Below are positions 1-64,000 of a stretch of 64,000 nt of DNA, piece by piece (position 1 is the first letter of the stretch; each line of letters begins with the position of its first letter). The notes under the pieces are model-generated. The model saw only the letters and a program-made list of their open reading frames with translations. It ran no database searches and had not been told where the DNA came from. The translations under genes were made by a program, and so were the position numbers. Source of the stretch: a virus; IMG/VR virus record IMGVR_UViG_3300045922_000167, positions 1 through 64,000 of that record, one strand, 5' to 3'.

Positions 1-3000
1 TTATTTCACCAAAAATAATTTTAAATATTTTAGATAATTGTGGGTTTTCAATTAAAATTTTATTGTATTTTTCTATCATTTTTATTTGATCTGTATAACT
101 AGGGGAATACCCATTAGTTAAAGAGAAAAACTTTCTAAAAGGACCTATATTGTCTCTCTCAAATCTTTCAATATCATCAAAAGTTTGTATTAATGCTTTT
201 GCTGTATTTTCTCCTATGGAATTACTATACTGAGCTATTAAATATTGTCTAAATTCTTCTTTAGATAAATTGTATTTAGCTATTTTATTAGGATCAATAC
301 CTGCAGCACTTTTATTAAGCCTACCTTTATTAGCTTTAACTAGCTTACCATGTTCTATAAATGTTACATAATCCACTATTAACGGATGCTTAAAGAATCT
401 AGCTGTATCTTCTAACGGAGTACCTAGCGACACCATAGTAAGCATTTTACCTACAGTTTCCTTACTTACATTTAATTTACCTGTAAGCTGAATTTTTAAG
501 TTATCTAAAATTGTTTGACATAAATCATCTATAAAAGATGGTACTTCTCCGATAGTAAAAAGAGTTTTACTTTCTTCAATTTTTCCTTTGTACTCAATTC
601 TTTTTAATTCCTTAGGTTCGGTACTAGAAGCAGGTACAAAAAAAGTTAATGGTTCTAGTTGAATAGGTAATTCGTCAGTATTTAATGACTGAAGTAACAT
701 GTAAACTTTGTTAAACGTTACCCCAAATCCTACTAAGTCTGTACCAGCTGAATTAGCGTTATGGTAATGGGCTATTTGATTTTTGTAACCGTAAAAGCCA
801 GAGCTACGCTTTGCTTCCACAATAGGATTGTTTAGCGGTGACTCTACGTTATTGGTTGTATTTGGAGAATCTATTAACGCTTCAACGCTTTGATAAGAAA
901 TAGGTTTAGCTGCTTGTGCTTGACTATACGGTAATCTCCATAAATTTATGTAGTTAAGTAATAAATCGTTTTTAAGTTTTTTTGCATTTATTTTTGATGT
1001 ATCTCCTGAGTATTCTTCTTCGGTCGGTACTTCAATAAAAGCTCTATCATTTATAGTTGTAACAGTGTAATTATATGTAGTAAGTTTATCTACGTCAAAG
1101 TCAGAACCCATGAATAAAACTACTTCCGCAGGTACTTGCATTATGTTTACATTAGTGTCAATTATTTCTTTTATTTTAACAATAATTGCACTGTTTTTTC
1201 CAGTACTCGGAATACGTATACCAAACATTTGTAATGTTTGTAAAAACGTTATTAAATCTTCAACTTCATTTAATTCAGCTTGAGTTAAACCTTCCGTGTT
1301 AGCAACGTTATTTTTTAATATTGCTATGTTACTACTATAAGTAATTCCATATCTAGAAATCCTTTCTTTAGCATTTTCTATCCAATTTTCTTTTGGAATT
1401 TCATTAAACAGGTACTCAAATTTTTTAGTAAACTTGTACGGTACTCTAACTTCTACTTCTCCAGATTCTAAAATTTTATTAAAAAATTCTTTTCTAAGAG
1501 CGCTTAACTTTGTTTTTACTGTAGATTTATCTGATTCATTTTGTATTTTTTTTGCTACTTCTATAAAGTGGTTCATTAAACCTTCATGTCCATCTATATC
1601 GAATATTTTCTTTTCTTCGTCAGTAAGTTTCTTTTGATCAAATCTATAATTGTACCATTTTAATCTATTTGGAGTTAAAGCTTTCATATCAGGTTGCAAT
1701 ACGTAATGCGTACCTGGCATTGTTTGTTTAGCTACTTCTTTAGTAAACCATCTAAAAGTAGCTTTAGTTAATTCACTTGCTACCACTGCTAAATTAGAGT
1801 TAATTGAGGAATTACTCAAAATAGAGTACATAGTTTCATCTAAGTTTGTAGGATCTTGCTGAGAATCTAATGCAGCTCTATCACGTATAGCTTGTATAGC
1901 TTTTACACCACTTTTAATTAACTCTTCTGCAATTTTAGTTCTACCCCTATTAAATAACGCTTTAGAAGCTCTTTGTAATTTATTTATTTGCGCTCTATAC
2001 TTACTTATCTCAGAATCTTCCATTGATTTAAGAGAGCTATCAATAAAAGAAGAAACTGCTATATAAAGCTGTTGGGTTGAAACAGAAATACTTTCATTTG
2101 GACTAATCGCCCCTACTGGGTCGTATATCTGAGATTGAGCGTACTCATGTACAGTTCTAAGAGAATCGTCACTTATTATAGGGATTTCATTACCTCCGTT
2201 TAAATAATCAGTTACTAATTGATCTGATGCTGAAATTGGACTAGAATCTTTTCTAGCACTAGGATCTATAAGCCTATCTATTGGAATTATATTATTTTCG
2301 TTTAGATAATTAATTAAATCAGAATATGCTAAAAATTCATCATATTTAGCTTTTTGTAACTTTCTATCATGTAATAATTTTTCTTCTACATTTTTAAAAG
2401 TAGAAGTATCTATTAGTTGCAGATCTACTCTTTTTTTAGATGTATCTATTAAAAATTTAGCTTTTTGTACAGCATTTTGATCACCTTTGTAAGCTAGATT
2501 TAAAAATCTGTCAAATATATCTTGATTTGTGTAATACGTAGTACCATCAATATACATCAATGAGTACTTTTCTAAGTTTACTAATTCTGTCTGCTCATCA
2601 AAGTCAGCATTTTTATCTTTAGTTACAGCACCTAAACTAGTATTATATGTACCCCCATACTTCAAACTTCTTTCATAAGCATAATGAGGAAGCATATAAG
2701 ATATACCATCAGAACCTTCTAAAGGTTCGGTACCGTTAACTAAAACAGCCAGCCCATCGTATGACTTTTTAAATACACTAGGTAAAATGTAAGTTTTTGA
2801 TTGTCCATTGTTTCGTCTAAAAGAACTGTAATTACCAGGATTACCCATGTTGTTTGGTAGGTTAATCCTTTTTTGTATATCTGCACTTCCAGATTGTAAA
2901 ACTACTTGTATATTACGATTTGAATCAAGTTTAGTAGTTTTATATCCATAAATATTACCTACAAGAACGTAAGTATGTGCAATAGAATTTAAATATTGGT

Positions 3001-6000
3001 TTAACGTAAAACATACAAAATGAGCTAGTGTATCTTCTGGTTTTAGATAACCTAAAACGTTTTTAAAAGCTACGTAGTCGTTATTAGCAATATTTAGTAA
3101 AGATGATACTATATGTTGAGCAGCTTCGTCAATATTTGTTATTGTTATTGATTGGTCTCGTAACAGAAAATGTGACAAAATAAAAGAATGTTTAACAGGT
3201 TCGTATAGTACATTTTTAAATTTATGATTAAACTGAATTTGCTCTTGTTCTAAAAATAATTTAACAATAGCAATTGCTTTATTTATTTCAGCATTATAAT
3301 TTTTTTCTAAATCTTCAACAGTAAAAAATTTAGCATTTTCTGCTAATAGTACTCTAGAACTATCTCCTATAGTAGGCATTCTTTGATAGTACTTTTTAGT
3401 TTTATTTTTTACTAACGATTGTCTAAATAAACTATAGTCAATACCAAATAACTCATCAGAAGTTAATTTCTTTTGTGTAGATCTATCATAAAATGTATAT
3501 TCTATTCCTAAAATATCTATTGATGTTTCTAAAGAAAAGGCAGAACTTGATATTTTTATACCATTTTCTTTAAACATATTTTGTAATTGATTTGCTCTAC
3601 GCTTCCAATGTTTATCATTTGGTGTTACAAATCCAGTACCTTGTACGTTTTTTCCTTCCGCATTTAACGTATGAGAGTTATGAAGTCTTGAACTATAATC
3701 TATTAATTGACTTGCTAAATCTAACGTAGCGTTTCTGTAATCTTTGTTATTAGTTGTAGATTTGGTGCTTTCAGTTCCTATGTGTTCTGGAATAATAGTA
3801 GTAAAGAAAGTATTTAAAGCATTTAAGTATTCATCTGCTGTTAATTTACTTACGTTTACTCTCAGTGAAGCATTGAATAAAGAAAAAGCAAACCTTGCAG
3901 CTTCTGTTTTAGCTGTTTCATTTGAAGAAGAAACAAAATTTTCGTTACCCGAAGCTATTAGTTTTTCATCTTTTATTTCTTTACCATTTACTACGTTTGT
4001 TTCATTTTTAAATAATCGCCAACCCCCATTAACAAAAAGTAATTTATACTCTTGTTGTTCCTTGTTAACAGTAATAATAAACTTTATTGATGCGTAGTCT
4101 TCTGTGCTAGTATATTTAAATTTATCTTTATTACCAATAAACTCTAATATATTATTTTCTAATAAATTTCTTGTATTTTCTAGACTATCGTTTACTGTAT
4201 CAAATCTTAGAACAAATTCACCATCTTCATCAATTTTTATTGTAGCATATTGATAATCACGTACAGATTCAGCATAATAAAATAAAGAATTAAATAAGTT
4301 TTGTGCTTGATTTAATTTAATTTTAATATTTTCTTGTTCTAGTAAGTTAGAGGCTATAATATTTTGTTCTTGTACTGTTAACAAGAAACCTGGAGAGTAA
4401 GAACCAGAATTATTTCCATATAATGCTACATATAAAGAAGATAATATAGATAATCTATGATTGTCTAAGTTAATTTTTTCTTCTTCATCTACAATTATTT
4501 CGTTTCCGTATTCATCATATATGTAGTTACCTGTTTTTAGTATAAAGTTTTCTAAATAAGTTTTAAAAGTCATTGGTGTAAGCGGTACACCAGGATTTAA
4601 TTTTTTAAATTCATTAACTTCTATATAAGCAGCTTTAAGTGCTTGCTCTGGGTATAAAAAAGAAGCACTACGATTTCTTACGTTTTGAGTTAAATCTACT
4701 AAAGTTTTAAATAATTCTTTTTGTTGTTCAATAGTTCTTTGTTCAATTGGTATTTGTTGTAATTCTACAACTTTGTTTAATTTATTAATAAAAACACCTA
4801 AACTTTTGCTACTTGCAAATTTAGGAACTACACTTAAAAGTAACTTAATTCCTTCAAAACCTGATAATTCTTGAGTATCTACGCTTGCATTTAAACCACC
4901 TAAATTTTTTAGTAGTTTTTTAGTCTCAGCATCAGTTTGCTCTTCTATACTATCTTCTTCTTGTTTAATTTCTACGTCAGCTTCTTCAGAACCATCATAT
5001 AAGTCATCATCATCTATAGGAACATTAGTATTTTTTTCTTTAGCAATTATTTCCAACTCTTCTTTCTTTAATTTGTCTTTTACATCTTCATCTAAAAATA
5101 TATTAGCTTTACTGTGAGTTATTAAAGACAATAATGTAGCTCCTATTTTGCGTATTTTTTTATCTTCATTTACCATCCAGTACGTATAATATATGTCTGT
5201 TATTAGCTGGTTATTAAACGTACCTCTAGTTGGATCAGGATTTAAACCTACCTCTGCTAACCAATTATCATAGTCATTTATTAAATCAAAATATTCATCA
5301 AACTCTGATCTTATATATCCATTTTCATCAAAAATTATTTCGTATAATTCTTGTAATGGATTAATTGAGCTGTATCCACTTTCTATATATTCCCTTAAAG
5401 ACAAATAAAATTTAGATGGATCATCTGTAAAAGTATTAAATATTTCATTTAATACATTTCTTACTTCATTAGCTTTTTTAAATCTTTCTTCTATACCAAA
5501 ACTTAAATTTGTAGGAGGAAGATTATTGTTTATAGCTAAAGCTGAAAAATTTAATATAGTATCTAAAACTAATTGACTTCTATACTGGTATATAAAATCA
5601 TAATAATGTTTATTATGAGTAAATGGAGCTAAAAGTTCATTTTTATTGCTATTTACTAAACTTTTTTTAGCTTCTATTCTACCAGATTTAGAATAATAAA
5701 TGTGATCGTTTGATAAATTAGGAAGTTTACCTTTATAATAACCTCTTTGTGCTCTGTTAAATAAAAATTTAGGATCGTAAGTTCTTCCAATAAGTATATA
5801 TACTAACTCTTTTAAATAAGAAAATAACTTATTTAATATAGTATCTTTGTAAGGACGTAACTCTTGAAACGTATCTGCCATCCATTCTTCTGCTTCTATA
5901 TCAGAAGACTTTGTATTTTTTAAATACTTTTTCTTTACATAATCAAGATATTTACGTTTTTCGCTATCTGTTACAAAACCATCAAATATTAAGTGAAAAG

Positions 6001-9000
6001 CTTCATGGTACACAGCTTTTCTACTAACTTTTCCTTTATATCTATTTAATCCTATAGTCGCCTTAACGTCTCCACTGAGTATAGATGCAGCCTCGTAGTA
6101 CCCATTTAAAGGTATACCTTTATGCTTTAAGTTATCCTCTATGTTTGTCTGACCATACTTTTCAAACGTTTTACCAAATAGCTCAGTTAGCACACCCTTA
6201 GCTTCTAATTCTGACATATTGTAGTCAGTGTAGTCATTGTCTTCAATACTACGTTTAGAAAAACTAAAATTATTTATATCTACCTTACTTTGTGATGATC
6301 CTTGTGAATTTTGTGAGTTTTGTTGTGGCGTTGACGGTGCTTGTGTAGTTTGTGTTGATGTTGTCGGTGTTTGCGTGGATTGCGGTACAAATCTTCTTAA
6401 TGTTTGTTGCGGTTGCTGTAATGGTATACGAGCTTGTATTTCTACCCCAGTAAACTTAATTATATTACTATATACTACATCATCTATTGAGTTTGCTACG
6501 TCATTTAAGTCAAAAATTTGACCTACTCCAGGTACTCCATTTATAGAGTAATTTTTAAATAAGTCTTTGTGATTTTTACCTTTTGGTAGTACTATGTACT
6601 TGTAATATGCAGTATATAATGGTGAACGTCCATTTTTTTGTTCATACTTTTGTCTGTAAGCGGCATCAAATTTTCTAATTTGTTCTTTAATTATATTTAA
6701 ATTATCTGTAATAGTTTTTGGGTCTGGTCCATGTTGAAAGAAAATTTTACGAGATAACGTAGTTCTTATTAACAACGGAGTTAATGCCATAGTTAAATCT
6801 CGGTTAGCATTTACAAATGAATGTATTTCATTTTCTAATCGTAGAAATTCATCATCTTTTTTAAGATCCTCTTCTGTTAAGTTTTCACGTTTAATTTTGT
6901 CTTGTAACTGTTTTACAGTTTCTTCCCAAGAATCTATTAATTTTTCAATTTCCTCTACGCTTTTAAAGTTTCTTCTGTCTAACGGTAATGGGTATACTAC
7001 ATCATTAGCATCTTTAAATAAAAGATAGGCTCTACCTTTTTCTAAATTAGGTAATTTAGATATATTTTTTGAGTTTGGACTACCAGGAATATATTCTATA
7101 CTAGGATTAATTACATCTGGATAAGTTTCATCATAAACTACAGTATTAGATACATTTACTACTATTTTCCCAATAGAAGTAAGTCCTTCTTTTCCCATAG
7201 CTTCAATTAATTGCGCTATGGTACCACCATTTGTATTAGCAGCAAAAGTAGCACTTCCTATACCAGCTGTTAAATCACTAGCTTGTAATGAAGATAAAAT
7301 ACTTTCAATACTGCCTTCTTCCTCAGGTTTAAAGTTTTGAATAAAGTCATTTGTTTTTTTAATGTATATATATAATGGTGCTTCTTCTGATGTAATATTA
7401 AAAAGTGCAGGAGGGTTTATTTTACTAAATGGTAATATTTCTGCTATAGGTTTTTGATTGTAAGTTATTATTAATTTATTTCTTACTTTATCTAATTGCT
7501 CAACAGAAACATTTAATTTATTTTTTTCCTCATCATTATAAATAGCTTTAAGTAGTATATTCTTATTTAATAAATTAGTTCCAGTTTCGTCTATTAATAC
7601 ATTTATTCTAAGAGGTAAAAAATTAGAAAAATATCTTTTATATATAGCTGTTAATCTACTAGCTATCTCTGCTTCTATTTTAGCCTCTTCGTTTATTTGA
7701 ATTCCGTCAGTTTCATAAACTTTAAGATTTGAATAAATTTTCTTTTTTTCTTCCTCATTAGCTTCTTCTAATATGTTTCTAACTCTTTTTTTAGCTCCTA
7801 TTATTTTATTTAAATTATTAGAAATCTGGTGTAAAACTTCTATCTTTACTGGTAAATTAATTCCTTGGTTATCATTATTTTTTTTACCACCAACATGAAT
7901 AATAGAGTCTTTACCATCAGGTTTAATTTCCGTTGTAATTATATAACAAGGTATAGAGTCTATATCCACATTAGGATCGTCTTTTTTGTGATCCAAAAGA
8001 GCCGAATTAAGTAATTTTACATATTTATTTCTGTAATAAGATGCTTTGTTAGCTTTCGGGTCTTTTGCATCATATAAAGCATTATATGATCTTGCGTAAC
8101 TACTTGTTGGTACTTCTGAAAATTTAGAGAAGTCATGCGTATAGTAAAAATTAAAATAAGTCCATAAACCACCTTTACCTATTACTCTCATAGGTATATT
8201 ATAAAGTATACCTTTATTTATAGAGTTATCAATTTCTCCAACATTTCCAGTTTCATAATTAAGTACATCTGTAATATCAATTTCCACATTAGTTATATCA
8301 CCACCTCCAGTCAACTCAATAATTTTTGATCTTATATTTTTAAGAGTATTTTCTATTAAAGTACTATTTATTGGTTGTAATATACTTGCACTTCCATCTA
8401 TTTTAACAGTTAGATTAGTATTATAATAATCAGTAATTTCTTTAATTTGATTTTCTATTTTACGAGTAAACTCTTCTTTATTAGTAAGTATATAGTTTTT
8501 TATTAAATTGTTAAGTAAATTTCTAAATTGTATAGGTGGATTTTGTAAAGCAGTATTATCCTCAAATTGCTCATCTGCGTCTTTTAAGTTTAAACCTCTT
8601 ACAATATCATAAAGAGTGTCATACTCAGTAGGGTCTATTTCACCAGAAAGAATTTTGTTATGTTCTGGTAGTTTACCATCTACAAAGTTTATCGGTGTGG
8701 TAGGTTCGTTATCTACGTCTACGTCACTTTGTTCTGTTATAGCGTCAGCTAAGTCTTCAGCTTCTGAATCTATTTGCTGTTCGTCTTCTACTTCTACTTC
8801 TTCTACGTCTTCTACGTCTTCTACTTCTTTTCCTTCTACTTCTGTATCAGGCGGTGTGAGCGGTGCAGTGGATGTACCTGTAACGTTTGTACCATCCGTA
8901 ATTGGTGCGGCGTTTTCACCATTAACTATTGGAGTTTTTTTACTTTTTTTTCCTAAACTGTTTATTGATTTTGCTATAACTTCTGAGGTTAAGGTTACTG

Positions 9001-12000
9001 CAAAATTTATATCTTTTTCTAAATCTTCGTATTTGTTTTTTAATTGTTCATGGTATTCTAATGAAATGCTATTAATAGAATGCGCATCATCAATTTCTTT
9101 ACCATTTTGTATATTTTTAACATAAATTTGAATGTCTCTGGGTTCACTTTCATTAATTAATTTTTTTGACTCATTTAATGATTTTCTTAAATCTTTACGA
9201 GTTTGAACAATTTTTTTTACATCTTGAACGGTTAAGTTTTTTATGTTTTTAATTTCATCAAATAGATTATTAAATGTATTTAATGTTTGCTGGGTATTAG
9301 CAACAGATAAAACTGCTTCATTTATTTTATTTACTGCATTTACAAACTCATTATGTTTATAATTTACAGAATGAAGTGTTTTGTAAATTTCAGCATAAGG
9401 AAGTGGAGTTTCACCTATATCATTACCAACTAATCCTAAAAACTTTTTAGTTCTTGTAGCAGCTACTAACATTTGCTTATTGTAAGCTTCAACATTTGAA
9501 GAAGTTATAGTAGCCTTTGGTGGATCCATATCTAAAAATACGTAGTTAGCTTCTTTGCCTTGTGACTCTAATGGAGTCATTATTACTACGTTTTTTACAT
9601 CATTAAATGTTTTTTTATAATTTACTTTTTTAGACTCTGAGTTTGTAATAACAAATATCTTTTCATCGGGATTAGTACTTATTTCTTTTGATTTTTGTTT
9701 AATTAACTCCACTAAATCTGTAGCAGATTCAAATATTTTTACTCCGTATTCTAAATTTTCATCATACGAACTAAAACCACTTGTAGATGCGTAATCATCT
9801 AAAGACGATTCAATGTTGGCAATAAAAGATTTAATAACTGGATCATTATTTCTATACCTAAACATTACAGGTCTAGCAAATAACGACTCATTAAAAGTAC
9901 TTAGTAAAGGAACTGCAGGGTTTTTTACGTCTTTTTGTATTTGTGATGGATCACCAAGTAATACAAAAAAGTTATTAGGATTTGTACGAACTAAATTTTT
10001 TAATTCTTCAACATAAGCAGTATCACCATAAGCTGCTTCATCTACAACAACAATATTGTTACTATTTGTACTTAAATGGTTTTTTAAGTTTGTTAATCCT
10101 GCATTTTTTTCATCTCCTTTATGGTCTATTACTGATGGATTTAACGCACTTAAGGCATTTGTTATAGGCGTTATAGAAGTTTCATTCGGACTTGTAGTTA
10201 CTACATTATTACCAGAAAGCTGGTTAATTATCTCCACAGATGTAGCTACAACAGCAGATGTTTTACCTGCACCTGCTTTACCAAGTAAAACTACGCTGGA
10301 ATCCTTACTTAAATAAGCTAAAACTATATCAGTAATAGATAGTACTTGCTCTAAAGAAAGATAAAGACCTTCTGCTTCAGCATTCGTAAGTTTTTCTTCA
10401 AGAATTTTTAAAAATTGATCGTATAAATTTTTAGATTTTTGACTTTGTTTAATTAAGTGTAATCTTTTTATTTTATTTTGAATTTCGTATAATATCGCTG
10501 TTGAGTTATATTCATTTAAAGTAGTAATTTTGTCAACATTAACTTCTATTTTTTGTTCTTTTAAATATGCAAAAAACGTTTTTAAGTCAGATGCAAACAT
10601 AACAGAATTTCTATGTTCTCCTCTGTACTTTCCAAATATGGTCATTAATAGTCTTGCTGCTTCAACATGTTTTGAATCAGTAATAACGCTTTTTGAATCC
10701 ATATTAAAAAGATAGCCAAGCAATTTCCCATAATTGTAAGTATTTTTAGCAATAACTTCTGGAGAACTCTTACTTTCACCTCCTAAAAAAATGTTACCAG
10801 TTATACCTAATTCTTGATACAACTTTGTGTTTTTTAGCTGAGGTATGTTGTCAATATTAGGAATATTAGAAGCTGCGTCTAACATTACTAAATAATCAGA
10901 TACCGAACCTTTTAAACTGCTTTCAGTAGATCCTTGTAGTCTATTTGAAATTTCAATTAAAACATCGTAAGTAGCGGCTGGTATGTTAGGTACTTTAAGT
11001 AATTCTTTAATTTCAGTAGCTAAAGTATTAAGCGTGTTTACGTTATGTAGGTTAATAGAAGCTAATTCTTTTTTAGCTACTTCTTCTCTTTTTGTTTCCC
11101 ATACATTTAAAAAAGAATCAATTTGATTTAAGACATAATCAAGTTCAGGTTCAAAATTATAAGCATCAAAAACTTTAGCTATTACTTTAAAAGCATCAAT
11201 TAAATCATCTAATTTAGGTGCTATATGTATTACTTTTTCTGGTTCTGTATCTGTAGCTTCAATCGTCTCTTTAGTTCCTTTAGCTACTTCAACAAAGTTT
11301 CTTATAGCCTTAGCTTTATTAATAATACTTTCTATACCAACAGAAGTTAATCCTCCGTTTTGTATTATGTTATTATCTTCAATTAATCCTTGTACTATAC
11401 CTTCTAAAGTATTTAACAACGTAAAAGATTCTAATTCAAGGTCTTTAGAAAGATTTGTAAGTAATTTTTTCTTATCTATTTCTAGTTTTAATATTTTCTT
11501 TAAGTCGTCAAGATATTTTTTAACTTCTTCGCTCGACGCAATTATAGCATTTTTAAGTTTTTCAATACTTTCAGGACTTTGCGTTGTATTTTCATATTTT
11601 GTAATAAAATCTGAAATTTTATTATATTGATCATCTGAAGTTGGATCAAATCCAATTACTGTAGCTTCGTTTTCAATTTGCTTTTTTCTTTCTTTTAACC
11701 TTTTTACAAATTTATCAAAAAACTCTTTTGCTTTTTCGTTAAAAATTCCTTCAAATTTTGTTTCAAAATCTTCTAGTTGTTTTAAGTTTAAACTTTTTAT
11801 TATATTTTTAAATACATTTAAACTATCTTTATTTTTAAAACTACTAAACAAATTAGAAGAAACACCTATATTAATATCGTTATATGTTTTAGGCTCAATC
11901 GGTATACCAATAAAATCAAAAGCCTCTATAGGATTTCCTTCTGCATCTTTAAGCGTTTCATTTATTACAAATGAATCAAAAGATATATTTTTTAGATAGT

Positions 12001-15000
12001 TGTTTAACTTCTCAGCATTTGGTATTTTCGGTCTAACAATTACATCCCCATTATTTGATAATGTTAAATCAAGTAGATTAAATGGAGAATTAGCAATAGA
12101 AACATCTAAAATAGATGTATTCTTTGCTTGAGTTTTTTCAAAATATTTAGAAACTTCTGGATCAAACCTGCTATTAAATATTTTAGCCTGATTGTGTAAA
12201 AAGTTAATTCTAGCTGCCTGTAAAGCTTTTTGTTTTTTATTTAAAAGAGATACATTATTTTTAGTTTCTTCTTCTGATAATACAAGGTTATTAGCTTCAT
12301 TACGTTCTTTAAAATATATTAAATTCGCTTTAGCTAGCTCTACAAAACCACCTGACTGCATTACCATTAAACGAGTACTTAAGTTATCATACTCTTTATA
12401 GGCATTTTTTATATCTTCTTTAATAAGTTCTTTTTCAGCTGGTGGTATATCAACATCTTTTAATTTAGCTTCTTGATCTACAATATATCTTTGTAAATAA
12501 TGTTGATGTGCTAAAGTATCAGTTACTTTTTTAGTATATTTATTATGGAAATTTTTTAAGAAAACTTTATCATTTTCATCTAGATCTAATCCATAATAAG
12601 ATGAATTATCTACATTAAACCAACTTAACGGTTTAAGTAAAGATTTTTTTGTACTTCCAAATAATTTATTTATTTCTATTTCAGTTTCTACTCTATCAAT
12701 TAAAAATTCTTTTAAGAATTCTTCAGCATTTAAACTTTCTGGTTTAATTCCTGTTTTACGTTCAAAAGTTTCGTAAAACATTTTTAATAAGTTATAATCT
12801 CCTTTACTTACTGCATCTATATCTTCTTCTGTAGCTAATCCTTTATTTTTTAGTACTTGTAATTCAAATAATAGTTGTGATTTTGTTTTATCTATTGTAG
12901 AAACACCTACGTGACTTGACTTTAATTTTGATGGTGATAATAGTTGTAAAGTATATTCCTGTGTATCAGGCGAAAAAGTACCTAAAGTATGTTTAGCTAC
13001 ATCGGATAAATCCATTGATCTAATAGCATCAATTATTGTGTTTTTATCCGTAAACTCTAACATACTAAGTACGTTATCAGATACACTTGCTAATTTTTCT
13101 ATTTTAGCATTTGTTTTAAACTGACGTATTCCTTGAAGGAAAGCAGTAGGAGCACCTGAACCAAAGCCTAATAGCGCACCTTTTAAAGAGTTATTAAATG
13201 CTCTTACGTAGTTAAAACTACCATCTTCATCTGCTGATACCATACCTCCACTGAGCATTCGTTCAGCCACTAGTATTTTGTCTGGGTGGTTCTTATACTT
13301 TTCATACAAATGAAATGAAGCTATTTCTTCATGTAAAGTTTCCTTAAATTCATCAAAAAACTCAGCAGAAAAAGGCGTTGCTGATGTTAATACTCTTTTC
13401 GCTATTGTAGGAATTACTATGTCTTTTTTAAATTCTTTCAAATAAGCTGAAACAGCTTGAGGTCCATACAAGCTATTTAATGCTATCTTTTGTATAGCTT
13501 GTTCATGTAATTTAGTTGCGTTAACAAAAAATGGTTTTAAGTTAGCTTCAGGTAAAAACGCACTAGTTAACATGTACAAAGAACCAAGTTCTTGTGCTGC
13601 TATGGCTGCATCTTCTGGGTCTATACCTATTCTAATCCAATCTTGGTAAATAGATTCTACGGCTATTTTAGTAAACGTATTATTGGCAAAATAATTTGCC
13701 ATAAATGCGTCTAAAATTTTAATATTACTTGCTGCTGGGTTAGCAATTATTTTACTTGCTCCAGCTACGAGCTTTTCGCCAGACCAAAATAAAGGTTTTA
13801 ACGGCGTACTTCTTGCTGCTTTGTAAGCTTCACCAACACCAGAAACTAAACTTTCTCCAGCTTTAACAGCTCCAGGCAAATACTTAGTAGTAGCCTTTGA
13901 GATTGGTCTATATATAGCAGAAAATTTTGCGTTTATTACGTCATCTGTAAAAGTTAAACCTTTACCAACAACTTTACCTGCAAGTCCTAAAGCACTTCCA
14001 GTAGTAGCTGTTTTTGCTAAAATACGAGAACCAATAGCACCGCCTAATTTAGCACCTCCTTGTACACCTTTAGATACTGCGCCACCAACAAATAAAGTAG
14101 GTATTGCTGGAACAACGCTACCTATCGTAAAAGGAATAGCAGTTTCGTAAAAATCTGGAGTAATTAAAGACATAAAAGCCTCTGGATACGTACTAGGTTT
14201 ATCTATACTAAAATTGCTAAATAACTCATCTACGTTTTTTGGTCTATCTGCAAATGGATGAGCTTCTTTATAACCACGTAATTTAGATAAATTAGCTGCG
14301 TAAGACTTAAATAACTCTGCACGATTTAGTAATCCTAAATCATTACCTTCTATACCTAAAGCAGAAAAAGCAGCTGAACTTGGATTTTTTACAGTACCAG
14401 CATTAAGTATAACTTCATCAAAAAAGCCATTTAAAGCATCTGTAATAACATTGACATTAGGCATAATATATTTAGCCCCAATGTTTACCCAAAGTTTTTC
14501 ATACCATTCGTTTGGCGTAAACTCATAGTTTTCTTGTTTTCTTTTATTTTCTACTAAAGAAAGAACTTGAAAATATCTAGCGTCTTTTTTTAAAATGTCT
14601 CTTAAAGCTGCTTGCTCAGGTGTATCGTTTTCCTCGTAAAAACTTAACGGAGTATATTTTACTTTTTGAGTTTTTGCTATATCTTTTAAGACATCTTGAA
14701 AAAGAGAAAAATGAGGAAACCTACTAGCTTCATATCTAGCATTTCTTATGTTTTCCCAATTATCTTTAACGAGTTTAACCGATTCTGTACCTACTCTGGT
14801 TAAAAATCCAGTTACACCTCTTTCTAATATTTCATCTGCTGATCCATACCCACCAGATGTATTTAACGCACGAGACAGTAAATAAGGATTTCCTTTTTCC
14901 TCGTCTGTTAACTCTCTATAAGTTGGTATAGGTATATTATTTTTATCTACTTTCCATTTATCTTGTGGCTCTAAAATTATTACTTTGCCTTTATAATCTC

Positions 15001-15376
15001 CTTTTTTTAATTTGTTTATATCTAATGTTTTCCAATTATTGTCGTTTGCTATATAAAGGTTTTTAGCAAGAGTTAAATTTTGTATATCAGGATGATCGTT
15101 AGGATTAATTTTAGGTATATTTTCTTTTTCGTATTCGTGATAGATTTTACGATTAATTAAGGACTCATTAAAAAGACTTCCAATAGAAGAATGATAACCG
15201 CTTATACCATAAGAGTTTTTATATAAAGCTTTAATATTAGCTTTAACTGAAGTTTGGTTAATATATTCTTCTAAGGATTTAGTATTTTTATATCCTTCGT
15301 GAATTCTTTCATTATCACTACCTACAGGTGGATCTTGTTTTGGTGGTTCTGGTTGTATTAATAAACTTTCAGGCAT
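1..15376 (-). CDS. Giant crAss-like virion RNA polymerase polyprotein (partial, C-terminus beyond the window)
   Basis: I read 5,125 codons without a stop from the ATG at 15376 to the left edge, so the C-terminus is missing. Domains in order: a Gly/Ala-rich hydrophobic stretch around residues 405-470; an SF1 helicase-like module with Walker A GKAGAGKT (1699-1706), Walker B DEAA (1779-1782) and motif VI VAATRTKK (1971-1978); an acidic Glu/Val/Asp repeat near 2180-2195; a Thr/Gln/Pro/Ser-rich linker near 2980-3025; a zinc-metallopeptidase motif HEAFH (3124-3128); and MGSDFDVDK with DFDVD at 4759-4763. DFDxD is the metal-binding double-psi beta-barrel signature of the RNA polymerase of crAss-like phages such as phi14:2. 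Family knowledge says this enzyme is packaged and transcribes early genes. It is the last gene of the virion arm. I infer that the protease could process the polyprotein; the N-terminal 1,650 residues are unassigned. Confidence 0.9.
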   Translation of the reverse strand, partial: MPESLLIQPEPPKQDPPVGSDNERIHEGYKNTKSLEEYINQTSVKANIKALYKNSYGISGYHSSIGSLFNESLINRKIYHEYEKENIPKINPNDHPDIQNLTLAKNLYIANDNNWKTLDINKLKKGDYKGKVIILEPQDKWKVDKNNIPIPTYRELTDEEKGNPYLLSRALNTSGGYGSADEILERGVTGFLTRVGTESVKLVKDNWENIRNARYEASRFPHFSLFQDVLKDIAKTQKVKYTPLSFYEENDTPEQAALRDILKKDARYFQVLSLVENKRKQENYEFTPNEWYEKLWVNIGAKYIMPNVNVITDALNGFFDEVILNAGTVKNPSSAAFSALGIEGNDLGLLNRAELFKSYAANLSKLRGYKEAHPFADRPKNVDELFSNFSIDKPSTYPEAFMSLITPDFYETAIPFTIGSVVPAIPTLFVGGAVSKGVQGGAKLGGAIGSRILAKTATTGSALGLAGKVVGKGLTFTDDVINAKFSAIYRPISKATTKYLPGAVKAGESLVSGVGEAYKAARSTPLKPLFWSGEKLVAGASKIIANPAASNIKILDAFMANYFANNTFTKIAVESIYQDWIRIGIDPEDAAIAAQELGSLYMLTSAFLPEANLKPFFVNATKLHEQAIQKIALNSLYGPQAVSAYLKEFKKDIVIPTIAKRVLTSATPFSAEFFDEFKETLHEEIASFHLYEKYKNHPDKILVAERMLSGGMVSADEDGSFNYVRAFNNSLKGALLGFGSGAPTAFLQGIRQFKTNAKIEKLASVSDNVLSMLEFTDKNTIIDAIRSMDLSDVAKHTLGTFSPDTQEYTLQLLSPSKLKSSHVGVSTIDKTKSQLLFELQVLKNKGLATEEDIDAVSKGDYNLLKMFYETFERKTGIKPESLNAEEFLKEFLIDRVETEIEINKLFGSTKKSLLKPLSWFNVDNSSYYGLDLDENDKVFLKNFHNKYTKKVTDTLAHQHYLQRYIVDQEAKLKDVDIPPAEKELIKEDIKNAYKEYDNLSTRLMVMQSGGFVELAKANLIYFKERNEANNLVLSEEETKNNVSLLNKKQKALQAARINFLHNQAKIFNSRFDPEVSKYFEKTQAKNTSILDVSIANSPFNLLDLTLSNNGDVIVRPKIPNAEKLNNYLKNISFDSFVINETLKDAEGNPIEAFDFIGIPIEPKTYNDINIGVSSNLFSSFKNKDSLNVFKNIIKSLNLKQLEDFETKFEGIFNEKAKEFFDKFVKRLKERKKQIENEATVIGFDPTSDDQYNKISDFITKYENTTQSPESIEKLKNAIIASSEEVKKYLDDLKKILKLEIDKKKLLTNLSKDLELESFTLLNTLEGIVQGLIEDNNIIQNGGLTSVGIESIINKAKAIRNFVEVAKGTKETIEATDTEPEKVIHIAPKLDDLIDAFKVIAKVFDAYNFEPELDYVLNQIDSFLNVWETKREEVAKKELASINLHNVNTLNTLATEIKELLKVPNIPAATYDVLIEISNRLQGSTESSLKGSVSDYLVMLDAASNIPNIDNIPQLKNTKLYQELGITGNIFLGGESKSSPEVIAKNTYNYGKLLGYLFNMDSKSVITDSKHVEAARLLMTIFGKYRGEHRNSVMFASDLKTFFAYLKEQKIEVNVDKITTLNEYNSTAILYEIQNKIKRLHLIKQSQKSKNLYDQFLKILEEKLTNAEAEGLYLSLEQVLSITDIVLAYLSKDSSVVLLGKAGAGKTSAVVATSVEIINQLSGNNVVTTSPNETSITPITNALSALNPSVIDHKGDEKNAGLTNLKNHLSTNSNNIVVVDEAAYGDTAYVEELKNLVRTNPNNFFVLLGDPSQIQKDVKNPAVPLLSTFNESLFARPVMFRYRNNDPVIKSFIANIESSLDDYASTSGFSSYDENLEYGVKIFESATDLVELIKQKSKEISTNPDEKIFVITNSESKKVNYKKTFNDVKNVVIMTPLESQGKEANYVFLDMDPPKATITSSNVEAYNKQMLVAATRTKKFLGLVGNDIGETPLPYAEIYKTLHSVNYKHNEFVNAVNKINEAVLSVANTQQTLNTFNNLFDEIKNIKNLTVQDVKKIVQTRKDLRKSLNESKKLINESEPRDIQIYVKNIQNGKEIDDAHSINSISLEYHEQLKNKYEDLEKDINFAVTLTSEVIAKSINSLGKKSKKTPIVNGENAAPITDGTNVTGTSTAPLTPPDTEVEGKEVEDVEDVEEVEVEDEQQIDSEAEDLADAITEQSDVDVDNEPTTPINFVDGKLPEHNKILSGEIDPTEYDTLYDIVRGLNLKDADEQFEDNTALQNPPIQFRNLLNNLIKNYILTNKEEFTRKIENQIKEITDYYNTNLTVKIDGSASILQPINSTLIENTLKNIRSKIIELTGGGDITNVEIDITDVLNYETGNVGEIDNSINKGILYNIPMRVIGKGGLWTYFNFYYTHDFSKFSEVPTSSYARSYNALYDAKDPKANKASYYRNKYVKLLNSALLDHKKDDPNVDIDSIPCYIITTEIKPDGKDSIIHVGGKKNNDNQGINLPVKIEVLHQISNNLNKIIGAKKRVRNILEEANEEEKKKIYSNLKVYETDGIQINEEAKIEAEIASRLTAIYKRYFSNFLPLRINVLIDETGTNLLNKNILLKAIYNDEEKNKLNVSVEQLDKVRNKLIITYNQKPIAEILPFSKINPPALFNITSEEAPLYIYIKKTNDFIQNFKPEEEGSIESILSSLQASDLTAGIGSATFAANTNGGTIAQLIEAMGKEGLTSIGKIVVNVSNTVVYDETYPDVINPSIEYIPGSPNSKNISKLPNLEKGRAYLLFKDANDVVYPLPLDRRNFKSVEEIEKLIDSWEETVKQLQDKIKRENLTEEDLKKDDEFLRLENEIHSFVNANRDLTMALTPLLIRTTLSRKIFFQHGPDPKTITDNLNIIKEQIRKFDAAYRQKYEQKNGRSPLYTAYYKYIVLPKGKNHKDLFKNYSINGVPGVGQIFDLNDVANSIDDVVYSNIIKFTGVEIQARIPLQQPQQTLRRFVPQSTQTPTTSTQTTQAPSTPQQNSQNSQGSSQSKVDINNFSFSKRSIEDNDYTDYNMSELEAKGVLTELFGKTFEKYGQTNIEDNLKHKGIPLNGYYEAASILSGDVKATIGLNRYKGKVSRKAVYHEAFHLIFDGFVTDSEKRKYLDYVKKKYLKNTKSSDIEAEEWMADTFQELRPYKDTILNKLFSYLKELVYILIGRTYDPKFLFNRAQRGYYKGKLPNLSNDHIYYSKSGRIEAKKSLVNSNKNELLAPFTHNKHYYDFIYQYRSQLVLDTILNFSALAINNNLPPTNLSFGIEERFKKANEVRNVLNEIFNTFTDDPSKFYLSLREYIESGYSSINPLQELYEIIFDENGYIRSEFDEYFDLINDYDNWLAEVGLNPDPTRGTFNNQLITDIYYTYWMVNEDKKIRKIGATLLSLITHSKANIFLDEDVKDKLKKEELEIIAKEKNTNVPIDDDDLYDGSEEADVEIKQEEDSIEEQTDAETKKLLKNLGGLNASVDTQELSGFEGIKLLLSVVPKFASSKSLGVFINKLNKVVELQQIPIEQRTIEQQKELFKTLVDLTQNVRNRSASFLYPEQALKAAYIEVNEFKKLNPGVPLTPMTFKTYLENFILKTGNYIYDEYGNEIIVDEEEKINLDNHRLSILSSLYVALYGNNSGSYSPGFLLTVQEQNIIASNLLEQENIKIKLNQAQNLFNSLFYYAESVRDYQYATIKIDEDGEFVLRFDTVNDSLENTRNLLENNILEFIGNKDKFKYTSTEDYASIKFIITVNKEQQEYKLLFVNGGWRLFKNETNVVNGKEIKDEKLIASGNENFVSSSNETAKTEAARFAFSLFNASLRVNVSKLTADEYLNALNTFFTTIIPEHIGTESTKSTTNNKDYRNATLDLASQLIDYSSRLHNSHTLNAEGKNVQGTGFVTPNDKHWKRRANQLQNMFKENGIKISSSAFSLETSIDILGIEYTFYDRSTQKKLTSDELFGIDYSLFRQSLVKNKTKKYYQRMPTIGDSSRVLLAENAKFFTVEDLEKNYNAEINKAIAIVKLFLEQEQIQFNHKFKNVLYEPVKHSFILSHFLLRDQSITITNIDEAAQHIVSSLLNIANNDYVAFKNVLGYLKPEDTLAHFVCFTLNQYLNSIAHTYVLVGNIYGYKTTKLDSNRNIQVVLQSGSADIQKRINLPNNMGNPGNYSSFRRNNGQSKTYILPSVFKKSYDGLAVLVNGTEPLEGSDGISYMLPHYAYERSLKYGGTYNTSLGAVTKDKNADFDEQTELVNLEKYSLMYIDGTTYYTNQDIFDRFLNLAYKGDQNAVQKAKFLIDTSKKRVDLQLIDTSTFKNVEEKLLHDRKLQKAKYDEFLAYSDLINYLNENNIIPIDRLIDPSARKDSSPISASDQLVTDYLNGGNEIPIISDDSLRTVHEYAQSQIYDPVGAISPNESISVSTQQLYIAVSSFIDSSLKSMEDSEISKYRAQINKLQRASKALFNRGRTKIAEELIKSGVKAIQAIRDRAALDSQQDPTNLDETMYSILSNSSINSNLAVVASELTKATFRWFTKEVAKQTMPGTHYVLQPDMKALTPNRLKWYNYRFDQKKLTDEEKKIFDIDGHEGLMNHFIEVAKKIQNESDKSTVKTKLSALRKEFFNKILESGEVEVRVPYKFTKKFEYLFNEIPKENWIENAKERISRYGITYSSNIAILKNNVANTEGLTQAELNEVEDLITFLQTLQMFGIRIPSTGKNSAIIVKIKEIIDTNVNIMQVPAEVVLFMGSDFDVDKLTTYNYTVTTINDRAFIEVPTEEEYSGDTSKINAKKLKNDLLLNYINLWRLPYSQAQAAKPISYQSVEALIDSPNTTNNVESPLNNPIVEAKRSSGFYGYKNQIAHYHNANSAGTDLVGFGVTFNKVYMLLQSLNTDELPIQLEPLTFFVPASSTEPKELKRIEYKGKIEESKTLFTIGEVPSFIDDLCQTILDNLKIQLTGKLNVSKETVGKMLTMVSLGTPLEDTARFFKHPLIVDYVTFIEHGKLVKANKGRLNKSAAGIDPNKIAKYNLSKEEFRQYLIAQYSNSIGENTAKALIQTFDDIERFERDNIGPFRKFFSLTNGYSPSYTDQIKMIEKYNKILIENPQLSKIFKIIFGEI

Positions 15377-15427
15377 AGCGTTTGTATAAAATAACTTTAT
15401 TTATTTTGTTGGTTTGTTTGTGATTTA

Positions 15428-17347
15428 TTATTGTTTTTCTTGGGCGTTCATTACTTCTTTTGTTTTGGCTATTACATCTTGCATAGATCGTGCAATATTA
15501 GGATTTGTAGATGTAGTTAAATCAACAAATCCATAGGGTATAATTACTTCAATAGTAGGACCTGTGTGAATAGCATAAACTGTAGCCTTATCATAAGAAG
15601 TAATTGGATGTTTACTATCTAAAGTTTTTGTTATTGTATTATAAGTTGCTTCATTTTGTTTTTGTAAACTAGATATTACTAGTTTACCTAATAAATCTAA
15701 AACTTTACTATCTATAAGGGTACTATCATAGTCATTTTCTGCAGTTTTAAAAGTTATTTTTAATGGTGCTTTTACCCCATATCCTTTAGTAGAAGAAGGA
15801 TTATGATCTTTATCAAGAGCTAACACAACTCCAGGAGGTGAACTAGAAAAAAGGTCGTAATCTACTTTTACCGCTATATTTTCTAAACTTAAAATATTGG
15901 ATATGTTTTTATCGTTATTATTGAAATTCTTTTTAATCTTGTCGTTTAGCTGATTATAATAAGCTTTAGCTCTATCTGTAACAAAATTACCTCTTGTAAG
16001 TCTTTCTCGTATAGTTCCTATAGTAGTTGTTGGTATTGTAACAGTTTCATCTCGAGTATCAAATATACCAAATCTTAAGGATTGATTACCAATATAATTA
16101 TCACCTATAAATCTTACTAAATTAGTAGCAAAAGCTTCTTTACCATCTTGAACTACTTTTATTGTTGATAACCCAGTAGAGTTACCTATAGTAATAGGCT
16201 TATTTAGTGTATGAGAAAAGAAAGATACATATTTATCTGGATTTTTTACATCTTTCCCTCCACCCTCTCCTCTTCCTCCACTACCAGTACCACTAGCTAT
16301 TTTTTCTATTCTTGAATGTCTATATCCAGATGGGTCAAAATATTCTAAATAAGATTTAAGTAAGTTTATATGTTTATTTTCAGGAGTTTCTACTACATTA
16401 CCTTTTTTGTTTTTTTGTAAAGACTTTTCATGGTTTGTTATAAATTCTAAAGCATTATTGTAAGTAAATAACTTATTATCTGAAATAAACTTTAAAAAGT
16501 CTTCACTTAAATTATCTAAATTGCGTTTAGATGAATTAACTAATTCACTTACACTGTTACTTTCATCTGGTTTAAAAATGTCATTAAATCTATGTTTAAC
16601 TATTAAAGATTTAATTAAAGGAAAATTACTTATATTTTCTCTATATAAATTATCTCTTATTGCAGTTAAATTTGTAATATTATCATTAGTTCCATAAGAT
16701 TCTTCTATTGTTTTTGCAGCTTCGTATTTTTTATGTACTTCTTTTTTTAATTCTTCTATATAATCAACTTGTGGGCTAGATAAATCTATATTACCAGAAG
16801 CTGGGTCAATTTCTTGTTCCTCTCTATACTTGCTATATATACGTGGATTTTCTACTAAAAATTTAGCTAATTTTGTATTAACATCATTTTCATTTTTAGT
16901 GCCATGAAGAAAAGTACTAAATTGATTATAATCATCAAATTCTTGTTTAAATTTTGCAGCTAAACCTGTTAGTTCTGTATTTTTTTCCTGAATAGCTTGT
17001 TTACTTCTTATGTAATTAGGATCAAAGTTTTTAAGACCGACACTAGCTTGAGCTTTGTAACCGTAGTGACTTTGTACTAATTTTTGTAAATTATTAAGAT
17101 GACTTTCAAATTCACTACGCCTATGGGGTAACATAGGACTTTTGTTATCAACAGTTAGTTTGTAATCTTCATGTCCCATGAACGCATTTTGATCATCAAA
17201 CCTTTTTTGTTGAAGTTCTGCTTCTTTCATAGCTAAAGCTTGTTCTTTAGCTTTTTTAGCCTCCTCCATCTCAATCATTTTCATGTAATATGGAGAATGG
17301 TCATCTAAAGACGGTCCTAAAGGTTTTATTGGCTCAAACTGACTCAT
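15428..17347 (-). CDS. Internal virion ('cargo'-type) protein, 639 aa
   Basis: This 639-aa protein is Lys/Glu/Asn-rich and looks mostly helical at its N-terminus, with a charged coiled-coil-like stretch rich in Glu, Lys, Ala and Gln at residues 25-50. A Gly-rich hinge (GTGSGGRGEGGG) near residue 350 separates it from a more beta-like C-terminal half. No enzymatic motif is visible. Its place directly before the giant polymerase gene, about 50 bp away on the same strand, matches the cargo and ejection proteins of crAss-like phages, which travel in the particle and enter the cell with the polymerase. The function is inferred from position and composition only. Confidence 0.6.
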   Translation of the reverse strand: MSQFEPIKPLGPSLDDHSPYYMKMIEMEEAKKAKEQALAMKEAELQQKRFDDQNAFMGHEDYKLTVDNKSPMLPHRRSEFESHLNNLQKLVQSHYGYKAQASVGLKNFDPNYIRSKQAIQEKNTELTGLAAKFKQEFDDYNQFSTFLHGTKNENDVNTKLAKFLVENPRIYSKYREEQEIDPASGNIDLSSPQVDYIEELKKEVHKKYEAAKTIEESYGTNDNITNLTAIRDNLYRENISNFPLIKSLIVKHRFNDIFKPDESNSVSELVNSSKRNLDNLSEDFLKFISDNKLFTYNNALEFITNHEKSLQKNKKGNVVETPENKHINLLKSYLEYFDPSGYRHSRIEKIASGTGSGGRGEGGGKDVKNPDKYVSFFSHTLNKPITIGNSTGLSTIKVVQDGKEAFATNLVRFIGDNYIGNQSLRFGIFDTRDETVTIPTTTIGTIRERLTRGNFVTDRAKAYYNQLNDKIKKNFNNNDKNISNILSLENIAVKVDYDLFSSSPPGVVLALDKDHNPSSTKGYGVKAPLKITFKTAENDYDSTLIDSKVLDLLGKLVISSLQKQNEATYNTITKTLDSKHPITSYDKATVYAIHTGPTIEVIIPYGFVDLTTSTNPNIARSMQDVIAKTKEVMNAQEKQ

Positions 17348-17368
17348 AGCTACAATATAATTACAATA

Positions 17369-18688
17369 TTAATTAAATTTTATTTTAGGTGCGTACCAAA
17401 GACTTGATTTTAATGGTTTACCTATCAAACGTTCTCCTAAACTTGAAGCGGAATTTAATGAATTAGTACTTTGTGGTAATGAATTTATTTGACTATTTGC
17501 TGTACCAAATGATTCAGGTTCTTCATTAGAACTGTATGAACTTAAATTATTAGAGTTAACAGAACCAAGAATAGGATTAGATATGCTAGGTCTTAAACTT
17601 GGGTTATTTTGACCTAATTGTTGTTTATATATATTAAAAAGGTTGTTATTCATACCGTGAGTATTCAAATCCTTAAACAAAGACTGACCAGTACCTATCA
17701 TTCCTTGCAACGTCTGCATTTTAGTATTATGTCTCATTATCTCATCTTGGTATTTAGCCATAGCATTTTGATTACGAGACTGGTTTTCTTGAGCTGCATA
17801 TTGGTTATCCAGCTGACCTAATTGCATTTCTAAGTTAGACCTTTGCATACCTAAGTCAGCTTGCTGTCGTGCAAGATCATTTTGGGCAGAAAGTGCCGTA
17901 CCTTGCGCTTGGTTAGTTAACGCAGCTGCAATAGCTGCAAAAGGCGTACTACGTTGTGCTTGGTTTGCAGCGTTCGTTAGTTGATTATTTATCCTTTGTG
18001 CTTGACCACTGAGAGCGTTCTGACTCGCCTGAGCAAAGTTATTACGCGCAGCTCCCATAAACGATCTATTTGCCTGAAAGTCTTGTAGCTTAGGCATTTT
18101 AATTTTGTTTTGCCTAGTTATACTATACGCACCTAAGCCTATGTTAGCAGCTGCTAAACCACCTGCTATGTATGGATTAGCAGTAGCTAAACCAGCTAAT
18201 GCTTTTTTATATGAGTCTAATTCCTTGCGTTGTTTCATAGCTTCTTGTTTAAATACTGAGTCGTCTGCTGAAGATAATAATTCTATTAAATATTTATGTT
18301 CTCTAATGAATTTTTTTCTTGGTAGTTCAATCTTACCTCCAGTATCTTTTTTCTTGTCTTTACCATCAGGTAGTTGATTATGTACATACTCTTTTTCTTC
18401 TGAAGTTAATCTAAGATAATCATCTTTTTTTATTCTTCCTACTCTACTTTGTGTAGGTATTATCATTCCACCAGCTTTAAATTCTCCTTTAATACCATTT
18501 TGTGAATGATATCTTCCTTGTAAATCCCATATATGATATTTACCATCATGCCCCATATACTTTGCTTTACCACCTGATATAATTTTAGGAGGTTCAGGAT
18601 CAGTATGTACGTACAGTTCATTATTTTCAGCTTCTATTTTAACATACGGTGTAGATTTTATATATTTACCGTTTTTAATATCTTTCAT
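17369..18688 (-). CDS. Internal virion protein, Ala/Gln-rich helical, 439 aa
   Basis: The first ~75 residues are Gly/Tyr/His-rich (MGHDGKYH near 45 and a hydrophobic AGGMIIP near 73). A charged region follows, then a small hydrophobic Ala/Gly patch around residues 165-190 (LATANPYIAGGLAAANIG). From about 200 to 345 comes a long Asn/Gln/Ala helical segment (QAQ, NNQ and AAQEN repeats), typical of ejected or membrane-active internal virion proteins of podoviruses. The tail is Ser/Asn-rich. The gene ends 21 bp before the next virion gene. Its ATG is only 3 bp from the ATG of the divergent plus-strand gene at 18692, so no promoter fits between them. The role is inferred; no family was firmly recognised. 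Confidence 0.6.
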   Translation of the reverse strand: MKDIKNGKYIKSTPYVKIEAENNELYVHTDPEPPKIISGGKAKYMGHDGKYHIWDLQGRYHSQNGIKGEFKAGGMIIPTQSRVGRIKKDDYLRLTSEEKEYVHNQLPDGKDKKKDTGGKIELPRKKFIREHKYLIELLSSADDSVFKQEAMKQRKELDSYKKALAGLATANPYIAGGLAAANIGLGAYSITRQNKIKMPKLQDFQANRSFMGAARNNFAQASQNALSGQAQRINNQLTNAANQAQRSTPFAAIAAALTNQAQGTALSAQNDLARQQADLGMQRSNLEMQLGQLDNQYAAQENQSRNQNAMAKYQDEIMRHNTKMQTLQGMIGTGQSLFKDLNTHGMNNNLFNIYKQQLGQNNPSLRPSISNPILGSVNSNNLSSYSSNEEPESFGTANSQINSLPQSTNSLNSASSLGERLIGKPLKSSLWYAPKIKFN

Positions 18689-18691
18689 AAT

Positions 18692-19081
18692 ATGTCGTAT
18701 AAAAAGTTATTCTTTGAGAAGTACAAAAGTACAAACGATTACTACTCTTTGAAGCAATTAGCTGCTAAACGTAGAAAAGAAAATTTGTTAAAATTATCCA
18801 AGCAACATAATCTGCCTTTTAACAAAATTAAGTTACTGGTAGATACTTACGAAACATACATAAAAGATTGTATGATGAATAATGAAACTGTTTGGATAGA
18901 AGGCATAGGTTGTTTATTAAATTACGAAAATCTCGTATGGGGATCTAAACGATGGAGTAAACATATTATGCGTAGACATATGTTCTTTTCTAACAAGAAG
19001 GCTCTTCAGGAGGGGAGACCATTACCGTATCCTGACTATATTGATGGAAAGTACAATAAAAGTCAGGAAACGTGTGAATAG
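18692..19081 (+). CDS. HU/IHF-like small protein on the opposite strand, 129 aa
   Basis: The frame is open further upstream (to 18605), but the ATG at 18692 is preferred because an earlier start would overlap the divergent gene. After a basic N-terminus, residues ~45-80 follow the HU/IHF pattern of two amphipathic helices leading to a Gly-containing beta turn: a helix ending YETYI, then NNETVWIEGIGCLL, which resembles the 'geeV.i.GfG.f' part of HU. The C-terminus is basic (KRWSKHIMRRH). It is the only plus-strand gene in the virion arm and converges on the 92-aa gene, overlapping it by about 90 bp. DNA binding is an inference from this weak resemblance; a structure comparison would decide. 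Confidence 0.6.
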   Translation: MSYKKLFFEKYKSTNDYYSLKQLAAKRRKENLLKLSKQHNLPFNKIKLLVDTYETYIKDCMMNNETVWIEGIGCLLNYENLVWGSKRWSKHIMRRHMFFSNKKALQEGRPLPYPDYIDGKYNKSQETCE

Positions 19082-19268
19082 TCATTTTTATTCTCTCATT
19101 ACTCACTGAGTGTTCCCTTATAATTAAAGACTTAAACGCAGCTATTGTATCTACGTCTAAATTAGCTGTGAGTTTACTACATTGAGCTGTAAAAACACCT
19201 CCTTGCCAAAAAGCACAATTAGAACACTTAGGTTCAGGTAATTGGGGATTATTTTGTGTATTTGCCAT
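18990..19268 (-). CDS. Small Cys-rich protein, possible zinc ribbon, 92 aa
   Basis: Residues 14-40 contain CSNC, then a single Cys (QCSKL), and a late CTFH follows near residue 72, giving a plausible Cys3/His metal site. The start codon overlaps the stop of the 1,203-aa tail gene by one base (TAATG), the usual sign of translational coupling in this genome, and that supports a real gene. The last ~90 bp are shared, in antisense, with the end of the plus-strand HU-like gene, and one copy of the CTCAGTG element lies in the overlap. The function is unknown. Confidence 0.6.
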   Translation of the reverse strand: MANTQNNPQLPEPKCSNCAFWQGGVFTAQCSKLTANLDVDTIAAFKSLIIREHSVSNERIKMTIHTFPDFYCTFHQYSQDTVMVSPPEEPSC

Positions 19269-22200
19269 TATCTATACGCAGGATTAAATGTTAATTCTAA
19301 AAAGTTTAAGAACGTTCGTATATTATTTGTATTGTAAGATTCTATTTCTATTTCTAAGTAAGTATCACGTAATCTGGAGTTATATCCATTAATAGCTTCT
19401 TTATTACTTTCTCTAGGTACGTACATATGCCATACGTTTTGTACGTTCCTTACTAAATGCGTAAAATTAAACCCTTCTTTGGTATAATCTGATTGACTTA
19501 AAAACTCAACAAGTCTTAATTTATCTGATTTTTGACTTGAAGTTCTAAACGTAATAAATAAATCATCTTTAGGTAAAGTATTTAACGTTTGTTGAGAATC
19601 TAAGTCAAAGAATTTAACATACATTTTTAATGTATTAAATACTTTAACTACGGTAGGTAAGCTATTGGATACTAATATTATTTTAGAAGGAACGCTAGCA
19701 AATCCCCAAAAATTACCTAAATCTCCAGAATTAAACTTCCAAATAGTTGTATTGTATAAGTTACTTGGATCAGCTGATCTATCTGCAAACAAACCTCCAT
19801 TTGAATTTACTGCGTAATGGTCGTTCATATAACTACAATACATAGTAGGCTGAAAAGCCTTTTCAGGTAAAAAATACTTACCAATAAATACATTAAAATT
19901 CTCGCTAAATACTAACGTATCTTGATTTGCGTTACCGTTAAATGTAAAATATACTTCATTATATAATGGATCAAATCCAGTAATGATTTCATAATCTTTA
20001 AATACGTTTTCATAACTCATTATATGTCTTGCAAAAGACTCTATTTTTTTAGTAAGAGACAGTATTTCAAATCCATTCGGTCCTACTCTCCAAATCTCTG
20101 TCATCTTTCTATCTACACCATATATCGCTTGGTCGCTTTGTACGATAGACCATTGATGTTGTGTACCAAACTTTTGATCTATATATTGAGGTCTAGACGA
20201 TATTACGTCAAATTCGCCAAGTTTGTAAGAAATACCAGCATCATTTGTAGCTGCATTAGGCATATCAATTGGTATTACAGATAATGCTTGACGTTGAGCT
20301 ACAAATAATTGATTCTTAAAATTCTGTATTTCTACTATCTCTCCATATTGTAAATCTGTATATGAAGTACTTAATGGATCAAATAATGTGTAGCTATCAG
20401 ATTTACTTCCTATTTGTTTTCGTCTGCTATATCGTATTTCTGAAGGAGAGTATAATTGCTCAGATGTTTCAAATTTGTTTACTGTAGGTAAGTTTAAAAC
20501 ATCTTTAGCCATAAAAGCTGAATTAGATAAATATTCTTCTGTTTTTCCTATAGGTATTGAAAAAGATAAATCTAAAGGAAAATATTTATCAGATGTTTCT
20601 AGCTCTTCAGAAAATCTTAAACAAGTATTATAGAAATTTTCTGTAACAATTCCTATGTTTATAGTAACTGGGCCAGTGTAATTTCTGTTAGTGCCACCTC
20701 CTATTGTTAAAAGCTTTCCACCACCTCCACCTTCTAGTATTCCTGGTTGTTTAGATTGTAATAATCTAATAAAAGTTTTATTAATGTAAGTATCCCCGCT
20801 AAAAAACAAATAATTCCAATTTTCAGTTTCGCTTAATTCTTCTATAGATACATATTCACAAAAATAGTAGCTATCTACATTAGATGTTAAATTTTGTGAT
20901 ATGTCTATTATTGAGATAAATTGAGGATTTCCTGTATTTTCAGGAAAAGATTTAATATCACTATTTAAGTTAAGTTCTATTATACTTTGATCATACGGTA
21001 TTAAATAATTATCGGTATATTCTAATATATAACCTATTTTACCCTCACCTGAACTAACTGACAATAAATATTTATAATAAGATTCCTTTCTATTTCTTTT
21101 AATTAATTTAGGTACTTGTAGCGTATTATTTAAATCGTAATTTAACGTATTAAAAGAAGCCATTAATGCTACTGAAGAACTGTCAATAGGAGCATTAATT
21201 CCTTTATATGACGTTTTAGCTTCATGTATTTGAGTAATTTTGTAATCAGGACTAAAGTTAGTATTTTTTAAAAATAATTCGTCTGGGCATACTATTATTA
21301 AATCTCTATAATTTAATCCAGCTAAAGCAGCATTTCGCCCAAATTTAAATATACAAGCTTGATTTGTTATTTCACCAATAATCTCACTCCTATAAAAAGC
21401 AAATCCTTGTATTTCGTTACTAAGTTCAAATAGATTTATTTGCAGTTCAGGGCTAATAACATAAAAATTTTGAGTATCTGCCCTAGACAACATAAAATCT
21501 TCTATAGATTCATTAGCTGCTTTAGATGTAGTCCTATTATGGGGGTTAAAATCTGCAACTAAATTTTTAGGAACTGTATAGCTATTATCGTTATTTAACC
21601 CATCTCCAGGTAATTCATATAAAGTAGACCTAGACCCATCTTTAAAAACAAATTCTATAGCAAACTTGTAACGTTTACCTCTTCTATAACCAACATAGTT
21701 ATATATATTATATTCATTTTGATAAGGTTGTAGATATTCTTTATTAGATAAAGCTATTCCTTTTAACCCAGATAATGGGAACTCTTCATTACTTAAAGAA
21801 TTAAATCCTTCTTTGTAAGAGAATTTAGTTGTTTTCCAAGTTATTACACTTTTTTTTATAACATCTTTAGCTTTTTGTATTAAATTATATTTATATTTTA
21901 AATTAGATAAAAATAATCTATTATTTATTATAGCTAAAGATTTACATGATTCTATTGCTATAAATGGAAGAGATAACGTTTCTCTATCTGTTGGTGATAA
22001 TTCATCTCCTGTAATAGTTACATTTTGAGTAAACCCAGTAATTTTAATAAAATCAGTTAAAAAATATTCAATACTTACATTAGTTTTATAATAAATGACA
22101 CCTAGCTGTATGTAAGTATAATTCTGATCTAATTCGGATAATTTTACTGTAAATGATTTATTTGTTTGGCTATCTGGACGACCACCATCATACTCCCACC

Positions 22201-22879
22201 AATTTTCTGGATTAGTTTTAGTCGTTATTATTATATTTTGACTTGGATAGCTAAAATTAGTTGGTTCAAAATTATCATTAGCATATCTAACTATTACTCT
22301 ATAAGTACCAGATCTCAATTTACCATTCGTTTGTATAAAATCTTTATTTATAGAAATTTTAGGTAGTTTAAATGACTTTAGTAAATTTATCTGTGTTATG
22401 TTATCATACGTAGTATTTGTATTTATTCTTCTAGGAGGATTTGATCCATCTGTAAAATACAAATTAATTGAATAATCAAATTGTACTTCAGCTTCAATTT
22501 TATTTATGTATTTTTGAAAATTAAGTTCCGAATTTTCGTACAGTCCTTTTAAGTTAGTATAACCAGTTAATGTTTTATTTTCTTTAACTATATATTGATC
22601 TGGTATATCTTCATTTTTATAATAAGCTATACCTTGACGTTCTCCAGTATAAAATACAAATAAATAATTATCAAATGACTTTAATCCTATGATTTTACAT
22701 TTGTCAGGTACAGCAAACGATTTCGTTGTTCCCTGAATTTGATGCCATTGTAAAGATGAACCTTCTTTGGATTGGAAACGTGCGTTGGTACTTTCTCGCA
22801 TGTACCCTTGATCAAACCTCTTAAGGTCTGTATCATAGTCAATACCTTTCTCAAAACTTAATATATCTTTATTTTCCAT
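19268..22879 (-). CDS. Tail stabilization / muzzle protein (P22 gp10-like), 1,203 aa
   Basis: The protein is almost entirely beta-rich, with repeated Gly/Asn turns. It opens with a typical portion of the crAss tail-stabilization family: 'FEKGIDYDTDLKRFDQGYMR' followed by a short strand and 'KIIGLKSFDNYLFVFYTG', which suggests a beta-propeller. Similar blades recur late (near residue 925, YGVDRKMTEIWRVGPNGF; near 1030, YAVNSNGGLFADRS). In the P22 scheme gp10 closes the tail beneath the gp4 ring, and in crAss phages the equivalent large protein forms the tail 'muzzle'. It lies between the ring-type genes and the cargo genes, as in other crAss-like genomes. A CTCAGTG element fills its short leader, with its inner end 11 bp from the ATG. 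Confidence 0.8.
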   Translation of the reverse strand: MENKDILSFEKGIDYDTDLKRFDQGYMRESTNARFQSKEGSSLQWHQIQGTTKSFAVPDKCKIIGLKSFDNYLFVFYTGERQGIAYYKNEDIPDQYIVKENKTLTGYTNLKGLYENSELNFQKYINKIEAEVQFDYSINLYFTDGSNPPRRINTNTTYDNITQINLLKSFKLPKISINKDFIQTNGKLRSGTYRVIVRYANDNFEPTNFSYPSQNIIITTKTNPENWWEYDGGRPDSQTNKSFTVKLSELDQNYTYIQLGVIYYKTNVSIEYFLTDFIKITGFTQNVTITGDELSPTDRETLSLPFIAIESCKSLAIINNRLFLSNLKYKYNLIQKAKDVIKKSVITWKTTKFSYKEGFNSLSNEEFPLSGLKGIALSNKEYLQPYQNEYNIYNYVGYRRGKRYKFAIEFVFKDGSRSTLYELPGDGLNNDNSYTVPKNLVADFNPHNRTTSKAANESIEDFMLSRADTQNFYVISPELQINLFELSNEIQGFAFYRSEIIGEITNQACIFKFGRNAALAGLNYRDLIIVCPDELFLKNTNFSPDYKITQIHEAKTSYKGINAPIDSSSVALMASFNTLNYDLNNTLQVPKLIKRNRKESYYKYLLSVSSGEGKIGYILEYTDNYLIPYDQSIIELNLNSDIKSFPENTGNPQFISIIDISQNLTSNVDSYYFCEYVSIEELSETENWNYLFFSGDTYINKTFIRLLQSKQPGILEGGGGGKLLTIGGGTNRNYTGPVTINIGIVTENFYNTCLRFSEELETSDKYFPLDLSFSIPIGKTEEYLSNSAFMAKDVLNLPTVNKFETSEQLYSPSEIRYSRRKQIGSKSDSYTLFDPLSTSYTDLQYGEIVEIQNFKNQLFVAQRQALSVIPIDMPNAATNDAGISYKLGEFDVISSRPQYIDQKFGTQHQWSIVQSDQAIYGVDRKMTEIWRVGPNGFEILSLTKKIESFARHIMSYENVFKDYEIITGFDPLYNEVYFTFNGNANQDTLVFSENFNVFIGKYFLPEKAFQPTMYCSYMNDHYAVNSNGGLFADRSADPSNLYNTTIWKFNSGDLGNFWGFASVPSKIILVSNSLPTVVKVFNTLKMYVKFFDLDSQQTLNTLPKDDLFITFRTSSQKSDKLRLVEFLSQSDYTKEGFNFTHLVRNVQNVWHMYVPRESNKEAINGYNSRLRDTYLEIEIESYNTNNIRTFLNFLELTFNPAYR

Positions 22880-22888
22880 TAACGTGTT

Positions 22889-22917
22889 ACTCAGTGAGTG
22901 GTGTGAAGACTTAAAAA
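22889..22917 (+). repeat. CTCAGTG two-box element in the leader of the tail stabilization gene
   Basis: On the plus strand this reads ACTCAGTGAG, seven further bases, GAAGAC and then TTAAAAA. It fills nearly the whole 38-bp gap between two minus-strand genes, so the gap probably exists to hold it. Read in the direction of transcription it is TTTTTAA, a CTTC box, and CACTGAG ending 11 nt before the ATG at 22879. Promoter or leader function is an inference. Confidence 0.5.
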
Positions 22918-23775
22918 CTAATTAAGCGTCCATCTGTCGTTAGATGTCGTATCAGAGTAACCATTTTCCCAATCGTTTCCTAATTGCACCATACGATTCC
23001 AAACACGTTTGAAATGTTCACGTTGATCAAACGTCATCATCTTATCGTCAGTTCTAGCTTTCTGTAATGCGCTGTACCAATCTTGCCTTAGAAAAGCTAA
23101 CACATCTGGTTTAATCTCACCTCGTATGAATTTAGCAAAGTTCATTTTGTAGATGACGTATTTAACGCATGCTTCTCTGTGCCATACGGTATTTGATATG
23201 AGTGGGTAACCTCTTTTATCTGTGGGTATTGCGTCATATATGAGCACCACACATCCTTCAGATACGTTTGTGTTGATAACGTTGTTGTGTATTGTGTAAA
23301 CATACTTTGAATATTGTGATTGTGATTGTACAAAAGCATTATTAAAATAAACAAAGTGACTTCCATTATAGTGCATCCTAGCCCAGCCTCCTAATACTTT
23401 CTGTTCTATCTTACCTATATCCCAAGATTCCATAGTATTACTGTACGGAGCACTAGTAAAAGGTTTTGTCATACGTAACGCTTGTTCCTCGTTGATTAGT
23501 TGATCCATTGTACTATTGAACGTTTCGCATAGACCATCTTGAACTGCATACCATAAACCTATAATATGATAAAAATCACAAGGTAGTAATACTTGGTAAT
23601 TAATAACAGGTAATTTTACTATCATTCTTCTTAGCCAAGATAAGCCACCTATTAGCTCTTCTGCTTCGCCTATCCATTCTATTATATGAGCCTCATCAAA
23701 CTTATCGCTAGATACGTGCTGTACGTCTCTTAAGTACTTTGCTATTAACTCTTCAACCGATATATATTGTGACAT
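22918..23775 (-). CDS. Tail connector / ring-type protein, 285 aa
   Basis: The N-terminal ~80 residues are helical, with a conserved-looking 'HIIEWIGEAEELIGG' followed by 'LPCDFYHIIGLWYA', a layout seen in tail-tubular or adaptor proteins (P22 gp4-like) of crAss-like phages. There 'ring' proteins stack under the portal. A beta-rich middle (residues 125-185) and a helical end rich in Trp/Arg/Asp follow. It sits directly upstream of the muzzle gene, as expected for a ring or hub protein. Family membership is inferred from context and general pattern; I see no enzyme motif. Confidence 0.55.
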   Translation of the reverse strand: MSQYISVEELIAKYLRDVQHVSSDKFDEAHIIEWIGEAEELIGGLSWLRRMIVKLPVINYQVLLPCDFYHIIGLWYAVQDGLCETFNSTMDQLINEEQALRMTKPFTSAPYSNTMESWDIGKIEQKVLGGWARMHYNGSHFVYFNNAFVQSQSQYSKYVYTIHNNVINTNVSEGCVVLIYDAIPTDKRGYPLISNTVWHREACVKYVIYKMNFAKFIRGEIKPDVLAFLRQDWYSALQKARTDDKMMTFDQREHFKRVWNRMVQLGNDWENGYSDTTSNDRWTLN

Positions 23776-23836
23776 AGTACGTATGATTTTGATGTATTTA
23801 CGTATTGTTTTGTTTTGATTTTGTTTTACTTACGTA

Positions 23837-24367
23837 TTATTGTTTTGATTCTTCATTATTTTGTTCTTTCTGTTGCTTTCTAGCTAATCGTTCTGCTTTT
23901 CTTGCTTTTCTTTCTGCTATAATTTCTCTAATATCTGTTAACGTTTGTTTACAAGGCTTGCAGTCAAACGTACTATTTTCTTTTTGAGCATTCTTATATA
24001 TAGCTTTTAATAATCTATTACTTGGTACAAAAGAATGTAAATACGGTTGCAACAGTCCTTGTTTAAATATTCTTATTTTATAATACGTATTGTATGTTGG
24101 TATTAAAGCATTTTTATCTTTTACTATTACTTTACATACGTAAATCCTACCAACTCTGTATACGTTAATATGATCACCAGATAATAGTATTTCTCTTAAA
24201 TTAGCGTAGTAATCAGTTAAGATTATTGATGCTTGTTTAGGTGTTAAATCAAGACTATGTAGAAACTTTTTGTGGCTTTTAATAAACTTCTTTGTAGTAA
24301 CATTTCCTTTAATAATATGATCTGTACTACCTTTAGGTATGCTATATGCTGGCTTTTTACTACTCAT
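23837..24367 (-). CDS. HU/IHF-like DNA-binding protein in the tail module, 176 aa
   Basis: Residues ~30-85 match the HU/IHF layout: a helix (KFIKSHKKFLHSLDLT), a second helix (ILTDYYANLREIL), then the turn-plus-strand region (GDHINVYRVGRIYVCK) that corresponds to the beta-arm. Crassvirales genomes characteristically carry an IHF-like gene at this place in the tail block. The C-terminal 40 residues are a highly charged Lys/Arg/Glu/Gln helix (ERKARKAERLARKQQKEQN) not found in bacterial HU. A CKPC motif at about residues 136-139 could bind metal or form a disulfide. It probably compacts or bends phage DNA, or acts in the particle; which of these is unknown. Confidence 0.7.
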   Translation of the reverse strand: MSSKKPAYSIPKGSTDHIIKGNVTTKKFIKSHKKFLHSLDLTPKQASIILTDYYANLREILLSGDHINVYRVGRIYVCKVIVKDKNALIPTYNTYYKIRIFKQGLLQPYLHSFVPSNRLLKAIYKNAQKENSTFDCKPCKQTLTDIREIIAERKARKAERLARKQQKEQNNEESKQ

Positions 24368-24407
24368 ACTAACTCTTTATATTATTAGGTAACATTTATA
24401 TTACTAT

Positions 24408-25118
24408 TTAGCTTTTTACATTACTAGACTGTTGTCGTGTAGCATGTGCGTCATTAGATTCATCAGATAATCCACTTGTATTTATCGCTATCTGTAGTTC
24501 AGTCTTAAGTATCATTTCTGTAAGAACTTGTACTAAATCTGGAGGAATAGGATAATCTTGTTCATCGCTATAACATACAGTATTAGATACACAATTTGTA
24601 TAATCTTTAGCTGAATCTGGGGAAGCTAATAATCCTTGAATATTTACATATTCAAACGTATCTCCAGGTTCTAATACAAAATACAATTGATTACCTATTT
24701 GGTATGCGTATCTATTAAACTTAGCGTACTTATGATATTTTCTATATTTAGACGATAGCGCAGATACAATAGGAATAGCTGTTATTTTATCCGTAAGTCC
24801 TAAAAAAGTAATACCGTTACTTGAGCGTAAATCAATAAATAACGGTAAAGGTTTTTTTAATTTTTTTATTGTATATCCTGAATACGGTACTTCGCAACAT
24901 TCCGCATGATCCGCACAAACTATCGGTACGCAACCTAAGTCTTGTATGTAATAGTCATTTACTTGATTATATTTTTGAAAGTATTCTTTAATCAACCTAG
25001 CACGATAGTAGTCAATCCAGAAATTTATTTGATTAATAGATAACATCATATCATCAGAAGTCATTCCACCCCCAACAGCGATATTTCTAATATTATATGC
25101 AATTTCTGATTTAGTCAT
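24408..25118 (-). CDS. Tail ring / connector protein, 236 aa
   Basis: This protein has a helical N-terminus (DDMMLSINQINFWIDYYRAR) and then a beta-rich core with a CVPIVCAD segment, PLPLFIDLRSSNGITFLGL near residues 92-110 and ELQIAI near the end. The helical start plus beta sandwich, and the position between capsid and muzzle genes, match a connector protein common to crAss-like phages. Four cysteines are clustered at residues 60-75 (CVPIVCADHAECCEV), an unusual feature for a virion protein that could indicate a metal site. Precise assignment needs a profile search. Confidence 0.55.
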   Translation of the reverse strand: MTKSEIAYNIRNIAVGGGMTSDDMMLSINQINFWIDYYRARLIKEYFQKYNQVNDYYIQDLGCVPIVCADHAECCEVPYSGYTIKKLKKPLPLFIDLRSSNGITFLGLTDKITAIPIVSALSSKYRKYHKYAKFNRYAYQIGNQLYFVLEPGDTFEYVNIQGLLASPDSAKDYTNCVSNTVCYSDEQDYPIPPDLVQVLTEMILKTELQIAINTSGLSDESNDAHATRQQSSNVKS

Positions 25119-25145
25119 ATCTCAAATATACAAAGAAAATAATAT

Positions 25146-25176
25146 ACAAATAAAATGGGGAGTATTAAACTCCCCA
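25146..25176 (-). terminator. Rho-independent terminator after the 613-aa gene
   Basis: GGGGAGT (25157-25163) and ACTCCCC (25169-25175) form a perfect 7-bp stem with a 5-nt loop. On the minus strand the stem is followed by ATTTTATTTG. It lies 37 bp past the stop of the 613-aa gene and before the 236-aa gene, so it splits the virion arm here. Confidence 0.75.
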
Positions 25177-25212
25177 CCAATTAATCAAACACAACAAAAC
25201 AAAGATATTTTG

Positions 25213-27054
25213 TTACCAAGGCATTGTATCAGCAGCTGCACTTGGTTTTACTTGATTTACTAAACGGTAGAAAGCTGTTAATACAGGTTCGTCATTAACA
25301 ACTGCTGGTAAATTCGCAGGATCGTAAATTGAACCACTTGTGTTAACACTTATTTCGGGACGAAGGCTATTACCTGCAACATAGCTACCTGTATTGTACC
25401 AATCAGGACTAATAGGATTTACCATTGCTGCGTAGGTAGGTGTATTATTAACTAACACATTACCAGCACCGTTAGCTGGATAAGTCATACCAGAATACAA
25501 CGTACCACTTAAAGTAGGAGCTAACGCATTTGTATCGTAAGCTGCGTCTACAACGTCAACAATACTTGGGTTACCGTAAGGACCACCATACACATTACCA
25601 GTAGGTGTAGGATTTAATAAAGTAGGGTCAGTTCCATTAAGTTGTTCTTGAGTCTCAACTGCAATACATGCTAATTGACTCTTAATTTGAGTACGTTGGT
25701 CTGTACCCATCCATCCATCTACATCATATTCAATATAGTGTAAACGATATGCCGTTGGGTAAACACAATCTACAAATGAATTACGAGTACCTAAAAATAC
25801 TTCAGATGGAGAAGGATTAGCAAACTTAGTATAATGACGCCATACAGGATCACCTACTTGCCATGGGCCATTCTTGTACAAATCACGACCTATATTTTGA
25901 TATTCTTGCTCAAGTTTAGCTACTTCAATAGCTTCACCCTCTGGGCCTATCGCAGCAGGAATATTAACTACCGTAGGTTGATGACCACCAGCAATAAATC
26001 CTTTATCTAAGTAAACACTTACGTTATATAACGGGCTACGTCCAACAATTTGTAATTGATTGTTAATAGGAATAGGATTATCAGTTGTTGCAGTTGCACG
26101 ATCTGGAATAACCACAGGATCCATAATGAATTGCATTACATCCTTGTTATTCTTAATCATTGCAGCTAACTGTACTAAAATGTCGTAAGTGGAGTAACCA
26201 GCTGGAATAACTGCTGGAGTTTTTACTGTAAACGGTACACCATTATGATGATGGTGAGTAAATTGACCATCATGTGAACTCCAAGACGGAATATTAATAA
26301 AGATGGTGTACTCTGTGTTCGCTGGTATAGTAGCACCTATTGGATTTAAAGGAATACCACGAGTTTGTGCTGTACCAGGTGCGTTATTAAGCGGAATTAC
26401 ACCATTAACTCCATTTAATGGGTTAATGGCATTCGGTGCTGTACCTACAATACAAACTGCTGGGTAACGTGGGTTTACGTTAGTACCGTAGCTAATACCA
26501 GTAGTACCGTAAAATTGATGAGCTAAAGCTAATTCTAATCTTGGGTCAATCCAACCTCTACGTGTAGGTGTAGTAAATAAAGGTGGGGGGATAGGTATTA
26601 CACGTAAAGGATTAGAAACGTTAGGAGCTGTGTTAGCACCAGTAGTTGAAATAGTACCTGAATTAGGCCAAAATAAAGGCGTATGGTGTACGGAATAAAT
26701 ACGCTTTATTCTTTGAATAGGAATTGGTCGTAAAGCTTTCTTAAACCCAACTCCATGTAATCCACTTCCGTTTGTATTGTTATTTACATAGGCACCACGA
26801 CCTATGATTACGGACTGTGGAATTCTACCACCTAACAAGTGCGTACCCTGCTGGAAAACACCAGGTAAAGTCCCTGGAGACGCACTAAGATCTAATGGGG
26901 CAGGAGCAGCAATAGTACCAGCACCATCTTCAATGATAGTGTTATTTAATTTATCTGGAGATAGTGCAGCAAGTGCAGCTACACCTGGTTTGCTAAGTTG
27001 ATCTTCAACGTTTACTACAAGAAGATCTAAATACCGTTCTGGTTTGTAAGACAT
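25213..27054 (-). CDS. Structural protein, 613 aa, with its own transcription signals
   Basis: The protein is rich in Pro, Asn, Gly, Thr and Ala, with beta-type composition and no enzymatic motif. A His cluster (THHHH) sits near residue 268 within GQF-rich sequence, and the C-terminal third is Asn/Pro/Gly-rich, as in head-fibre or decoration proteins. It does not resemble the ring, portal or capsid families. It is the one gene in the arm with a long leader (87 bp to the upstream gene) that carries a CTCAGTG element and a 16-bp tandem repeat, and it has its own terminator. This suggests separate, perhaps high, expression. A head-fibre or auxiliary capsid role is a guess. Confidence 0.6.
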   Translation of the reverse strand: MSYKPERYLDLLVVNVEDQLSKPGVAALAALSPDKLNNTIIEDGAGTIAAPAPLDLSASPGTLPGVFQQGTHLLGGRIPQSVIIGRGAYVNNNTNGSGLHGVGFKKALRPIPIQRIKRIYSVHHTPLFWPNSGTISTTGANTAPNVSNPLRVIPIPPPLFTTPTRRGWIDPRLELALAHQFYGTTGISYGTNVNPRYPAVCIVGTAPNAINPLNGVNGVIPLNNAPGTAQTRGIPLNPIGATIPANTEYTIFINIPSWSSHDGQFTHHHHNGVPFTVKTPAVIPAGYSTYDILVQLAAMIKNNKDVMQFIMDPVVIPDRATATTDNPIPINNQLQIVGRSPLYNVSVYLDKGFIAGGHQPTVVNIPAAIGPEGEAIEVAKLEQEYQNIGRDLYKNGPWQVGDPVWRHYTKFANPSPSEVFLGTRNSFVDCVYPTAYRLHYIEYDVDGWMGTDQRTQIKSQLACIAVETQEQLNGTDPTLLNPTPTGNVYGGPYGNPSIVDVVDAAYDTNALAPTLSGTLYSGMTYPANGAGNVLVNNTPTYAAMVNPISPDWYNTGSYVAGNSLRPEISVNTSGSIYDPANLPAVVNDEPVLTAFYRLVNQVKPSAAADTMPW

Positions 27055-27064
27055 AATGTTATAA

Positions 27065-27098
27065 GTTATTTATTGTTTAGACGTTATTTATTGTTTAG
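27065..27098. repeat. Tandem 16-bp direct repeat in the leader of the 613-aa gene
   Basis: GTTATTTATTGTTTAG occurs at 27065-27080 and again at 27083-27098, separated by AC. The 18-bp period and position just upstream of the start codon at 27054 suggest an operator or a duplicated translation leader. The function is inferred. Confidence 0.6.
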
Positions 27099-27108
27099 TT
27101 ACTAAAAG

Positions 27109-27136
27109 TTTTTCTGTACTCTTACACTTCACTGAG
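27109..27136 (-). promoter_or_regulatory. CTCAGTG two-box element upstream of the 613-aa gene
   Basis: On the minus strand it reads TCTCAGTG, seven bases, AGAG, five bases and AAAAA. It points toward the 613-aa gene, whose start is about 55 bp further on. This is the copy most easily read as a promoter, because a terminator follows the same gene. Confidence 0.45.
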
Positions 27137-27141
27137 AGATA

Positions 27142-27864
27142 CTACTCATTCAAAGCGTAATCTAATTGAGCAAAAGATTGAGTTCTTGGGTTTTGTATGT
27201 ATTCTAATAATTTCAACGTAGCTGTATTAACAATTTCTTGATGTAGATGATCTGGTAATTCACAGTCTTTACTTTCTATTAAACTAATACGATTAGGATA
27301 TCTTAAATAAGTAAAATAGTAAGTTAAAGAATTAAAAACACTTAAAGGATCTTTACCAAAATACATTTCTACAAATTCTTCAGAAAATAACAACTTTGGT
27401 TCTTTAGGAGTAGGCTTCCAAAAAGGATCACTCATTAAAGTAGCAAAGTCATCATGTTGCGTTTGTCTAGGCCAAATACTATAAAACTTTCCTATACAAT
27501 TTTTATCTTCTACAACAAAATAACTTTTTAAGTAAAACATATATCGTTCAGATAATCTTGAATTATCTGATTTTAACACGTATTTACCTAAAGCTACGTT
27601 AGATTCATCTTTAATAAACTTATCAAATGGTATTACATCAGTTACAACTAATGTACGTAGGTCATCAGTTCTTTTCTGATTTTGTTCAAATCCTTTTTTA
27701 TTAGTATTTGGATTACCATTATAATAAGTTTTAACTACAGTTAATTGAGAATCTGTAAGTATATCGTCTAATTCTTTTGTTTGAAAAGACGGCACTTGAA
27801 AACTAGATACGTTATCAAGTTTTAATCGTAATAAATTGTGCATTTCAAGTGCCGTCATTTTCAA
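27142..27864 (-). CDS. Head-tail connector / ring protein, 240 aa
   Basis: The opening pattern 'ALEMHNLLRLKLDNVSSFQV' followed by 'KELDDILTDSQLTVVKTYYNG' is typical of a connector family found in many Bacteroidota phages, where a short helix pair precedes a beta domain. Residues 60-190 are mixed alpha/beta, with 'FYSIWPRQTQHDDF' in the middle, and the end is helical (ATLKLLEYIQNP). The stop of the upstream 322-aa gene abuts this ATG directly, indicating coupled translation. Known crAss particles stack several ring proteins between portal and hub, and this is a good candidate for one of them. Confidence 0.6.
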   Translation of the reverse strand: MKMTALEMHNLLRLKLDNVSSFQVPSFQTKELDDILTDSQLTVVKTYYNGNPNTNKKGFEQNQKRTDDLRTLVVTDVIPFDKFIKDESNVALGKYVLKSDNSRLSERYMFYLKSYFVVEDKNCIGKFYSIWPRQTQHDDFATLMSDPFWKPTPKEPKLLFSEEFVEMYFGKDPLSVFNSLTYYFTYLRYPNRISLIESKDCELPDHLHQEIVNTATLKLLEYIQNPRTQSFAQLDYALNE

Positions 27865-28833
27865 TTAAAAATTAGATAGTTTATTGGCTTCTAACTCTTT
27901 TTTCCAATTATCTACATAAGTAGCATTATTCGGATTACGAATAAACTTAATTAATTCCTCTTCGTTTACGAATCTACGTTCCGAATTAGAATGTTTAATT
28001 TCTCCATCTATTCGTATAAATACGTTATAAAAGAACAATTCAGCTAACAATATTTTATTATCTAAATTTGGATCATTTAGTAACTTTTCTATTTGGAGCA
28101 TGTTGGTATCAACTTGCGTATAGAAAAATTGACGTAATTGATCTGGTTCTAATTCTAATACATTCATTTCCATTACAATACCCAGTCGTTTAATTTCTGA
28201 GTCTGTAAAGTTTTTAATTCTGTACTTCAATTCAATCTTAGTTTCTTCTCGATAAAGTTGTTTAGTTACTACAGCTTTTTCATCTACGACTTTAAATCGT
28301 ACATTTTGAGAAAGCATGTCAGCATCAACTTCATCTTCAATAAAAGCAACTAAAGGACTATATTTAAGCAACAAATATTTAATTACACTTTCTGGATCAC
28401 TTTCAGTTACGTACAAATCAACTCCGTTATTCTCTATATTCCAATAGTATGGTGTTTTATCTAAATCTTTAGATTTGTACTTAGTAAAAAATACATAAGG
28501 TTCAGATTCATTATATCTTTCTTTTATGTAGTTTTTAACTATAGGATACAATGGATCTCGTTCCATAGCTAAGTACATACCATTATTACCAGGCGCTAAC
28601 GAAGCCGTAATAGTACAGTATCCTATGAACTTATTAGATACTGGACGTACTTTCAACAATTTATTAAAAGGGTTATTTATTATAGAAGTGATTCGTTCGC
28701 TTGCGGGTCGTAATCCTTGTTCAGCGATACTATCTCTTAATGTAATTGTAGCTTCATTAAACGGTGCATGTTGTACGTCTTCAGACGAAACAGTTTGGGT
28801 GTAAGCTGGTGCTGTAAACGTTGATTTAGCCAT
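27865..28833 (-). CDS. Conserved head protein downstream of the capsid gene, 322 aa
   Basis: The protein is mixed alpha/beta, without enzyme motifs. Segments such as SKFTAPAY-like strands at the start, IIGYCTITASL near residue 70 and a charged helical C-terminus suggest a capsid-associated role. Its place immediately after the major capsid gene and before the connector gene is where crAss-like genomes carry a conserved auxiliary head or tail-joining protein. I do not recognise a named family. It ends exactly where the connector gene begins (27864/27865). Confidence 0.5.
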   Translation of the reverse strand: MAKSTFTAPAYTQTVSSEDVQHAPFNEATITLRDSIAEQGLRPASERITSIINNPFNKLLKVRPVSNKFIGYCTITASLAPGNNGMYLAMERDPLYPIVKNYIKERYNESEPYVFFTKYKSKDLDKTPYYWNIENNGVDLYVTESDPESVIKYLLLKYSPLVAFIEDEVDADMLSQNVRFKVVDEKAVVTKQLYREETKIELKYRIKNFTDSEIKRLGIVMEMNVLELEPDQLRQFFYTQVDTNMLQIEKLLNDPNLDNKILLAELFFYNVFIRIDGEIKHSNSERRFVNEEELIKFIRNPNNATYVDNWKKELEANKLSNF

Positions 28834-28865
28834 ATGCGTGTTTAATTAATTAGTTCTTTGTTTTG

Positions 28866-30368
28866 TTAATAGTAAATAGATGGTAAAATCATACCAGATG
28901 TGTATGGTTGACGCAACACTAACATAGATTCAGTCAAGTGGTGTATTTCCCAACCGTCAACTGAATGTGCAGCGTATGGTAATGCACTCTTACCACGTGG
29001 TTGGTCCATACCTGGAATATAACGTACTATATGTGCTGCATTCTTTTCGTTATCACCACGAGTATACACTTGAAGGTTAGATAAACCATTACTTAATGGA
29101 GAAGTATCTAAGATAATACCACGATAAGATTCTAATGTTTTACCTGTACGTGGGTGACGTGAATGACCAAACTTAAGTACATTACTCCACATCCAGTTTA
29201 CTTGGAGTTTTAGTTTACAGCCAAATAAACCATGAAATTCCATGTACTCAGCGTAGTCATAAGAATACTTGTTATCTCCTTTATCTTTAGAGAACTGGTT
29301 AAAGTTCAATTTATTTGCAATGACATACCCACGTATAGCATTTACAATTTCTTTGTATAATTCTACACCGCAAATTAAAGTCATTTCACGACCATCGTTA
29401 GTTTCTGAGTTAGCTAACATAGCGTAAACCATGTCTTGTAACCACTCTACGCTAACCATATTTGAACCAGGTACATAATTGATAATCGTAGAATATTTTA
29501 ACTGTTCGATAAGACCAGAACCCATACGTACTGGACGTCCGTCTACGTCATATAAGTGAGTAGAGCCAGTAGCGTCCATTGAAGACTGACCGTACAAATA
29601 AGCTAATTCAAGCATTTCACGCCATTGGATATCAAACTGGCGCATAGCTTCATATTCCCAAAAACGTTTACTACCACTTTGACCTTTGAATTCAAGTACG
29701 GTTACTTGCATGTCAGCACTACGAGACATACCACGTGCCATACGCATGATAGTAAAGTAGTTCTCAAACGCAGTTGGGTATTGTACGTAGCTGTAACCTT
29801 TGTCAGATAATTCTGGATTAGAGTTGTAGAGTAGCGAAAACTCCGCACCAGGCTGCATATCAAATACTGGGTGAAGACCTTCATTCTTCTTCAGCATTTG
29901 AGCTTTGTAAATGTATTTATTACCACTGCGTTCAGGTTCGCCATAGATGCGGAATTGTCTCTGCATAGGCGACTGAACAATCTGATTTGGCTTAAAGTAA
30001 TTGTCTTCAAAAGCAATTTCAAATATCTGACCACCAAATCCGTTAGAGCTAGCGTTAAGTACGCTATTACCATTTGTAGCACGTACGGGTAAAGAAGTAC
30101 TACGTACCAAACGACCTAATGGACCTTGAATGAACCATTGTACGCGGTCGTTATTGATTAACGTACCTTTACCTAATGAAGCAGCTCCAGATACTTTGTT
30201 TTTACCAATTGTTAACCCAGTAAGTGGGAATTTGTTTTGGTACATGTACGCCAAAACAGTGTTGATTTCAGGCGCTTTCATCAAATGCGCCGATAAGTGT
30301 TTGTCTTCAGTAAAGTTATCGGTCCATTGAGCGGTACCTACAATCTTACTTTCCATTACATTACTCAT
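28866..30368 (-). CDS. Major capsid protein (HK97 fold, crAss type), 500 aa
   Basis: Length, position and sequence style fit the crAss-like major capsid protein: an N-terminal arm with TAQWTDNFTEDKHLSAHLM, a Gly/Asn-rich loop at residues 55-110, and a C-terminal domain with VHSVDGWEIHHLTESML, followed by RQPYTSGMILPS at the very end. The codon choice looks more regular than in neighbouring genes, consistent with high expression. The scaffold-like gene lies immediately upstream and the conserved head protein downstream. About 500 residues is the usual size for this family. It forms the icosahedral shell. Confidence 0.85.
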   Translation of the reverse strand: MSNVMESKIVGTAQWTDNFTEDKHLSAHLMKAPEINTVLAYMYQNKFPLTGLTIGKNKVSGAASLGKGTLINNDRVQWFIQGPLGRLVRSTSLPVRATNGNSVLNASSNGFGGQIFEIAFEDNYFKPNQIVQSPMQRQFRIYGEPERSGNKYIYKAQMLKKNEGLHPVFDMQPGAEFSLLYNSNPELSDKGYSYVQYPTAFENYFTIMRMARGMSRSADMQVTVLEFKGQSGSKRFWEYEAMRQFDIQWREMLELAYLYGQSSMDATGSTHLYDVDGRPVRMGSGLIEQLKYSTIINYVPGSNMVSVEWLQDMVYAMLANSETNDGREMTLICGVELYKEIVNAIRGYVIANKLNFNQFSKDKGDNKYSYDYAEYMEFHGLFGCKLKLQVNWMWSNVLKFGHSRHPRTGKTLESYRGIILDTSPLSNGLSNLQVYTRGDNEKNAAHIVRYIPGMDQPRGKSALPYAAHSVDGWEIHHLTESMLVLRQPYTSGMILPSIYY

Positions 30369-30384
30369 AGTTATTGTAGTTTAT

Positions 30385-31551
30385 TTAAAGTGTTATATCG
30401 TTTTTATTACTTAGTTTAAGAGGTGCAAAAAACATATCAACTTCATCTACTTCCATACTTTTTAGATTAGTAGGACGATTGGATGATTTATCTGCGTATT
30501 TACCTAAATTAGATATTGATCTAAACATTTCTTTTTTAGTATTTGTCGTTGCAGACTTAGTTAAATCTTTTTTAAGTTTTTCTATATCCCAATTGTATTT
30601 AGCGCCAATCATACTAATAAAAGCTACTTTTGTAGGATCAGACATATCTATATCTATCATACTCTCACCTTCTTCATTAACTGGTTCAAATACGTATCTG
30701 TAGATATTTTCAGCATCTACTTTTGATACGCTTAATCCGTTAATAGCTTTTACTGCATTTAAAGAATTCCAAAAGTTTGTTTGAAAATTTTTAGTTCTTT
30801 CTTCAAACTCACGTAATTGAGTCTGACGTTGTCTTTCAATTTCATTTATTCTTTCAGCTTCCGCAGCAGCATACTGTTGACGTATTCTTTCTGCTTGTCG
30901 TTCAAGTAATCCCTGTTCGTCTTGAACAGCTATCATAGTTTCAATTTCTTCAGGTGTAATTCCAGGTTGAGTTTGCGCTAACCACATACCATAAACTTCT
31001 GCATCACTATAATTCTGAAGCGTATTAGTAGCATTTTGCAAACTCATTATAAACTCTTCTTCACTACCACCATTACGTACAAATTGTTCCATTCGTTGCG
31101 CTAAAGAAGAAGCATATCTAGGTGTAGCACTTGTTTCTATAATAGAATCTAAAACTTTGAATATACCTTCTTCATCTCTAATCATGCTTTCATAGTTATC
31201 ATCGTCTATTTGAAGACCATAACGTTCCATGATTGCAGGTATAAAAGTTTTATTAGCTATTACATAATCTTCTTCTTCTACTTCGTTATTATTATTTTTA
31301 GATGAATATGAGTACTCAGTGGTTGATGAAGAGCTTAAAAAATTTTTAGATTTTTCTACTTCTCGTTCTTTCTTTTCATTTTCATCCTCATCTTCATCAT
31401 CTAAACGAATATTATCTAATTTAGGAATTGGTTTACTAGGCGTAAATTCATCATCGTCTACTTCTAATAAATCTGCGCCTTGTTTTTGCGTTAAAGGGGC
31501 AAAGAAATCATCATCTTGCTCTTCAACATTATTTTGTACTAATCTTGCCAT
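30385..31551 (-). CDS. Scaffold-like acidic protein, 388 aa
   Basis: The first ~100 residues are strongly acidic (LDDEDEDENEKKEREVEK near 50-65), followed by a Ser/Asn-rich stretch. Residues 200-260 form a charged helix rich in Glu/Arg/Gln (QQYAAAEAERINEIERQRQ), a clear coiled coil. The gene lies between portal and capsid, the classical position of a scaffolding protein, and composition and coil support that role. A CTCAGTG element lies antisense within the coding region at 31315. Alternative: an internal head protein retained in the particle. Confidence 0.65.
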   Translation of the reverse strand: MARLVQNNVEEQDDDFFAPLTQKQGADLLEVDDDEFTPSKPIPKLDNIRLDDEDEDENEKKEREVEKSKNFLSSSSTTEYSYSSKNNNNEVEEEDYVIANKTFIPAIMERYGLQIDDDNYESMIRDEEGIFKVLDSIIETSATPRYASSLAQRMEQFVRNGGSEEEFIMSLQNATNTLQNYSDAEVYGMWLAQTQPGITPEEIETMIAVQDEQGLLERQAERIRQQYAAAEAERINEIERQRQTQLREFEERTKNFQTNFWNSLNAVKAINGLSVSKVDAENIYRYVFEPVNEEGESMIDIDMSDPTKVAFISMIGAKYNWDIEKLKKDLTKSATTNTKKEMFRSISNLGKYADKSSNRPTNLKSMEVDEVDMFFAPLKLSNKNDITL

Positions 31552-31576
31552 GTTTGTGTTTGTTAATTGTTGTTAA

Positions 31577-31804
31577 TTAAAATCGTAATCCACGCTTAGC
31601 TTTTAATCTAGCATTAAACGTTCTTGATAACTCAGAACGAATATAACCACCTGTACGCATTTGAGGTGGAGCTTGTTCGATAGGAGCACCTTGTTGCATT
31701 CCACCTTGTTGGTGCATTTGTAATACTTGGCTAGCTGCTTGTATTAACATTTGTAATTCTTCAGGCGACATTTGTTGTAACGCCTGCATCATTTGTTCTT
31801 CCAT
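31577..31804 (-). CDS. Small Met/Gln-rich protein, 75 aa
   Basis: The N-terminal half is a Met/Gln-rich helix (MMQALQQMSPEELQMLIQAA). A Gln/Gly/Pro linker follows, and the last 20 residues are basic (RLKAKRGLRF). It lies between portal and scaffold genes, 36 bp from the portal stop. It could be a head-assembly accessory protein. No family was recognised, but the strand, spacing and length support a real gene. Confidence 0.6.
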   Translation of the reverse strand: MEEQMMQALQQMSPEELQMLIQAASQVLQMHQQGGMQQGAPIEQAPPQMRTGGYIRSELSRTFNARLKAKRGLRF

Positions 31805-31840
31805 TTTACGAGTTAATTATGGTAATTTAATTCTGCTAAA

Positions 31841-34237
31841 TTAATCTTCTAATTCTTCATTTTCGTTATCTTCTTCAATTTTTTCTTTTAATTTTTTCGT
31901 ATTCTTTTCTAATTTTTTGTTTACTTGTTTATTAATACTATCTTCTTCAGATTGCTTTTCTTTTATTTGTTTAATTGTCTCAGTATAATATTGTTGGCGT
32001 TCGTTAATTTCCGCAACTATTATTTTCGTTTTGTTATCCTCATTTGTTTTCCAAGTATTAAATTGTATTTCTTTTTCTTTCATTTCTTTTTCCCAATTAA
32101 GTTGTTCTTGCTGTATTTTAGCTTCCATTTCTTGTTGTTTTTGTAACATTTCTTCTTTTCTCTTGAAAATAGCATTCATCTTTTCTTTCATTCCTGTAAT
32201 GCTAGTTTCTTGTAAAACTTGTAATATATCAGCTAACGTTACTTGACCTGATTGAACCGACATAGCTATGTATTCGTCAAGTTTTCTTTGTATTTGAGCT
32301 AATCTACTATCATCATCTACATGTACTCCAAAGTCATAAAATGTCATATCACCAGGAAGTATACGTATCATTTTAACATTACCATCTCCTATCGCATATT
32401 GACTTTTATAACCGTACTCATCATAAACTTCTTTAGCTGTATTTAATAATCCAGTTATTACAGATTTTTTAGCTTGTTGATGATGAGCAAATAAGTACTG
32501 AGTAATATAATTAGATTGTTCTCTATTAGATACTGTAGCAGTAGCAGTTTGACCTGGATCATTAGCAGCACCTTGCCGTTCCTTATTAACTCCACATAAT
32601 CTTTCCCATTCTGATAATACATACTGCATTAAAGCTATGTAAACTTCAGCAGATTGACTTAAAGTTAAGTCTACTGTAGTCCATTGGTTGTACGTACTTG
32701 GCATACCAGATTCGCTTATTTGTGTAGTATCTACAAACAAAGCTCCATCTGTGTGAGCATGGTAAAGAATATCCGCAGGAGTCATTCCCTTAGATGTAGG
32801 TATTTGAGCTAAGTCAAGTACTACAAATTTACCTTTAGCTTGAGCTATTGTCATCTCAAGTCTGTACATAAGTATATTGTACAGTATTTGGTATACTTTT
32901 CCGTTATTTACGAAACTAGAAAGAAAGTTATTCTTATTACCTCGCCATATTCCTCTAAATCCTAACTCTACGTCATTAGGATTCATATACTTTCTATTTT
33001 GTACTTTTTTAGGACGTATGTATGGATATATACTAGGTCCAATACGAACTCCCTCCCATACTTCATTTAACCATCTTTTCTTCTTTTTATCTCCAGGTTT
33101 TTCTTCATATTTAGATATATGTTCAAAAGAAGGTACATCTTCTTTAACTTCTTTACCATCGTAATAATATTCACAACTTCCATCTTCACGTTCTACTTCA
33201 ACAACTAATCTTTGTGATACCCATTCTGTACAATGTACTAATACGCTTAATTCGTTATTTTCAATACGGAACATTCCGTTCCAAATTCCCATAAAATTTG
33301 TACTTGCTATTGATCCTCCAGCTGGATACGCATTATTTGGAGAAGTAGCAAAATTCGCTAATTCTTCAACAGCTTCATCATCTAAATCATCTCCATATGC
33401 TTCCAGTATATCAGACATTGTCATCCATCTATCTTCACATGCCATTAAAGCATCATGGATATATATACTATGTTGAGGTTTAGAACACCAGAAATTCGCT
33501 GGATTAATTACTCTTAGTACAATATTTTTATCATATACGTCTATTTTATATATTTCTCTAGACGTAATTAAATAATCTAAGAATCCTTCTGCTGCTTTAT
33601 ATCTAAATTCAGTCTTGTAGTACAAATCGTCTAATAAGTCAGTAGCTAATTTTTCTATAGAAAGTTTACCATTTCCTTTCATGTAGGCATTATATTCTTC
33701 TATAACACCTTCGTAATTATTTTGTATTTCAATTCCAAACTGTTGTTTAAGTTGTTCAACAGTATTTTTCATATATGCTGCTACTTGACCTTGAATTTCA
33801 ATATTCAATTTCTCATCAGCAACTTCAGGATTAACACCATACGCATAATACGAAAAAGGACGTAATTGTTCTTCACCTACTAGTACATCAACTACTGGTT
33901 TAATTATATTATAATTACGTAGTTTAGCTGGAAATTGAAATTTCTCTCCTAAAGGTTGCGTTACGTACTTATATTCATCTTGATCAAAATCTCCATTGTA
34001 CAATGAGTACATATATCTAGCAAATAACTTTTCATTTAGATTTAAGTTATTTGACCAAACAGTTGCACTATTTGCAAAACCTATAATAGCATTTACGCAA
34101 GCCTTTTCCCAATCTTCTACACTTCCATATTTATCTATCTTTTGCTTTGTTGTTAACGTCTGAATAGGAAATGATGTAATCGTATAACTACTGTCAGTGT
34201 TAAACGGATTACCAGATGTACCATATTTAGTAGCCAT
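31841..34237 (-). CDS. Portal protein, 798 aa
   Basis: The start 'FNTDSSYTITSFPIQTLTTK' and the later 'LRNYNIIKPVVDVLVGEEQL' are characteristic of crAss-like portals, which form a dodecameric ring at one vertex. A clip/stem-like middle is followed by a strongly charged coiled-coil C-terminus (residues ~690-790, Glu/Lys/Gln), likely the crown or barrel. The start codon overlaps the end of TerL by 11 bp. The length (~800 aa) is usual for the family. Confidence 0.85.
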   Translation of the reverse strand: MATKYGTSGNPFNTDSSYTITSFPIQTLTTKQKIDKYGSVEDWEKACVNAIIGFANSATVWSNNLNLNEKLFARYMYSLYNGDFDQDEYKYVTQPLGEKFQFPAKLRNYNIIKPVVDVLVGEEQLRPFSYYAYGVNPEVADEKLNIEIQGQVAAYMKNTVEQLKQQFGIEIQNNYEGVIEEYNAYMKGNGKLSIEKLATDLLDDLYYKTEFRYKAAEGFLDYLITSREIYKIDVYDKNIVLRVINPANFWCSKPQHSIYIHDALMACEDRWMTMSDILEAYGDDLDDEAVEELANFATSPNNAYPAGGSIASTNFMGIWNGMFRIENNELSVLVHCTEWVSQRLVVEVEREDGSCEYYYDGKEVKEDVPSFEHISKYEEKPGDKKKKRWLNEVWEGVRIGPSIYPYIRPKKVQNRKYMNPNDVELGFRGIWRGNKNNFLSSFVNNGKVYQILYNILMYRLEMTIAQAKGKFVVLDLAQIPTSKGMTPADILYHAHTDGALFVDTTQISESGMPSTYNQWTTVDLTLSQSAEVYIALMQYVLSEWERLCGVNKERQGAANDPGQTATATVSNREQSNYITQYLFAHHQQAKKSVITGLLNTAKEVYDEYGYKSQYAIGDGNVKMIRILPGDMTFYDFGVHVDDDSRLAQIQRKLDEYIAMSVQSGQVTLADILQVLQETSITGMKEKMNAIFKRKEEMLQKQQEMEAKIQQEQLNWEKEMKEKEIQFNTWKTNEDNKTKIIVAEINERQQYYTETIKQIKEKQSEEDSINKQVNKKLEKNTKKLKEKIEEDNENEELED

Positions 34238-36518
34238 ACTTAGTCGTATTTTTAATAAATTCCAAATTTAATCTATTAACTAATTCTTGCCTTGTTTCTG
34301 CATCATTTTTTTCTAAAATTTCTGTAACGTAAGGTACTCTTTGCAGTACTCCGTTTACAAATTCAAACCTAGAAAATTCTCTTTGAGATGGAGCTATTTG
34401 TTGGTATTTCTTTATTTGCTCTAAATGCCATTTGTATAGTAGCGTAATACCAGCTGCCATTACAGCATCAAAGTTCTTTGCAGGATCTGGATCATATTTC
34501 GCTAATTCCGATAATAACTCCACAGAATAAATTTTATCACAATGATCTTCTACGTATGCTTGTAATGTAAGTAGTAACTTTTCCTTAATTGGTGTAGTCA
34601 TCGGAAGACCATAACGTTTAGATCTAATAGCTTTTGAATCAGGTACTATTGATTTAATCAATTGTACGGGTTGTACTATTAGTTTATGTAGCCAACCATG
34701 AAATTGAAATCTTTCGTACATATTATTACCTGAATCTTCATGTAATACTCTGGTATTATAGTAGTTTAATAACTTATAGACGTTGTAATAAAATTCATCT
34801 TGAGTAGGTGGTCTATCTATATATTCTGCTACGATTGCATTTGAAAACTTATCGTCATCAATTCCAGTAGAGTTTTTAAAAATAAACAAAGCACCTTTCG
34901 AATCAGACGTAGACTGATCATAGTTATACGGATCACATCCAGCTGAATACGTAGTTAGCTCTACATTCTTTACAGGATGTTCGTACACTTTGAACTTACC
35001 TGTACGACTAGGCACCCAGACGTATTGACCGTTTTCCTCTTTTATATCTCCACGCTGTTCCACTGAGTAATACTCCTTCAACGTCTTTAGCTTAGATAAC
35101 TGTTCGTTAATCAAAGCTAAGTTGAACATATTTCCTCTCGTAATTAAGAATGCGTCTTTAGGTACGATAGGACGATACTGAAGTTCCGAGTACAATACTT
35201 TCCTATCAGGTTGCTTAGCTTTCTTTTGTCTTGTTTTTACTAAGTAGTCTAAAGCATCCTTGTAGTTTGTTACTTGAATGATAGTATTCGTTAATAGTTT
35301 ATTTAACGCTTCAGTGACTATTAAACTCTTTGGGGTTAAGGCCCCAAGACTCATCCTACTATCATCATTCCTACTACTATCATTCGTACTACTAGTACTA
35401 CCATCATTCGTACTCCTATCATTCGTACTATTATCATTTGTAGTACTTAACTCATTTACGTCATTTTCGTTAGCTAACGATTCCAAATTTTGTGCTACGT
35501 TAGGAACGTAATTTTCATCCTTAGCGTCTTTGAACTTATACTTCGTTATACATAATGAATTTACGTTATTTGACCTCTTGTTCGTTAGGAACTCCTTTAA
35601 CGTTTTAGGACTTTTCTTCTGGTTTATACAATATTGTGCGGGAATGAACACACTAAATCTACCACGTTCTTCTACGTCATTCTCATCTACAAACCTACTA
35701 TCAAACGAAATCAAGTTATAATTGTCTGGATTGTAAAACATCGTACAAAAATCAGCTGTACCTTTCTCCATATCACCACCCGTACCTATGATAATCGGTA
35801 TACCTATCTGGGTATCGCCTGACATCCAACATTCCGTAGACGCATTGTAACATTCAATTAGATTTTTGTGCTTACCAGCTTCCTCAAATATGTGAATTCT
35901 AGGACGTGTACCGTTAGCTGCCATTACGTTATTAGCGTAATTTCGTATCCAGATGATAGATTGATTACCTCTGATGGATTCTACGCCACGTTCGTCCTTT
36001 ACTTTATATCCAGATACTACCTGTTTGTTCCAATCTTCCTTTATATACTGTTGTTTTAACTCAGGCGGTAAGTCAGATAAGCCTATACGTAACTTAGTTA
36101 CAAAATTCACTAAGTCATTTTCTTCTCCAGCTGATATTAAATTCTGCTGATTCGCAAAAAACGTAAAGATATGAGCTATTTTAGCTGTCATAGAGTACGT
36201 TTTACCTGCACCACGTCCAGTAACTAAGCACATTCCTTTACGTTCTCTAGCTGCTTTAGCTACACATTCAAAAATATACCAATCTAAATCACGTAAAGTA
36301 GGTAATCCTTTTGTCTTACCAGTCATTTTAGCGTTATCTACTTCCATCATCCAGAAGTTTGTGTAGAAAAATAAGTCTCCTGGGTAGTGGAAGCCATCTA
36401 TCGTAATACCGTTCCTACAGTAATCTATTACTTCCTTCCAAAAAGGAAGATATTCAATAGATTCCTTAGGAATCTTAGGCAATCCTTTATCCTTAAATTC
36501 TGTAAATGAATTAATCAT
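34227..36518 (-). CDS. terL: Terminase large subunit (TerL), 763 aa
   Basis: ATPase: Walker A GRGAGKT at residues 101-107 and Walker B HIFEEAG near 205. Nuclease: AGCDPYNYD near 526-534, HEDSGNN near 591 and KNFDAVMAAG near 678, which supply the acidic metal ligands. The enzyme cuts and pumps DNA into the prohead through the portal. I chose the ATG at 36518 rather than one 17 codons upstream, because the upstream extension is encoded by a CTCAGTG element and looks unlike protein. Odd feature: a Ser/Thr/Asn/Asp repeat (NDNSTNDRSTNDGS) around residues 350-385 sits within an extra segment between ATPase and nuclease domains, making the protein longer than many TerLs. Confidence 0.9.
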   Translation of the reverse strand: MINSFTEFKDKGLPKIPKESIEYLPFWKEVIDYCRNGITIDGFHYPGDLFFYTNFWMMEVDNAKMTGKTKGLPTLRDLDWYIFECVAKAARERKGMCLVTGRGAGKTYSMTAKIAHIFTFFANQQNLISAGEENDLVNFVTKLRIGLSDLPPELKQQYIKEDWNKQVVSGYKVKDERGVESIRGNQSIIWIRNYANNVMAANGTRPRIHIFEEAGKHKNLIECYNASTECWMSGDTQIGIPIIIGTGGDMEKGTADFCTMFYNPDNYNLISFDSRFVDENDVEERGRFSVFIPAQYCINQKKSPKTLKEFLTNKRSNNVNSLCITKYKFKDAKDENYVPNVAQNLESLANENDVNELSTTNDNSTNDRSTNDGSTSSTNDSSRNDDSRMSLGALTPKSLIVTEALNKLLTNTIIQVTNYKDALDYLVKTRQKKAKQPDRKVLYSELQYRPIVPKDAFLITRGNMFNLALINEQLSKLKTLKEYYSVEQRGDIKEENGQYVWVPSRTGKFKVYEHPVKNVELTTYSAGCDPYNYDQSTSDSKGALFIFKNSTGIDDDKFSNAIVAEYIDRPPTQDEFYYNVYKLLNYYNTRVLHEDSGNNMYERFQFHGWLHKLIVQPVQLIKSIVPDSKAIRSKRYGLPMTTPIKEKLLLTLQAYVEDHCDKIYSVELLSELAKYDPDPAKNFDAVMAAGITLLYKWHLEQIKKYQQIAPSQREFSRFEFVNGVLQRVPYVTEILEKNDAETRQELVNRLNLEFIKNTTKYGY

Positions 36519-36533
36519 AGACGTGTTATTATT

Positions 36534-36565
36534 ACTCAGTGGTGTATGAGAGAGGATTAAAAAAA
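36534..36565 (+). repeat. CTCAGTG two-box element at the TerL start
   Basis: The plus strand reads ACTCAGTG, seven bases, AGAGAGGA, then TTAAAAAAA. The CACTGAG end on the minus strand lies 16 nt before the preferred TerL ATG. It faces a second copy at 36606-36635. Nearly the same 30 bases recur at 38524 and 40070. Confidence 0.5.
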
Positions 36566-36605
36566 GCAACAGCGTTCGGTTCGTTCCTTTCGTAGCTTTT
36601 TTTTC

Positions 36606-36635
36606 TTTTTTCCCCCCTCTAATCTACCACTGAGT
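36606..36635 (-). promoter_or_regulatory. CTCAGTG two-box element facing TerL
   Basis: The minus strand reads ACTCAGTG, seven bases, AGAGGGGGG and then AAAAAAG. It points toward TerL from the gap behind the 36641 gene, in the right place to serve as a promoter for TerL and the virion genes. Role inferred. Confidence 0.45.
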
Positions 36636-36640
36636 ACTAG

Positions 36641-37240
36641 TTACTCATTATTTTGCTTTTCTAACATTCCTAATATACCAGATTCTATTAACGATAATTC
36701 CGCATTACCTCTAGATTTACCTGTTTTCTTATTTTCTACTTCAGCTTTAAGTTTCTTACCTAATTCTATTACTTTATCTAACTTAGTCATTACGGTAACT
36801 ACTGCATCTATGTTTTCCATAGTACATACATTATTATCTAATACCATCTGAATTTCCTCTATTTTCCTAAAGTAGGAATCTACCATTCGTTGTTCAGGTG
36901 TTACAAGTAAAGGTTTAACTATTTCACAAAAAGATTTGTACGTAGGATTCGTCAAGTACTCTTCTAATTTCTGATTATTTTGAAATAGTATCTTCTTTAC
37001 TTCGTTACATCTACTTTCGTACGGGTATTTATAATACGGAGAATCTGGATCTTCAGTTAACGCAAAGTACTGAAGTAACTTATATCCAATTTCTTTTTGA
37101 TTCCAAGTAATTGGTTTAGTTATATTAACTTCGTTATCCTTTAATTCTTTAGGTAACGCCAATAACTTGTGAGTTATAGGTAGCAATCTAAGTTGATACG
37201 TTAACTCCGCTTCTTGTGTGTGATTAAATTCAAATATCAT
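36641..37240 (-). CDS. Possible small terminase subunit, ~199 aa
   Basis: The first gene of the virion arm, directly upstream of TerL. I chose the second Met (37240; MIFEFNHT) over one five codons earlier, which leaves more room for a leader. The N-terminal half contains short helices (EAELTYQLRLLPITHKLLALP). From about residue 120 there is a long helical region (MVDSYFRKIEEIQMVLDN, then VMTKLDKVIELGKKLKAEV) that would form a coiled coil, as in small terminase oligomerization domains. The basic KKTGKSRG stretch near the end may touch DNA. The assignment rests on position and helical character only. Confidence 0.45.
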   Translation of the reverse strand: MIFEFNHTQEAELTYQLRLLPITHKLLALPKELKDNEVNITKPITWNQKEIGYKLLQYFALTEDPDSPYYKYPYESRCNEVKKILFQNNQKLEEYLTNPTYKSFCEIVKPLLVTPEQRMVDSYFRKIEEIQMVLDNNVCTMENIDAVVTVMTKLDKVIELGKKLKAEVENKKTGKSRGNAELSLIESGILGMLEKQNNE

Positions 37241-37521
37241 ATTACAAATATACATAAGTAAATGAATTTATGTATACGTCTCCCCGTACAGTACCGTCTT
37301 TGTATTTACACCCCCGTACTTAAATACTATTATTTACGTCCCCGTAGGGGTAGTACAAAAATTTATTTCTACGTAGGATTACGTTAGCTTACGTTCCTAA
37401 CGTAGGATTTCGTAGGATTTCGTAAAAAATGTAATGTACGCAGAAAATGTAATGTACGCAGACGGAGGTTGACCCCTTAACAACCTCCCCCCCGAGCTTT
37501 AGCGGTAATTAAAATTAAGGT
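37241..37521. other. Divergent intergenic control region with iteron-like repeats (candidate origin)
   Basis: About 280 bp separate the two arms. From left to right it holds GTA/TAC-rich hairpins such as CCCC-GTA-GGGG, an inverted repeat TACGTTAG/CTAACGTA (37380-37387 and 37397-37404), a tandem CGTAGGATTT (37401-37420), a tandem 18-bp repeat AAAATGTAATGTACGCAG (37426-37443 and 37444-37461), a hairpin GGAGGTTG/CAACCTCC (37464-37471 and 37481-37488), and a C7 tract. Both arms must be transcribed away from here. The iteron-like repeats make it a reasonable origin or master control region; that is inference. Confidence 0.5.
37426..37461 (+). repeat. Tandem 18-bp direct repeat
   Basis: AAAATGTAATGTACGCAG occurs twice head to tail with no spacer. 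It follows directly on a tandem CGTAGGATTT repeat. Such iteron-like pairs often bind an initiator or repressor; no direct evidence here. Confidence 0.7.
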
Positions 37522-37818
37522 ATGAACCAAGAACCACAACCAAAAGTTGTGTTCAACGTGGAAACCTTGAATAAACTTCTCGCTGTAAGCGAGAGGTATA
37601 CTCAAGGCGTTCCCGTGAACGCAGAAGTGGTAATTCGTGGTAGCAGGGGGTTCAAGATGCTGTCTGCGGACGGCATTTTGGCGCTCCCAGCGCCCACAAT
37701 GCCACAGGAGATGTTGATCGCAGGGGAGACCCTACCCTGCGTATTTAAGGAAATTGGGGGCACGATTCGTGCCTCCCTTGATGTAGAGGCAGCACGGGCT
37801 GCTACATCAAGCAAGTAG
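37522..37818 (+). CDS. Unknown small protein, 98 aa, GC-rich and highly structured gene
   Basis: The first gene of the plus-strand arm. The protein has no recognised motif; it is Ala/Val/Glu-rich with a hydrophobic middle (GILALPAPTMPQEMLIAG). The gene is noticeably richer in G+C than the surroundings. Its coding sequence is a chain of inverted repeats: CTCGCT/AGCGAG, GGCATT/AATGCC enclosing GGCGCT/AGCGCC, GCAGGG/CCCTGC, GGCACG/CGTGCC and GATGTAG/CTACATC enclosing GCAGC/GCTGC. GCACGGGCT near the end can also pair with AGCCCGTGC across the stop codon. A terminator follows 14 bp later, so it is an isolated transcription unit. Confidence 0.6.
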   Translation: MNQEPQPKVVFNVETLNKLLAVSERYTQGVPVNAEVVIRGSRGFKMLSADGILALPAPTMPQEMLIAGETLPCVFKEIGGTIRASLDVEAARAATSSK

Positions 37819-37831
37819 CCCGTGCATTGTC

Positions 37832-37862
37832 AACCCCCCGAGCTTCGGCAAGGGGGGTTTTT
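37832..37862 (+). terminator. Rho-independent terminator after the 98-aa gene
   Basis: AACCCCCC (37832-37839) pairs with GGGGGGTT (37852-37859) around GAGC-TTCG-GC, a stable UUCG-type tetraloop, and is followed by TTTTT. The word CCCCCCGAGCTT also occurs in the 5' leader of the same gene (37488-37499). Confidence 0.9.
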
Positions 37863-38046
37863 ATTGTTAACATCATAACATGTGTTCACCACATTCGTTA
37901 TGATGTTCGTTTTCGTAGCAATTAAAATACATATCATAACATGTATTTTAATTGGCCACCAAACACACGGGATGTGTGTCGTTACTCTTACGTAAAAGAG
38001 AGTTTATGCCAAGTTCACTTAAAACTGGCAATAAAATCTACCATTA
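37863..38046. other. Gene-free stretch with successive hairpins
   Basis: No gene is visible. Four inverted repeats follow one another: AACATCATAAC/GTTATGATGTT (37869-37879 and 37897-37907, 11 bp), AATTAAAATACAT/ATGTATTTTAATT (37920-37932 and 37941-37953, 13 bp), ACACAC/GTGTGT, and TGCCAAGTT/AACTGGCA with one bulge. The word ATCATAACATGT occurs in both of the first two. It is probably the untranslated leader of the lipoprotein gene at 38047. Confidence 0.55.
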
Positions 38047-38376
38047 ATGGCTAGATATTTATTAATCATCGCTGCCATGTTGCTGATAGTTGCATGCGAG
38101 TCGGAGCACGAACTCCGCTTGCGTGAGCTGTCGGCAGTAGCTGACAAGCTGTCAAGTCTCGACAGCGCTGAGTTTCAGACTGAGATTACAAATCTCAAGT
38201 CCGAAATGTGGCGCTACGAGGCAAAGGCGGAAAGGCTCGACTCTTTGTTCGAGCACACGCCTAATGACAGAGCCAGAGTCGAGCTTAGAGAAGAAGCTGA
38301 AAGGCTTCGTCTCGAAGCCAGCTATTCAAGGTATCTCCTTGATTTAGCTGAGACTCGCTGGGCTATTCGTCAGTAG
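38047..38376 (+). CDS. Small lipoprotein with coiled coil, 109 aa
   Basis: Residues 1-17 are a signal peptide with hydrophobic core LLIIAAMLLIVAC; the lipobox IVAC predicts cleavage before Cys17 and lipid anchoring. The rest is a charged helix with heptad-like Leu spacing (SAVADKLSSLDSAEFQTEI, then LREEAERLRLEAS), a probable coiled coil in the periplasm or at the inner face of the outer membrane. Phage lipoproteins of this size often act in superinfection exclusion, but nothing here proves it. The gene is GC-rich compared with neighbours and full of hairpins, for example GGCTTCG-TCT-CGAAGCC and GAGATT-ACA-AATCTC. Confidence 0.65.
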   Translation: MARYLLIIAAMLLIVACESEHELRLRELSAVADKLSSLDSAEFQTEITNLKSEMWRYEAKAERLDSLFEHTPNDRARVELREEAERLRLEASYSRYLLDLAETRWAIRQ

Positions 38377-38524
38377 CGTAGCAGCGGAGTCCTAACTAAG
38401 CCTGAGGGATTCGGGTGAGGGTTAGGTGCAGTGAGCGACCACTGTATAAATCAGAGTCGCAACGGAGCAATGACTCCATCCAACAGCCCACCACACGTAA
38501 GTGTGGTGGTGCGATGTTGGTAGC
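38377..38524 (+). ncRNA. Candidate structured RNA between two small genes
   Basis: No gene is visible, but pairing is extensive. GGAGTC (38386-38391) pairs with GACTCC (38472-38477), enclosing CCTAAC/GTTAGG (38391-38396 and 38421-38426, sharing one base with the outer stem) and CAGTG/CACTG (38429-38433 and 38440-38444). Next comes a two-part arm: CCAACA/TGTTGG (38480-38485 and 38515-38520) around CCACCACAC-GTAA-GTGTGGTGG (38488-38509). It ends beside a CTCAGTG element. It could be a leader with regulatory folding or an independent small RNA. No known RNA class was recognised. Confidence 0.45.
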
Positions 38525-38554
38525 TCTCAGTGGTAGATGAGAGAGCATAAAAAA
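38524..38554 (+). promoter_or_regulatory. CTCAGTG two-box element upstream of the 64-aa gene
   Basis: It reads TCTCAGTG, seven bases, AGAGAGCA and then TAAAAAA, pointing at the 64-aa gene 54 bp further on. GCTCTC and GAGAGC within it can also form a stem. Confidence 0.45.
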
Positions 38555-38607
38555 TTCGTCTCCCAGCGCTGGACTGATTTCCAGTAATTATTTTTAATTA
38601 AAAAAAA

Positions 38608-38802
38608 ATGAAATATATCTTCAAGTCAAACTTTGGGTGCGATGACACGCACCTAACATACGAGAAAGCCCTTGAATACTTAAAAGAATGCGGAATAGAA
38701 AAGCCGCAAATGGAATTAAAAAATTTGAGGCAAAGAAAAATAAGGTTTATAGCACTAAGCATAAGTGACTTTTTTGGTCACCTTCGCAATATAGACGATT
38801 AG
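38608..38802 (+). CDS. Unknown small protein, 64 aa
   Basis: A basic, partly helical protein (LTYEKALEYLKECGIEK, then LKNLRQRKIRFIAL). An A-rich leader (TTAATTAAAAAAAA) before the ATG resembles the A/T-rich translation starts of Bacteroidota and supports the start. Its CDS contains GGTGCG/CGCACC near the start, and its stop codon lies in ATAGACG/CGTCTAT. No family was recognised. Confidence 0.55.
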   Translation: MKYIFKSNFGCDDTHLTYEKALEYLKECGIEKPQMELKNLRQRKIRFIALSISDFFGHLRNIDD

Positions 38803-39028
38803 TAACCGTCTATGTTGCAGGGAGTATTTTAATAGTTTTCACTCTCTAAATCAAGAAAACTATTCAAGGTTGGTGAATGCCCCGCAAGGGGCTAACCTTG
38901 TAAATATCTCACCATCTTGACGTAACGTGCAAGCGTCAAGATTATAAAGCACAACCCTGTATCAGGTTTAGGGGTGTTTACTGGTACAGGGTTCATCAAA
39001 ACACCCATTATTTTAATTTTAAAAAAAA
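38803..39028 (+). other. Structured untranslated region with candidate pseudoknot
   Basis: No gene is visible. Stems in order: AATAGTTTTC/GAAAACTATT (38831-38840 and 38855-38864); CAAGGTT/AACCTTG around GCCCC-GCAA-GGGGC (38865-38900); ATCTTGACG/CGTCAAGAT (38914-38922 and 38934-38942); AACCCTGTA/TACAGGGTT (38953-38961 and 38985-38993). GGGTGTTT (38972-38979) lies in the last loop and pairs with AAACACCC (38999-39006), giving an interleaved H-type pseudoknot about 22 nt before the next ATG. It looks like a translational control region for the 92-aa gene. Confidence 0.55.
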
Positions 39029-39307
39029 ATGGAAAAGACAATAAAACTTACTTCAGATGATTTGGTGGAGCTAATCCACCAAACCCAAATGGACCTGCAC
39101 AAACTCCATCTGGGAAAAGTCCTGAAATTGGAAATTATTCCGTTCAAACAGGCTTGCGAAGGCGAAAGGATAGCCTTCGAACCGTACAAAAGATACGGAA
39201 ATTCGCTTATTTTATTGACAGAAGTAAACCAAGAAGAGGTCCACCTCACAATAAAAAAGCGAACCAAACTAATTCGCTTGGTGTACGAGCGAATTATTAT
39301 AGACTAA
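39029..39307 (+). CDS. Unknown small protein, 92 aa
   Basis: A charged, soluble protein (KLTSDDLVELIHQTQMDL at the start, then KRTKLIRLVYERIIID at the end), no signal peptide and no known motif. A run of A (TTTTAAAAAAAA) precedes the ATG. Several inverted repeats lie within the CDS, for instance TTGGTGGA/TCCACCAA near its start. The pseudoknot candidate just upstream suggests that its translation is controlled. The other strand is also open over most of this gene, but it lacks any leader and looks like a shadow. Confidence 0.55.
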   Translation: MEKTIKLTSDDLVELIHQTQMDLHKLHLGKVLKLEIIPFKQACEGERIAFEPYKRYGNSLILLTEVNQEEVHLTIKKRTKLIRLVYERIIID

Positions 39308-39315
39308 AATAAAAT

Positions 39316-39367
39316 CAAGTACGTTAATCAGCTCTCGGTACTACCGCAGAATTGATTAACGTGCTTG
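39316..39367 (+). terminator. Large hairpin between the 92-aa and 67-aa genes
   Basis: CAAGTACGTTAATCA (39316-39330) pairs with TGATTAACGTGCTTG (39353-39367) over 15 positions with one T-G wobble. The loop itself contains CGGT-ACT-ACCG. There is no clean T-run, so it may be a terminator, a processing site or part of the next leader. Confidence 0.5.
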
Positions 39368-39387
39368 ACGTTTATTTAATTTAACAT

Positions 39388-39591
39388 ATGCAAACCTTTA
39401 GTATAGATTTAACCAAATTCTTGAAGGAATTTGGGATTATTGAAAAAAAAGAAATTGCTGAATTCGAGAATTTCAGCAATTTCTTTTTTAACTCTATGGC
39501 TGGGGATGGTTTTTCCATCTCAAGCCAAAATGAGTTGGAGTCCCAAGTCAAAGCCCTCGTGGCGGCTTGGGCTTATCTGAAGCAACAGTAA
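39388..39591 (+). CDS. Unknown small protein, 67 aa, containing an 18-bp hairpin
   Basis: A soluble protein with Phe/Glu-rich helical N-terminus and Ala-rich end (VKALVAAWAYLKQQ). No family was recognised. Its codons ~20-34 lie in a perfect 18-bp inverted repeat (39445-39462 and 39472-39489; loop TTCGAGAAT), which resembles a terminator placed inside a gene. A second hairpin GATGG-TTTTT-CCATC and a third CCCAAG/CTTGGG follow. A genuine terminator ends the gene. Confidence 0.55.
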   Translation: MQTFSIDLTKFLKEFGIIEKKEIAEFENFSNFFFNSMAGDGFSISSQNELESQVKALVAAWAYLKQQ

Positions 39592-39593
39592 AA

Positions 39594-39637
39594 AACTACG
39601 CTAACAGTGACAGGGTTAGCGTAGTTATATTTTTTTT
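39594..39637 (+). terminator. Rho-independent terminator
   Basis: AACTACGCTAAC (39594-39605) and GTTAGCGTAGTT (39615-39626) form a perfect 12-bp stem with a 9-nt loop, followed by ATATTTTTTTT. It begins three bases after the stop of the 67-aa gene. Confidence 0.9.
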
Positions 39638-39643
39638 ACAGCT

Positions 39644-39955
39644 ATGAAAAAACTGATAAACCTTACTGGACATGACGTAGTCATTAACGGTGAGATAATT
39701 GAACCTCGATTGAGATTAAGAGTAGAATTTGAAAAAACCTACGTTGACGGCTTATATGTCTTTCAAATTAAAGACAATACGCCTAAACAACGTGAGGGTG
39801 TGTTATACATAGTTAGCGAAAAATACGCTAGTGTATTTAGGAGAAAAGATATAGTATTTCCAGTCAACCAATTACGTGACATTAACAATAAAGTCATAGC
39901 GTGTGGGGGATTAGGATACTATAAAAGAATGAGACCAGAAAAAACATCTGGTTGA
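39644..39955 (+). CDS. INLT(P)H-family small protein, copy 1, 103 aa
   Basis: The start LINLTGHDVVINGE, the middle VLYIVSEKYASVFRRKDIVFP and the end NKVIACGGLGYYKR align with two genes downstream (40635 and ~41591): all share a strand opening 'INLxxH', a 'YIVS/YIVN' strand, an R-x-D turn and a C-terminal 'G-x-I-x-x-x' strand. Similar ~100-aa proteins starting INLTPH are widespread in phages and bacteria, without a known function as far as I am aware. This copy is the most divergent: the GLPEP segment of the other two is missing. Confidence 0.6.
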   Translation: MKKLINLTGHDVVINGEIIEPRLRLRVEFEKTYVDGLYVFQIKDNTPKQREGVLYIVSEKYASVFRRKDIVFPVNQLRDINNKVIACGGLGYYKRMRPEKTSG

Positions 39956-40040
39956 TTATGTTTGATAAATCTCTATCATGCAGAGATGATAAATGTATGA
40001 CGTGTCGGAACAACGAAAGAGTTCTATGTGTTATCTTAAC

Positions 40041-40074
40041 CCCTCAACGTAGTGCACGGCGTTGGGGGATTTTT
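40041..40074 (+). terminator. Rho-independent terminator after INLTPH copy 1
   Basis: CCCTCAACG (40041-40049) pairs with CGTTGGGGG (40060-40068) with one T-G wobble, then ATTTTT follows. It lies 86 bp downstream of the stop at 39955. Confidence 0.75.
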
Positions 40075-40099
40075 AATCCTCTCTGTGCAACCACTGAGT
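40070..40099 (-). repeat. CTCAGTG two-box element before the lysozyme-like gene
   Basis: On the minus strand it reads ACTCAGTG, seven bases, AGAGAGGA and then TTAAAAA, closely matching the copy at 36534. It points away from the gene at 40117, but its CACTGAG end is only 18 nt before that ATG. This is one of several copies lying immediately before a start codon in reverse orientation. Confidence 0.45.
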
Positions 40100-40116
40100 G
40101 TTAATATCTTATTTCT

Positions 40117-40629
40117 ATGTGTGTAAAGATAAATAACAGATTAAGTTCCTACGAAGCCTACGTTAGGAACGTAAGGAACTTACTAATAGCTATACTCATC
40201 CTGTGTTCTTGTCGCCCATGCGAAAGGAACGTCAGGAACGATGTTATTCCTGTTAGTACTCAGTGTGAGATAAGAGAGATTAAAAATTTTATAGAATTAA
40301 AACATATCCTACAACGTTATGATATACCTTGTCAGGATATGTTCGTGAAAATAGCTATGTACGAAAGTGCATGGTTAAGTAGTAGTTTACATGTTACGTA
40401 CAATAATTCATTCGGTTGGTGTTATACTGAACATGAAGATATTTGTGCTAACGTGTATGGTAGCGCTCATTTTGCTTCTTACGAAAAGCAATTTGAGTTC
40501 ATGGTTAAATGGGTTAACTTAAATCCTAAACGTCCCACCGAATCGTGTGAGGACTACTTTAGGAGAAGACATTACAATGTCGTTAACCCTAATTATTACA
40601 ACATTTTAAGTAAAATCATAATCAATTAA
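40117..40629 (+). CDS. Lysozyme/glucosaminidase-like lipoprotein, 170 aa
   Basis: Residues 18-34 are hydrophobic, with LLIAILILCSC, a lipobox-like signal. The mature part follows the pattern of glucosaminidase or Bax-type wall hydrolases: 'KIAMYESAWLSS' with a Glu in the expected catalytic place, then 'NNSFGW', 'HFASYEKQFEFMVKWV' and a final 'YN-x-x-NPNYY'. It would attack peptidoglycan from the periplasm, either in lysis or during DNA entry. It ends 5 bp before the next gene. A CTCAGTG element lies within it (40259). The assignment rests on pattern resemblance; the fold needs a profile search. Confidence 0.6.
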   Translation: MCVKINNRLSSYEAYVRNVRNLLIAILILCSCRPCERNVRNDVIPVSTQCEIREIKNFIELKHILQRYDIPCQDMFVKIAMYESAWLSSSLHVTYNNSFGWCYTEHEDICANVYGSAHFASYEKQFEFMVKWVNLNPKRPTESCEDYFRRRHYNVVNPNYYNILSKIIIN

Positions 40630-40634
40630 ATAAA

Positions 40635-40973
40635 ATGGAAAATATTCACAAAATAATCAATTTAACTCCCCACGTTATAAACGTGGTGGAGGATGACAAA
40701 ATTATATTAACGTTACCACCTAGCGGCACTGTCGCTAGGGTTAAAACCGAAGAGTACGTCATAGGCGTACTCAATAAAACGGTATGTATTTATGAGATAG
40801 AATTAGAGGAAGTCTACGGACTTCCTGAACCAGAAAAGGACACATTTTACATTGTGTCCTTAATAACGGCACAAAGCTTGAAAGGCGTCAGAAATGACAT
40901 TTTAGTCACGCACGGAGCAATCCGTGATAGTAACGGCAATGTAATTGGCTGCAAGGGCTTTGCTCGTGTGTAG
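40635..40973 (+). CDS. INLTPH-family small protein, copy 2, 112 aa
   Basis: The full family pattern is present: IINLTPHVINVV at the start, LPPSGTVARV, then VYGLPEPEKDTFYIVS, an RNDILV turn and NVIGCKGF at the end. This is the most typical of the three copies. The CDS is a chain of hairpins: CCACGTT-ATA-AACGTGG, CCTAGCG/CGCTAGG, GAGTACG/CGTACTC, AAGGACACA/TGTGTCCTT and CACGGA/TCCGTG. No function is known for the family as far as I can tell. Confidence 0.65.
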   Translation: MENIHKIINLTPHVINVVEDDKIILTLPPSGTVARVKTEEYVIGVLNKTVCIYEIELEEVYGLPEPEKDTFYIVSLITAQSLKGVRNDILVTHGAIRDSNGNVIGCKGFARV

Positions 40974-40992
40974 CCTATATATATGATGTATA

Positions 40993-41034
40993 AAATAAGC
41001 CAAAGGACTTTACGTTCTTTGGCTTATTTGTTTT
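40993..41034 (+). terminator. Strong terminator, possibly bidirectional
   Basis: AAATAAGCCAAAG (40993-41005) and CTTTGGCTTATTT (41017-41029) form a perfect 13-bp stem with an 11-nt loop, then GTTTTT. It starts 20 bp after the INLTPH copy 2 stop. Confidence 0.85.
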
Positions 41035-41046
41035 TAAAGTGTTAAG

Positions 41047-41199
41047 ATGAAAGAAAACAAAAATAGTAAGTTTTTCAACTTACTTGTGAAAAAATACCCT
41101 AACGTACCCAGGAGTGTACTTAGGTGTATTTACGATTACTCCTATAACATAAAAGAACAATTAATCTTAATTTACAATATTTACAATGACAGTCATTAA
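41047..41199 (+). CDS. Very small protein, 50 aa
   Basis: A short open frame from the ATG at 41047 to the TAA at 41197-41199, encoding a Lys/Asn/Tyr-rich basic peptide (NSKFFNLLVKKYPNVP at its start). It fills the space between terminator and next gene, and its end overlaps the start of the 79-aa gene by 14 bp in another frame, the coupling style common here. AAGT-rich hairpins (AAGTTTTTCAACTT) occur in the coding region. Real but uncertain; no family. Confidence 0.45.
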   Translation: MKENKNSKFFNLLVKKYPNVPRSVLRCIYDYSYNIKEQLILIYNIYNDSH

Positions 41200-41425
41200 A
41201 AAAATTAATTTCAAAAAACAACAAATTGTAGCTTCAAACGTAAGCTACACGTTGTTTGAATACCACAACGAGGTGTGCAACATAATGGGCGCTGCTGGCT
41301 GCCCCAAAGCAGAATTACCAGCGCTTGGTGATGTTGTGTCCTACTTCGATCTATACGAACTATATGGATCGTATGACCCACAAAAATGTGCAGTAATTTT
41401 GTTAAAAAAGAAACTTTACATATAA
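41186..41425 (+). CDS. Unknown small protein, 79 aa
   Basis: A hydrophobic/aromatic mixed protein with a small Cys pair (EVCNIMGAAGCPKAELPALG). It carries no signal peptide. Inverted repeats within the CDS include GTAGCTT/AAGCTAC inside AAACAAC/GTTGTTT, and CAACAT/ATGTTG around GCGCTG/CAGCGC. Its stop TAA overlaps the next start (TAATG). The opposite strand is open here as well but has no leader. Confidence 0.55.
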   Translation: MTVIKKINFKKQQIVASNVSYTLFEYHNEVCNIMGAAGCPKAELPALGDVVSYFDLYELYGSYDPQKCAVILLKKKLYI

Positions 41426-41637
41426 TGGGTCTGTATCTGTGGAATGTAAAAAAAGAAAACAATACTTACGAAACCAAGTATTGTGATCTGCGACACATAG
41501 TATCCTTAGTAAAAAAGGAACTAATCTTAAAAGCTCAAACCGTTTTAGACGGTGTGATAGTTACAGTAAAACATGAAAATGATGAAAACGATGAAAATGA
41601 TAAATCTACTCCAGCACAACATCAAAATGCTGGATGA
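41425..41637 (+). CDS. Unknown small protein, 70 aa
   Basis: I place the start at the ATG overlapping the preceding TAA (TAATG at 41423-41427), instead of one 13 codons upstream in the same frame. The protein has a beta-like start (MGLYLWNVKKENNTYETKY), a helical middle, and an acidic Asn/Asp/Glu repeat (HENDENDEND) near the end. That repeat is produced by the same bases that give the Met/Lys-rich start of the next gene in another frame. No family was recognised. Confidence 0.5.
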   Translation: MGLYLWNVKKENNTYETKYCDLRHIVSLVKKELILKAQTVLDGVIVTVKHENDENDENDKSTPAQHQNAG

Positions 41638-41926
41638 AAATCTGCAAATAAGACAAGAAATCCCATCTGAGGGATTAGCATGGGTAGAGCAACGTTATCT
41701 GATTAAAGATAACGTTGCTGGTGTTCCCGTACTTGATGTTGAGTACGGTAATATTAGCGGCCTTCCAGAGCCGCAAGATGGCGTTGTGTATATCGTTAAC
41801 GGATTAGTAGCAGCTGTTGCTGCTGCTAGAGGTCGGAATGACGTGTATTCTGTACACGTTCAGAAAAATAATAAGAAGATTATCGGGGTTAAAAGCCTCG
41901 TACTACCGCAAAAACTAATATTTTAA
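41591..41926 (+). CDS. INLTPH-family small protein, copy 3, ~111 aa
   Basis: From the Met-Ile-Asn (INLLQHNIKML) onward it aligns with copy 2: a Gly-x-Ala-Trp turn, VEYGNISGLPEPQDGVVYIVN, a Gly-Arg-Asn-Asp-Val turn and KKIIGVKSLVLP. The N-terminal HxxH region is altered (LLQH in place of LTPH). Several in-frame ATGs (41573, 41579, 41582, 41591, 41597) precede the domain; I chose one that gives a start similar to the other copies. The CDS holds a perfect 12-bp inverted repeat GCAACGTTATCT/AGATAACGTTGC (41689-41718). Confidence 0.6.
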   Translation: MKMINLLQHNIKMLDENLQIRQEIPSEGLAWVEQRYLIKDNVAGVPVLDVEYGNISGLPEPQDGVVYIVNGLVAAVAAARGRNDVYSVHVQKNNKKIIGVKSLVLPQKLIF

Positions 41927-41934
41927 TTAATAAC

Positions 41935-44400
41935 ATGTTAAAGTTTAAGAGTAAAAAAGAGGCGTACGAATGGAGACGCCAATACCAGTCGATCTATTAC
42001 GAGCATACTGGTAATAAATTTTATACAAAAAACCCCTTACATTCAAGGGGATACGTAGGTATAGAGGTGAGATTTTATGCTCACCATAGTCACGGATTAA
42101 ATGTAAGAGGGTTATTCAAAAGTAAAATAGAGGAATGCCCTCTATTGTTTAATAACATTCCCAAAATTGAATTAGATTATAAAGATTTAGAAATATCTAA
42201 ATCTTGGAACTTGGAAAGAAACCAATTAAGTATTGGTTTCAATCCAAGACAAATTATTGAATTATTAGAAAACCATCAAATAACTCGAGATGATCTCGAG
42301 TTTTTAATATTCGAGGTAGAAGTAGGAGCTGCGTTCTCTCGAGAATATAGTTTCTATTACAAGGACAAAAGTGAACAAGAATTTGAAGATCAAGCAATCA
42401 AAGATTTTCAAAACCAATTACCAAAAGCATGTTACAACATGAAACCCATGTTGCTTGCTTTACGTGATACTGACCGTGTAGCTTTATTTAAAACCCCAGA
42501 CAGAAATAAGAATGGGGAAAAGAAGAGTTATACTTATATGGAGATATGGCATAACCATTGCCATTTACTCCCTAAAGCTAGCAAAGGGGAGCTGAGACAA
42601 TGTAATTATGACCAAATGAATTCTGATGAAAAAGAATTCGTAAATCATGTAAGTAATATTGTAAGTAAAACTTACAACATAGACGAAACAAAATCGTCTA
42701 TAGTAAGGTATGGTAATCGTATATTTAGTATTGCCTTCAAGGTAAATGTTGAAAGCAATCCTAACATACTAGTTCTTGCGGATGATTCTGCTATGTATAA
42801 TCATCATAGCTACGATGTATCATTTAACGGTATAACTAAAGCTATGTACAGTCAACATGCTGTACTTAAAGCTGAGTTAGGTAGTCTGAAAGAACATAAC
42901 AAAATTTCAGATAGTTTTATTTATGAAGCCTTAATAGGGCAAATTAAAACTAGCTGTTTTAACACACTTAGTAGAATATCTGAGTGTAAATATCAAGGAA
43001 GAGAAAATATCCTAAACTTAAAAGGATATCGTTCCATTGATTACAACCTAGCCAATCATGGAATTGCTATCCCTATGAGAGAAGACATAAAAGACGACTT
43101 CATAGAAGAAGTCATCAAAAAAGTGTGCTTCTTTTCTTTGAGTAATAAAGCTGCTAGTACGATGTATTTAGCTCCTTACCAAAGAGAAGGTTATCAGAAT
43201 TATAAAGTTATTGAAATAGAGGGCAGTAATGCTGTCTTAGGGTTTAAACATCAACCTACGCTTAACAAGAAATTGTTAGCGACAGACAATTACAATCCTC
43301 TGGTAGACTTAAAAAACAGCGGTATGCTGTTTGACCTGGAGTATAATATAAGTTATTTACCAGATCTATGGTCAATAACTCATTATATTATAAACTACTT
43401 GGTGAAACCGATATCTTTAAAACATTTTAAGAAAATGTTAAAAAAGGTATCCAACCAATTCAACATAACTAATGTTGATATAATTAAAGAATTCAACATT
43501 GGTAATGTTAATGCAGGTTTAATGTACAAAGCAATGTATTGGCTTTGTATGTTAGAAATACTAAAAGATCAAGACATTAAACCCATAAGTGTAAGCAGGC
43601 TAATAAATGACGTTGAATATTTTGAAGACGTCATAAATTTACCTCGTAATTCAAGCAATTTAGAAATTTATGCTCTAAGTGAAACAAGTTCAGAAAAACG
43701 CAAACAGTTTATTAAAGCTGCGTTTGAAAAAGAACAAGAATCACTTAAAGCAGAGTATGAAAAGTATATTGTACATGCTAGAATCAAAATCTTCAACGAA
43801 GTTGTAAGACTTCAAGCAAAGAATGATTATAATAGCAGGTATAATGATCCAGTCCTAATTCTTTCCAACGGTAAGAATTTAGAAAAGTCAAACAATAAGT
43901 ACAAAATAACCGAAGAAATACAAAAAGCCTATCAGGTGTATTTAGATAAATTTGGTTATTTATTGGAAGGAGAGTACGATATAGAAACTTTAATTAATAC
44001 CCACTACACAAACACTCACAATCCGCTATTAGACCATAACGAGTCTTATACGGATTTAAGTGAAGGTATAAGGTTTCATATTGACTATGAGAACAAACGT
44101 GCGGTAACATCTAAAGGCATTATCGTAACGTTTGACAAGTTAAGGGAATACATCAAAAGTTTTTCTCAAAACCAGCCTATCGTAACAACGTATGGCGTAG
44201 GTAAGATTGAGAACAACTATATTGCTATTGGATGCCATTTAATTCATTCCAGCCAAATAAAACATCTGTACGACAACATTCCTGACGTACAAAACGTAGA
44301 GATCGACTGGAGTTTGTATGAAACGAAGTTCCCTATTCCTACTCTAATGTCTCTTGAAGAGTACATAGAGAGGAATAGTAAATACGCTAAATTGTTATAG
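41935..44400 (+). CDS. Large orphan protein, 821 aa
   Basis: I do not recognise this protein. It is soluble and Lys/Asn/Tyr/Ile-rich. Its N-terminus (KFKSKKEAYEWRRQYQS) is basic and helical, residues 30-60 are Tyr/His-rich (FYTKNPLHSRGYVG), and several charged helical stretches follow (near 600-620, KEQESLKAEYEKYI). No Walker motif, HNH, PD-(D/E)XK or Cys cluster is evident. It is eight bases after the last INLTPH gene and ahead of the spanin candidate. Its DNA is unusually rich in perfect inverted repeats, for example AACTCGAGAT-G-ATCTCGAGTT (42282-42302). It may be an early effector against the host, but this is only context. Confidence 0.7.
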   Translation: MLKFKSKKEAYEWRRQYQSIYYEHTGNKFYTKNPLHSRGYVGIEVRFYAHHSHGLNVRGLFKSKIEECPLLFNNIPKIELDYKDLEISKSWNLERNQLSIGFNPRQIIELLENHQITRDDLEFLIFEVEVGAAFSREYSFYYKDKSEQEFEDQAIKDFQNQLPKACYNMKPMLLALRDTDRVALFKTPDRNKNGEKKSYTYMEIWHNHCHLLPKASKGELRQCNYDQMNSDEKEFVNHVSNIVSKTYNIDETKSSIVRYGNRIFSIAFKVNVESNPNILVLADDSAMYNHHSYDVSFNGITKAMYSQHAVLKAELGSLKEHNKISDSFIYEALIGQIKTSCFNTLSRISECKYQGRENILNLKGYRSIDYNLANHGIAIPMREDIKDDFIEEVIKKVCFFSLSNKAASTMYLAPYQREGYQNYKVIEIEGSNAVLGFKHQPTLNKKLLATDNYNPLVDLKNSGMLFDLEYNISYLPDLWSITHYIINYLVKPISLKHFKKMLKKVSNQFNITNVDIIKEFNIGNVNAGLMYKAMYWLCMLEILKDQDIKPISVSRLINDVEYFEDVINLPRNSSNLEIYALSETSSEKRKQFIKAAFEKEQESLKAEYEKYIVHARIKIFNEVVRLQAKNDYNSRYNDPVLILSNGKNLEKSNNKYKITEEIQKAYQVYLDKFGYLLEGEYDIETLINTHYTNTHNPLLDHNESYTDLSEGIRFHIDYENKRAVTSKGIIVTFDKLREYIKSFSQNQPIVTTYGVGKIENNYIAIGCHLIHSSQIKHLYDNIPDVQNVEIDWSLYETKFPIPTLMSLEEYIERNSKYAKLL

Positions 44401-44452
44401 GGTTGTAGTCCTGAGCATGACTTTAAAAGGCTCATTTTTTTATTTTAACAAC

Positions 44453-44998
44453 ATGAAGCATTTAATTTTCCTCCTCTTACTCATCTCACTGAGTTCTTGC
44501 GGAGTATTAGAAAAACGTTACTATAAAAGCTTAGTAACGTACGACAATTGCCTAAAGGTAGTTAATCCAGTTGTACTGGATATACCTTGTAAGGATACGA
44601 TTATTACGCTGCCTACGTACAGTACGTTAATTAACGTACCTTTAAGAGATACGTTTATTGATAATACAATATGGTATCAATTACTAGATTCTATTTTTAC
44701 TTACAAAGATAGCTTAACTGAAGCTAAGTTATTGTATGATAAAACTACTAATAAGTTTAATCTATATGTACGACAACAGGAAAAAGCATTTAAGGTAAAA
44801 GTAGCTGATGAATTAGCGTTATTAGACCAATACAACAGATTAAAACGTAACTATCAAATTTTATTAAACGATAGGAACGATTTAATCGCTCAACAAGCAA
44901 AAAAAGATGAAAAAAAGCTAACTAATTTAATTTATATAGCTGCTTTCATCTTGTCTTTGCTGATTATAGCTTTTATAACGTTTTACTTAAAACAATGA
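44453..44998 (+). CDS. Candidate unimolecular spanin (lipoprotein with C-terminal membrane helix), 181 aa
   Basis: I chose the ATG at 44453 over one 12 codons earlier because it begins a clean signal peptide (MKHLIFLLLLISLSSCG) with lipobox LSSC. The mature part includes a long charged helix (DELALLDQYNRLKRNYQILL). The C-terminus is a membrane helix (IYIAAFILSLLIIAFITFYL). An outer-membrane lipid anchor plus an inner-membrane helix in one chain is the layout of u-spanins such as T1 gp11, which fuse the two membranes at lysis. The gene overlaps the polymerase start by 4 bp (ATGA). A lipid-anchored sensor or exclusion protein is an alternative. Confidence 0.65.
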   Translation: MKHLIFLLLLISLSSCGVLEKRYYKSLVTYDNCLKVVNPVVLDIPCKDTIITLPTYSTLINVPLRDTFIDNTIWYQLLDSIFTYKDSLTEAKLLYDKTTNKFNLYVRQQEKAFKVKVADELALLDQYNRLKRNYQILLNDRNDLIAQQAKKDEKKLTNLIYIAAFILSLLIIAFITFYLKQ

Positions 44999-47049
44999 AT
45001 TATTTGATTACAAACACAAAAACGTTATTTGATGAAAATAACGGTTGGAAAATACTAAACGTAATTTCTCAAACAGAAACTACGATTAGTAGATTAGTAA
45101 ATGTGTTACAATCTAGTAATATATATTATTTAGATACTGAAACTACTGGATTAGATCCACACCTTAATAGATTACTTTTAGTAACTATTAGATCAGGTTA
45201 CGATACCATAGTAATTGATTTTTCTAATTTAGGAGATAAACAAGAAGCTATTAAAGTCTTGTTAAATTCATATCTAACTAAAGAAGAAAAAACAATTGTA
45301 TGGTTTAATGGTAAGTTTGATTACAAGTTTATGTTAAAGAACTTTGGTATTCATTTAACTAATCATTATGATTTGTTTTTAGCTCATAAAGCTATAACAA
45401 ATGGGTTAGATGAACCAAATAGTCTTAAGGATGTAGTTAACAAATACTTAGGATTTTATATGGCTAAAGAAGAACGTACTGAATTCCTAAAGTATGATAA
45501 ATCAACTTATTTACCTAAGTTATCTCATATACAGTACGCTGCAAAAGATGTAGACGTTCTTGAAGATTTGTACGAAATATTACGTAAGGAAGTAAGAGAC
45601 AAAGAATTAACTCAAGTAGTTGATTTAGAAAATTCTGTTATGCCAGCATATGCTTTTATGGAATATACTGGAGTTCCTTTGGATATTACGTATTGGCAAG
45701 AAAATATTATATCTAAATACCAAGCGTTAGCTGATATATGTTTAGATAATTTAACTAAGATAGCTCTCAGTGACCCTGCACTCTCCAAATATAAAATAAA
45801 AAATCCTATCGTAAATTTATTTGGAGAACCAGATTACGCTATTTCTAGAAACGGTAAACCTTTAATAAGTAAGGAAGCCATATATCATAGCATTAACTGG
45901 AATTCTAACCAGCAAGTGTTAGAAATAATGAAAAATGACTATGGTATTGAATGTAGTTACAAAATACAAGGTCAAGTAAAACAAGGCGTTAATGCCGATG
46001 TTTTACTTGCACATTGTAGCGAAGAATTTAAACACTCAGTGAGTGATGGAGACTTAAAAAAAGGTACAGAGACTGCGAGTAGTATATTTGAATGGTTGTA
46101 CCTTTTGAAGAAAACTGAGAAGCTCTTGAGAACGTATGGACAAAATCTAATAGACATAATTAACCCAGTTACTAAACGTCTCCATTGTGAATTTAACCAA
46201 ATGGGTACAGACACAGGAAGGGTATCTTCAAACAACCCTAACCTTCAAAACTTACCACGTTTGCAAGAATTTCGTTCAGGTATTAGAGTACATGGAGATG
46301 ATAAATGGTTGATAACATTAGATTACGATGGTGCTGAATTACGAATCATAGCTGATGGAGCTGAAGAGCCTACTATGATTAGAGCTTTTAATGACGGTGA
46401 GGATGTTCACGCTTTCTTAGCTACTAAAGCCTATGGCGTTACAGTAACTAAGAAAGAAAACAAACATCTAAGAAATAATATGAAGACAGTGAACTTTGGA
46501 TTAGCTTATGGGGCTGGTCCGTCTAAGTTTGCTGATATATTTGGTTCAGTAGAAAAAGCTAAAGACTTCTTGGATAACGTTTACTACAAGAACTTTCCTA
46601 AACTTAAAACGTTTTTTAATTCCTTAGCTGAATTCGGTCAAACTAACGGCTACATAACTACTTTTCCTCCAATAAGTAGAAAACGATTTTTTCCTAATCA
46701 CGAAGAAATCGTAGAAAAAGCTAAAACGGACAAAGAATATCAAGCTAAGTTAGCTGCGATAGGTAGAGAATCTAAAAATACTCCTATTCAAGGTACTTCA
46801 GCTGATATAATCAAATTAGCTACTGCTACGTTATTTAACGAAATACTACGTAATAATATGTTAAATAACGTTAAAATAATTAACCAAGTACATGATGAAT
46901 TAACTATTGAATTAAATGGATATTCATTAGAAGAAGCTAGATCTTTTGCTACTTGGATTAAAGGGGTTATGGTATATGCTGGCTCTTTACAAATAAAACA
47001 TGTCGTTATGGAAGTATCATACGACATAGACAAAATATGGGTTAAATAA
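44995..47049 (+). CDS. polA: DNA polymerase, family A, with 3'-5' exonuclease
   Basis: Replicative polymerase. Exonuclease: LDTETTG (46-52, the DxE motif), WFNGKFDYKF near 102 and AAKDVDVL near 184. Polymerase: motif A DYDGAELR (443-450), motif B NNMKTVNFGLAYG (near 495-507), and motif C QVHDE (631-635) with the metal-binding Asp. There is no 5'-nuclease domain, as usual for phage enzymes. Some Crassvirales lineages use PolA and others PolB, so this helps place the phage. It contains two CTCAGTG elements (45766 and 46035) and a long inverted repeat (CAAGTAAAAC/GTTTTACTTG at 45973-46009). Confidence 0.95.
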   Translation: MNYLITNTKTLFDENNGWKILNVISQTETTISRLVNVLQSSNIYYLDTETTGLDPHLNRLLLVTIRSGYDTIVIDFSNLGDKQEAIKVLLNSYLTKEEKTIVWFNGKFDYKFMLKNFGIHLTNHYDLFLAHKAITNGLDEPNSLKDVVNKYLGFYMAKEERTEFLKYDKSTYLPKLSHIQYAAKDVDVLEDLYEILRKEVRDKELTQVVDLENSVMPAYAFMEYTGVPLDITYWQENIISKYQALADICLDNLTKIALSDPALSKYKIKNPIVNLFGEPDYAISRNGKPLISKEAIYHSINWNSNQQVLEIMKNDYGIECSYKIQGQVKQGVNADVLLAHCSEEFKHSVSDGDLKKGTETASSIFEWLYLLKKTEKLLRTYGQNLIDIINPVTKRLHCEFNQMGTDTGRVSSNNPNLQNLPRLQEFRSGIRVHGDDKWLITLDYDGAELRIIADGAEEPTMIRAFNDGEDVHAFLATKAYGVTVTKKENKHLRNNMKTVNFGLAYGAGPSKFADIFGSVEKAKDFLDNVYYKNFPKLKTFFNSLAEFGQTNGYITTFPPISRKRFFPNHEEIVEKAKTDKEYQAKLAAIGRESKNTPIQGTSADIIKLATATLFNEILRNNMLNNVKIINQVHDELTIELNGYSLEEARSFATWIKGVMVYAGSLQIKHVVMEVSYDIDKIWVK

Positions 47050-47082
47050 TCAAATTTTTTCAAACATCTAATTTATACAATC

Positions 47083-47601
47083 ATGCAAGAAACTAGTAAA
47101 AACATTATGGACGAAATCTTGAATAGTATTTACAGTCCAAAACCTAAAAATGAACAACAAGATCCTACTACTATTAAAGAGTTACTGGATACTTGTTATA
47201 AAATGGTGTATAATGAATTAATTCAACATTATACTCCAGATGAATTAAGTAATCTATTTATGTACTTTGTTGTCAGCATTTACAATTACAGAGTAAGTGT
47301 TAGACATATTTTTAAAAGCGAAGAAGGAGATAAATTAGCTAACGAACTTAGGTTCATTAGCGTAGGATCAGCTTTTACTAAAGTTAATGATTATATTAAT
47401 AAGCTGTCTAATATTAAGCCTTTATTAATAGACTTAGCTACGAACTATGAAGACTTGTACGATTTAGATTCGTATTTCTATGGTACGTATCATGTAGTGC
47501 ATTGTTACAGTATTCAAGATACATTTATTAAAATAATATCTAAATACATTTTTAACGCAATACAAGATAAATTAACTTTTGATAATGAAAATGACAGGTA
47601 A
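47083..47601 (+). CDS. Unknown protein, 172 aa
   Basis: An acidic, mostly helical soluble protein (TTIKELLDTCYKMVYNELIQ at residues 30-50), no motif recognised. It lies between PolA and the next unknown gene, whose start it overlaps by about 17 bp, so it belongs to the replication operon. A role as an accessory replication protein is possible. Confidence 0.6.
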   Translation: MQETSKNIMDEILNSIYSPKPKNEQQDPTTIKELLDTCYKMVYNELIQHYTPDELSNLFMYFVVSIYNYRVSVRHIFKSEEGDKLANELRFISVGSAFTKVNDYINKLSNIKPLLIDLATNYEDLYDLDSYFYGTYHVVHCYSIQDTFIKIISKYIFNAIQDKLTFDNENDR

Positions 47602-48244
47602 ATTAAAATTCAATCAGTACGTTCCTCTAATGCAGGAACTACTTGCTTCTCCTGTATTTCTTAAGTTTAAACGTTTCAAAGAAACGTTTGTACGAAGTGT
47701 AGAAAATAACGTAGTTTATCTTAACAACGAAGATAACTTAGTAGGTATAGTAACAATAGACTGTAATAACTGTGAACATCCTTTAAGAGATTATGATATT
47801 ATAGGTAAGTTTCTTAGCGATGAGATAGATAATCCAACAAAACTATCTGATTTTAAGAAAAGAATAGAAGATGATGAATTTTGTCTTTTATTACCTGTAT
47901 ATATGTATAATCATGGGGACGTAATGGTGTCAACTTCTCCTTTTGAATGTCAGTTTGACTCAGGTGTATTAGGCTATTGGGTGTTTACGCAACAAGAGCT
48001 AGATGAACATTTTAAAGGAAATAGGGAAGAAGCTAATAAATACGTAAAACATCGTATTGAAGAATATTCTGAGTATTTACAAGGTAACGTCTATACGTTA
48101 CATACATTTGATCAGGAAACTTTTCAATACGAAGATAGCGTATCAGGCATCTACAATATCAAAAAAGACTTTAGTACAAGTTTTTCCGAACAATTCGGTG
48201 GAAACTGGGAAAAAGAAACCATTAATATTATTTGGGTAATTTAA
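47585..48244 (+). CDS. Unknown protein, ~219 aa
   Basis: The ATG at 47585 is preferred; a TTG two codons upstream is also in frame. The protein has mixed strands and helices, with a Cys pair (DCNNCEHP near residue 60) and an acidic middle. 'LLPVYMYNHGDVMVSTSPFECQF' looks like a beta-hairpin. No enzymatic motif was recognised. It lies between the 172-aa gene and the SF2 helicase, ten bases before the latter. Confidence 0.6.
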   Translation: MKMTGKLKFNQYVPLMQELLASPVFLKFKRFKETFVRSVENNVVYLNNEDNLVGIVTIDCNNCEHPLRDYDIIGKFLSDEIDNPTKLSDFKKRIEDDEFCLLLPVYMYNHGDVMVSTSPFECQFDSGVLGYWVFTQQELDEHFKGNREEANKYVKHRIEEYSEYLQGNVYTLHTFDQETFQYEDSVSGIYNIKKDFSTSFSEQFGGNWEKETINIIWVI

Positions 48245-48253
48245 TGACAAGTA

Positions 48254-49474
48254 ATGACAAGAGATGAACTGCAAATGGAAGCACTTCAGTCCTGGATAAA
48301 TTCAGGATGTGTAGGGAACATAATATTACCTACTGGTACAGGTAAAAGTAAATTAGCTCTAATGGCTGCTGGTTCGGTCATAGAGCATTTTTATTCTCTC
48401 AATATGCTCACTGAGAGTTCGCAAGTATTAATTGTAACAAGTCGTATTAACCTTAAAATAAACGAATTTCCAAATACTATTAAGAAGTTTGGTTACGAAG
48501 CTTGGGCTAAGTACATTAAAATACATTGTCTACAATCAGCTTACAAGTTTTCAGGTAACCATTACTTGTGTATAATAGTAGATGAAGTACATAACATGTA
48601 TGGAACTAATTATACTGCTCTTATTAATAATAATAGCTATTATTATTACCTCGGATTAACAGCTACGTTATCCAAAGAAAAAGAAATTCATTCTTTGTCA
48701 CACAACATTCCTATTGTTTACAAAAAGACATTTAATGATGTTGTACGACATAAAATAGTAAATCCAGTTACAGTAATTAACGTAGCAATTACGTTAAACG
48801 AAACTGAATTAAACGCTTACCAAGAAATTAACTTGGATATAGAAAATCTTGTTGATGCTTTAGTACCTAACGGTACTGCATTTGATGCGTTAAAATTAGC
48901 TACGAAATATTCTAAAGACACAACTAATGAGTTTATGCAAAAGTTAAGTCTTAGATATTTTAAACTAATTAAAGAAAGACTAAGAATACTACAATGGGCT
49001 GAAAGTAGATACTCGTGTTTACTTTCTATATTATCTAAACATCAAGATGAAAAAATAATAGTATTTACTGGTTCTATTGGTCAGTTAGAAACATATTACG
49101 TTAACGTTACAAACTTAAAAACATTTAAGACTTTTAGGTATCATAGTCAAATGACTAAAAAAGAAAGATTACAAGAATTAGATAAGTTTGCTAAAGAACC
49201 TAAATCTGCTATTATTTTCTCAGCTGAAGCGTTAAATGAGGGTGTCGATATACCTGATTGTAGTGTAGCTATTGTATTATTTGGTACTACAAGTCAACTT
49301 GTAGATACACAAAGAAAAGGAAGAATTGCACGTTTCGCTGATAACAAAAATGCTATCATGTATAACGTGTATGTAAGTTCTAGCATAGAACACAAATACG
49401 TACTAAATCGCACAAAAGAAAACAAAGAATATTCATCATGGATAACAATGGATCAATTACAAAAATCAACGTAA
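48254..49474 (+). CDS. Superfamily 2 DEVH-box helicase
   Basis: Motif I PTGTGKS (26-32), motif II DEVH (110-113), motif III TAT (near 135-137), motifs V and VI near 325-360 (ALNEGVDIP and QRKGRIAR). This is a compact 406-aa DNA helicase or translocase of the kind found in the replication block of crAss-like phages. The protein probably works on forks or recombination intermediates. The last 37 bp overlap the next gene. One CTCAGTG element occurs inside (48409, minus orientation), encoded in-frame as LTESS. Confidence 0.9.
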   Translation: MTRDELQMEALQSWINSGCVGNIILPTGTGKSKLALMAAGSVIEHFYSLNMLTESSQVLIVTSRINLKINEFPNTIKKFGYEAWAKYIKIHCLQSAYKFSGNHYLCIIVDEVHNMYGTNYTALINNNSYYYYLGLTATLSKEKEIHSLSHNIPIVYKKTFNDVVRHKIVNPVTVINVAITLNETELNAYQEINLDIENLVDALVPNGTAFDALKLATKYSKDTTNEFMQKLSLRYFKLIKERLRILQWAESRYSCLLSILSKHQDEKIIVFTGSIGQLETYYVNVTNLKTFKTFRYHSQMTKKERLQELDKFAKEPKSAIIFSAEALNEGVDIPDCSVAIVLFGTTSQLVDTQRKGRIARFADNKNAIMYNVYVSSSIEHKYVLNRTKENKEYSSWITMDQLQKST

Positions 49475-49959
49475 GTCATCTGCATTATTGCTTGACTATA
49501 TTAGCAAGCGGATTACAAACTGACATTCATAATGCTTTAGACCTAATATTAAACTTAAAAAAAGAGTTTGATACTAAAGAAGTAATGTTAGGATTAAATA
49601 ATTATGAAAAAGTTAAAGAATATGCTGATAACTATTTTATATTTCAAGATATAGATATATCAGCATATGCTATGTATCACATGTTAGTAAGAATATATCC
49701 TCAGACTACAAGTCAAGGTAGATTACTAATTACAGACTATGAGAAGTGTATAGCATTATTAAATAATATCATTAATAGCGGAACTATATTGCCTTTAGAA
49801 CTTGAAGAAAAATGTAAAAAGTACATAAGATACATGCTAAACACTCCAGGTCAAGAAGTTTACATAAAATCATTATACGAATGGCTTAAAGGTAAACATT
49901 ATAATGATGTAATACCTGAAGTAAAACGTTCAGTTTCTGGTTTTGACAATGCCTTGTAA
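49438..49959 (+). CDS. Unknown helical protein preceding DnaB-like helicase, 173 aa
   Basis: Predominantly helical (LHYCLTILASGLQTDIHNAL; ITDYEKCIALLNNIINSGTI), without enzymatic motif. It overlaps the SF2 helicase gene by 37 bp and the DnaB-like gene by 17 bp. The downstream helicase lacks the N-terminal helical domain of bacterial DnaB, so this protein could supply it in trans, or act as a helicase loader. Both are inferences from context. Confidence 0.55.
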   Translation: MDNNGSITKINVSHLHYCLTILASGLQTDIHNALDLILNLKKEFDTKEVMLGLNNYEKVKEYADNYFIFQDIDISAYAMYHMLVRIYPQTTSQGRLLITDYEKCIALLNNIINSGTILPLELEEKCKKYIRYMLNTPGQEVYIKSLYEWLKGKHYNDVIPEVKRSVSGFDNAL

Positions 49960-50899
49960 ATCTTTACACGAAATATTAACTGATACGTACAATTCGTTAA
50001 CTTACTACCGTTCAGGTAATCCTTATTGCTTTGTAACGAAATTTAACTCACTTAATGATGCTTTAGGTGGAGGTATTGAATTTGGTACTACAATGGTGAT
50101 AGGAGCAAGACCTGGTATGGGCAAGTCAACGATTGTAATGCAGTTAATCTTAGACATTCAAGAAGTAAATCACTTTCCTTTAGAGATTCATTTCTTGAAT
50201 TGGGAGATGACTACTAATCAATTGGGTATTAGAGTATTAGCCAATCAAACTAATATGAATATATCCAAGATAAGAAGTTTAGATACGATGAGTCTTTATG
50301 AAAACGTTAGTACTATTCAAAATAAAATACCAAATAAAATTTACGTAAATGATAATGCAATGACTTTACAAGATTTAGATTCGTATATTAGTACTCAGTG
50401 TGACCATAGAGAAGAAATAAAAAAACTATTCGTTATAGACCATACACGTTTATTACTTCCATCCGATGAAAGAACAGAAGAAGAAAGGCTATTCAATCTA
50501 TGCAGGTATATTAATCATTCGAATAAGTTACATGGAGCATCCTATATTTTGCTTTCTCAATTGAGTAGAGAAAGTGAAAGGGAAAATTCATCACTTAAGA
50601 CTGAAGGATACCGAGAGCCTATAATGGCTGATTTGTTCGGAGCATCTGCATTAGAACAATTCGCTCATAGTGTTATTTTGCTTTACGCTCCTAAGCTAAA
50701 TGAGCGTGAAACATATCCTATGCACTACAATAACGTTACGTATCAAATACCGACTGATAACTTAATAATCGGTAAGCTCGTAAAAAATCGTAATGGTCCA
50801 ATAGGTAAATTATATTTTGTAACAGAAAGCTCTACTTTTGTAATAAAAGAGTTTGATAAATCAACACTACAAAACCCATTTGAGTTATATGGAAAATAA
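49943..50899 (+). CDS. DnaB-like replicative helicase (SF4 RecA-fold domain)
   Basis: Walker A GARPGMGKST (54-63), Walker B LFVIDH (near 162), a downstream LLSQLSRESERE (sensor/Arg region) and 'FGASALEQFAHSVILLYAP' match the RecA-like C-terminal domain of DnaB. At 318 aa it lacks the DnaB N-terminal domain. It should form a hexamer that unwinds DNA ahead of PolA, together with the primase at 54808. A CTCAGTG element occurs at 50394, in a different reading frame from the copies in other genes. Confidence 0.9.
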   Translation: MTMPCKSLHEILTDTYNSLTYYRSGNPYCFVTKFNSLNDALGGGIEFGTTMVIGARPGMGKSTIVMQLILDIQEVNHFPLEIHFLNWEMTTNQLGIRVLANQTNMNISKIRSLDTMSLYENVSTIQNKIPNKIYVNDNAMTLQDLDSYISTQCDHREEIKKLFVIDHTRLLLPSDERTEEERLFNLCRYINHSNKLHGASYILLSQLSRESERENSSLKTEGYREPIMADLFGASALEQFAHSVILLYAPKLNERETYPMHYNNVTYQIPTDNLIIGKLVKNRNGPIGKLYFVTESSTFVIKEFDKSTLQNPFELYGK

Positions 50900-51497
50900 T
50901 TTAGAGATTATAAGCACCGAACCAAAAGACGTAACTATTTCGTCTAATAGAAAAGAAAGATCTGTAGAATACTACCAATCAGAGTCTGAGATTCTTCAAG
51001 CTCTTATTGATAGTAAAGCATTACCAGCTTGGTGTGATACCAAAGAAAAAGCGTTTGTAATCGCTCAGAAAGCCAAAGAATTAAACATTGGTATTATGGC
51101 TGCCTTTGACTATCTAATCATGGTACAAGGCAAAATAACGCTAAATGCGAATGGTATTAACTCCTTAATACAAAAAGCTGGTTACGAAATTGAGATGGTG
51201 TACGACTACGAACCTCAGTTTGATAGCAACGGTGAAGTAATAGATTATATTACTACTATTAATTTGTATATGCCAAGTAAATTAAGACCTGGTGTAATCA
51301 ACAAATACACAGATACTTTTAGATATTCTGATGCCATAAGAGCTGGTATTACTGGTAATCCTACTTGGCAAAAATATCCAAAACAAATGATGTTTGCTCG
51401 CTGTCTTACAAATTTATGTCGTAGATTTGCACCTAACATACTTGGTGGTTTATATACAAACGAAGAAATCCAATCAATCAATGCCGAAGAAAAGTAA
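50889..51497 (+). CDS. RecT-like single-strand annealing protein
   Basis: Start chosen at 50889 (MENNLEIIS), 12 codons after the first in-frame ATG, because it overlaps the helicase only briefly. The pattern fits the RecT family: 'LPAWCDTKEKAFVIAQKAKEL' followed by 'MVQGKITLNANGINSLIQKA', a strand with D/E residues, then 'WQKYPKQMMFARCLTNLCR' and 'GGLYTNEEI', equivalent to the C-terminal 'P..ML..RA......P.....Y..eE' signature. It anneals complementary single strands in recombination. A matching exonuclease is encoded at 56526. Fairly confident. Confidence 0.75.
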   Translation: MENNLEIISTEPKDVTISSNRKERSVEYYQSESEILQALIDSKALPAWCDTKEKAFVIAQKAKELNIGIMAAFDYLIMVQGKITLNANGINSLIQKAGYEIEMVYDYEPQFDSNGEVIDYITTINLYMPSKLRPGVINKYTDTFRYSDAIRAGITGNPTWQKYPKQMMFARCLTNLCRRFAPNILGGLYTNEEIQSINAEEK

Positions 51498-51684
51498 TAA
51501 ACATAGAGTTCCTGTAGCTGTTGTTCGTTTTTCTTTTGAAAAAGAAAATGAAGCAAATTTCGATATAACTTTACAAATTATCGAAGAAATAATGTACATG
51601 GAATCTATGAAATACGAACCAGATGTATTTGATGATTGGGTCAATCAGGAATTAGAAAAACAAACAACTTCCCACCCTGAGTAG
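51481..51684 (+). CDS. Small unknown protein, 67 aa
   Basis: The ATG at 51481 overlaps the end of the RecT-like gene by 17 bp. The protein is basic at the N-terminus (PKKSNKHR) and acidic in the C-terminal half (IIEEIMYMESMKYEPDVFDD), mostly helical. No family was recognised. It is followed by a hairpin and a terminator. Confidence 0.55.
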   Translation: MPKKSNKHRVPVAVVRFSFEKENEANFDITLQIIEEIMYMESMKYEPDVFDDWVNQELEKQTTSHPE

Positions 51685-51735
51685 TTTTGCTCATTTACTA
51701 CGCTTACAATCATAAATGAGCATATTCTTCAATTA

Positions 51736-51763
51736 CCCTTGCGTGTTAATGCAAGGGTTTTTT
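51736..51763 (+). terminator. Rho-independent terminator
   Basis: CCCTTGC (51736-51742) and GCAAGGG (51751-51757) form a 7-bp stem followed by TTTTTT. A second inverted repeat, GCTCATTT/AAATGAGC, lies just upstream, near 51689-51722. Confidence 0.85.
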
Positions 51764-51791
51764 ATCTTACAAACCTTAAAGTTTAATTAAT

Positions 51792-52397
51792 ATGTCAGTA
51801 TTAAGTAGAAACAGAATTTTAGAAGAGTTAAAAAAAGGTTCTATTGTCATAGAACCTTTTGATATTGAATTGTTAAGTGAAAATAGTTATGATGTAACGT
51901 TAGGTAATAAACTTAAATTACAAGTATGTAACGATAATTACAAACTTAATATGGAAATAGATTTAGATGATGATAAGTCTATTCCTGATATGTACAAACA
52001 TCAAGATGGTGGACTTTTAATGACGCCTGATATGACAATATTAGGCGTTACGCAGCAATATACCGAAACATACTTATTCTATCCTAAAATGGAAGGGAAA
52101 AGTAGTTTAGGTAGACAGTTTTTAGGTTCTGTTGATTTAGCTGGTAGCGGAGATATAGGCTTCAAAGGATATTGGACTCTTGAATTAACTACCAGACGAA
52201 ATGTTAGATTATTCACAGGTATGAAAATAGCTCAACTGCTTTATTATACCGTTGATTGTACTGAAAGTGAATTGAAAAGATTTACTGAAGCTATGAAAAG
52301 TAAAAGTAACACAGGTTACTCTAAAAAAGGAATTGATTCTAGATATAACAATAATGAACAAATTCCTATCGAAGCAAGAAAAAACTACGATAAGTAG
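51792..52397 (+). CDS. dcd: dCTP deaminase / dUTPase-family protein
   Basis: The 201-aa sequence fits the trimeric Dcd/Dut fold: LSRNRILEEL at the start, then 'NSYDVTLGNKL' and the signature 'EGKSSLGR' (101-108), a DxxF-G-x-W-x-L-E-L strand (GDIGFKGYWTLEL near 117-129) and a conserved 'GMKIAQLLYY'. Dcd-type enzymes make dUMP or dUTP from dCTP, feeding thymidylate synthase (ThyX at 61136). Whether it is deaminase, dUTPase or both cannot be told from the motif alone. Its codons 15-23 lie in a perfect 12-bp inverted repeat (51833-51860). Confidence 0.85.
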   Translation: MSVLSRNRILEELKKGSIVIEPFDIELLSENSYDVTLGNKLKLQVCNDNYKLNMEIDLDDDKSIPDMYKHQDGGLLMTPDMTILGVTQQYTETYLFYPKMEGKSSLGRQFLGSVDLAGSGDIGFKGYWTLELTTRRNVRLFTGMKIAQLLYYTVDCTESELKRFTEAMKSKSNTGYSKKGIDSRYNNNEQIPIEARKNYDK

Positions 52398-52458
52398 TTT
52401 GTTATGAAACTAAAATTTTTTTAATTTAGCACTTTATTAACCATTTTATTTAAATATT

Positions 52459-53154
52459 ATGTTTAAACCTATCATCACTCCAAAACTAAGAAAAAGTACA
52501 AAAAAGACTATTTTACCTAATGGTCATTTTGTACTAGGCCTAAAAAACATGAAGTTTAATAAGGCCTTTTTAAGAAACGTTATTCAAACTGATGAGAACG
52601 TAAAAAATGACCCAGTAGCGTATTTTACTATAGCTAATGGTACACAAGGTACGGTTCTTGTTTGTAATCCTATTATTAATAACCCTGTTAATTATGTATC
52701 TCCAACAGTAGTACGAGATGTTTCTCAGAACTACGAACTAGAAGATACAGACTTAGTGTTATTAATGTCTAAGCAACCATTTGCATTAACTACTATGAAG
52801 TGTTTTAACATTTCAAGTATTGGTGTATCAAATGGTACTGCTGAAGTTATTGACCAACTTATTGGTAAGTATGGTCGTGAAATTCCTACAAGCTCTACTG
52901 AAGTAGCACTTCGGGATAGCAATGGGAAACTTCAATTAACGCCAAATAACGAACCTATATTTGTTAAGAAAGCAACGTACAACAAGGCTGTATTTGAATG
53001 CTATGCCGTAGCTGTTGTAACTAGTCAAGTAGACGCTAACGCTAAAAGTCCTATTTACGCTTTGTTATTTAAGTTAGTTGATGCAAGTCAACCTCAAGAC
53101 AAAGAAAGAATTAATTTAACTAAAACTTTAAGTGCGTTATCTATTCGTAAATAA
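52459..53154 (+). CDS. Unknown replication-module protein, 231 aa
   Basis: Beta-rich, with basic N-terminus (KLRKSTKKTILP) and acidic patches (NYELEDTDLVLLMSK). The pattern, gene position between Dcd and another beta-rich protein, and its own terminator suggest an abundant early protein, perhaps a DNA-binding accessory. I recognise no family. Confidence 0.55.
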   Translation: MFKPIITPKLRKSTKKTILPNGHFVLGLKNMKFNKAFLRNVIQTDENVKNDPVAYFTIANGTQGTVLVCNPIINNPVNYVSPTVVRDVSQNYELEDTDLVLLMSKQPFALTTMKCFNISSIGVSNGTAEVIDQLIGKYGREIPTSSTEVALRDSNGKLQLTPNNEPIFVKKATYNKAVFECYAVAVVTSQVDANAKSPIYALLFKLVDASQPQDKERINLTKTLSALSIRK

Positions 53155-53183
53155 ATTAATCTTAAATTAGTCATTCACAACTT

Positions 53184-53211
53184 AGGGCAGCATTACACTG
53201 CCCTTTTTTAT
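53184..53211 (+). terminator. Rho-independent terminator
   Basis: AGGGCAG (53184-53190) and CTGCCCT (53198-53204), 7-bp stem, 7-nt loop, followed by TTTTTT. Confidence 0.9.
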
Positions 53212-53252
53212 ACTCTAATCTTTTAATCTTTAACCTTTATATACAAAATTTT

Positions 53253-53945
53253 ATGTCTAATCAAAACTTTTTCGCAGGCTTTGACGCCAACAAAATTGAG
53301 GAACAATCTGTTTCTATGGTTCCAGGTTTGTACAACAATATTATCGTAGATAATATTCGTTTGTACCCAGCTAAGGATGGTACGTTGAATAACGGTGCTA
53401 GCATCAAGCTAGTATTTTACCGTTACAATGCAGATGGTATTAAGGAGAAAGCGTATGGTACGTTATGGTTGTTTGCTAAGAACCGTAAGACACAGCAACC
53501 TGAACCTAACAGTTCGCAAGTGTTATCTGTAATAGGTAACTTACTATTACTTATAGGCTTTGACGCTAACAAGGTAACTGAAGAGGTACGTAAGTGTACG
53601 AATTGGGAAGAGTACGTTAAGTTAATTAATGGATTTATTGATTCGTTACCTGAAGACAGACGTTTAATTCAGCTGTTAGTAATGAACGCTTATTCTGATA
53701 ATGAAAAGCGTTATGTAAGACCTGAGGTTAACGTTAACAAGCCTTTCTGTGCGAAGAATAACTCTCAAGAGACTTTACATTTTGATGAGAGTAAGTTAGT
53801 TGCGCCAATTACTACATCTACGGTAGTATTACCACAAGCTGGTAAAGGTATATTACCTACAATGCCTGGTATTCCTAAGCCTGCTGCAATACCATCTATG
53901 CCAATAATGCCAAAACCTCTTGGAAATACTGGTGAAAGTAAGTAA
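53253..53945 (+). CDS. Possible ssDNA-binding-type protein, 230 aa
   Basis: A beta-rich N-terminal half (GLYNNIIVDNIRLYPAKDGT, then ASIKLVFYRYNADGI and GTLWLFAK) resembles OB-fold or SSB-like layouts. The C-terminus is Pro/Met-rich (MPGIPKPAAIPSMPIMPK), like the flexible tail of SSB proteins. Its place in the replication block agrees. Not recognised with certainty: an SSB would usually end in acidic residues, and this one ends Gly-Glu-Ser-Lys. Confidence 0.5.
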   Translation: MSNQNFFAGFDANKIEEQSVSMVPGLYNNIIVDNIRLYPAKDGTLNNGASIKLVFYRYNADGIKEKAYGTLWLFAKNRKTQQPEPNSSQVLSVIGNLLLLIGFDANKVTEEVRKCTNWEEYVKLINGFIDSLPEDRRLIQLLVMNAYSDNEKRYVRPEVNVNKPFCAKNNSQETLHFDESKLVAPITTSTVVLPQAGKGILPTMPGIPKPAAIPSMPIMPKPLGNTGESK

Positions 53946-54028
53946 ATTTGCTACTCGTTTTACCATAATAGTTTTTGTCCATAATTTTAGAATGAAAGCA
54001 TAAAGTCGTGATGATTTTAAGGCTTAGC

Positions 54029-54062
54029 CTCCCCTTGATTAACTTCAAGGGGAGTTATTTTT
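54029..54062 (+). terminator. Rho-independent terminator (first of a tandem pair)
   Basis: CTCCCCTTGA (54029-54038) and TCAAGGGGAG (54045-54054), a 10-bp stem with 6-nt loop, followed by TTATTTTTT. Confidence 0.9.
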
Positions 54063-54155
54063 TAATGTTATTATTTACTAAGATACACTACGCCGTAGTG
54101 CAGCGAGTCGCTACCGCTGAGGACAGGGCAGGATTAATTTCCTGCCCTTTTATTT
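54063..54155 (+). ncRNA. Candidate small RNA ending at the second tandem terminator
   Basis: Between the two terminators lie about 60 bp holding CACTAC-GCC-GTAGTG and AGCG-AGT-CGCT triloop hairpins, then AGGGCAGGA/TCCTGCCCT (54125-54133 and 54140-54148) with T-rich end. A short RNA of ~90 nt ending at the second terminator is plausible. I see no gene in it; one open frame across it is explained by the lack of stops in T-rich DNA. Confidence 0.35.
54125..54155 (+). terminator. Rho-independent terminator (second of a tandem pair)
   Basis: AGGGCAGGA and TCCTGCCCT form a 9-bp stem with 6-nt loop, followed by TTTTATTTATTTT, 31 bp before the next gene. Confidence 0.9.
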
Positions 54156-54185
54156 ATTTTCTTTTAACCTTAAACTATTTTAGTT

Positions 54186-54494
54186 ATGTACATATTAAAA
54201 GACATTACACCTGGAAGTTCGTTTAATAACTTTCCTAAATCAGGTAAGCAATTTCGTAGCTTACGTGATATTAAAAAGTACTTTGATGATTCTGAATGTG
54301 TTTACGTAGTTGAAGAAATGACTAGTGATTTTGAACCTTCAGACTACTTGATTACAGTATCGTCTGGTGATTGTAAATATAGCGGTATGTCATTCAAGGC
54401 TATATATAACGTAGATGACTTTGATGATGACTTTGGAGAAGAAGACTATTTAGATTTTGACTATGATAATTACGATGCTGAACATCCTTATTAA
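54186..54494 (+). CDS. Small acidic protein, 102 aa
   Basis: Residues 1-75 mix strands and short helices (MYILKDITPGSSFNNFPKSG at the start). The last 30 residues are almost entirely Asp/Glu/Tyr (FDDDFGEEDYLDFDYD), so the net charge is strongly negative. Such acidic tails occur in DNA-mimic and anti-defence proteins, but that is speculation. It is directly followed by another acidic gene. Confidence 0.6.
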   Translation: MYILKDITPGSSFNNFPKSGKQFRSLRDIKKYFDDSECVYVVEEMTSDFEPSDYLITVSSGDCKYSGMSFKAIYNVDDFDDDFGEEDYLDFDYDNYDAEHPY

Positions 54495-54505
54495 TTATAT
54501 CCAAA

Positions 54506-54805
54506 ATGAGACATTTAACTAACGAAGAGTTAACTAGTATTGTAACGAATTTATTCGAGAATTCAGAAATAGAATCTTATTACTTGTATTATGATTTTTC
54601 TCCTTATGATGATGATGACTTAGTTTTACCAGAAGGGTTACCAATAAGTATTATAGGCTGTACTAAGTACATTAACGAATCTATTATTTTACTTGCCTCT
54701 CCTACTGAGGAGTACGTTTACACCAACAAATGGGGAGTAGAAGTAACCTTAGATGAAGTATTGGAACTTACTACAGACTATATTGGTGTTAAAGATGACA
54801 ATTAG
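54506..54805 (+). CDS. Small acidic protein, 99 aa
   Basis: Soluble and acidic (YYDFSPYDDDDLVLPEG near residue 30). It lies 11 bp after the previous acidic gene and 2 bp before the primase, so it is probably co-translated. No recognised family; composition resembles its upstream neighbour but no clear alignment is seen. Confidence 0.6.
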   Translation: MRHLTNEELTSIVTNLFENSEIESYYLYYDFSPYDDDDLVLPEGLPISIIGCTKYINESIILLASPTEEYVYTNKWGVEVTLDEVLELTTDYIGVKDDN

Positions 54806-54807
54806 TT

Positions 54808-55899
54808 ATGACCGATGAATCTCTAACAGAACAAAAGTTATTTGACGCTGTTACTGAGCTAGAGATATTTAGTTTCGTAATGGGTGTTGATGTTGTTGTA
54901 GGAAAGGCTTATTCATCTCCTTTACGTATAGACATACACCCATCATTTTATATATTTAATTCTGTACGTGGTAGTAATAAACTTATGTGGAAAGACCACA
55001 GTACAGGTGAGTCTGGTAATGTATTTAAGCTCATTGCGTTACTGCATGGGCTTAAATACCCAGATTCGCTTAGATGGGTTAATAGGGAGATGGGTATAGG
55101 TTTACCTGATGACTACATAGATATTTCCGAAAAAGGGTACGCACGTAACGTTCCTAAACGTATTTTTTCTCCTTCTTCATTACCCACTGAGTACTCACAG
55201 AAAGTTAATTCCGTTAAGGAATTTAAATTCGTATATAGATTCTGGGAAATGTACGACTTTGATTATTGGAGTCAATATTGCATCACACCAGAAACTCTTA
55301 CGTTTTATCACGTCAATGCAGTAGATCAAGTTTGGATGAATGACAAGTTCCTATTTAGAAGTACTAAATACGAACCTGTTTATAATTATGTATTCGTAAA
55401 CGAAGTAGACAATACTTTAAGGTATAAAATCTATAAACCTTTAAGTCATAGATCTAGAAAATGGTTAAGTAATTGTAATGTAGATGTTTTACCTGGATAC
55501 ATACAATTATTATATTTGCAACAGAATGGATACGTATTCGATTCTAATTCATTTCTAGTTATTACAAAGTCTTTGAAAGATACTATGGTATTACATGAAT
55601 TAGGTATACTATCTATATCAGTTAATAGTGAAACTTCTGGTATTCCTAAATATCATTTAGAAAATATTATGAAGCTTGGTATTAATAAATTTCTAATATT
55701 GTACGATAATGACGAAGCTGGAAGATCAAACGCATTAAAATTATCTCAGCAATATTCTATACCAGCCATAGAAATACCTGAAGAATATCAAGTAAAAGAC
55801 ATTTCAGATTTAATTAAATATTATGGAAAGAACACGACAAAAGAATTTACGCAATACTTCAAAGAATACGCAGGTTACCCTAGATTACAATTACGATAA
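54808..55899 (+). CDS. DnaG-type primase with TOPRIM domain
   Basis: The N-terminal part (residues 1-110) follows the DnaG/phage primase pattern with 'SSPLRIDIHPSFYIF' and 'WKDHSTGESGNVFKLIALLHG', but without the usual zinc-binding cysteines. The C-terminal part is TOPRIM: FLVITKSLKDTM near 249-260 (the conserved Glu position is occupied by Lys), DNDEAGRSN (near 300) and KDISDLI (near 332). It makes RNA primers for PolA or acts as a primase-helicase partner of the DnaB-like protein. The last 77 bp overlap the next gene in another frame. Confidence 0.8.
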   Translation: MTDESLTEQKLFDAVTELEIFSFVMGVDVVVGKAYSSPLRIDIHPSFYIFNSVRGSNKLMWKDHSTGESGNVFKLIALLHGLKYPDSLRWVNREMGIGLPDDYIDISEKGYARNVPKRIFSPSSLPTEYSQKVNSVKEFKFVYRFWEMYDFDYWSQYCITPETLTFYHVNAVDQVWMNDKFLFRSTKYEPVYNYVFVNEVDNTLRYKIYKPLSHRSRKWLSNCNVDVLPGYIQLLYLQQNGYVFDSNSFLVITKSLKDTMVLHELGILSISVNSETSGIPKYHLENIMKLGINKFLILYDNDEAGRSNALKLSQQYSIPAIEIPEEYQVKDISDLIKYYGKNTTKEFTQYFKEYAGYPRLQLR

Positions 55900-56524
55900 A
55901 AGTTTATTTCAAATTAGCTATGTATGTAGAAAAATAGACGATAAAAAAACAAGTATATTTTTTATTATTAATAACTTTCCTATGTGGTTTGTATTAAGTA
56001 AAAAACAAAAAGCTAAGTACAAACCAATTGTAGAAGTATTAGAAGACGGTAGTACAAAACTAGAATACAAACTAGCTAATGCTAACAAAGTAAATAAACC
56101 TAAGTATTGTAAGTTTAATATGCAGCAATTGTATTCAGGTAATTTACATTATAGTGTTAGAGCTAAAATAGTAAAAGAACTTCACGATTTGCTAATGCCT
56201 ACACTAAGACAAGCTGCCAAAGAATTTCCTAAGTTTAATTCAGGAAGGTTTCATATTGAATACACTATGAATCAAATTCCTAACGCAGCTTCCGTAAGAT
56301 TAAATAACGAAACTTATACGTACAATACACAGGAAAATAAATCTCGTTGGGATTTGTTTAATACAATAACGCCTTGGATTAAAGTATTTGAAGATTGTTT
56401 GGTGGAATCAAATATACTACCAGACGATTCAGTAAAATTCTTAGTTCAAACAACATATAATTATAATTCAATTAACAGATTAGACAAACGCTTTTTATCA
56501 GTAACTTTAACACATATATCATAA
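55823..56524 (+). CDS. Unknown protein, possible RusA-like resolvase, 233 aa
   Basis: The C-terminal region (residues 175-225) reads 'WDLFNTITPWIKVFEDCLVE' followed by 'NILPDDSVKF', resembling the RusA Holliday-junction resolvase signature where a long helix ends before an Asp-Asp pair. The N-terminal half is basic and beta-rich. The ATG at 55823 overlaps the primase gene by 77 bp; a later start is possible. Its place beside the exonuclease and annealing genes fits a role in recombination. Tentative. Confidence 0.45.
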   Translation: MERTRQKNLRNTSKNTQVTLDYNYDKSLFQISYVCRKIDDKKTSIFFIINNFPMWFVLSKKQKAKYKPIVEVLEDGSTKLEYKLANANKVNKPKYCKFNMQQLYSGNLHYSVRAKIVKELHDLLMPTLRQAAKEFPKFNSGRFHIEYTMNQIPNAASVRLNNETYTYNTQENKSRWDLFNTITPWIKVFEDCLVESNILPDDSVKFLVQTTYNYNSINRLDKRFLSVTLTHIS

Positions 56525-56525
56525 C

Positions 56526-57581
56526 ATGGAACAAAACATAGAAATCTCATTTGATGTTGATGATTTGTACGATGAGCAGTATTTCGCACATCCTAACATT
56601 TCGTCATCAGATTTAACTATCTTCAGAGAAGGTGGTTTAACTAACTTCATTTACAAGAAGTATTATAAGAAAACTAATTTAGATACCGAGTCATTAACTT
56701 TAGGTTCGTTAGTACATTGTTTAATACTAGAACCTCAAAAGTTTAATGACAGGTATTACATAATTAGTGGACAAAAGCCGATATCGTTTAATCAAGAAAA
56801 GTTCGCAAGTTTAGTAGCAGGCGGTATGGACGTAATTGAAGCCTATACTAACAGCTATTCTGTTAAAGGAAAGTCTGAAACTAAGATTAAAGAAGAAGCT
56901 GATAAGCTGGCTATGGATTTATTAGCTTATATACAATCTTTATCTCAAGCGCAAGGTAAAATAGTAATAAGCCAAGAGCTATCTTCATTAGCTATATCTA
57001 TGTATAACGAAGGGTATTTAAGACATCCTTGGATACAACAAAATGTAATAAATGCTTGTGGTTGTAGAGGAGATGTAGTACATGTAGAACGAGCTGTGTT
57101 TTGGGATTGTCCTGTTACGTTAGTACCGCTTAAAGCTAAAATTGATAAGTTAATTATTAACGATAGGTCAAGAACAATTACTGTGTTAGATTTTAAGACT
57201 ACTAAAAACGCTGGATTTGGATTCTTAGAATCAATTGAGAAATATCATTATGTGCAACAAGCTGCGTTTTATACGAAAGCATTAAAAGAATCTAACTTAT
57301 TGAATGAAGATGAAAAAACGTATAGTATGAGTTATTATCTTATTCCAATTCAATCATCAGAACCAATTCATGCTAATGTTGTACAAATACATAATGATAG
57401 TATTCAATATGAAATTGCAAAAATAAACAACACATTAACTCAGTTACAGTCAAAAGGAAATATTCGTATATTTATTAACGAAATATTAAATAATCCAGAA
57501 GATAAACCTGAGTTTAGTACTCTACCTCTTATAGGTTCTGATAATGATGTAAAGGTTTATAATTATGGAGAATATATTTAA
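56526..57581 (+). CDS. PD-(D/E)XK exonuclease (RecE/Cas4-like)
   Basis: Nuclease motifs in order: LGSLVHCLILEP (His near residue 63), KAKIDKLI (Asp near 208), LDFKTTK (221-227, the DxK core) and YHYVQQAAFYTKAL (helix after the core). This is the RecB/RecE-type fold that degrades one strand of duplex ends. With the RecT-like protein it forms a recombination pair. The first two bases after the previous stop are its leader, so it is coupled to the 233-aa gene. Confidence 0.85.
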   Translation: MEQNIEISFDVDDLYDEQYFAHPNISSSDLTIFREGGLTNFIYKKYYKKTNLDTESLTLGSLVHCLILEPQKFNDRYYIISGQKPISFNQEKFASLVAGGMDVIEAYTNSYSVKGKSETKIKEEADKLAMDLLAYIQSLSQAQGKIVISQELSSLAISMYNEGYLRHPWIQQNVINACGCRGDVVHVERAVFWDCPVTLVPLKAKIDKLIINDRSRTITVLDFKTTKNAGFGFLESIEKYHYVQQAAFYTKALKESNLLNEDEKTYSMSYYLIPIQSSEPIHANVVQIHNDSIQYEIAKINNTLTQLQSKGNIRIFINEILNNPEDKPEFSTLPLIGSDNDVKVYNYGEYI

Positions 57582-57996
57582 GCTTTATGATGAGTTCTTT
57601 GCACAGTTCAAACCTTATTTAAATGGCGATGTTTGTTTACTTTTTCCTTACAGATTTATATTAGTTACGTACGAAAAAGAAAATATTACGCATAAAGCAT
57701 CTGTATTATTAGGTTATTTTGATGCCAAAGCTGATAATATTTGCAGACTTCAAGTAATATCTCAAGTAGAGTATACAGATGATAGGGAATTAGATATACA
57801 AGCAGTTGCTTACATCTTATTAACCCTTCTACGTAAAACTGTTTTCGTAGAAGGGTTTAAATTTTTCGCTAAAATGAACTTGCAATTCGGTGGAGACGAA
57901 GATGACTACCTATATAATCTTTGTTTCTCTATACCAGCCACTGAGTTAGAGCGTTATACGCTATTTTACAGTTACACATTTCAACCTGAAGGTTAA
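57565..57996 (+). CDS. Unknown protein, 143 aa
   Basis: It overlaps the exonuclease by 17 bp and abuts the next gene directly (57996/57997). The protein is aromatic and beta-rich (FKLYDEFFAQFKPYLNGDVC at the start). Its codons ~86-98 lie in a hairpin of AACCCTTCTACG/CGTAGAAGGGTT (57822-57857) whose loop adds AAAAC/GTTTT, one of the longest in the window. No family was recognised. Confidence 0.55.
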   Translation: MENIFKLYDEFFAQFKPYLNGDVCLLFPYRFILVTYEKENITHKASVLLGYFDAKADNICRLQVISQVEYTDDRELDIQAVAYILLTLLRKTVFVEGFKFFAKMNLQFGGDEDDYLYNLCFSIPATELERYTLFYSYTFQPEG

Positions 57997-58290
57997 ATGG
58001 AAAATTACATTATACTAATTACAAGTAATACAACTGGAAAAGATAATGAATGGAATACACAATACCATAAACTACCATTCAGTTGTATTGAGGAAGCATA
58101 TAAAGAAGCTGAACGTTTGTGCAAAGAATTAAACAATACGTCAAATTACGAAAGACTTATTGTAGATTGTTTTGTGACAAGCGAAAAGGCTTTAGAACAT
58201 ACTTTTAAGTGTAACAAGTTTGGTGAGTACTACTATACAGTAATCTTACCAGCAACCCTTAGACATATGAACCGATTAAAACCTATTTAA
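57997..58290 (+). CDS. Unknown protein, 97 aa
   Basis: It begins at the base following the previous stop. The sequence looks globular: a strand (MENYIILITSNTTG), a helix (CIEEAYKEAERLCKELNN) and a second strand/helix (ERLIVDCFVTSEKALEHTF). No recognised motif. Confidence 0.55.
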   Translation: MENYIILITSNTTGKDNEWNTQYHKLPFSCIEEAYKEAERLCKELNNTSNYERLIVDCFVTSEKALEHTFKCNKFGEYYYTVILPATLRHMNRLKPI

Positions 58291-58294
58291 AACT

Positions 58295-58882
58295 ATGTAT
58301 ATAATGCAAAGAACTTTAAAAGACTTCAAGAAGCCAACGGCTTCTGATGATCATCCAAATTACGTAGAAGACTACGATTGGACAGCATTTGCTACTTCTC
58401 CGTTAGTGGAATGGACGCCTGAATTAGTAGAGAGCTATGTAGATATAGCTCCATACTGGTTTTATGGATTATTAGAACTGTTCTTTTATACAAAATCTAA
58501 TAATAAAGATTTAATAGCAGCTGCAAAAAAATGTAAAATAATTAAAAATAAAAGAGTTAATTACTTAAGTTATTTAATTAACGAAGTAATAAAAGAAGTT
58601 AAAGAAAACTATAAACCTAATCAAGAAGATGAAGAAACTTATCTTAATGATTTAATACATGACGTAGTAGACAGAAACATGCCTATATACTTTGAAACTA
58701 CTTTAAGTTGTGTACAAAACTTAGACATACAGTATTTACGAGATACTGAATTACATGGTAATGGTAAGTCTCTTATTGATATGATAAACGCATGTATTTC
58801 AGAGCAGATAGTTAATGAAACTCAAGACGCAATTGAGTCGTGGAAGAAAAATTCAAAATTTAATATAAGCAATCTTTCATAA
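58295..58882 (+). CDS. Unknown protein, 195 aa
   Basis: A mostly helical, soluble protein with Trp/Tyr-rich first half (DWTAFATSPLVEWTPELVES) and Lys-rich middle. It may start at a second ATG four codons on (MQRTLKDF). The hairpin AGAAGCC-AAC-GGCTTCT lies at its start, in codons 11-16. No family was recognised. Confidence 0.55.
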   Translation: MYIMQRTLKDFKKPTASDDHPNYVEDYDWTAFATSPLVEWTPELVESYVDIAPYWFYGLLELFFYTKSNNKDLIAAAKKCKIIKNKRVNYLSYLINEVIKEVKENYKPNQEDEETYLNDLIHDVVDRNMPIYFETTLSCVQNLDIQYLRDTELHGNGKSLIDMINACISEQIVNETQDAIESWKKNSKFNISNLS

Positions 58883-58892
58883 TTTAAAAGCT

Positions 58893-59657
58893 ATGGGTAC
58901 TTCAAATAAATTTACAGAAGTTCAAGTTAATGAGCTTAAAAAAAGACACGAATATTTTAAAAAAAAATATTCGATGAAAGGTGATAAAATAGAACGTCTT
59001 AGATTATTCGCAGAAGATGAAGAAGTATGTTTTGTATATTTTATTGATGATTTTTGTACAAAATATGTAGTAAAAAAAGCTAAAATTAGTAAGGTAGAAG
59101 AAGCTACATATGGAATATCTAGCACTTATTATAGTTACACCGTAGATTTAGGTTCAAATTTTCATTTTACTTTTGTTGATTATAATTCTGATATTTATTA
59201 CTTAGTAGGTAAAAATGAAGATATTATTGCAAGATATCTTACTAAGTATTTAAAACCTTATAACTTAGCTGTTTATTATGAATCTGATAACGAAGAAAAC
59301 AAAGTTTTCGTTATATCAGAAATTGTTGAAGAAAAATTAATAAAACAAAATAATAAAAAACTAATAGGAGTAAAAGATGATGAAAGCAAGCTAAAGTACA
59401 CACTAATTCCACACGAAGTAGTTACAGCTTTAGCTAAAGTATTTCATTACGGAGCTACTAAATATCAACCAGATAACTGGAAGCACATAGAAGATAAACA
59501 TAGAATATTAGATGCTCTTTGGAGACATTTAATAGCCTATCTATCAGGTGAGGAAATTGATCAAGAGTCTGGCTTACCACACATAGATCATTTACTTACA
59601 AATGCTGCGATGTTATCGTATTTTCACACTAATAACAAGAAAGAACAACATGATTGA
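58893..59657 (+). CDS. dATP/dGTP-diphosphohydrolase-like protein with extra N-terminal domain, 254 aa
   Basis: Residues ~160-245 match the phage domain annotated as dATP/dGTP diphosphohydrolase (DUF5664, MazG-like helical fold): 'YTLIPHEVVTALAKVFHYGA', then 'KYQPDNWKHIEDKH', 'LDALWRHLIAYLSGEEID' and 'GLPHIDHLLTNAAML'. Glu, His and Asp in these helices would bind metal. About 155 residues at the N-terminus are unrelated to that domain and look Lys/Tyr-rich, with no recognised family. It probably alters purine dNTP pools for phage DNA synthesis. The end overlaps the helicase start by 8 bp. Confidence 0.7.
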   Translation: MGTSNKFTEVQVNELKKRHEYFKKKYSMKGDKIERLRLFAEDEEVCFVYFIDDFCTKYVVKKAKISKVEEATYGISSTYYSYTVDLGSNFHFTFVDYNSDIYYLVGKNEDIIARYLTKYLKPYNLAVYYESDNEENKVFVISEIVEEKLIKQNNKKLIGVKDDESKLKYTLIPHEVVTALAKVFHYGATKYQPDNWKHIEDKHRILDALWRHLIAYLSGEEIDQESGLPHIDHLLTNAAMLSYFHTNNKKEQHD

Positions 59658-61152
59658 TTACTCAGAATATCACGAAGAAGACGTATTTGATTACGTTGAA
59701 GAAGAAAACGTAGAGTCAGCTAATAAAGCTGAATACGCAAAAGATCCTTACTACATATTAGAATGTAGAAGAGAAGATATTATCTATACAGATGATCAAC
59801 AAAATACATTAATAGACATAGCTAAACATATTAAAAAGTTTAGCGAAGAATATGAAGAAATTGATGATTTACCAAATAAGTATTTACTTGTAGAAGGTTT
59901 CGCTGGTACAGGTAAAACTACAATAATTGAGAACATCATCAATTATATTAATTATTTGATGGATTTTAGTCCAGTGGTACTAACACCTACCAACAAGGCT
60001 GGAGTCGTTTTACAAGAGAAATTAAGAGGAATTGAGGGTACTTATGAACTAAGTACCCTTCATTCCAAAATCTATGGGGGTCCTACGGTAGATAATAAAT
60101 GGATACCTAAACAAGAGATAATTAAGAACGAGGTTATCTTAATTGACGAATGTTCGATGGTAGATACTCAAGTACTTAACGACCTTTTAAGTTTGGCTAC
60201 AAGTAATTGCTTGATTATTATGTTCGGTGATAGCTTCCAGCTAGAACCAGTAGGCGAGAATCCTAATTTATTTACACGTCAAGACTTTTGGGCTGCTCAT
60301 TACAAACTAACTCAAGTACGTAGGCAATCGGTAAGTGAGCTACTTAACGTATGTACAGATGTTAGATTAAATAATTCAATGACTGTAAAGTCTGAATTTT
60401 TAGATAATACAATAAGCTATATAGAAAGAATTGATACTTTTACTGAAGCCTACATACAAGCATTGCAGCTAAACGCTGATGCTATGTATTTACTATTCAA
60501 TAATCAAAGTAGGGTAATGTTAAATAACTACGTTAGAGAAAGATTAGGATATACCTCATATGTAGAAGATGGAGAAAAGCTCATATCCATAGCAAACAGT
60601 TCTTCCTACGGAGACTTTATAGCGAACGGTGAGATAGTAAGAACTTCATATGTAGAAGTAGAAAATATGGAAGTGTTGTCTAAAGCCTTAGCTGAGATTA
60701 AAGTATTTACTCTCAGTGGTCTAGAAGAAAACAAAAAAACTACTGCGGTATTTAGGTTCTTAGCAATTAAAGGTACTGTACATTTATGTCTAATATTTCC
60801 TGATTTAGAGTTATCTTCGTTGCCTCATCAAGTACTTAATAGATGGATTAAAGATAATCCAGACGATGAATTCACTAAGTATTTAATTAGTATTCGTGCA
60901 GTAGCTAACAGTAAGTATGGATTATTTTTAATAAAGGAAGTAGTTATATTAACGTATACTTACGCTATTACTGTACATAAAGCACAAGGTAGTCAATTTG
61001 AATTTGTATGGATTAATACGAATGAAGTACCTAAATCTCCTTATCGTTGGTTTTATACTGCTCTTACAAGAGCTACTAAGAAAGTTTACTTACATGGAAA
61101 TAATATTAAAGTAATTAGAGATAACTTATTTACAAATGAATTACAACGTTGA
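59650..61152 (+). CDS. RecD/Pif1-like SF1 helicase, 500 aa
   Basis: Start chosen at 59650 because the next gene up ends there; an ATG 16 codons earlier is in frame. Motif I GFAGTGKTT (83-91), Ia LTPTNKAG, motif II DECS (166-169), motif III FGDSFQLEP (near 193-201), motif IV QVRRQS, motif V TVHKAQGSQFE (near 441-451) and motif VI TALTRA (near 470-475). This is a 5'-3' helicase of the RecD/Dda type used in phage replication and recombination. A CTCAGTG element sits at 60712 in-frame as LSGLEENK. Confidence 0.9.
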   Translation: MIDYSEYHEEDVFDYVEEENVESANKAEYAKDPYYILECRREDIIYTDDQQNTLIDIAKHIKKFSEEYEEIDDLPNKYLLVEGFAGTGKTTIIENIINYINYLMDFSPVVLTPTNKAGVVLQEKLRGIEGTYELSTLHSKIYGGPTVDNKWIPKQEIIKNEVILIDECSMVDTQVLNDLLSLATSNCLIIMFGDSFQLEPVGENPNLFTRQDFWAAHYKLTQVRRQSVSELLNVCTDVRLNNSMTVKSEFLDNTISYIERIDTFTEAYIQALQLNADAMYLLFNNQSRVMLNNYVRERLGYTSYVEDGEKLISIANSSSYGDFIANGEIVRTSYVEVENMEVLSKALAEIKVFTLSGLEENKKTTAVFRFLAIKGTVHLCLIFPDLELSSLPHQVLNRWIKDNPDDEFTKYLISIRAVANSKYGLFLIKEVVILTYTYAITVHKAQGSQFEFVWINTNEVPKSPYRWFYTALTRATKKVYLHGNNIKVIRDNLFTNELQR

Positions 61153-61990
61153 ATTACTTAAAGCTACGTTACCTGCTTCGCAAGAAGCAGGTAACGCTTA
61201 TAATATTCTAATTTCAATGAAGCTAACGTATCCGTTATGTATTCATTCAGAGTTTATGACGTATCGTAGGTTTGCACGTAATAGCGCTAGCTTACGTGCT
61301 ATACCTACAAAAAAATTAATAGATATGGTACGTCAATATCCTTTTATACCTAAGTTTACTAAGAATCAAAAAGGAATGGAATCTAACGCATTACTCAGTG
61401 AGCAATTGGAAGCAGAAAATATTTGGCTAAAAGGACGTGACGAAGCTATTAAAACAGCTGAGAAATTAGATGCGTTAGGTGTAGCTAAACAAGATGTAAA
61501 TAGAGTATTAGCTCCTTACTTGTGGAATACTATAATAGCTACTGCTCCGTTCTTTGATTGGCTTCATTTACTTAACCAACGTCTAAAACCTGATGCAGAT
61601 CCTAAGTTCCAAGAATTGGCGTTACATATTAAAGATGCCTTAAGGTCATTTACGTTAGAACGAAGTAACTTTCATTATCCTTTTGGTAGGTTTGGTAATA
61701 AAGTACACGATACTATCGTACGTAACGTAGCTGCTTGCGCTAGGATTAGTTATCTAAGTAGAGGTGAGTTTACGTTAGAACAAGACCAAGAACTTTATGA
61801 TCGTTTGTTATCTAATGGTCATTGGTCTCCGTTTGATCACATAGCGGAATTTAACGAATCAGAATCTAACGATAGTATTTGGAAATACTGGATACCATAT
61901 CGTAATAGACTACCTCAATGGGAATCATATAAAACAATTGGTATATACATAGAATCAATCGATCACAATATAAACATATCCATGCTATGA
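61136..61990 (+). CDS. thyX: Flavin-dependent thymidylate synthase ThyX
   Basis: The ThyX signature is present as TYRRFARNSASLR at residues 42-54, against the family's usual THR-x3-RN-x2S-x-R form, so the conserved His is Tyr here. Later 'CARISYLSRG' and 'LLSNGHWSPFDHIAE' are typical C-terminal ThyX motifs. The enzyme makes dTMP from dUMP using methylene-tetrahydrofolate and NADPH/FAD. It fits with Dcd upstream. The His-to-Tyr change may affect flavin or folate binding. Start overlaps the helicase by 17 bp. Codons 11-20 lie within a perfect 12-bp hairpin (61167-61196). Confidence 0.85.
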   Translation: MNYNVELLKATLPASQEAGNAYNILISMKLTYPLCIHSEFMTYRRFARNSASLRAIPTKKLIDMVRQYPFIPKFTKNQKGMESNALLSEQLEAENIWLKGRDEAIKTAEKLDALGVAKQDVNRVLAPYLWNTIIATAPFFDWLHLLNQRLKPDADPKFQELALHIKDALRSFTLERSNFHYPFGRFGNKVHDTIVRNVAACARISYLSRGEFTLEQDQELYDRLLSNGHWSPFDHIAEFNESESNDSIWKYWIPYRNRLPQWESYKTIGIYIESIDHNINISML

Positions 61991-62424
61991 TAGAATACAT
62001 AAACAACGTACAAACCGATAACTCACAAGAAGATGAGTTACGTGTACAAAAAATGCTAAAAGCTAAAAAACCTAAAAAAATACCTAAAAAATACGATCCT
62101 ATCTATATTAAGTACATCATTCAGTATTTCGGTGGATGGCAAAGACGTACAACAGGTAGATATAATACTATTATTAGAAGTTTTTTAAGTTTATATTACA
62201 AACATTGTGGGTACAATAATACGGATATAGCGTATGAATTAATGTGTGATGTTACTACTGTACGTGATAGATTAAAAACAATACATACGGATTATCATGT
62301 TAACAAAATAAAAGATATTGTTAACTTTTTAGATTTACACCCAGAACTAAAAGAGACGTTAGATTGTTATGTAGATGAATTAAAAAGAAAACAAGAAAAA
62401 AGATTAAAAAAGAACGAAAGTTAA
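61987..62424 (+). CDS. DnaA-type helix-turn-helix protein, 145 aa
   Basis: The first ~45 residues are Lys/Pro-rich (KAKKPKKIPKKYD). Residues ~60-115 resemble the DNA-binding domain of DnaA: 'SLYYKHCGYNNTDIAYELM' followed by 'DVTTVRDRLKTIHTDY', where the helix-turn-helix is built around Tyr-x-N-T-D and T-T-V. It could bind a phage origin or act as a regulator. It is the last gene of the plus-strand arm and overlaps the ThyX stop by 4 bp (ATGA). A strong terminator follows. Confidence 0.6.
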   Translation: MIEYINNVQTDNSQEDELRVQKMLKAKKPKKIPKKYDPIYIKYIIQYFGGWQRRTTGRYNTIIRSFLSLYYKHCGYNNTDIAYELMCDVTTVRDRLKTIHTDYHVNKIKDIVNFLDLHPELKETLDCYVDELKRKQEKRLKKNES

Positions 62425-62435
62425 GGTTAAAAGTA

Positions 62436-62471
62436 AAGGCTATTAGGGTAACACCTAATAGCCTTTTTTTA
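62436..62471 (+). terminator. Strong terminator between converging arms
   Basis: AAGGCTATTAGG (62436-62447) and CCTAATAGCCTT (62454-62465), a perfect 12-bp stem with 6-nt loop, followed by TTTTT. The A-rich left flank would let it act from the other side as well. It lies between the end of the right arm and a minus-strand gene. Confidence 0.9.
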
Positions 62472-62492
62472 GTTAACACACTCTCACTGAGT
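62464..62492 (-). repeat. CTCAGTG element at the convergent junction
   Basis: On the minus strand it reads ACTCAGTGAGAGTGTG and ends in TAACTAAAAAAA, where the A-run is the terminator's T-run seen from the other strand. The AGAG box at N7 is absent in this copy. It lies between two converging genes, where neither would need a promoter. Confidence 0.4.
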
Positions 62493-62509
62493 GTTAATAT
62501 TAACATAGG

Positions 62510-63007
62510 TTAGTTTGCTTCTACTTTGTAAAAAAATTTATGATATAAAATATCTTTAGGGTTTACTTTCCACCAGTTAGGAATATTGTACAATAAAGCT
62601 ACGTATTCAGAACAAAATAGTTTACGTTGATCATTTCTACTTCTTGTAGGTTCTATCCATTTACCAGTTAGTAAGTAAATAGGATAATATACAAATAAGC
62701 TAAGAAAATCGTATTTACTTCCTAAATAAAAGTTAGCTTTAATAGCAAAGTCTCTTTCAATAATTGGATGTATACAGCGTAACACTACGTATTCTTTGTT
62801 TTTTAATCTTTCTTCAACAGGTACAGCTATTATTCCTTTTTCATCAGCCTCATTTAAAAATAGTCTACCCCAGTTACTTACTATCACACCTACGTGATTA
62901 TATCTTGTGTTTAAAAATAGTCTAATAAATACTGGTATCCAAGTAAGTGGTTTCGTAATCTTAAATTTGGTATGAAACAAGATTACATCACCTGTTTTAA
63001 GTTCCAT
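62510..63007 (-). CDS. Permuted papain-like (NlpC/P60, YiiX-type) hydrolase, 165 aa
   Basis: A His in YNHVGV (His38) and a Cys in FCSEYV (Cys132, with Glu134 following) are in the order His-then-Cys, characteristic of the permuted papain-like YiiX/YebB group. The start MELKTGDVILFHT is also typical, as is the hydrophobic stretch LFVYYPIYLLTG before the Cys. Such enzymes cut peptide or acyl-amide bonds, in phages often cell-wall peptides. It is translated in the same direction as the large gene at 63009, which ends one base earlier, so the two are coupled. Whether it acts in lysis or in the particle is unclear. Confidence 0.75.
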   Translation of the reverse strand: MELKTGDVILFHTKFKITKPLTWIPVFIRLFLNTRYNHVGVIVSNWGRLFLNEADEKGIIAVPVEERLKNKEYVVLRCIHPIIERDFAIKANFYLGSKYDFLSLFVYYPIYLLTGKWIEPTRSRNDQRKLFCSEYVALLYNIPNWWKVNPKDILYHKFFYKVEAN

Positions 63008-63008
63008 A

Positions 63009-64000
63009 TTATCTATATCTAGTTGCGTCAGGTTGGCTAATATATCTTTGTTGCATCATCTTGTCTTTTAAGAATCGCTGTGCTTGTGAAGAGTTTGCTG
63101 CTGTTGGTGGTAACGCACCCATTTGTCTCATTCTGTATCTATCCATAGCAGCTTTTTCAGCTTGCATTTTATTCCATTGTGCTTGTCTTGCTTTAGCACC
63201 AGTAACCGTAGCATCACCCGCAGTAATAGGACTAGTTGCCATTAACACACCTCCAGTAACTGGATTAAATCTAGTAGCTGTTCGTAAACCAGCTGATACG
63301 CCTCCTTTAAGTGTAGAACCTACGGTTCTTGCCGTTCTTAACGCATTACTTGTAGCTCCAGGAAATCTACTAGATACATCACCATACATATCTATTATAT
63401 CTACAAAATCAGCAATAGCTTGACTTATTCTATCATAGTTAATTGATCCAGGCGATTCACTCTCTTCGTTATTATTACTTCCAGCTGCATACGCACCAGC
63501 TGCGCCACCAAGTAACATTAGTCCAGCTAATCCACCTATTTTTATTGACTTATTGTTAATAAGGTTTTCATGTTTTTTTATAACTTCTTTATATTTTGAA
63601 AAATCAGTTTCGTTGGCTCTTGGGGCTGCGTCTGCTAATTCGTCTATTATTTTATCTGCTATGCTTTGGTTTTTACTATTTTTAATTATTTCATTGCGAA
63701 GTTTTATTTTAAAGTCTTTTAAATCGTAATCATTTAAACTTTCTATAGGATTTGAATTATAAAGTACTTTAACTGACTTAGGATTATTAGTTTGAGTATT
63801 TATATTAGCATTAAGAGTAGGTGTAGGCGTTGATGTAGGTGTAGGCTTAGTTACATTAGTATTAGGGGTAGTAGCAGACGTAGTAGTAGGAGTAACATTA
63901 GGAGTAGCTGCAGAAGCAACATTATTAGGTAAGTTAGTAGCATTAGGTGTATTAGCAACTGGTGTAGGCGTAGGTGTCGGTGTAGTAGAAGTAGTTACAG
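63009..64000 (-). CDS. C-terminal part of a large Pro/Thr-rich protein (runs off the right edge)
   Basis: A frame open to the window's right end; 329 residues are visible. The first ~75 (TTSTTPTPTPTPV and similar) are a Pro/Thr repeat, probably a flexible linker. A charged helical region follows (SLNDYDLKDFKIKLRNEI), then one hydrophobic Gly/Ala segment (IGGLAGLMLLGGAAGAYAAG), and a Gly/Ala/Thr-rich C-terminus. The composition resembles ejected internal virion proteins. An internal ATG at 63518 could look like a start, but the frame is continuous and protein-like upstream of it. The rest of the gene lies outside the window. Confidence 0.65.
   Translation of the reverse strand, partial: VTTSTTPTPTPTPVANTPNATNLPNNVASAATPNVTPTTTSATTPNTNVTKPTPTSTPTPTLNANINTQTNNPKSVKVLYNSNPIESLNDYDLKDFKIKLRNEIIKNSKNQSIADKIIDELADAAPRANETDFSKYKEVIKKHENLINNKSIKIGGLAGLMLLGGAAGAYAAGSNNNEESESPGSINYDRISQAIADFVDIIDMYGDVSSRFPGATSNALRTARTVGSTLKGGVSAGLRTATRFNPVTGGVLMATSPITAGDATVTGAKARQAQWNKMQAEKAAMDRYRMRQMGALPPTAANSSQAQRFLKDKMMQQRYISQPDATRYR

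Follow-up and report, generated by a model that had tools for sequence, protein, structure and literature searches.

A probable virion RNA polymerase joined to two zincin domains and an SF1 helicase in one giant chain of a deep-branching Crassvirales phage

In a deep-branching Crassvirales phage, a single minus-strand gene in the 64,000-nucleotide stretch of DNA analysed here (the window) probably specifies the cargo of the virion RNA polymerase as one chain of 6,813 residues, a reading with an estimated probability of about three in four. The order of domains along the chain would be an N-terminal part that resembles gp47 and has an SF1 helicase inserted into it, zincin 1, a gp50-like two-barrel RNA polymerase, zincin 2 and possibly a gp49-like C-terminus. 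Profile searches demonstrate sequence homology for zincin 1, the polymerase, zincin 2 and the helicase, and pieces of the same architecture recur in 80 further loci. Packaging of the chain in the head would be followed by its passage through the tail in a partly unfolded state, before or together with the DNA, and by refolding in the host, where it would transcribe early genes. The helicase would most likely work on incoming phage DNA beside the polymerase, in promoter opening or template clearing. Both zincins are intact and may cut the chain at the linkers next to them, but for zincin 1 a primarily structural or packaging role is an equally good reading. In phage phi14:2, ejection, refolding and early transcription by the virion RNA polymerase have been demonstrated. 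Transcription of early genes by the virion RNA polymerase of crAss phages has been reviewed (PMC10136315).

Giant reading frame

The frame opens with an ATG at window position 15376 and reaches base 2 without meeting a stop, which gives 5,125 codons inside the window, itself bases 1-64,000 of a 90,888-bp record. A 127-bp exact direct repeat is common to both ends of the record, as expected of a circular assembly, and reading across the junction adds 1,688 codons before a stop is reached. The complete gene comprises 20,442 nt, about 22% of the genome, and encodes a protein of 6,813 aa and 771.8 kDa. At the given base composition, a run of 6,813 codons without a stop would arise by chance with log10 P ~-277. 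The remaining five frames contain 199-769 stops each, and GC content by codon position is even along the whole giant frame; together these properties give no sign of a frameshift, which had been raised as a possible error. The preliminary description, made from the window, reported an uninterrupted frame of more than 5,100 codons with helicase, HEAFH and DFDVD features in the same chain. That account holds, and reading past the left edge of the window through the circular junction adds another zinc motif further along the chain, HEVAH (aa 5548). The positions of the features are presented in Table 1.

Table 1. Features of the giant chain and its two neighbours, in window coordinates unless stated otherwise
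Feature	Position	Strand	Basis
Giant ORF	2..15376, continuing through junction to ~record 85,696 (L003:8696)	-	Frame reading, end repeat
N-terminal region, aa 1-1640, at place of phiCrAss001 gp47	10457..15376	-	Position only
Gly/Ala-rich hydrophobic stretch, aa 413-475, membrane-active-looking	13952..14140	-	Low-entropy segment 430-475, sequence reading
SF1 helicase core, aa 1696-1980	9437..10291	-	PF01443 E=5.3e-12; motifs I, Ia, II, III, IV, V, VI complete
Acidic linker past helicase, aa 2164-2224	8705..8887	-	Low complexity
Thr/Gln/Ser linker ahead of zincin 1, aa 2980-3048	6233..6439	-	Low complexity
Zincin-1 (metallopeptidase-like) domain, aa 3018-3225	5702..6325	-	Leave-out profile E=1.9e-18
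HEAFH zinc motif, aa 3124-3128	5993..6007	-	Motif
Glu 3164, predicted third zinc ligand	5885..5887	-	Invariant Glu column, 48 sequences
Acidic linker past zincin 1, aa 3423-3484	4925..5110	-	Low complexity
Lys 4376	2249..2251	-	Invariant column K138; aligned with SAVKVG motif of relatives
RNA polymerase core, aa 4429-4884	725..2092	-	Leave-out profile E=8e-16
DFDVD metal-binding motif, aa 4759-4763	1088..1102	-	Motif search, alignment, invariant column
639-aa neighbour, at place of cargo genes gp45/gp46 in phiCrAss001	15428..17347	-	Gene order only; no Pfam match
439-aa neighbour, at place of cargo genes gp45/gp46 in phiCrAss001	17369..18688	-	Gene order only; no Pfam match

RNA polymerase and Crassvirales membership

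Profiles of the polymerase, zincin 1 and zincin 2 were built without the giant protein and run on the protein, on its reverse and on a shuffled version. The polymerase profile recovered the giant (8e-16), and the reversed and shuffled controls were negative. The polymerase family profile, which includes the giant, matches a single solved structure, 6vr4, the virion RNA polymerase of phi14:2, with E=1.4e-101. From the alignment, we infer that Lys 4376 is the catalytic lysine of the first barrel. The sequence marks of a Crassvirales virion RNA polymerase, namely DFDxD within homologous sequence, the relation to 6vr4 and the invariant lysine, are all found in the giant.

The structural genes of the phage match Crassvirales PHROGs (major capsid protein 9e-43, portal 9e-91, TerL 7e-85), and two tail genes match CrAss_Ring_1 (1.7e-40) and CrAss_Ring_2 (4.4e-33). 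These matches and the polymerase profiles confirm the earlier assignment of the chain to the giant polymerase proteins of Crassvirales. Identity of the major capsid protein to named phages does not exceed ~25%, and that of TerL to named phages and viral contigs is ~23-35%. Judging from these sequences and from the branch of the giant in the polymerase tree, the longest of 95, the phage is a deep-branching and fast-evolving member of the order. Single-protein scans with the polymerase part, TerL and the helicase, which near copies might escape, found no close relatives, and direct tblastn of the polymerase part, the helicase and the zincin-1 region against phage records gave no match. No Pfam match to IHF was obtained among the structural-block ORFs scanned, a scan that covered part of the small ORFs.

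Zincin domains

A second leave-out profile of zincin 1 also matched the giant at 1.5e-15, with negative reversed and shuffled controls. Zincin 2 (aa 5478-5648), which combines the HEVAH motif with a downstream Glu, is located just outside the window; its leave-out profile matched at 2.4e-13, and the controls gave nothing comparable. HExxH and the conserved downstream Glu are present in both domains, and the HEAFH motif that was initially read as a metallopeptidase signature belongs to a zincin-type HExxH...E site that is conserved. A census of 66 zincin-1 domains showed that H, E, H and E are all kept in 56. The AF2 model of zincin 1 is confident only near the HExxH helices, and a Foldseek search with this partly confident model returned no PDB match and only weak matches to crAss proteins in the viral library.

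Nine sequences (L158, L159, L163, L168, L176, G012, G015, G023, and G028) form a clade with an SH-aLRT of 100 in the polymerase tree, in which W-E-x-x-R...T/I replaces H-E-x-x-H...E (YWEAFRR for YHEAFHR). These are single ORFs of 5.1-5.7k aa, among the longest, and the zincin-1 domain is still detected in the members scored, with E values from 1e-19 to 1e-29. Zincin 1 of this clade is apparently a dead peptidase. The joint loss of the three ligands suggests that they form one site, and retention of the domain after this loss indicates that it has a role beyond catalysis. As zincin 1 of these giants lacks all three zinc ligands, autoproteolysis by this domain cannot be a universal requirement. 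Where the triad is kept, catalysis is probably real.

SF1 helicase

The helicase of the giant chain scores 46.5 bits against PF01443, for which the gathering cut-off is 21, and it was also recovered in a search of its own genome with E=8.2e-14. Its motif sequences include GKAGAGKT, DEAA, and GDPSQ, followed by motifs IV-VI in order. A single-sequence AF2 model made with no alignment reached a pLDDT of 39 and is unusable. At the level of sequence, the SF1 module that was first recognised by eye has clear helicase homology.

An N-terminal PF01443 helicase within a polymerase chain was absent from all 90 other records searched; since PF01443 overlooks some SF1 helicases, such as that of L191, the P-loops of the same ORFs were counted as well, and the absence is based on both. 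The P-loop-like motifs of the giants G015, G028, and G023 were considered as helicases and judged not to be. Three other polymerase chains, L167 (4,334 aa), L191 (2,521 aa), and L213 (2,394 aa), carry an SF1 helicase C-terminal to zincin 2, which is RecD/Pif1-like in each case (AAA_30 1.6e-21, 6e-27, and 6.6e-17, respectively). The L167 record has a Crassvirales portal at 1.3e-131. Helicase, zincin and polymerase in one chain are therefore a rare combination and not a unique one, and the N-terminal position of the helicase occurs only in the giant among the relatives examined. The unlike positions and unlike best families suggest that the N- and C-terminal helicases were acquired separately. 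The polymerase tree of 95 sequences cannot settle a common helicase origin, because the giant is its longest branch and is grouped with L208, which also has a long branch.

L191 has an extra kinase-like P-loop (GHPGLGKT) ahead of its helicase. The phage itself encodes a second, free-standing SF1 helicase of the RecD2 type in the replication block (59602-61152; TIGR01448 1e-29, under the curated cut-off), which is only distantly like the helicase of the giant chain.

Linkers and terminal regions

Low-complexity linkers are located behind the helicase, on either side of zincin 1 and right before zincin 2, the last being a Lys/Glu-rich segment outside the window (aa 5436-5479). The acidic and Thr/Gln linkers of the preliminary description are real, and a second acidic linker follows zincin 1. 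Among 52 relatives, which are not independent of one another, 18 have an unusually low-complexity stretch ahead of zincin 1, against an expected 10%. A Pfam profile scan recognised no domain in aa 1-1640. At the other end of the chain, tblastn gave a marginal match of the C-terminus to gp49 (5e-4), and a profile test was no better than the shuffled control; the C-terminal block is possibly gp49-like.

Comparison with other Crassvirales

The comparison set consisted of the big ORFs around DFDxD in related records and 80 further polymerase loci from viral contigs. DFDxD was located in 18 of the 32 related records. Chains of 4,500-6,387 aa with both HEAxH and DFDxD are common, and in most relatives the HEAxH domain lies ~1,400-1,900 residues before DFDxD. 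By motif counts over the 80 loci, many of which are incomplete, zincin 1 and the polymerase share one ORF in 45, three of which (L150, L164, and L211) have zincin 2 in the same ORF; in 18 more the polymerase is followed by an HExxH motif, and three of these 18 carry a P-loop helicase. In this order, a polymerase joined to a protease-like domain is nothing unusual, since chains of up to 6,386 aa with HEAFH and DFDID exist. Giant polymerase chains of up to ~6,000 aa have been described as a hallmark of Crassvirales (PMC10136315), and the giant is thus a variation on a known type. The preliminary interpretation is borne out in part, and its emphasis on a protease in the polymerase chain needs to be narrowed, because protease and polymerase commonly occur together, as HEAxH before DFDxD in most relatives and gp47 of phiCrAss001 illustrate, whereas the helicase is the rare element.

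Three further observations come from other records. In L155 (L155:2-3700), the ORF right upstream of the polymerase ORF has a kinase-like P-loop domain (GTSGSGKSTFIKSLP...DTTNLTKEKR). Zincin-2-like domains occur in a 2,748-aa protein of Leptolyngbya phage Lbo-JY46 (PP438436; Crassvirales portal match 1.7e-110), the host of which is a cyanobacterium, and in a 2,482-aa protein of Tenacibaculum phage Gundel_1 (MT732474; Crassvirales portal match 1.0e-78).

Known systems

The virion cargo of phiCrAss001 comprises gp47, gp49, and gp50 (PMC10172136), and these virion proteomics suggest that the giant, too, would be delivered into the host. The HEAFH domain of gp47 (zincin 1, 1e-36) and the DFDVD polymerase of gp50 (1e-171) are homologous to parts of the giant, and in both phages the genes come after those for tail and cargo proteins. 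In phiCrAss001, however, the three proteins are encoded by three genes on two strands, and they contain neither the helicase nor zincin 2. The HEAFH of gp47 sits 184 residues from its C-terminus. When the gp47/gp50 border was mapped onto the giant from both motifs, it fell at aa 3308 when the zincin motif was the starting point and at aa 3277 when the polymerase motif was, so that the two units abut in the giant; this border is ~115-145 residues ahead of the second acidic linker.

The virion RNA polymerase gp66 of phi14:2 is, like that of the giant, a two-barrel single-chain enzyme, but its solved chain has ~2,190 residues, and the protease-like and helicase domains are additional in the giant. 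gp23 of cr272_1 (NC_055903) is an annotated single CDS of 6,386 aa with HEAFH and DFDID. It differs in that a second HExxH protein is encoded by the next gene, outside the chain, that no helicase was found and that TAG codes for an amino acid. Polyvalent proteins, including the N4 virion RNA polymerase, are likewise injected multidomain chains that combine an RNA polymerase with zincin metallopeptidases and other enzymes, although the N4 polymerase is T7-like and not two-barrel (PMC5512222). The giant also unites several unrelated enzymatic domains and a zincin in one phage chain, as polyvalent proteins do; crAss phages are not mentioned by Iyer et al. 2017 (PMC5512222). In the available text on Thermus phage P23-45, gp96 is described as a two-barrel virion RNA polymerase fused into a giant virion protein (5,002 aa) with a metallopeptidase domain; this protein serves as the tape measure of the tail in a long-tailed phage, and that text makes no mention of a helicase (PMC10770324).

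Alternative explanations

An assembly artefact, in the form of a false fusion over the ends of the record or of a stop that was missed, is very improbable. The record was assembled from a metagenome, and its circular join depends on the 127-bp overlap, but this overlap is exact and leaves the reading frame intact, and the polymerase-homologous region itself crosses the junction, which supports the circular join. In addition, 15.4 kb of the open frame falls entirely within the contig, and L150, L164, and L211 show zincin 1, DFDID and zincin 2 in one unbroken frame. An assembly or frameshift artefact was ruled out on the exact in-frame repeat, the homology over the junction and the codon-position GC. 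For the helicase, a role unrelated to transcription, in entry or defence evasion, where the helicase would unwind incoming DNA or strip bound proteins in the manner of polyvalent-protein ATPases, appears unlikely. SNF2-type ATPases are frequent in polyvalent injected proteins (PMC5512222), and the SF1 helicases occupy two different chain positions, N-terminal in the giant and C-terminal in L167, L191, and L213, which argues against a fixed polymerase-subunit role; however, the searches of the giant chain gave no partner domain related to defence.

Whether the chain cuts itself divides the remaining explanations. The two zincins may cut at the linkers, in line with the idea of the preliminary description, and release gp47-, gp50-, and gp49-like units, which are separate in other Crassvirales. 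Cleavage at the linkers is plausible because linkers and the gene borders of split relatives lie near the zincins: linkers flank both domains, the low-complexity stretch before zincin 1 is over-represented among relatives, gp47 of phiCrAss001 ends shortly after its HEAFH, and the L183 and L209 ORFs start ~100 residues before the HEAFH position. HExxH...E is intact in both domains of the giant and the ligands are kept in most zincin-1 domains, and self-processing was proposed by Iyer et al. for polyvalent proteins, with P1 DdrB as a precedent (PMC5512222). Such a polyprotein is nevertheless somewhat doubtful, and cleavage as a general rule is weakened, by the clade that has lost the zinc ligands and still forms one ORF; moreover, the N4 virion RNA polymerase, which likewise has a zincin, is packaged uncut (PMC5512222), and the linkers may serve merely as flexible hinges during ejection. 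It is conceivable, at slightly less than even odds, that the chain stays whole, and that the zincins either enter the host as effectors and cleave its proteins or have a purely structural or packaging role. The zincin region of the N4 virion RNA polymerase is needed for encapsidation without processing (PMC5512222), and the ligand-loss clade has retained the domain. Against this, the triad is strictly conserved in nearly all other lineages, which argues for catalysis there, and there is no known host target. A bolder and rather improbable proposal combines these elements into a self-maturing transcription-entry machine, in which the helicase would act as a motor on the incoming DNA by the polymerase of the ejected chain and the flanking zincins would free the polymerase after refolding in the host; the ligand-loss clade would have given up cutting for a permanently fused form.

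Significance

The human gut virome is dominated by Crassvirales. In much of the order, the polymerase is accompanied by a zincin, which is also present in gp47 of the cultured phiCrAss001, and a protease domain in these Crassvirales proteins is not mentioned in the literature searched, a set that excluded Yutin 2018 and Drobysheva 2021. The zinc site has been lost in a naturally occurring group of relatives, and SF1 helicases have been joined to the chain at two places. With the widespread zincin, the inactivated clade and the helicases, chain cutting and the importance of the zincin domain become directly testable in cultured phages. The zincin beside the polymerase, the inactivated clade and the recurrent SF1 helicases are of specialist interest.

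Other features of the genome

TerL contains a Ser/Asn/Thr/Asp-rich insertion at 35331-35423 (NSTNDRSTNDGSTSSTNDSSRNDDSR), between its ATPase and nuclease parts, that is absent from the aligned relatives. A collagen-like triple-helix protein (L002:7156-8283, record 71156-72283; PF01391 6e-10) adjoins a holin-family gene. Two adjacent proteins at L003:2366-4912 (record 79366-81912) show weak similarity, below the cut-off, to the SprB repeat, a repeat of Bacteroidota gliding adhesins, and this similarity hints at a Bacteroidota host. In the adhesin region, two similar large proteins of 652 and 678 aa lie side by side (L002:11119-13077 and L003:104-2140), apparently as a result of tandem gene duplication.

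Follow-up and report, generated by a model that had tools for sequence, protein, structure and literature searches.

The heptamer CTCAGTG is the most over-represented 7-mer of an entire phage genome, with 34 copies against 3.5 expected (z 16, expectation from 5- and 4-mer counts), and it belongs to an element of about 34 bp in which the invariant heptamer is followed by a purine stretch and, two helical turns downstream, by an A-tract. The runner-up 7-mer that does not overlap CTCAGTG reaches a z of 5.3. We tentatively read these elements as an array of asymmetric sites for one sequence-specific double-stranded DNA-binding protein, probably encoded by the phage, that would organise or silence the genome as a whole; we consider this quite possible, short of probable.

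The window, a stretch of 64,000 nucleotides, comes from a record that runs on to 90,888 bp and has a 128-bp end repeat, the first bases appearing again from position 90,761. Since the start of the record recurs at its end, the genome is circular, with a length of about 90,760 bp. Judged from its protein matches, the phage is crAss-like but divergent, being only distantly related to the crAss phages. Its portal, terminase, capsid and tail-ring proteins match Crassvirales hallmarks (phrog_6547, phrog_6681, phrog_11589, PF24228, PF25702, PF25710), which bears out the affiliation proposed in an earlier note on this DNA, and the terminase matches listed are mostly to crAss-like phages. An alternative genetic code was rejected: reading TAG as Q and TGA as W did not systematically lengthen the ORFs. 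The first 15 kb, poor in ORFs, consist of a single giant minus-strand ORF containing a GSDFDVDK motif (DxDxD type), and two gene blocks diverge from the gap at 37256-37521. Gene models are from our own greedy selection, which leaves out small ORFs, with one gene added for the intergenic analysis.

The earlier note had counted 24 copies of CTCAGTG in the window. Every coordinate and strand proved exact, and 100 dinucleotide shuffles gave a mean of 3.23 and a maximum of 7; the complete-genome search that it called for added 10 copies beyond the window, for the total of 34. It had also named a codon-preserving shuffle as a possible refutation, and the count stays unexplained by codons. In 300 synonymous-codon shuffles with intergenic copies held fixed, the heptamer occurred 8.6 times on average and 14 times at most (observed 34), and the heptamer with its A-tract 6.7 times on average and 10 at most (observed 27). 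An excess arising by chance through codon usage is thus excluded.

The pattern CTCAGTG-N16-AAAAA, with at most one mismatch and that always within the A-tract, is present at 27 of the 34 genomic copies, 20 of them among the 24 in the window; a control with the reversed pattern gave 0 matches. The consensus is sharply bounded, from about -7 to +27, and no repeat of it was detected elsewhere among the genomes examined, in line with the remark that the pattern was unfamiliar. The two-box description stands in part: a firm second box is provided by the A-tract (+23 to +27), whereas conservation is weaker in the purine stretch (about +13 to +18). Not all 24 copies carry the full element. Three heptamers lack a properly placed tail and are probably chance copies, at 6073..6079 and 13249..13255 on the minus strand and at 45766..45772 on the plus strand, the last of which lacks a purine box and has its A-run 4 bases too late. 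At 19110 the A-tract comes 2 bases early. We accepted 28 sites, excluding six of the 34 heptamers by score; the excluded heptamer at 80728, with its A-run 3 bases early, differs little in this respect from the accepted 19110. Of the sites scored by the weight matrix, 27 had also served to train it; 20 simulated genomes peak at 15.8.

One-mismatch heptamers number 68 across 21 words, against 34 perfect copies, and only 5 of them (7%) have the A-tract, near the background of 5.8%; the core is therefore all-or-none, with no decaying repeat family around it. Intergenic copies are nearer the full consensus than intragenic ones, with leave-one-out flank scores of 15.2 bits (n = 8) and 7.1 bits (n = 20), respectively (p 0.003).

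Eight of the 28 sites are intergenic, though intergenic DNA makes up 3.96% of the genome (p 9e-6). In the window, these are found at 22890..22917 (plus strand), antisense, where 38 bp separate 19268-22879 from 22918-23775; at 27109..27136 (minus), sense, directly past the stop of the ring protein 27142-27858; upstream of the terminase as a convergent pair, 36535..36562 (plus) and 36607..36634 (minus); at 38526..38553 (plus), sense in the gap 38377-38607 and closest to the consensus; at 40071..40098 (minus) in the gap 39956-40116; and at 62464..62491 (minus) in the convergent gap 62425-62509. Terminator-like hairpins, a strong one in the last gap and another at 40098, have T-runs that overlap the A-tract of the element there.

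The other 20 sites lie within genes, in phases 0, 1 and 2 in 3, 5 and 12 cases; the differing codon phases that the earlier note had reported support its view of a signal in DNA, not protein. Sense copies in the window are located at 17986..18013 (minus, within 17369-18688), 19083..19110 (minus, within 18990-19268), 35040..35067 (minus, terminase large subunit), 40259..40286 (plus, glucosaminidase-like gene 40117-40629), 46035..46062 (plus, DNA polymerase), 50394..50421 (plus, DnaB-like helicase 49949-50899), 60712..60739 (plus, Dda-like helicase 59602-61152) and 61394..61421 (plus, Thy1-like gene 61136-61990). Antisense copies are at 3861..3888 (plus, giant ORF), 31315..31342 (plus, within 30385-31551), 44466..44493 (minus, within 44417-44998, at what looks by eye like the start of a putative lipoprotein), 48388..48415 (minus, helicase 48254-49474, with a hairpin adjoining the A-tract), 55164..55191 (minus, Toprim-like protein 54808-55899, a match below the Pfam cut-off) and 57918..57945 (minus, within 57565-57996). 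Genome-wide, 14 sites lie on each strand, and 15 are sense and 13 antisense to genes, without bias; the sites show no visible relation to where genes lie or which way they run. Orientation tends to alternate, neighbours differing in 22 of 28 cases with a run of 15 (p about 0.005 and 0.001); this was noticed post hoc and is weaker over all 34 heptamers (p 0.026).

A mobile insert as the general origin of these copies was rejected because decayed copies and similarity between flanks are both lacking, and because neither the terminase nor the DnaB copy forms an insertion in the alignment to the best homologue. Counter to this rejection, the DNA polymerase copy lies in a segment absent from the homologues compared (three alignments, of which two are to a single record), the alignment is gappy around the helicase and Toprim copies, and the copy at 31315 has no alignment.

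Neither megablast of 25 kb nor exact peptide patterns from the terminase and DNA polymerase found a close relative, in a collection that may omit near records. A terminase alignment comprised 523 relatives, the best 80 of which share 24-35% identity; in 25 of these 80 loci, taken as whole records, the element was absent as a repeat. We analysed 17 of these 25 crAss-like records for words (G014, G016, G018, G021, G023 and G026 without their last bases) and found no analogous over-represented word near the z of 16-19 seen in this phage. Flanks were inspected for seven words from six of the 17 contigs: GTACAACC occurs at 12 places in G013 with informative flank columns, and TACTTTGG occurs 34 times in G012 (6.9 expected) with flanks not comparable to those of CTCAGTG. 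A broader flank test was discarded, codon periodicity having swamped the signal. In genome_contigs we found no such repeat and 32 single matches, with a pattern that recovers only 2 of the phage sites and would therefore reveal only genomes very rich in copies. Among 395 sampled Bacteroidota genomes, 394 had 0-5 matches to a pattern that recovers 13 phage sites; the outlier, with 14, carries a longer dispersed repeat of another kind. A further DNA-pattern scan, whose pattern fits only 4 of the phage's own sites, found no repeat elsewhere. No description of the element turned up in a search of the open-access literature on crAss promoters and over-represented motifs, or in the available text of PMC10136315, PMC7886860 and PMC10770324.

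What protein might bind these sites? The one HU-like candidate noticed, 23837-24367, shows helices and strands in an HU-like order only in a poor model (pLDDT 52); it matched nothing in Pfam or NCBIfam, gave no useful fold match, and weakly matches a PHROG of unknown function (E 0.0024). The HTH-like protein 61987-62424, picked out by eye only, was modelled poorly (pLDDT 41) and matched no family above a cut-off. Among the proteins scanned, which are part of the proteome, none matched the HU/IHF family or an L5-type repressor family with two DNA-binding domains, and no initiator, relaxase or site-specific recombinase was recognisable; RusA-like and RecT-like matches are present and are not of these kinds. 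IHF/HU-type bending sites, which combine a core and an A-tract in about 35 bp, are similar to the element, while the IHF consensus and spacing differ from it.

Several other functions can be envisaged. The earlier note had suggested a promoter of the virion RNA polymerase. The length of the element is suitable, the GSDFDVDK motif of the giant ORF is of the DxDxD type described for RNA polymerases, and motif-directed promoters are reported for P23-45, both in the available text of PMC10770324. A promoter does not fit, however, because orientation is unbiased and 18 of the 25 intergenic gaps of at least 36 bp are empty, including 37256-37521, where both gene blocks diverge; moreover, sites are spread along genes and no gene starts downstream of 62491 in either direction. 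We give this reading little credence, and the same applies to a replication, priming, nicking or packaging signal present many times per genome. The strict core and the occurrence on both strands, roughly every 3.2 kb, would suit such a signal, but the sites are spaced no more evenly than expected by chance (CV 0.92) and none of the initiator, relaxase or recombinase kinds was recognisable in the proteins scanned. A polar roadblock or terminator, in which RNA polymerase arriving from the A-tract side would meet a T-run and then a heptamer-bound protein, is slightly less improbable. Terminator-like hairpins of -18.7 and -16.9 kcal/mol have the A-tract at 62491 and 40098, respectively, as their T-run, a weaker hairpin lies between the convergent sites 36535 and 36634, and alternating orientation would shut segments off on both strands. 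However, 20 of the 28 sites are intragenic, 9 of these in the blocking direction, and a GC-rich hairpin before a T-run is not general: only 3 of 28 sites have one at or below -14.8 kcal/mol, and the mean of -5.7 at the 28 sites is near the -4.4 (sd 3.6) at 900 A5 tracts, ruling out an RNA hairpin or terminator as the general rule. The termination motif of the P23-45 virion RNA polymerase, a single-chain phage enzyme, is likewise a repeated motif of 20-30 bp in the portion of PMC10770324 at hand. The repeat that we recovered near the left end of P23-45, which may differ from the logo in that paper, is a GC-rich hairpin followed by CTCTCTTTTT, whereas our element lacks an intrinsic hairpin and has its parts in the opposite order.

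The element could also be a self-spreading word of the uptake-sequence or Chi kind, whose carriers are preferentially taken up, protected or recombined; perfect copies would then accumulate wherever the protein code tolerates them, because carrier DNA is favoured. The Haemophilus uptake signal sequence (USS), in the available text of PMC1626085, has a strict core followed on its 3' side by two weaker segments spaced by about one helical turn; it favours non-coding DNA yet is also frequent in coding DNA, forms close pairs in opposite orientation, and occurs more often as a perfect copy than with a single mismatch. Our element has comparable traits in its strict core, the weaker 3' motifs, the intergenic enrichment combined with many coding copies, and the opposite pairs (36535/36634 and 40098/40259); its perfect copies outnumber one-mismatch copies solely among heptamers with the tail (27 against 5). 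The 3' segments of the USS are AT-rich; here an A-tract is found at two turns, but the one-turn box is purine-rich. The element further differs in being carried by a phage, in 28 copies, with the core CTCAGTG, then purines, then an A-tract. No bacterial genome with the element was found in genome_contigs or the 395 Bacteroidota genomes, using insensitive patterns, and a simple Chi needs no A-tract 16 bp away. We know of no phages that carry uptake-type sequences, and we regard this explanation as doubtful.

The reading that we favour remains the array bound by a single protein, which would read CTCAGTG in the major groove plus the A-tract beyond. It is consistent with the 34 copies against 3.5 expected, the fixed-spacing A-tract in 27 of 34, the all-or-none core within a bounded consensus, the intergenic enrichment, the stronger flanks of intergenic copies and the mixed, partly alternating orientation. 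Against it, the two giant genes make up 22.5% of the genome and hold only 2 of the 28 sites (p 0.03), a deficit that a position-blind array does not explain. The bound protein might organise or silence the entire phage DNA instead of starting transcription of single genes, which is the least certain step. The sites may work as a nucleoid-like array or as a counterpart of L5 stoperator silencing that is indifferent to orientation. In the available text of PMC9283540, L5 stoperators are 13 bp long, lie in promoters and short intergenic spaces and are oriented along transcription; like the stoperators of L5 and cluster A phages, our sites are asymmetric, exceed 20 genome-wide and have invariant core positions. 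Unlike L5 stoperators as described there, they are intragenic in 20 of 28 cases and break the orientation rule (15 against 13). By analogy, then, the element resembles uptake sequences in design and L5 stoperators in copy number. No sequence prediction of the array model separates silencing from packaging or segregation. A further, unlikely possibility is that the element serves as the virus's own genome-wide identity tag, a phage protein reading the heptamer and the helically phased A-tract to recognise, sort, silence or recombine its own DNA. Uniformity would then be kept and imperfect copies would not persist, as in bacterial uptake sequences but within the phage lineage.

A 2023 review of crAss-like phages describes their exact replication mode as unknown and their persistence mechanisms as open, and the word 'promoter' is absent from its available text (PMC10136315). 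A strict, genome-wide, orientation-free DNA element offers a concrete handle on the biology of these phages. If the element does organise or silence the genome, it would bear on the persistence of crAss-like phages; if instead drive spreads it, this would be, to our knowledge, the first such case in a virus.

CTCAGTG is the most over-represented 7-mer in this genome, with 34 copies (18 plus, 16 minus) against 3.5 expected from 5- and 4-mer counts, far ahead of every other 7-mer. All 24 coordinates listed for the window in the earlier note were correct on recount, and dinucleotide shuffles predict 3.2 copies there, which bears out the excess it had reported. That note had also named a codon-preserving shuffle as a possible refutation; synonymous-codon shuffles, with the intergenic copies held fixed, yield at most 14 CTCAGTG against the 34 observed, and thus do not refute it.

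When all copies are aligned on the heptamer, the consensus is sharply bounded, from about -7 to +27, and we read it roughly as TTAGTA, CTCAGTG, GTAGATGAGAGAG, one free base and ATAAAAA. The purine stretch lies about one helical turn from the heptamer. The strongest flank is the A-tract at +23 to +27, whose centre is 22 bp, or two helical turns, from that of the heptamer; position +25 is A in 28/28 strong sites. The two-box architecture first noticed is borne out with the A-tract as second box: CTCAGTG-N16-AAAAA (at most one mismatch, heptamer intact) occurs at 27 of the 34 copies and the reversed pattern at none. A weight matrix scores 28 sites above 20, 27 of them being its training set, with the next best at 12.1 and a maximum of 15.8 in 20 simulated genomes. 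We accepted these 28 sites as genuine; 21 of them lie in the window, and the others start at 67701+, 70963+, 72354-, 82946-, 83884+, 85357+ and 89305-. Six heptamers were set aside (6079, 13255, 45766, 71646, 80728 and 82847), the exclusion of 80728, where the A-run comes 3 bases early, being a judgement call. The heptamer core is all-or-none: the 21 one-mismatch heptamers, with 68 occurrences together, carry the A-tract in only 5, near the background of 5.8%, against 27/34 for the perfect heptamer. Intermediate copies would be expected of a decaying repeat family, or if the protein bound its site loosely.

Sites were placed on a map of 73 gene models. Intergenic DNA makes up 3.96% of the genome and holds 8/28 heptamers (p 9e-6), and 18 of the 25 gaps of at least 36 bp have no element, including the gap at which the two gene blocks diverge, 37256-37521. 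The other 20 sites are spread along genes, in codon phases 0/1/2 at 3/5/12, in agreement with the differing phases described previously. Flanks match the consensus better in intergenic than in intragenic copies (15.2 versus 7.1 bits, leave-one-out, p 0.003); therefore, the full consensus seems to be favoured by selection, and the demands of protein coding to wear away everything except the core. Two giant genes represent 22.5% of the genome, yet hold 2/28 sites (p 0.03). Two patterns were spotted post hoc: neighbouring sites differ in orientation in 22/28 cases, above expectation (p about 0.005), and 15 successive sites, 19110 through 55191, alternate without a break (p about 0.001). The alternation is weaker when all 34 heptamers are counted (p 0.026). 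Site 46035 lies in DNA polymerase residues about 347-368, a stretch missing from the homologous polymerases aligned (three alignments, two records). Inside the helicase coding sequence, 48355-48415 comprises a hairpin of -14.8 kcal/mol, then a T-run and the element.

The source record, a virus record of which the window is bases 1-64,000, is 90,888 bases long. From 90,761 onwards it repeats its opening bases, so the genome is circular, of about 90,760 bp. It is a divergent crAss-like phage. It encodes portal, major capsid, crAss ring proteins 1, 2 and 3/4, a terminase 24-35% identical to its matches, and a replication block of DNA polymerase, DnaB-like helicase and Dda-like helicase. A 5,139-aa minus-strand ORF spans the record ends (window 1-15376 plus the record end), followed by a 1,668-aa ORF; the pieces scanned had no match in a PHROG search. 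GSDFDVDK, of the DxDxD kind, at residue 4759 near the C-terminus of the larger ORF, may be an RNA polymerase active site, and we read this ORF, which has no confirming family match, as a putative virion RNA polymerase. SprB-repeat matches in the tail region, below the Pfam cut-off, hint at a Bacteroidota host. Three small early-region proteins (39644-39955, 40635-40973 and 41573-41926) look alike by eye near their starts and are possible paralogues. The small protein at 61987-62424, adjoining site 62491, has a helix-turn-helix-like stretch by eye, no family match above cut-off and a poor structure model. Short direct repeats, CGTAGGATT and AATGTAATGTACGCAGA, occur at 37340-37470, in the leader that separates the two gene blocks.

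Among the distant relatives and genomes searched, the element was not found as a repeat outside this phage. In 25 related phage records, drawn from the 80 loci kept, there were six one-mismatch places and no perfect one; absence holds for the distant relatives examined. A 16-base version matched seven stretches of viral contigs and a 17-base version 32 stretches in genomes of bacteria and archaea, one match each; of the sites in the phage itself, these versions fit just 4 and 2, respectively, so that few-copy bearers would escape detection. In a Bacteroidota sample, 168/395 genomes had a match; counts were 0-5 per genome except in one outlier, G234 (L206-L219), with 14. Eleven of the 14 are copies of a dispersed repeat containing CTCAGTGCGACAGAGCGTTATTTAAAAA, which we rejected as another kind because the likeness runs tens of bases on either side. 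Other crAss-like contigs have repeats of their own: TACTTTGG, without the extended flanks of our element, occurs 34 times on both strands of G012 (L127-L131; 6.9 expected), and GTACAACC in 12 places with several conserved flank columns in G013 (L132-L136). One end of contig G011 (L146, 52-715) consists of about 14 tandem copies of a 51-bp unit.

Does the element act as DNA or as RNA? The earlier note allowed either. Because it is orientation-free and present in coding and non-coding DNA alike, its features argue for a protein-DNA site and not an RNA signal. The suggestion of a virion RNA polymerase promoter was not borne out, since the element has no preferred orientation, is absent from the main leaders and has no gene start downstream of 62491. 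Strong hairpins at just 3/28 sites argue against a general role as intrinsic terminator. Near the left end of phage P23-45 (L205, 1-4000), a hairpin with CTCTCTTTTT is repeated, and about seven of its copies are clear; at the level of 17/26 identities it has 11 places. This repeat is probably the termination motif published in PMC10770324, and judged from the repeat that motif appears to be a hairpin terminator, unlike our element. A polar roadblock is possible, because terminator-like hairpins have their T-run at sites 62491 and 40098 and the convergent pair 36535/36634 flanks a weaker one; however, nine intragenic sites would then block the very genes in which they lie.

In design, the element comes nearest to the bacterial uptake sequence (PMC1626085); among phage systems, it comes nearest to the L5 stoperator array (PMC9283540), whose orientation rule is broken here, 15 sites, intragenic and intergenic together, pointing with the genes and 13 against. 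We infer that one protein binds all sites. The role itself is a guess; our preferred reading is an array over the whole genome, which a single phage protein would read to organise or silence the phage DNA.
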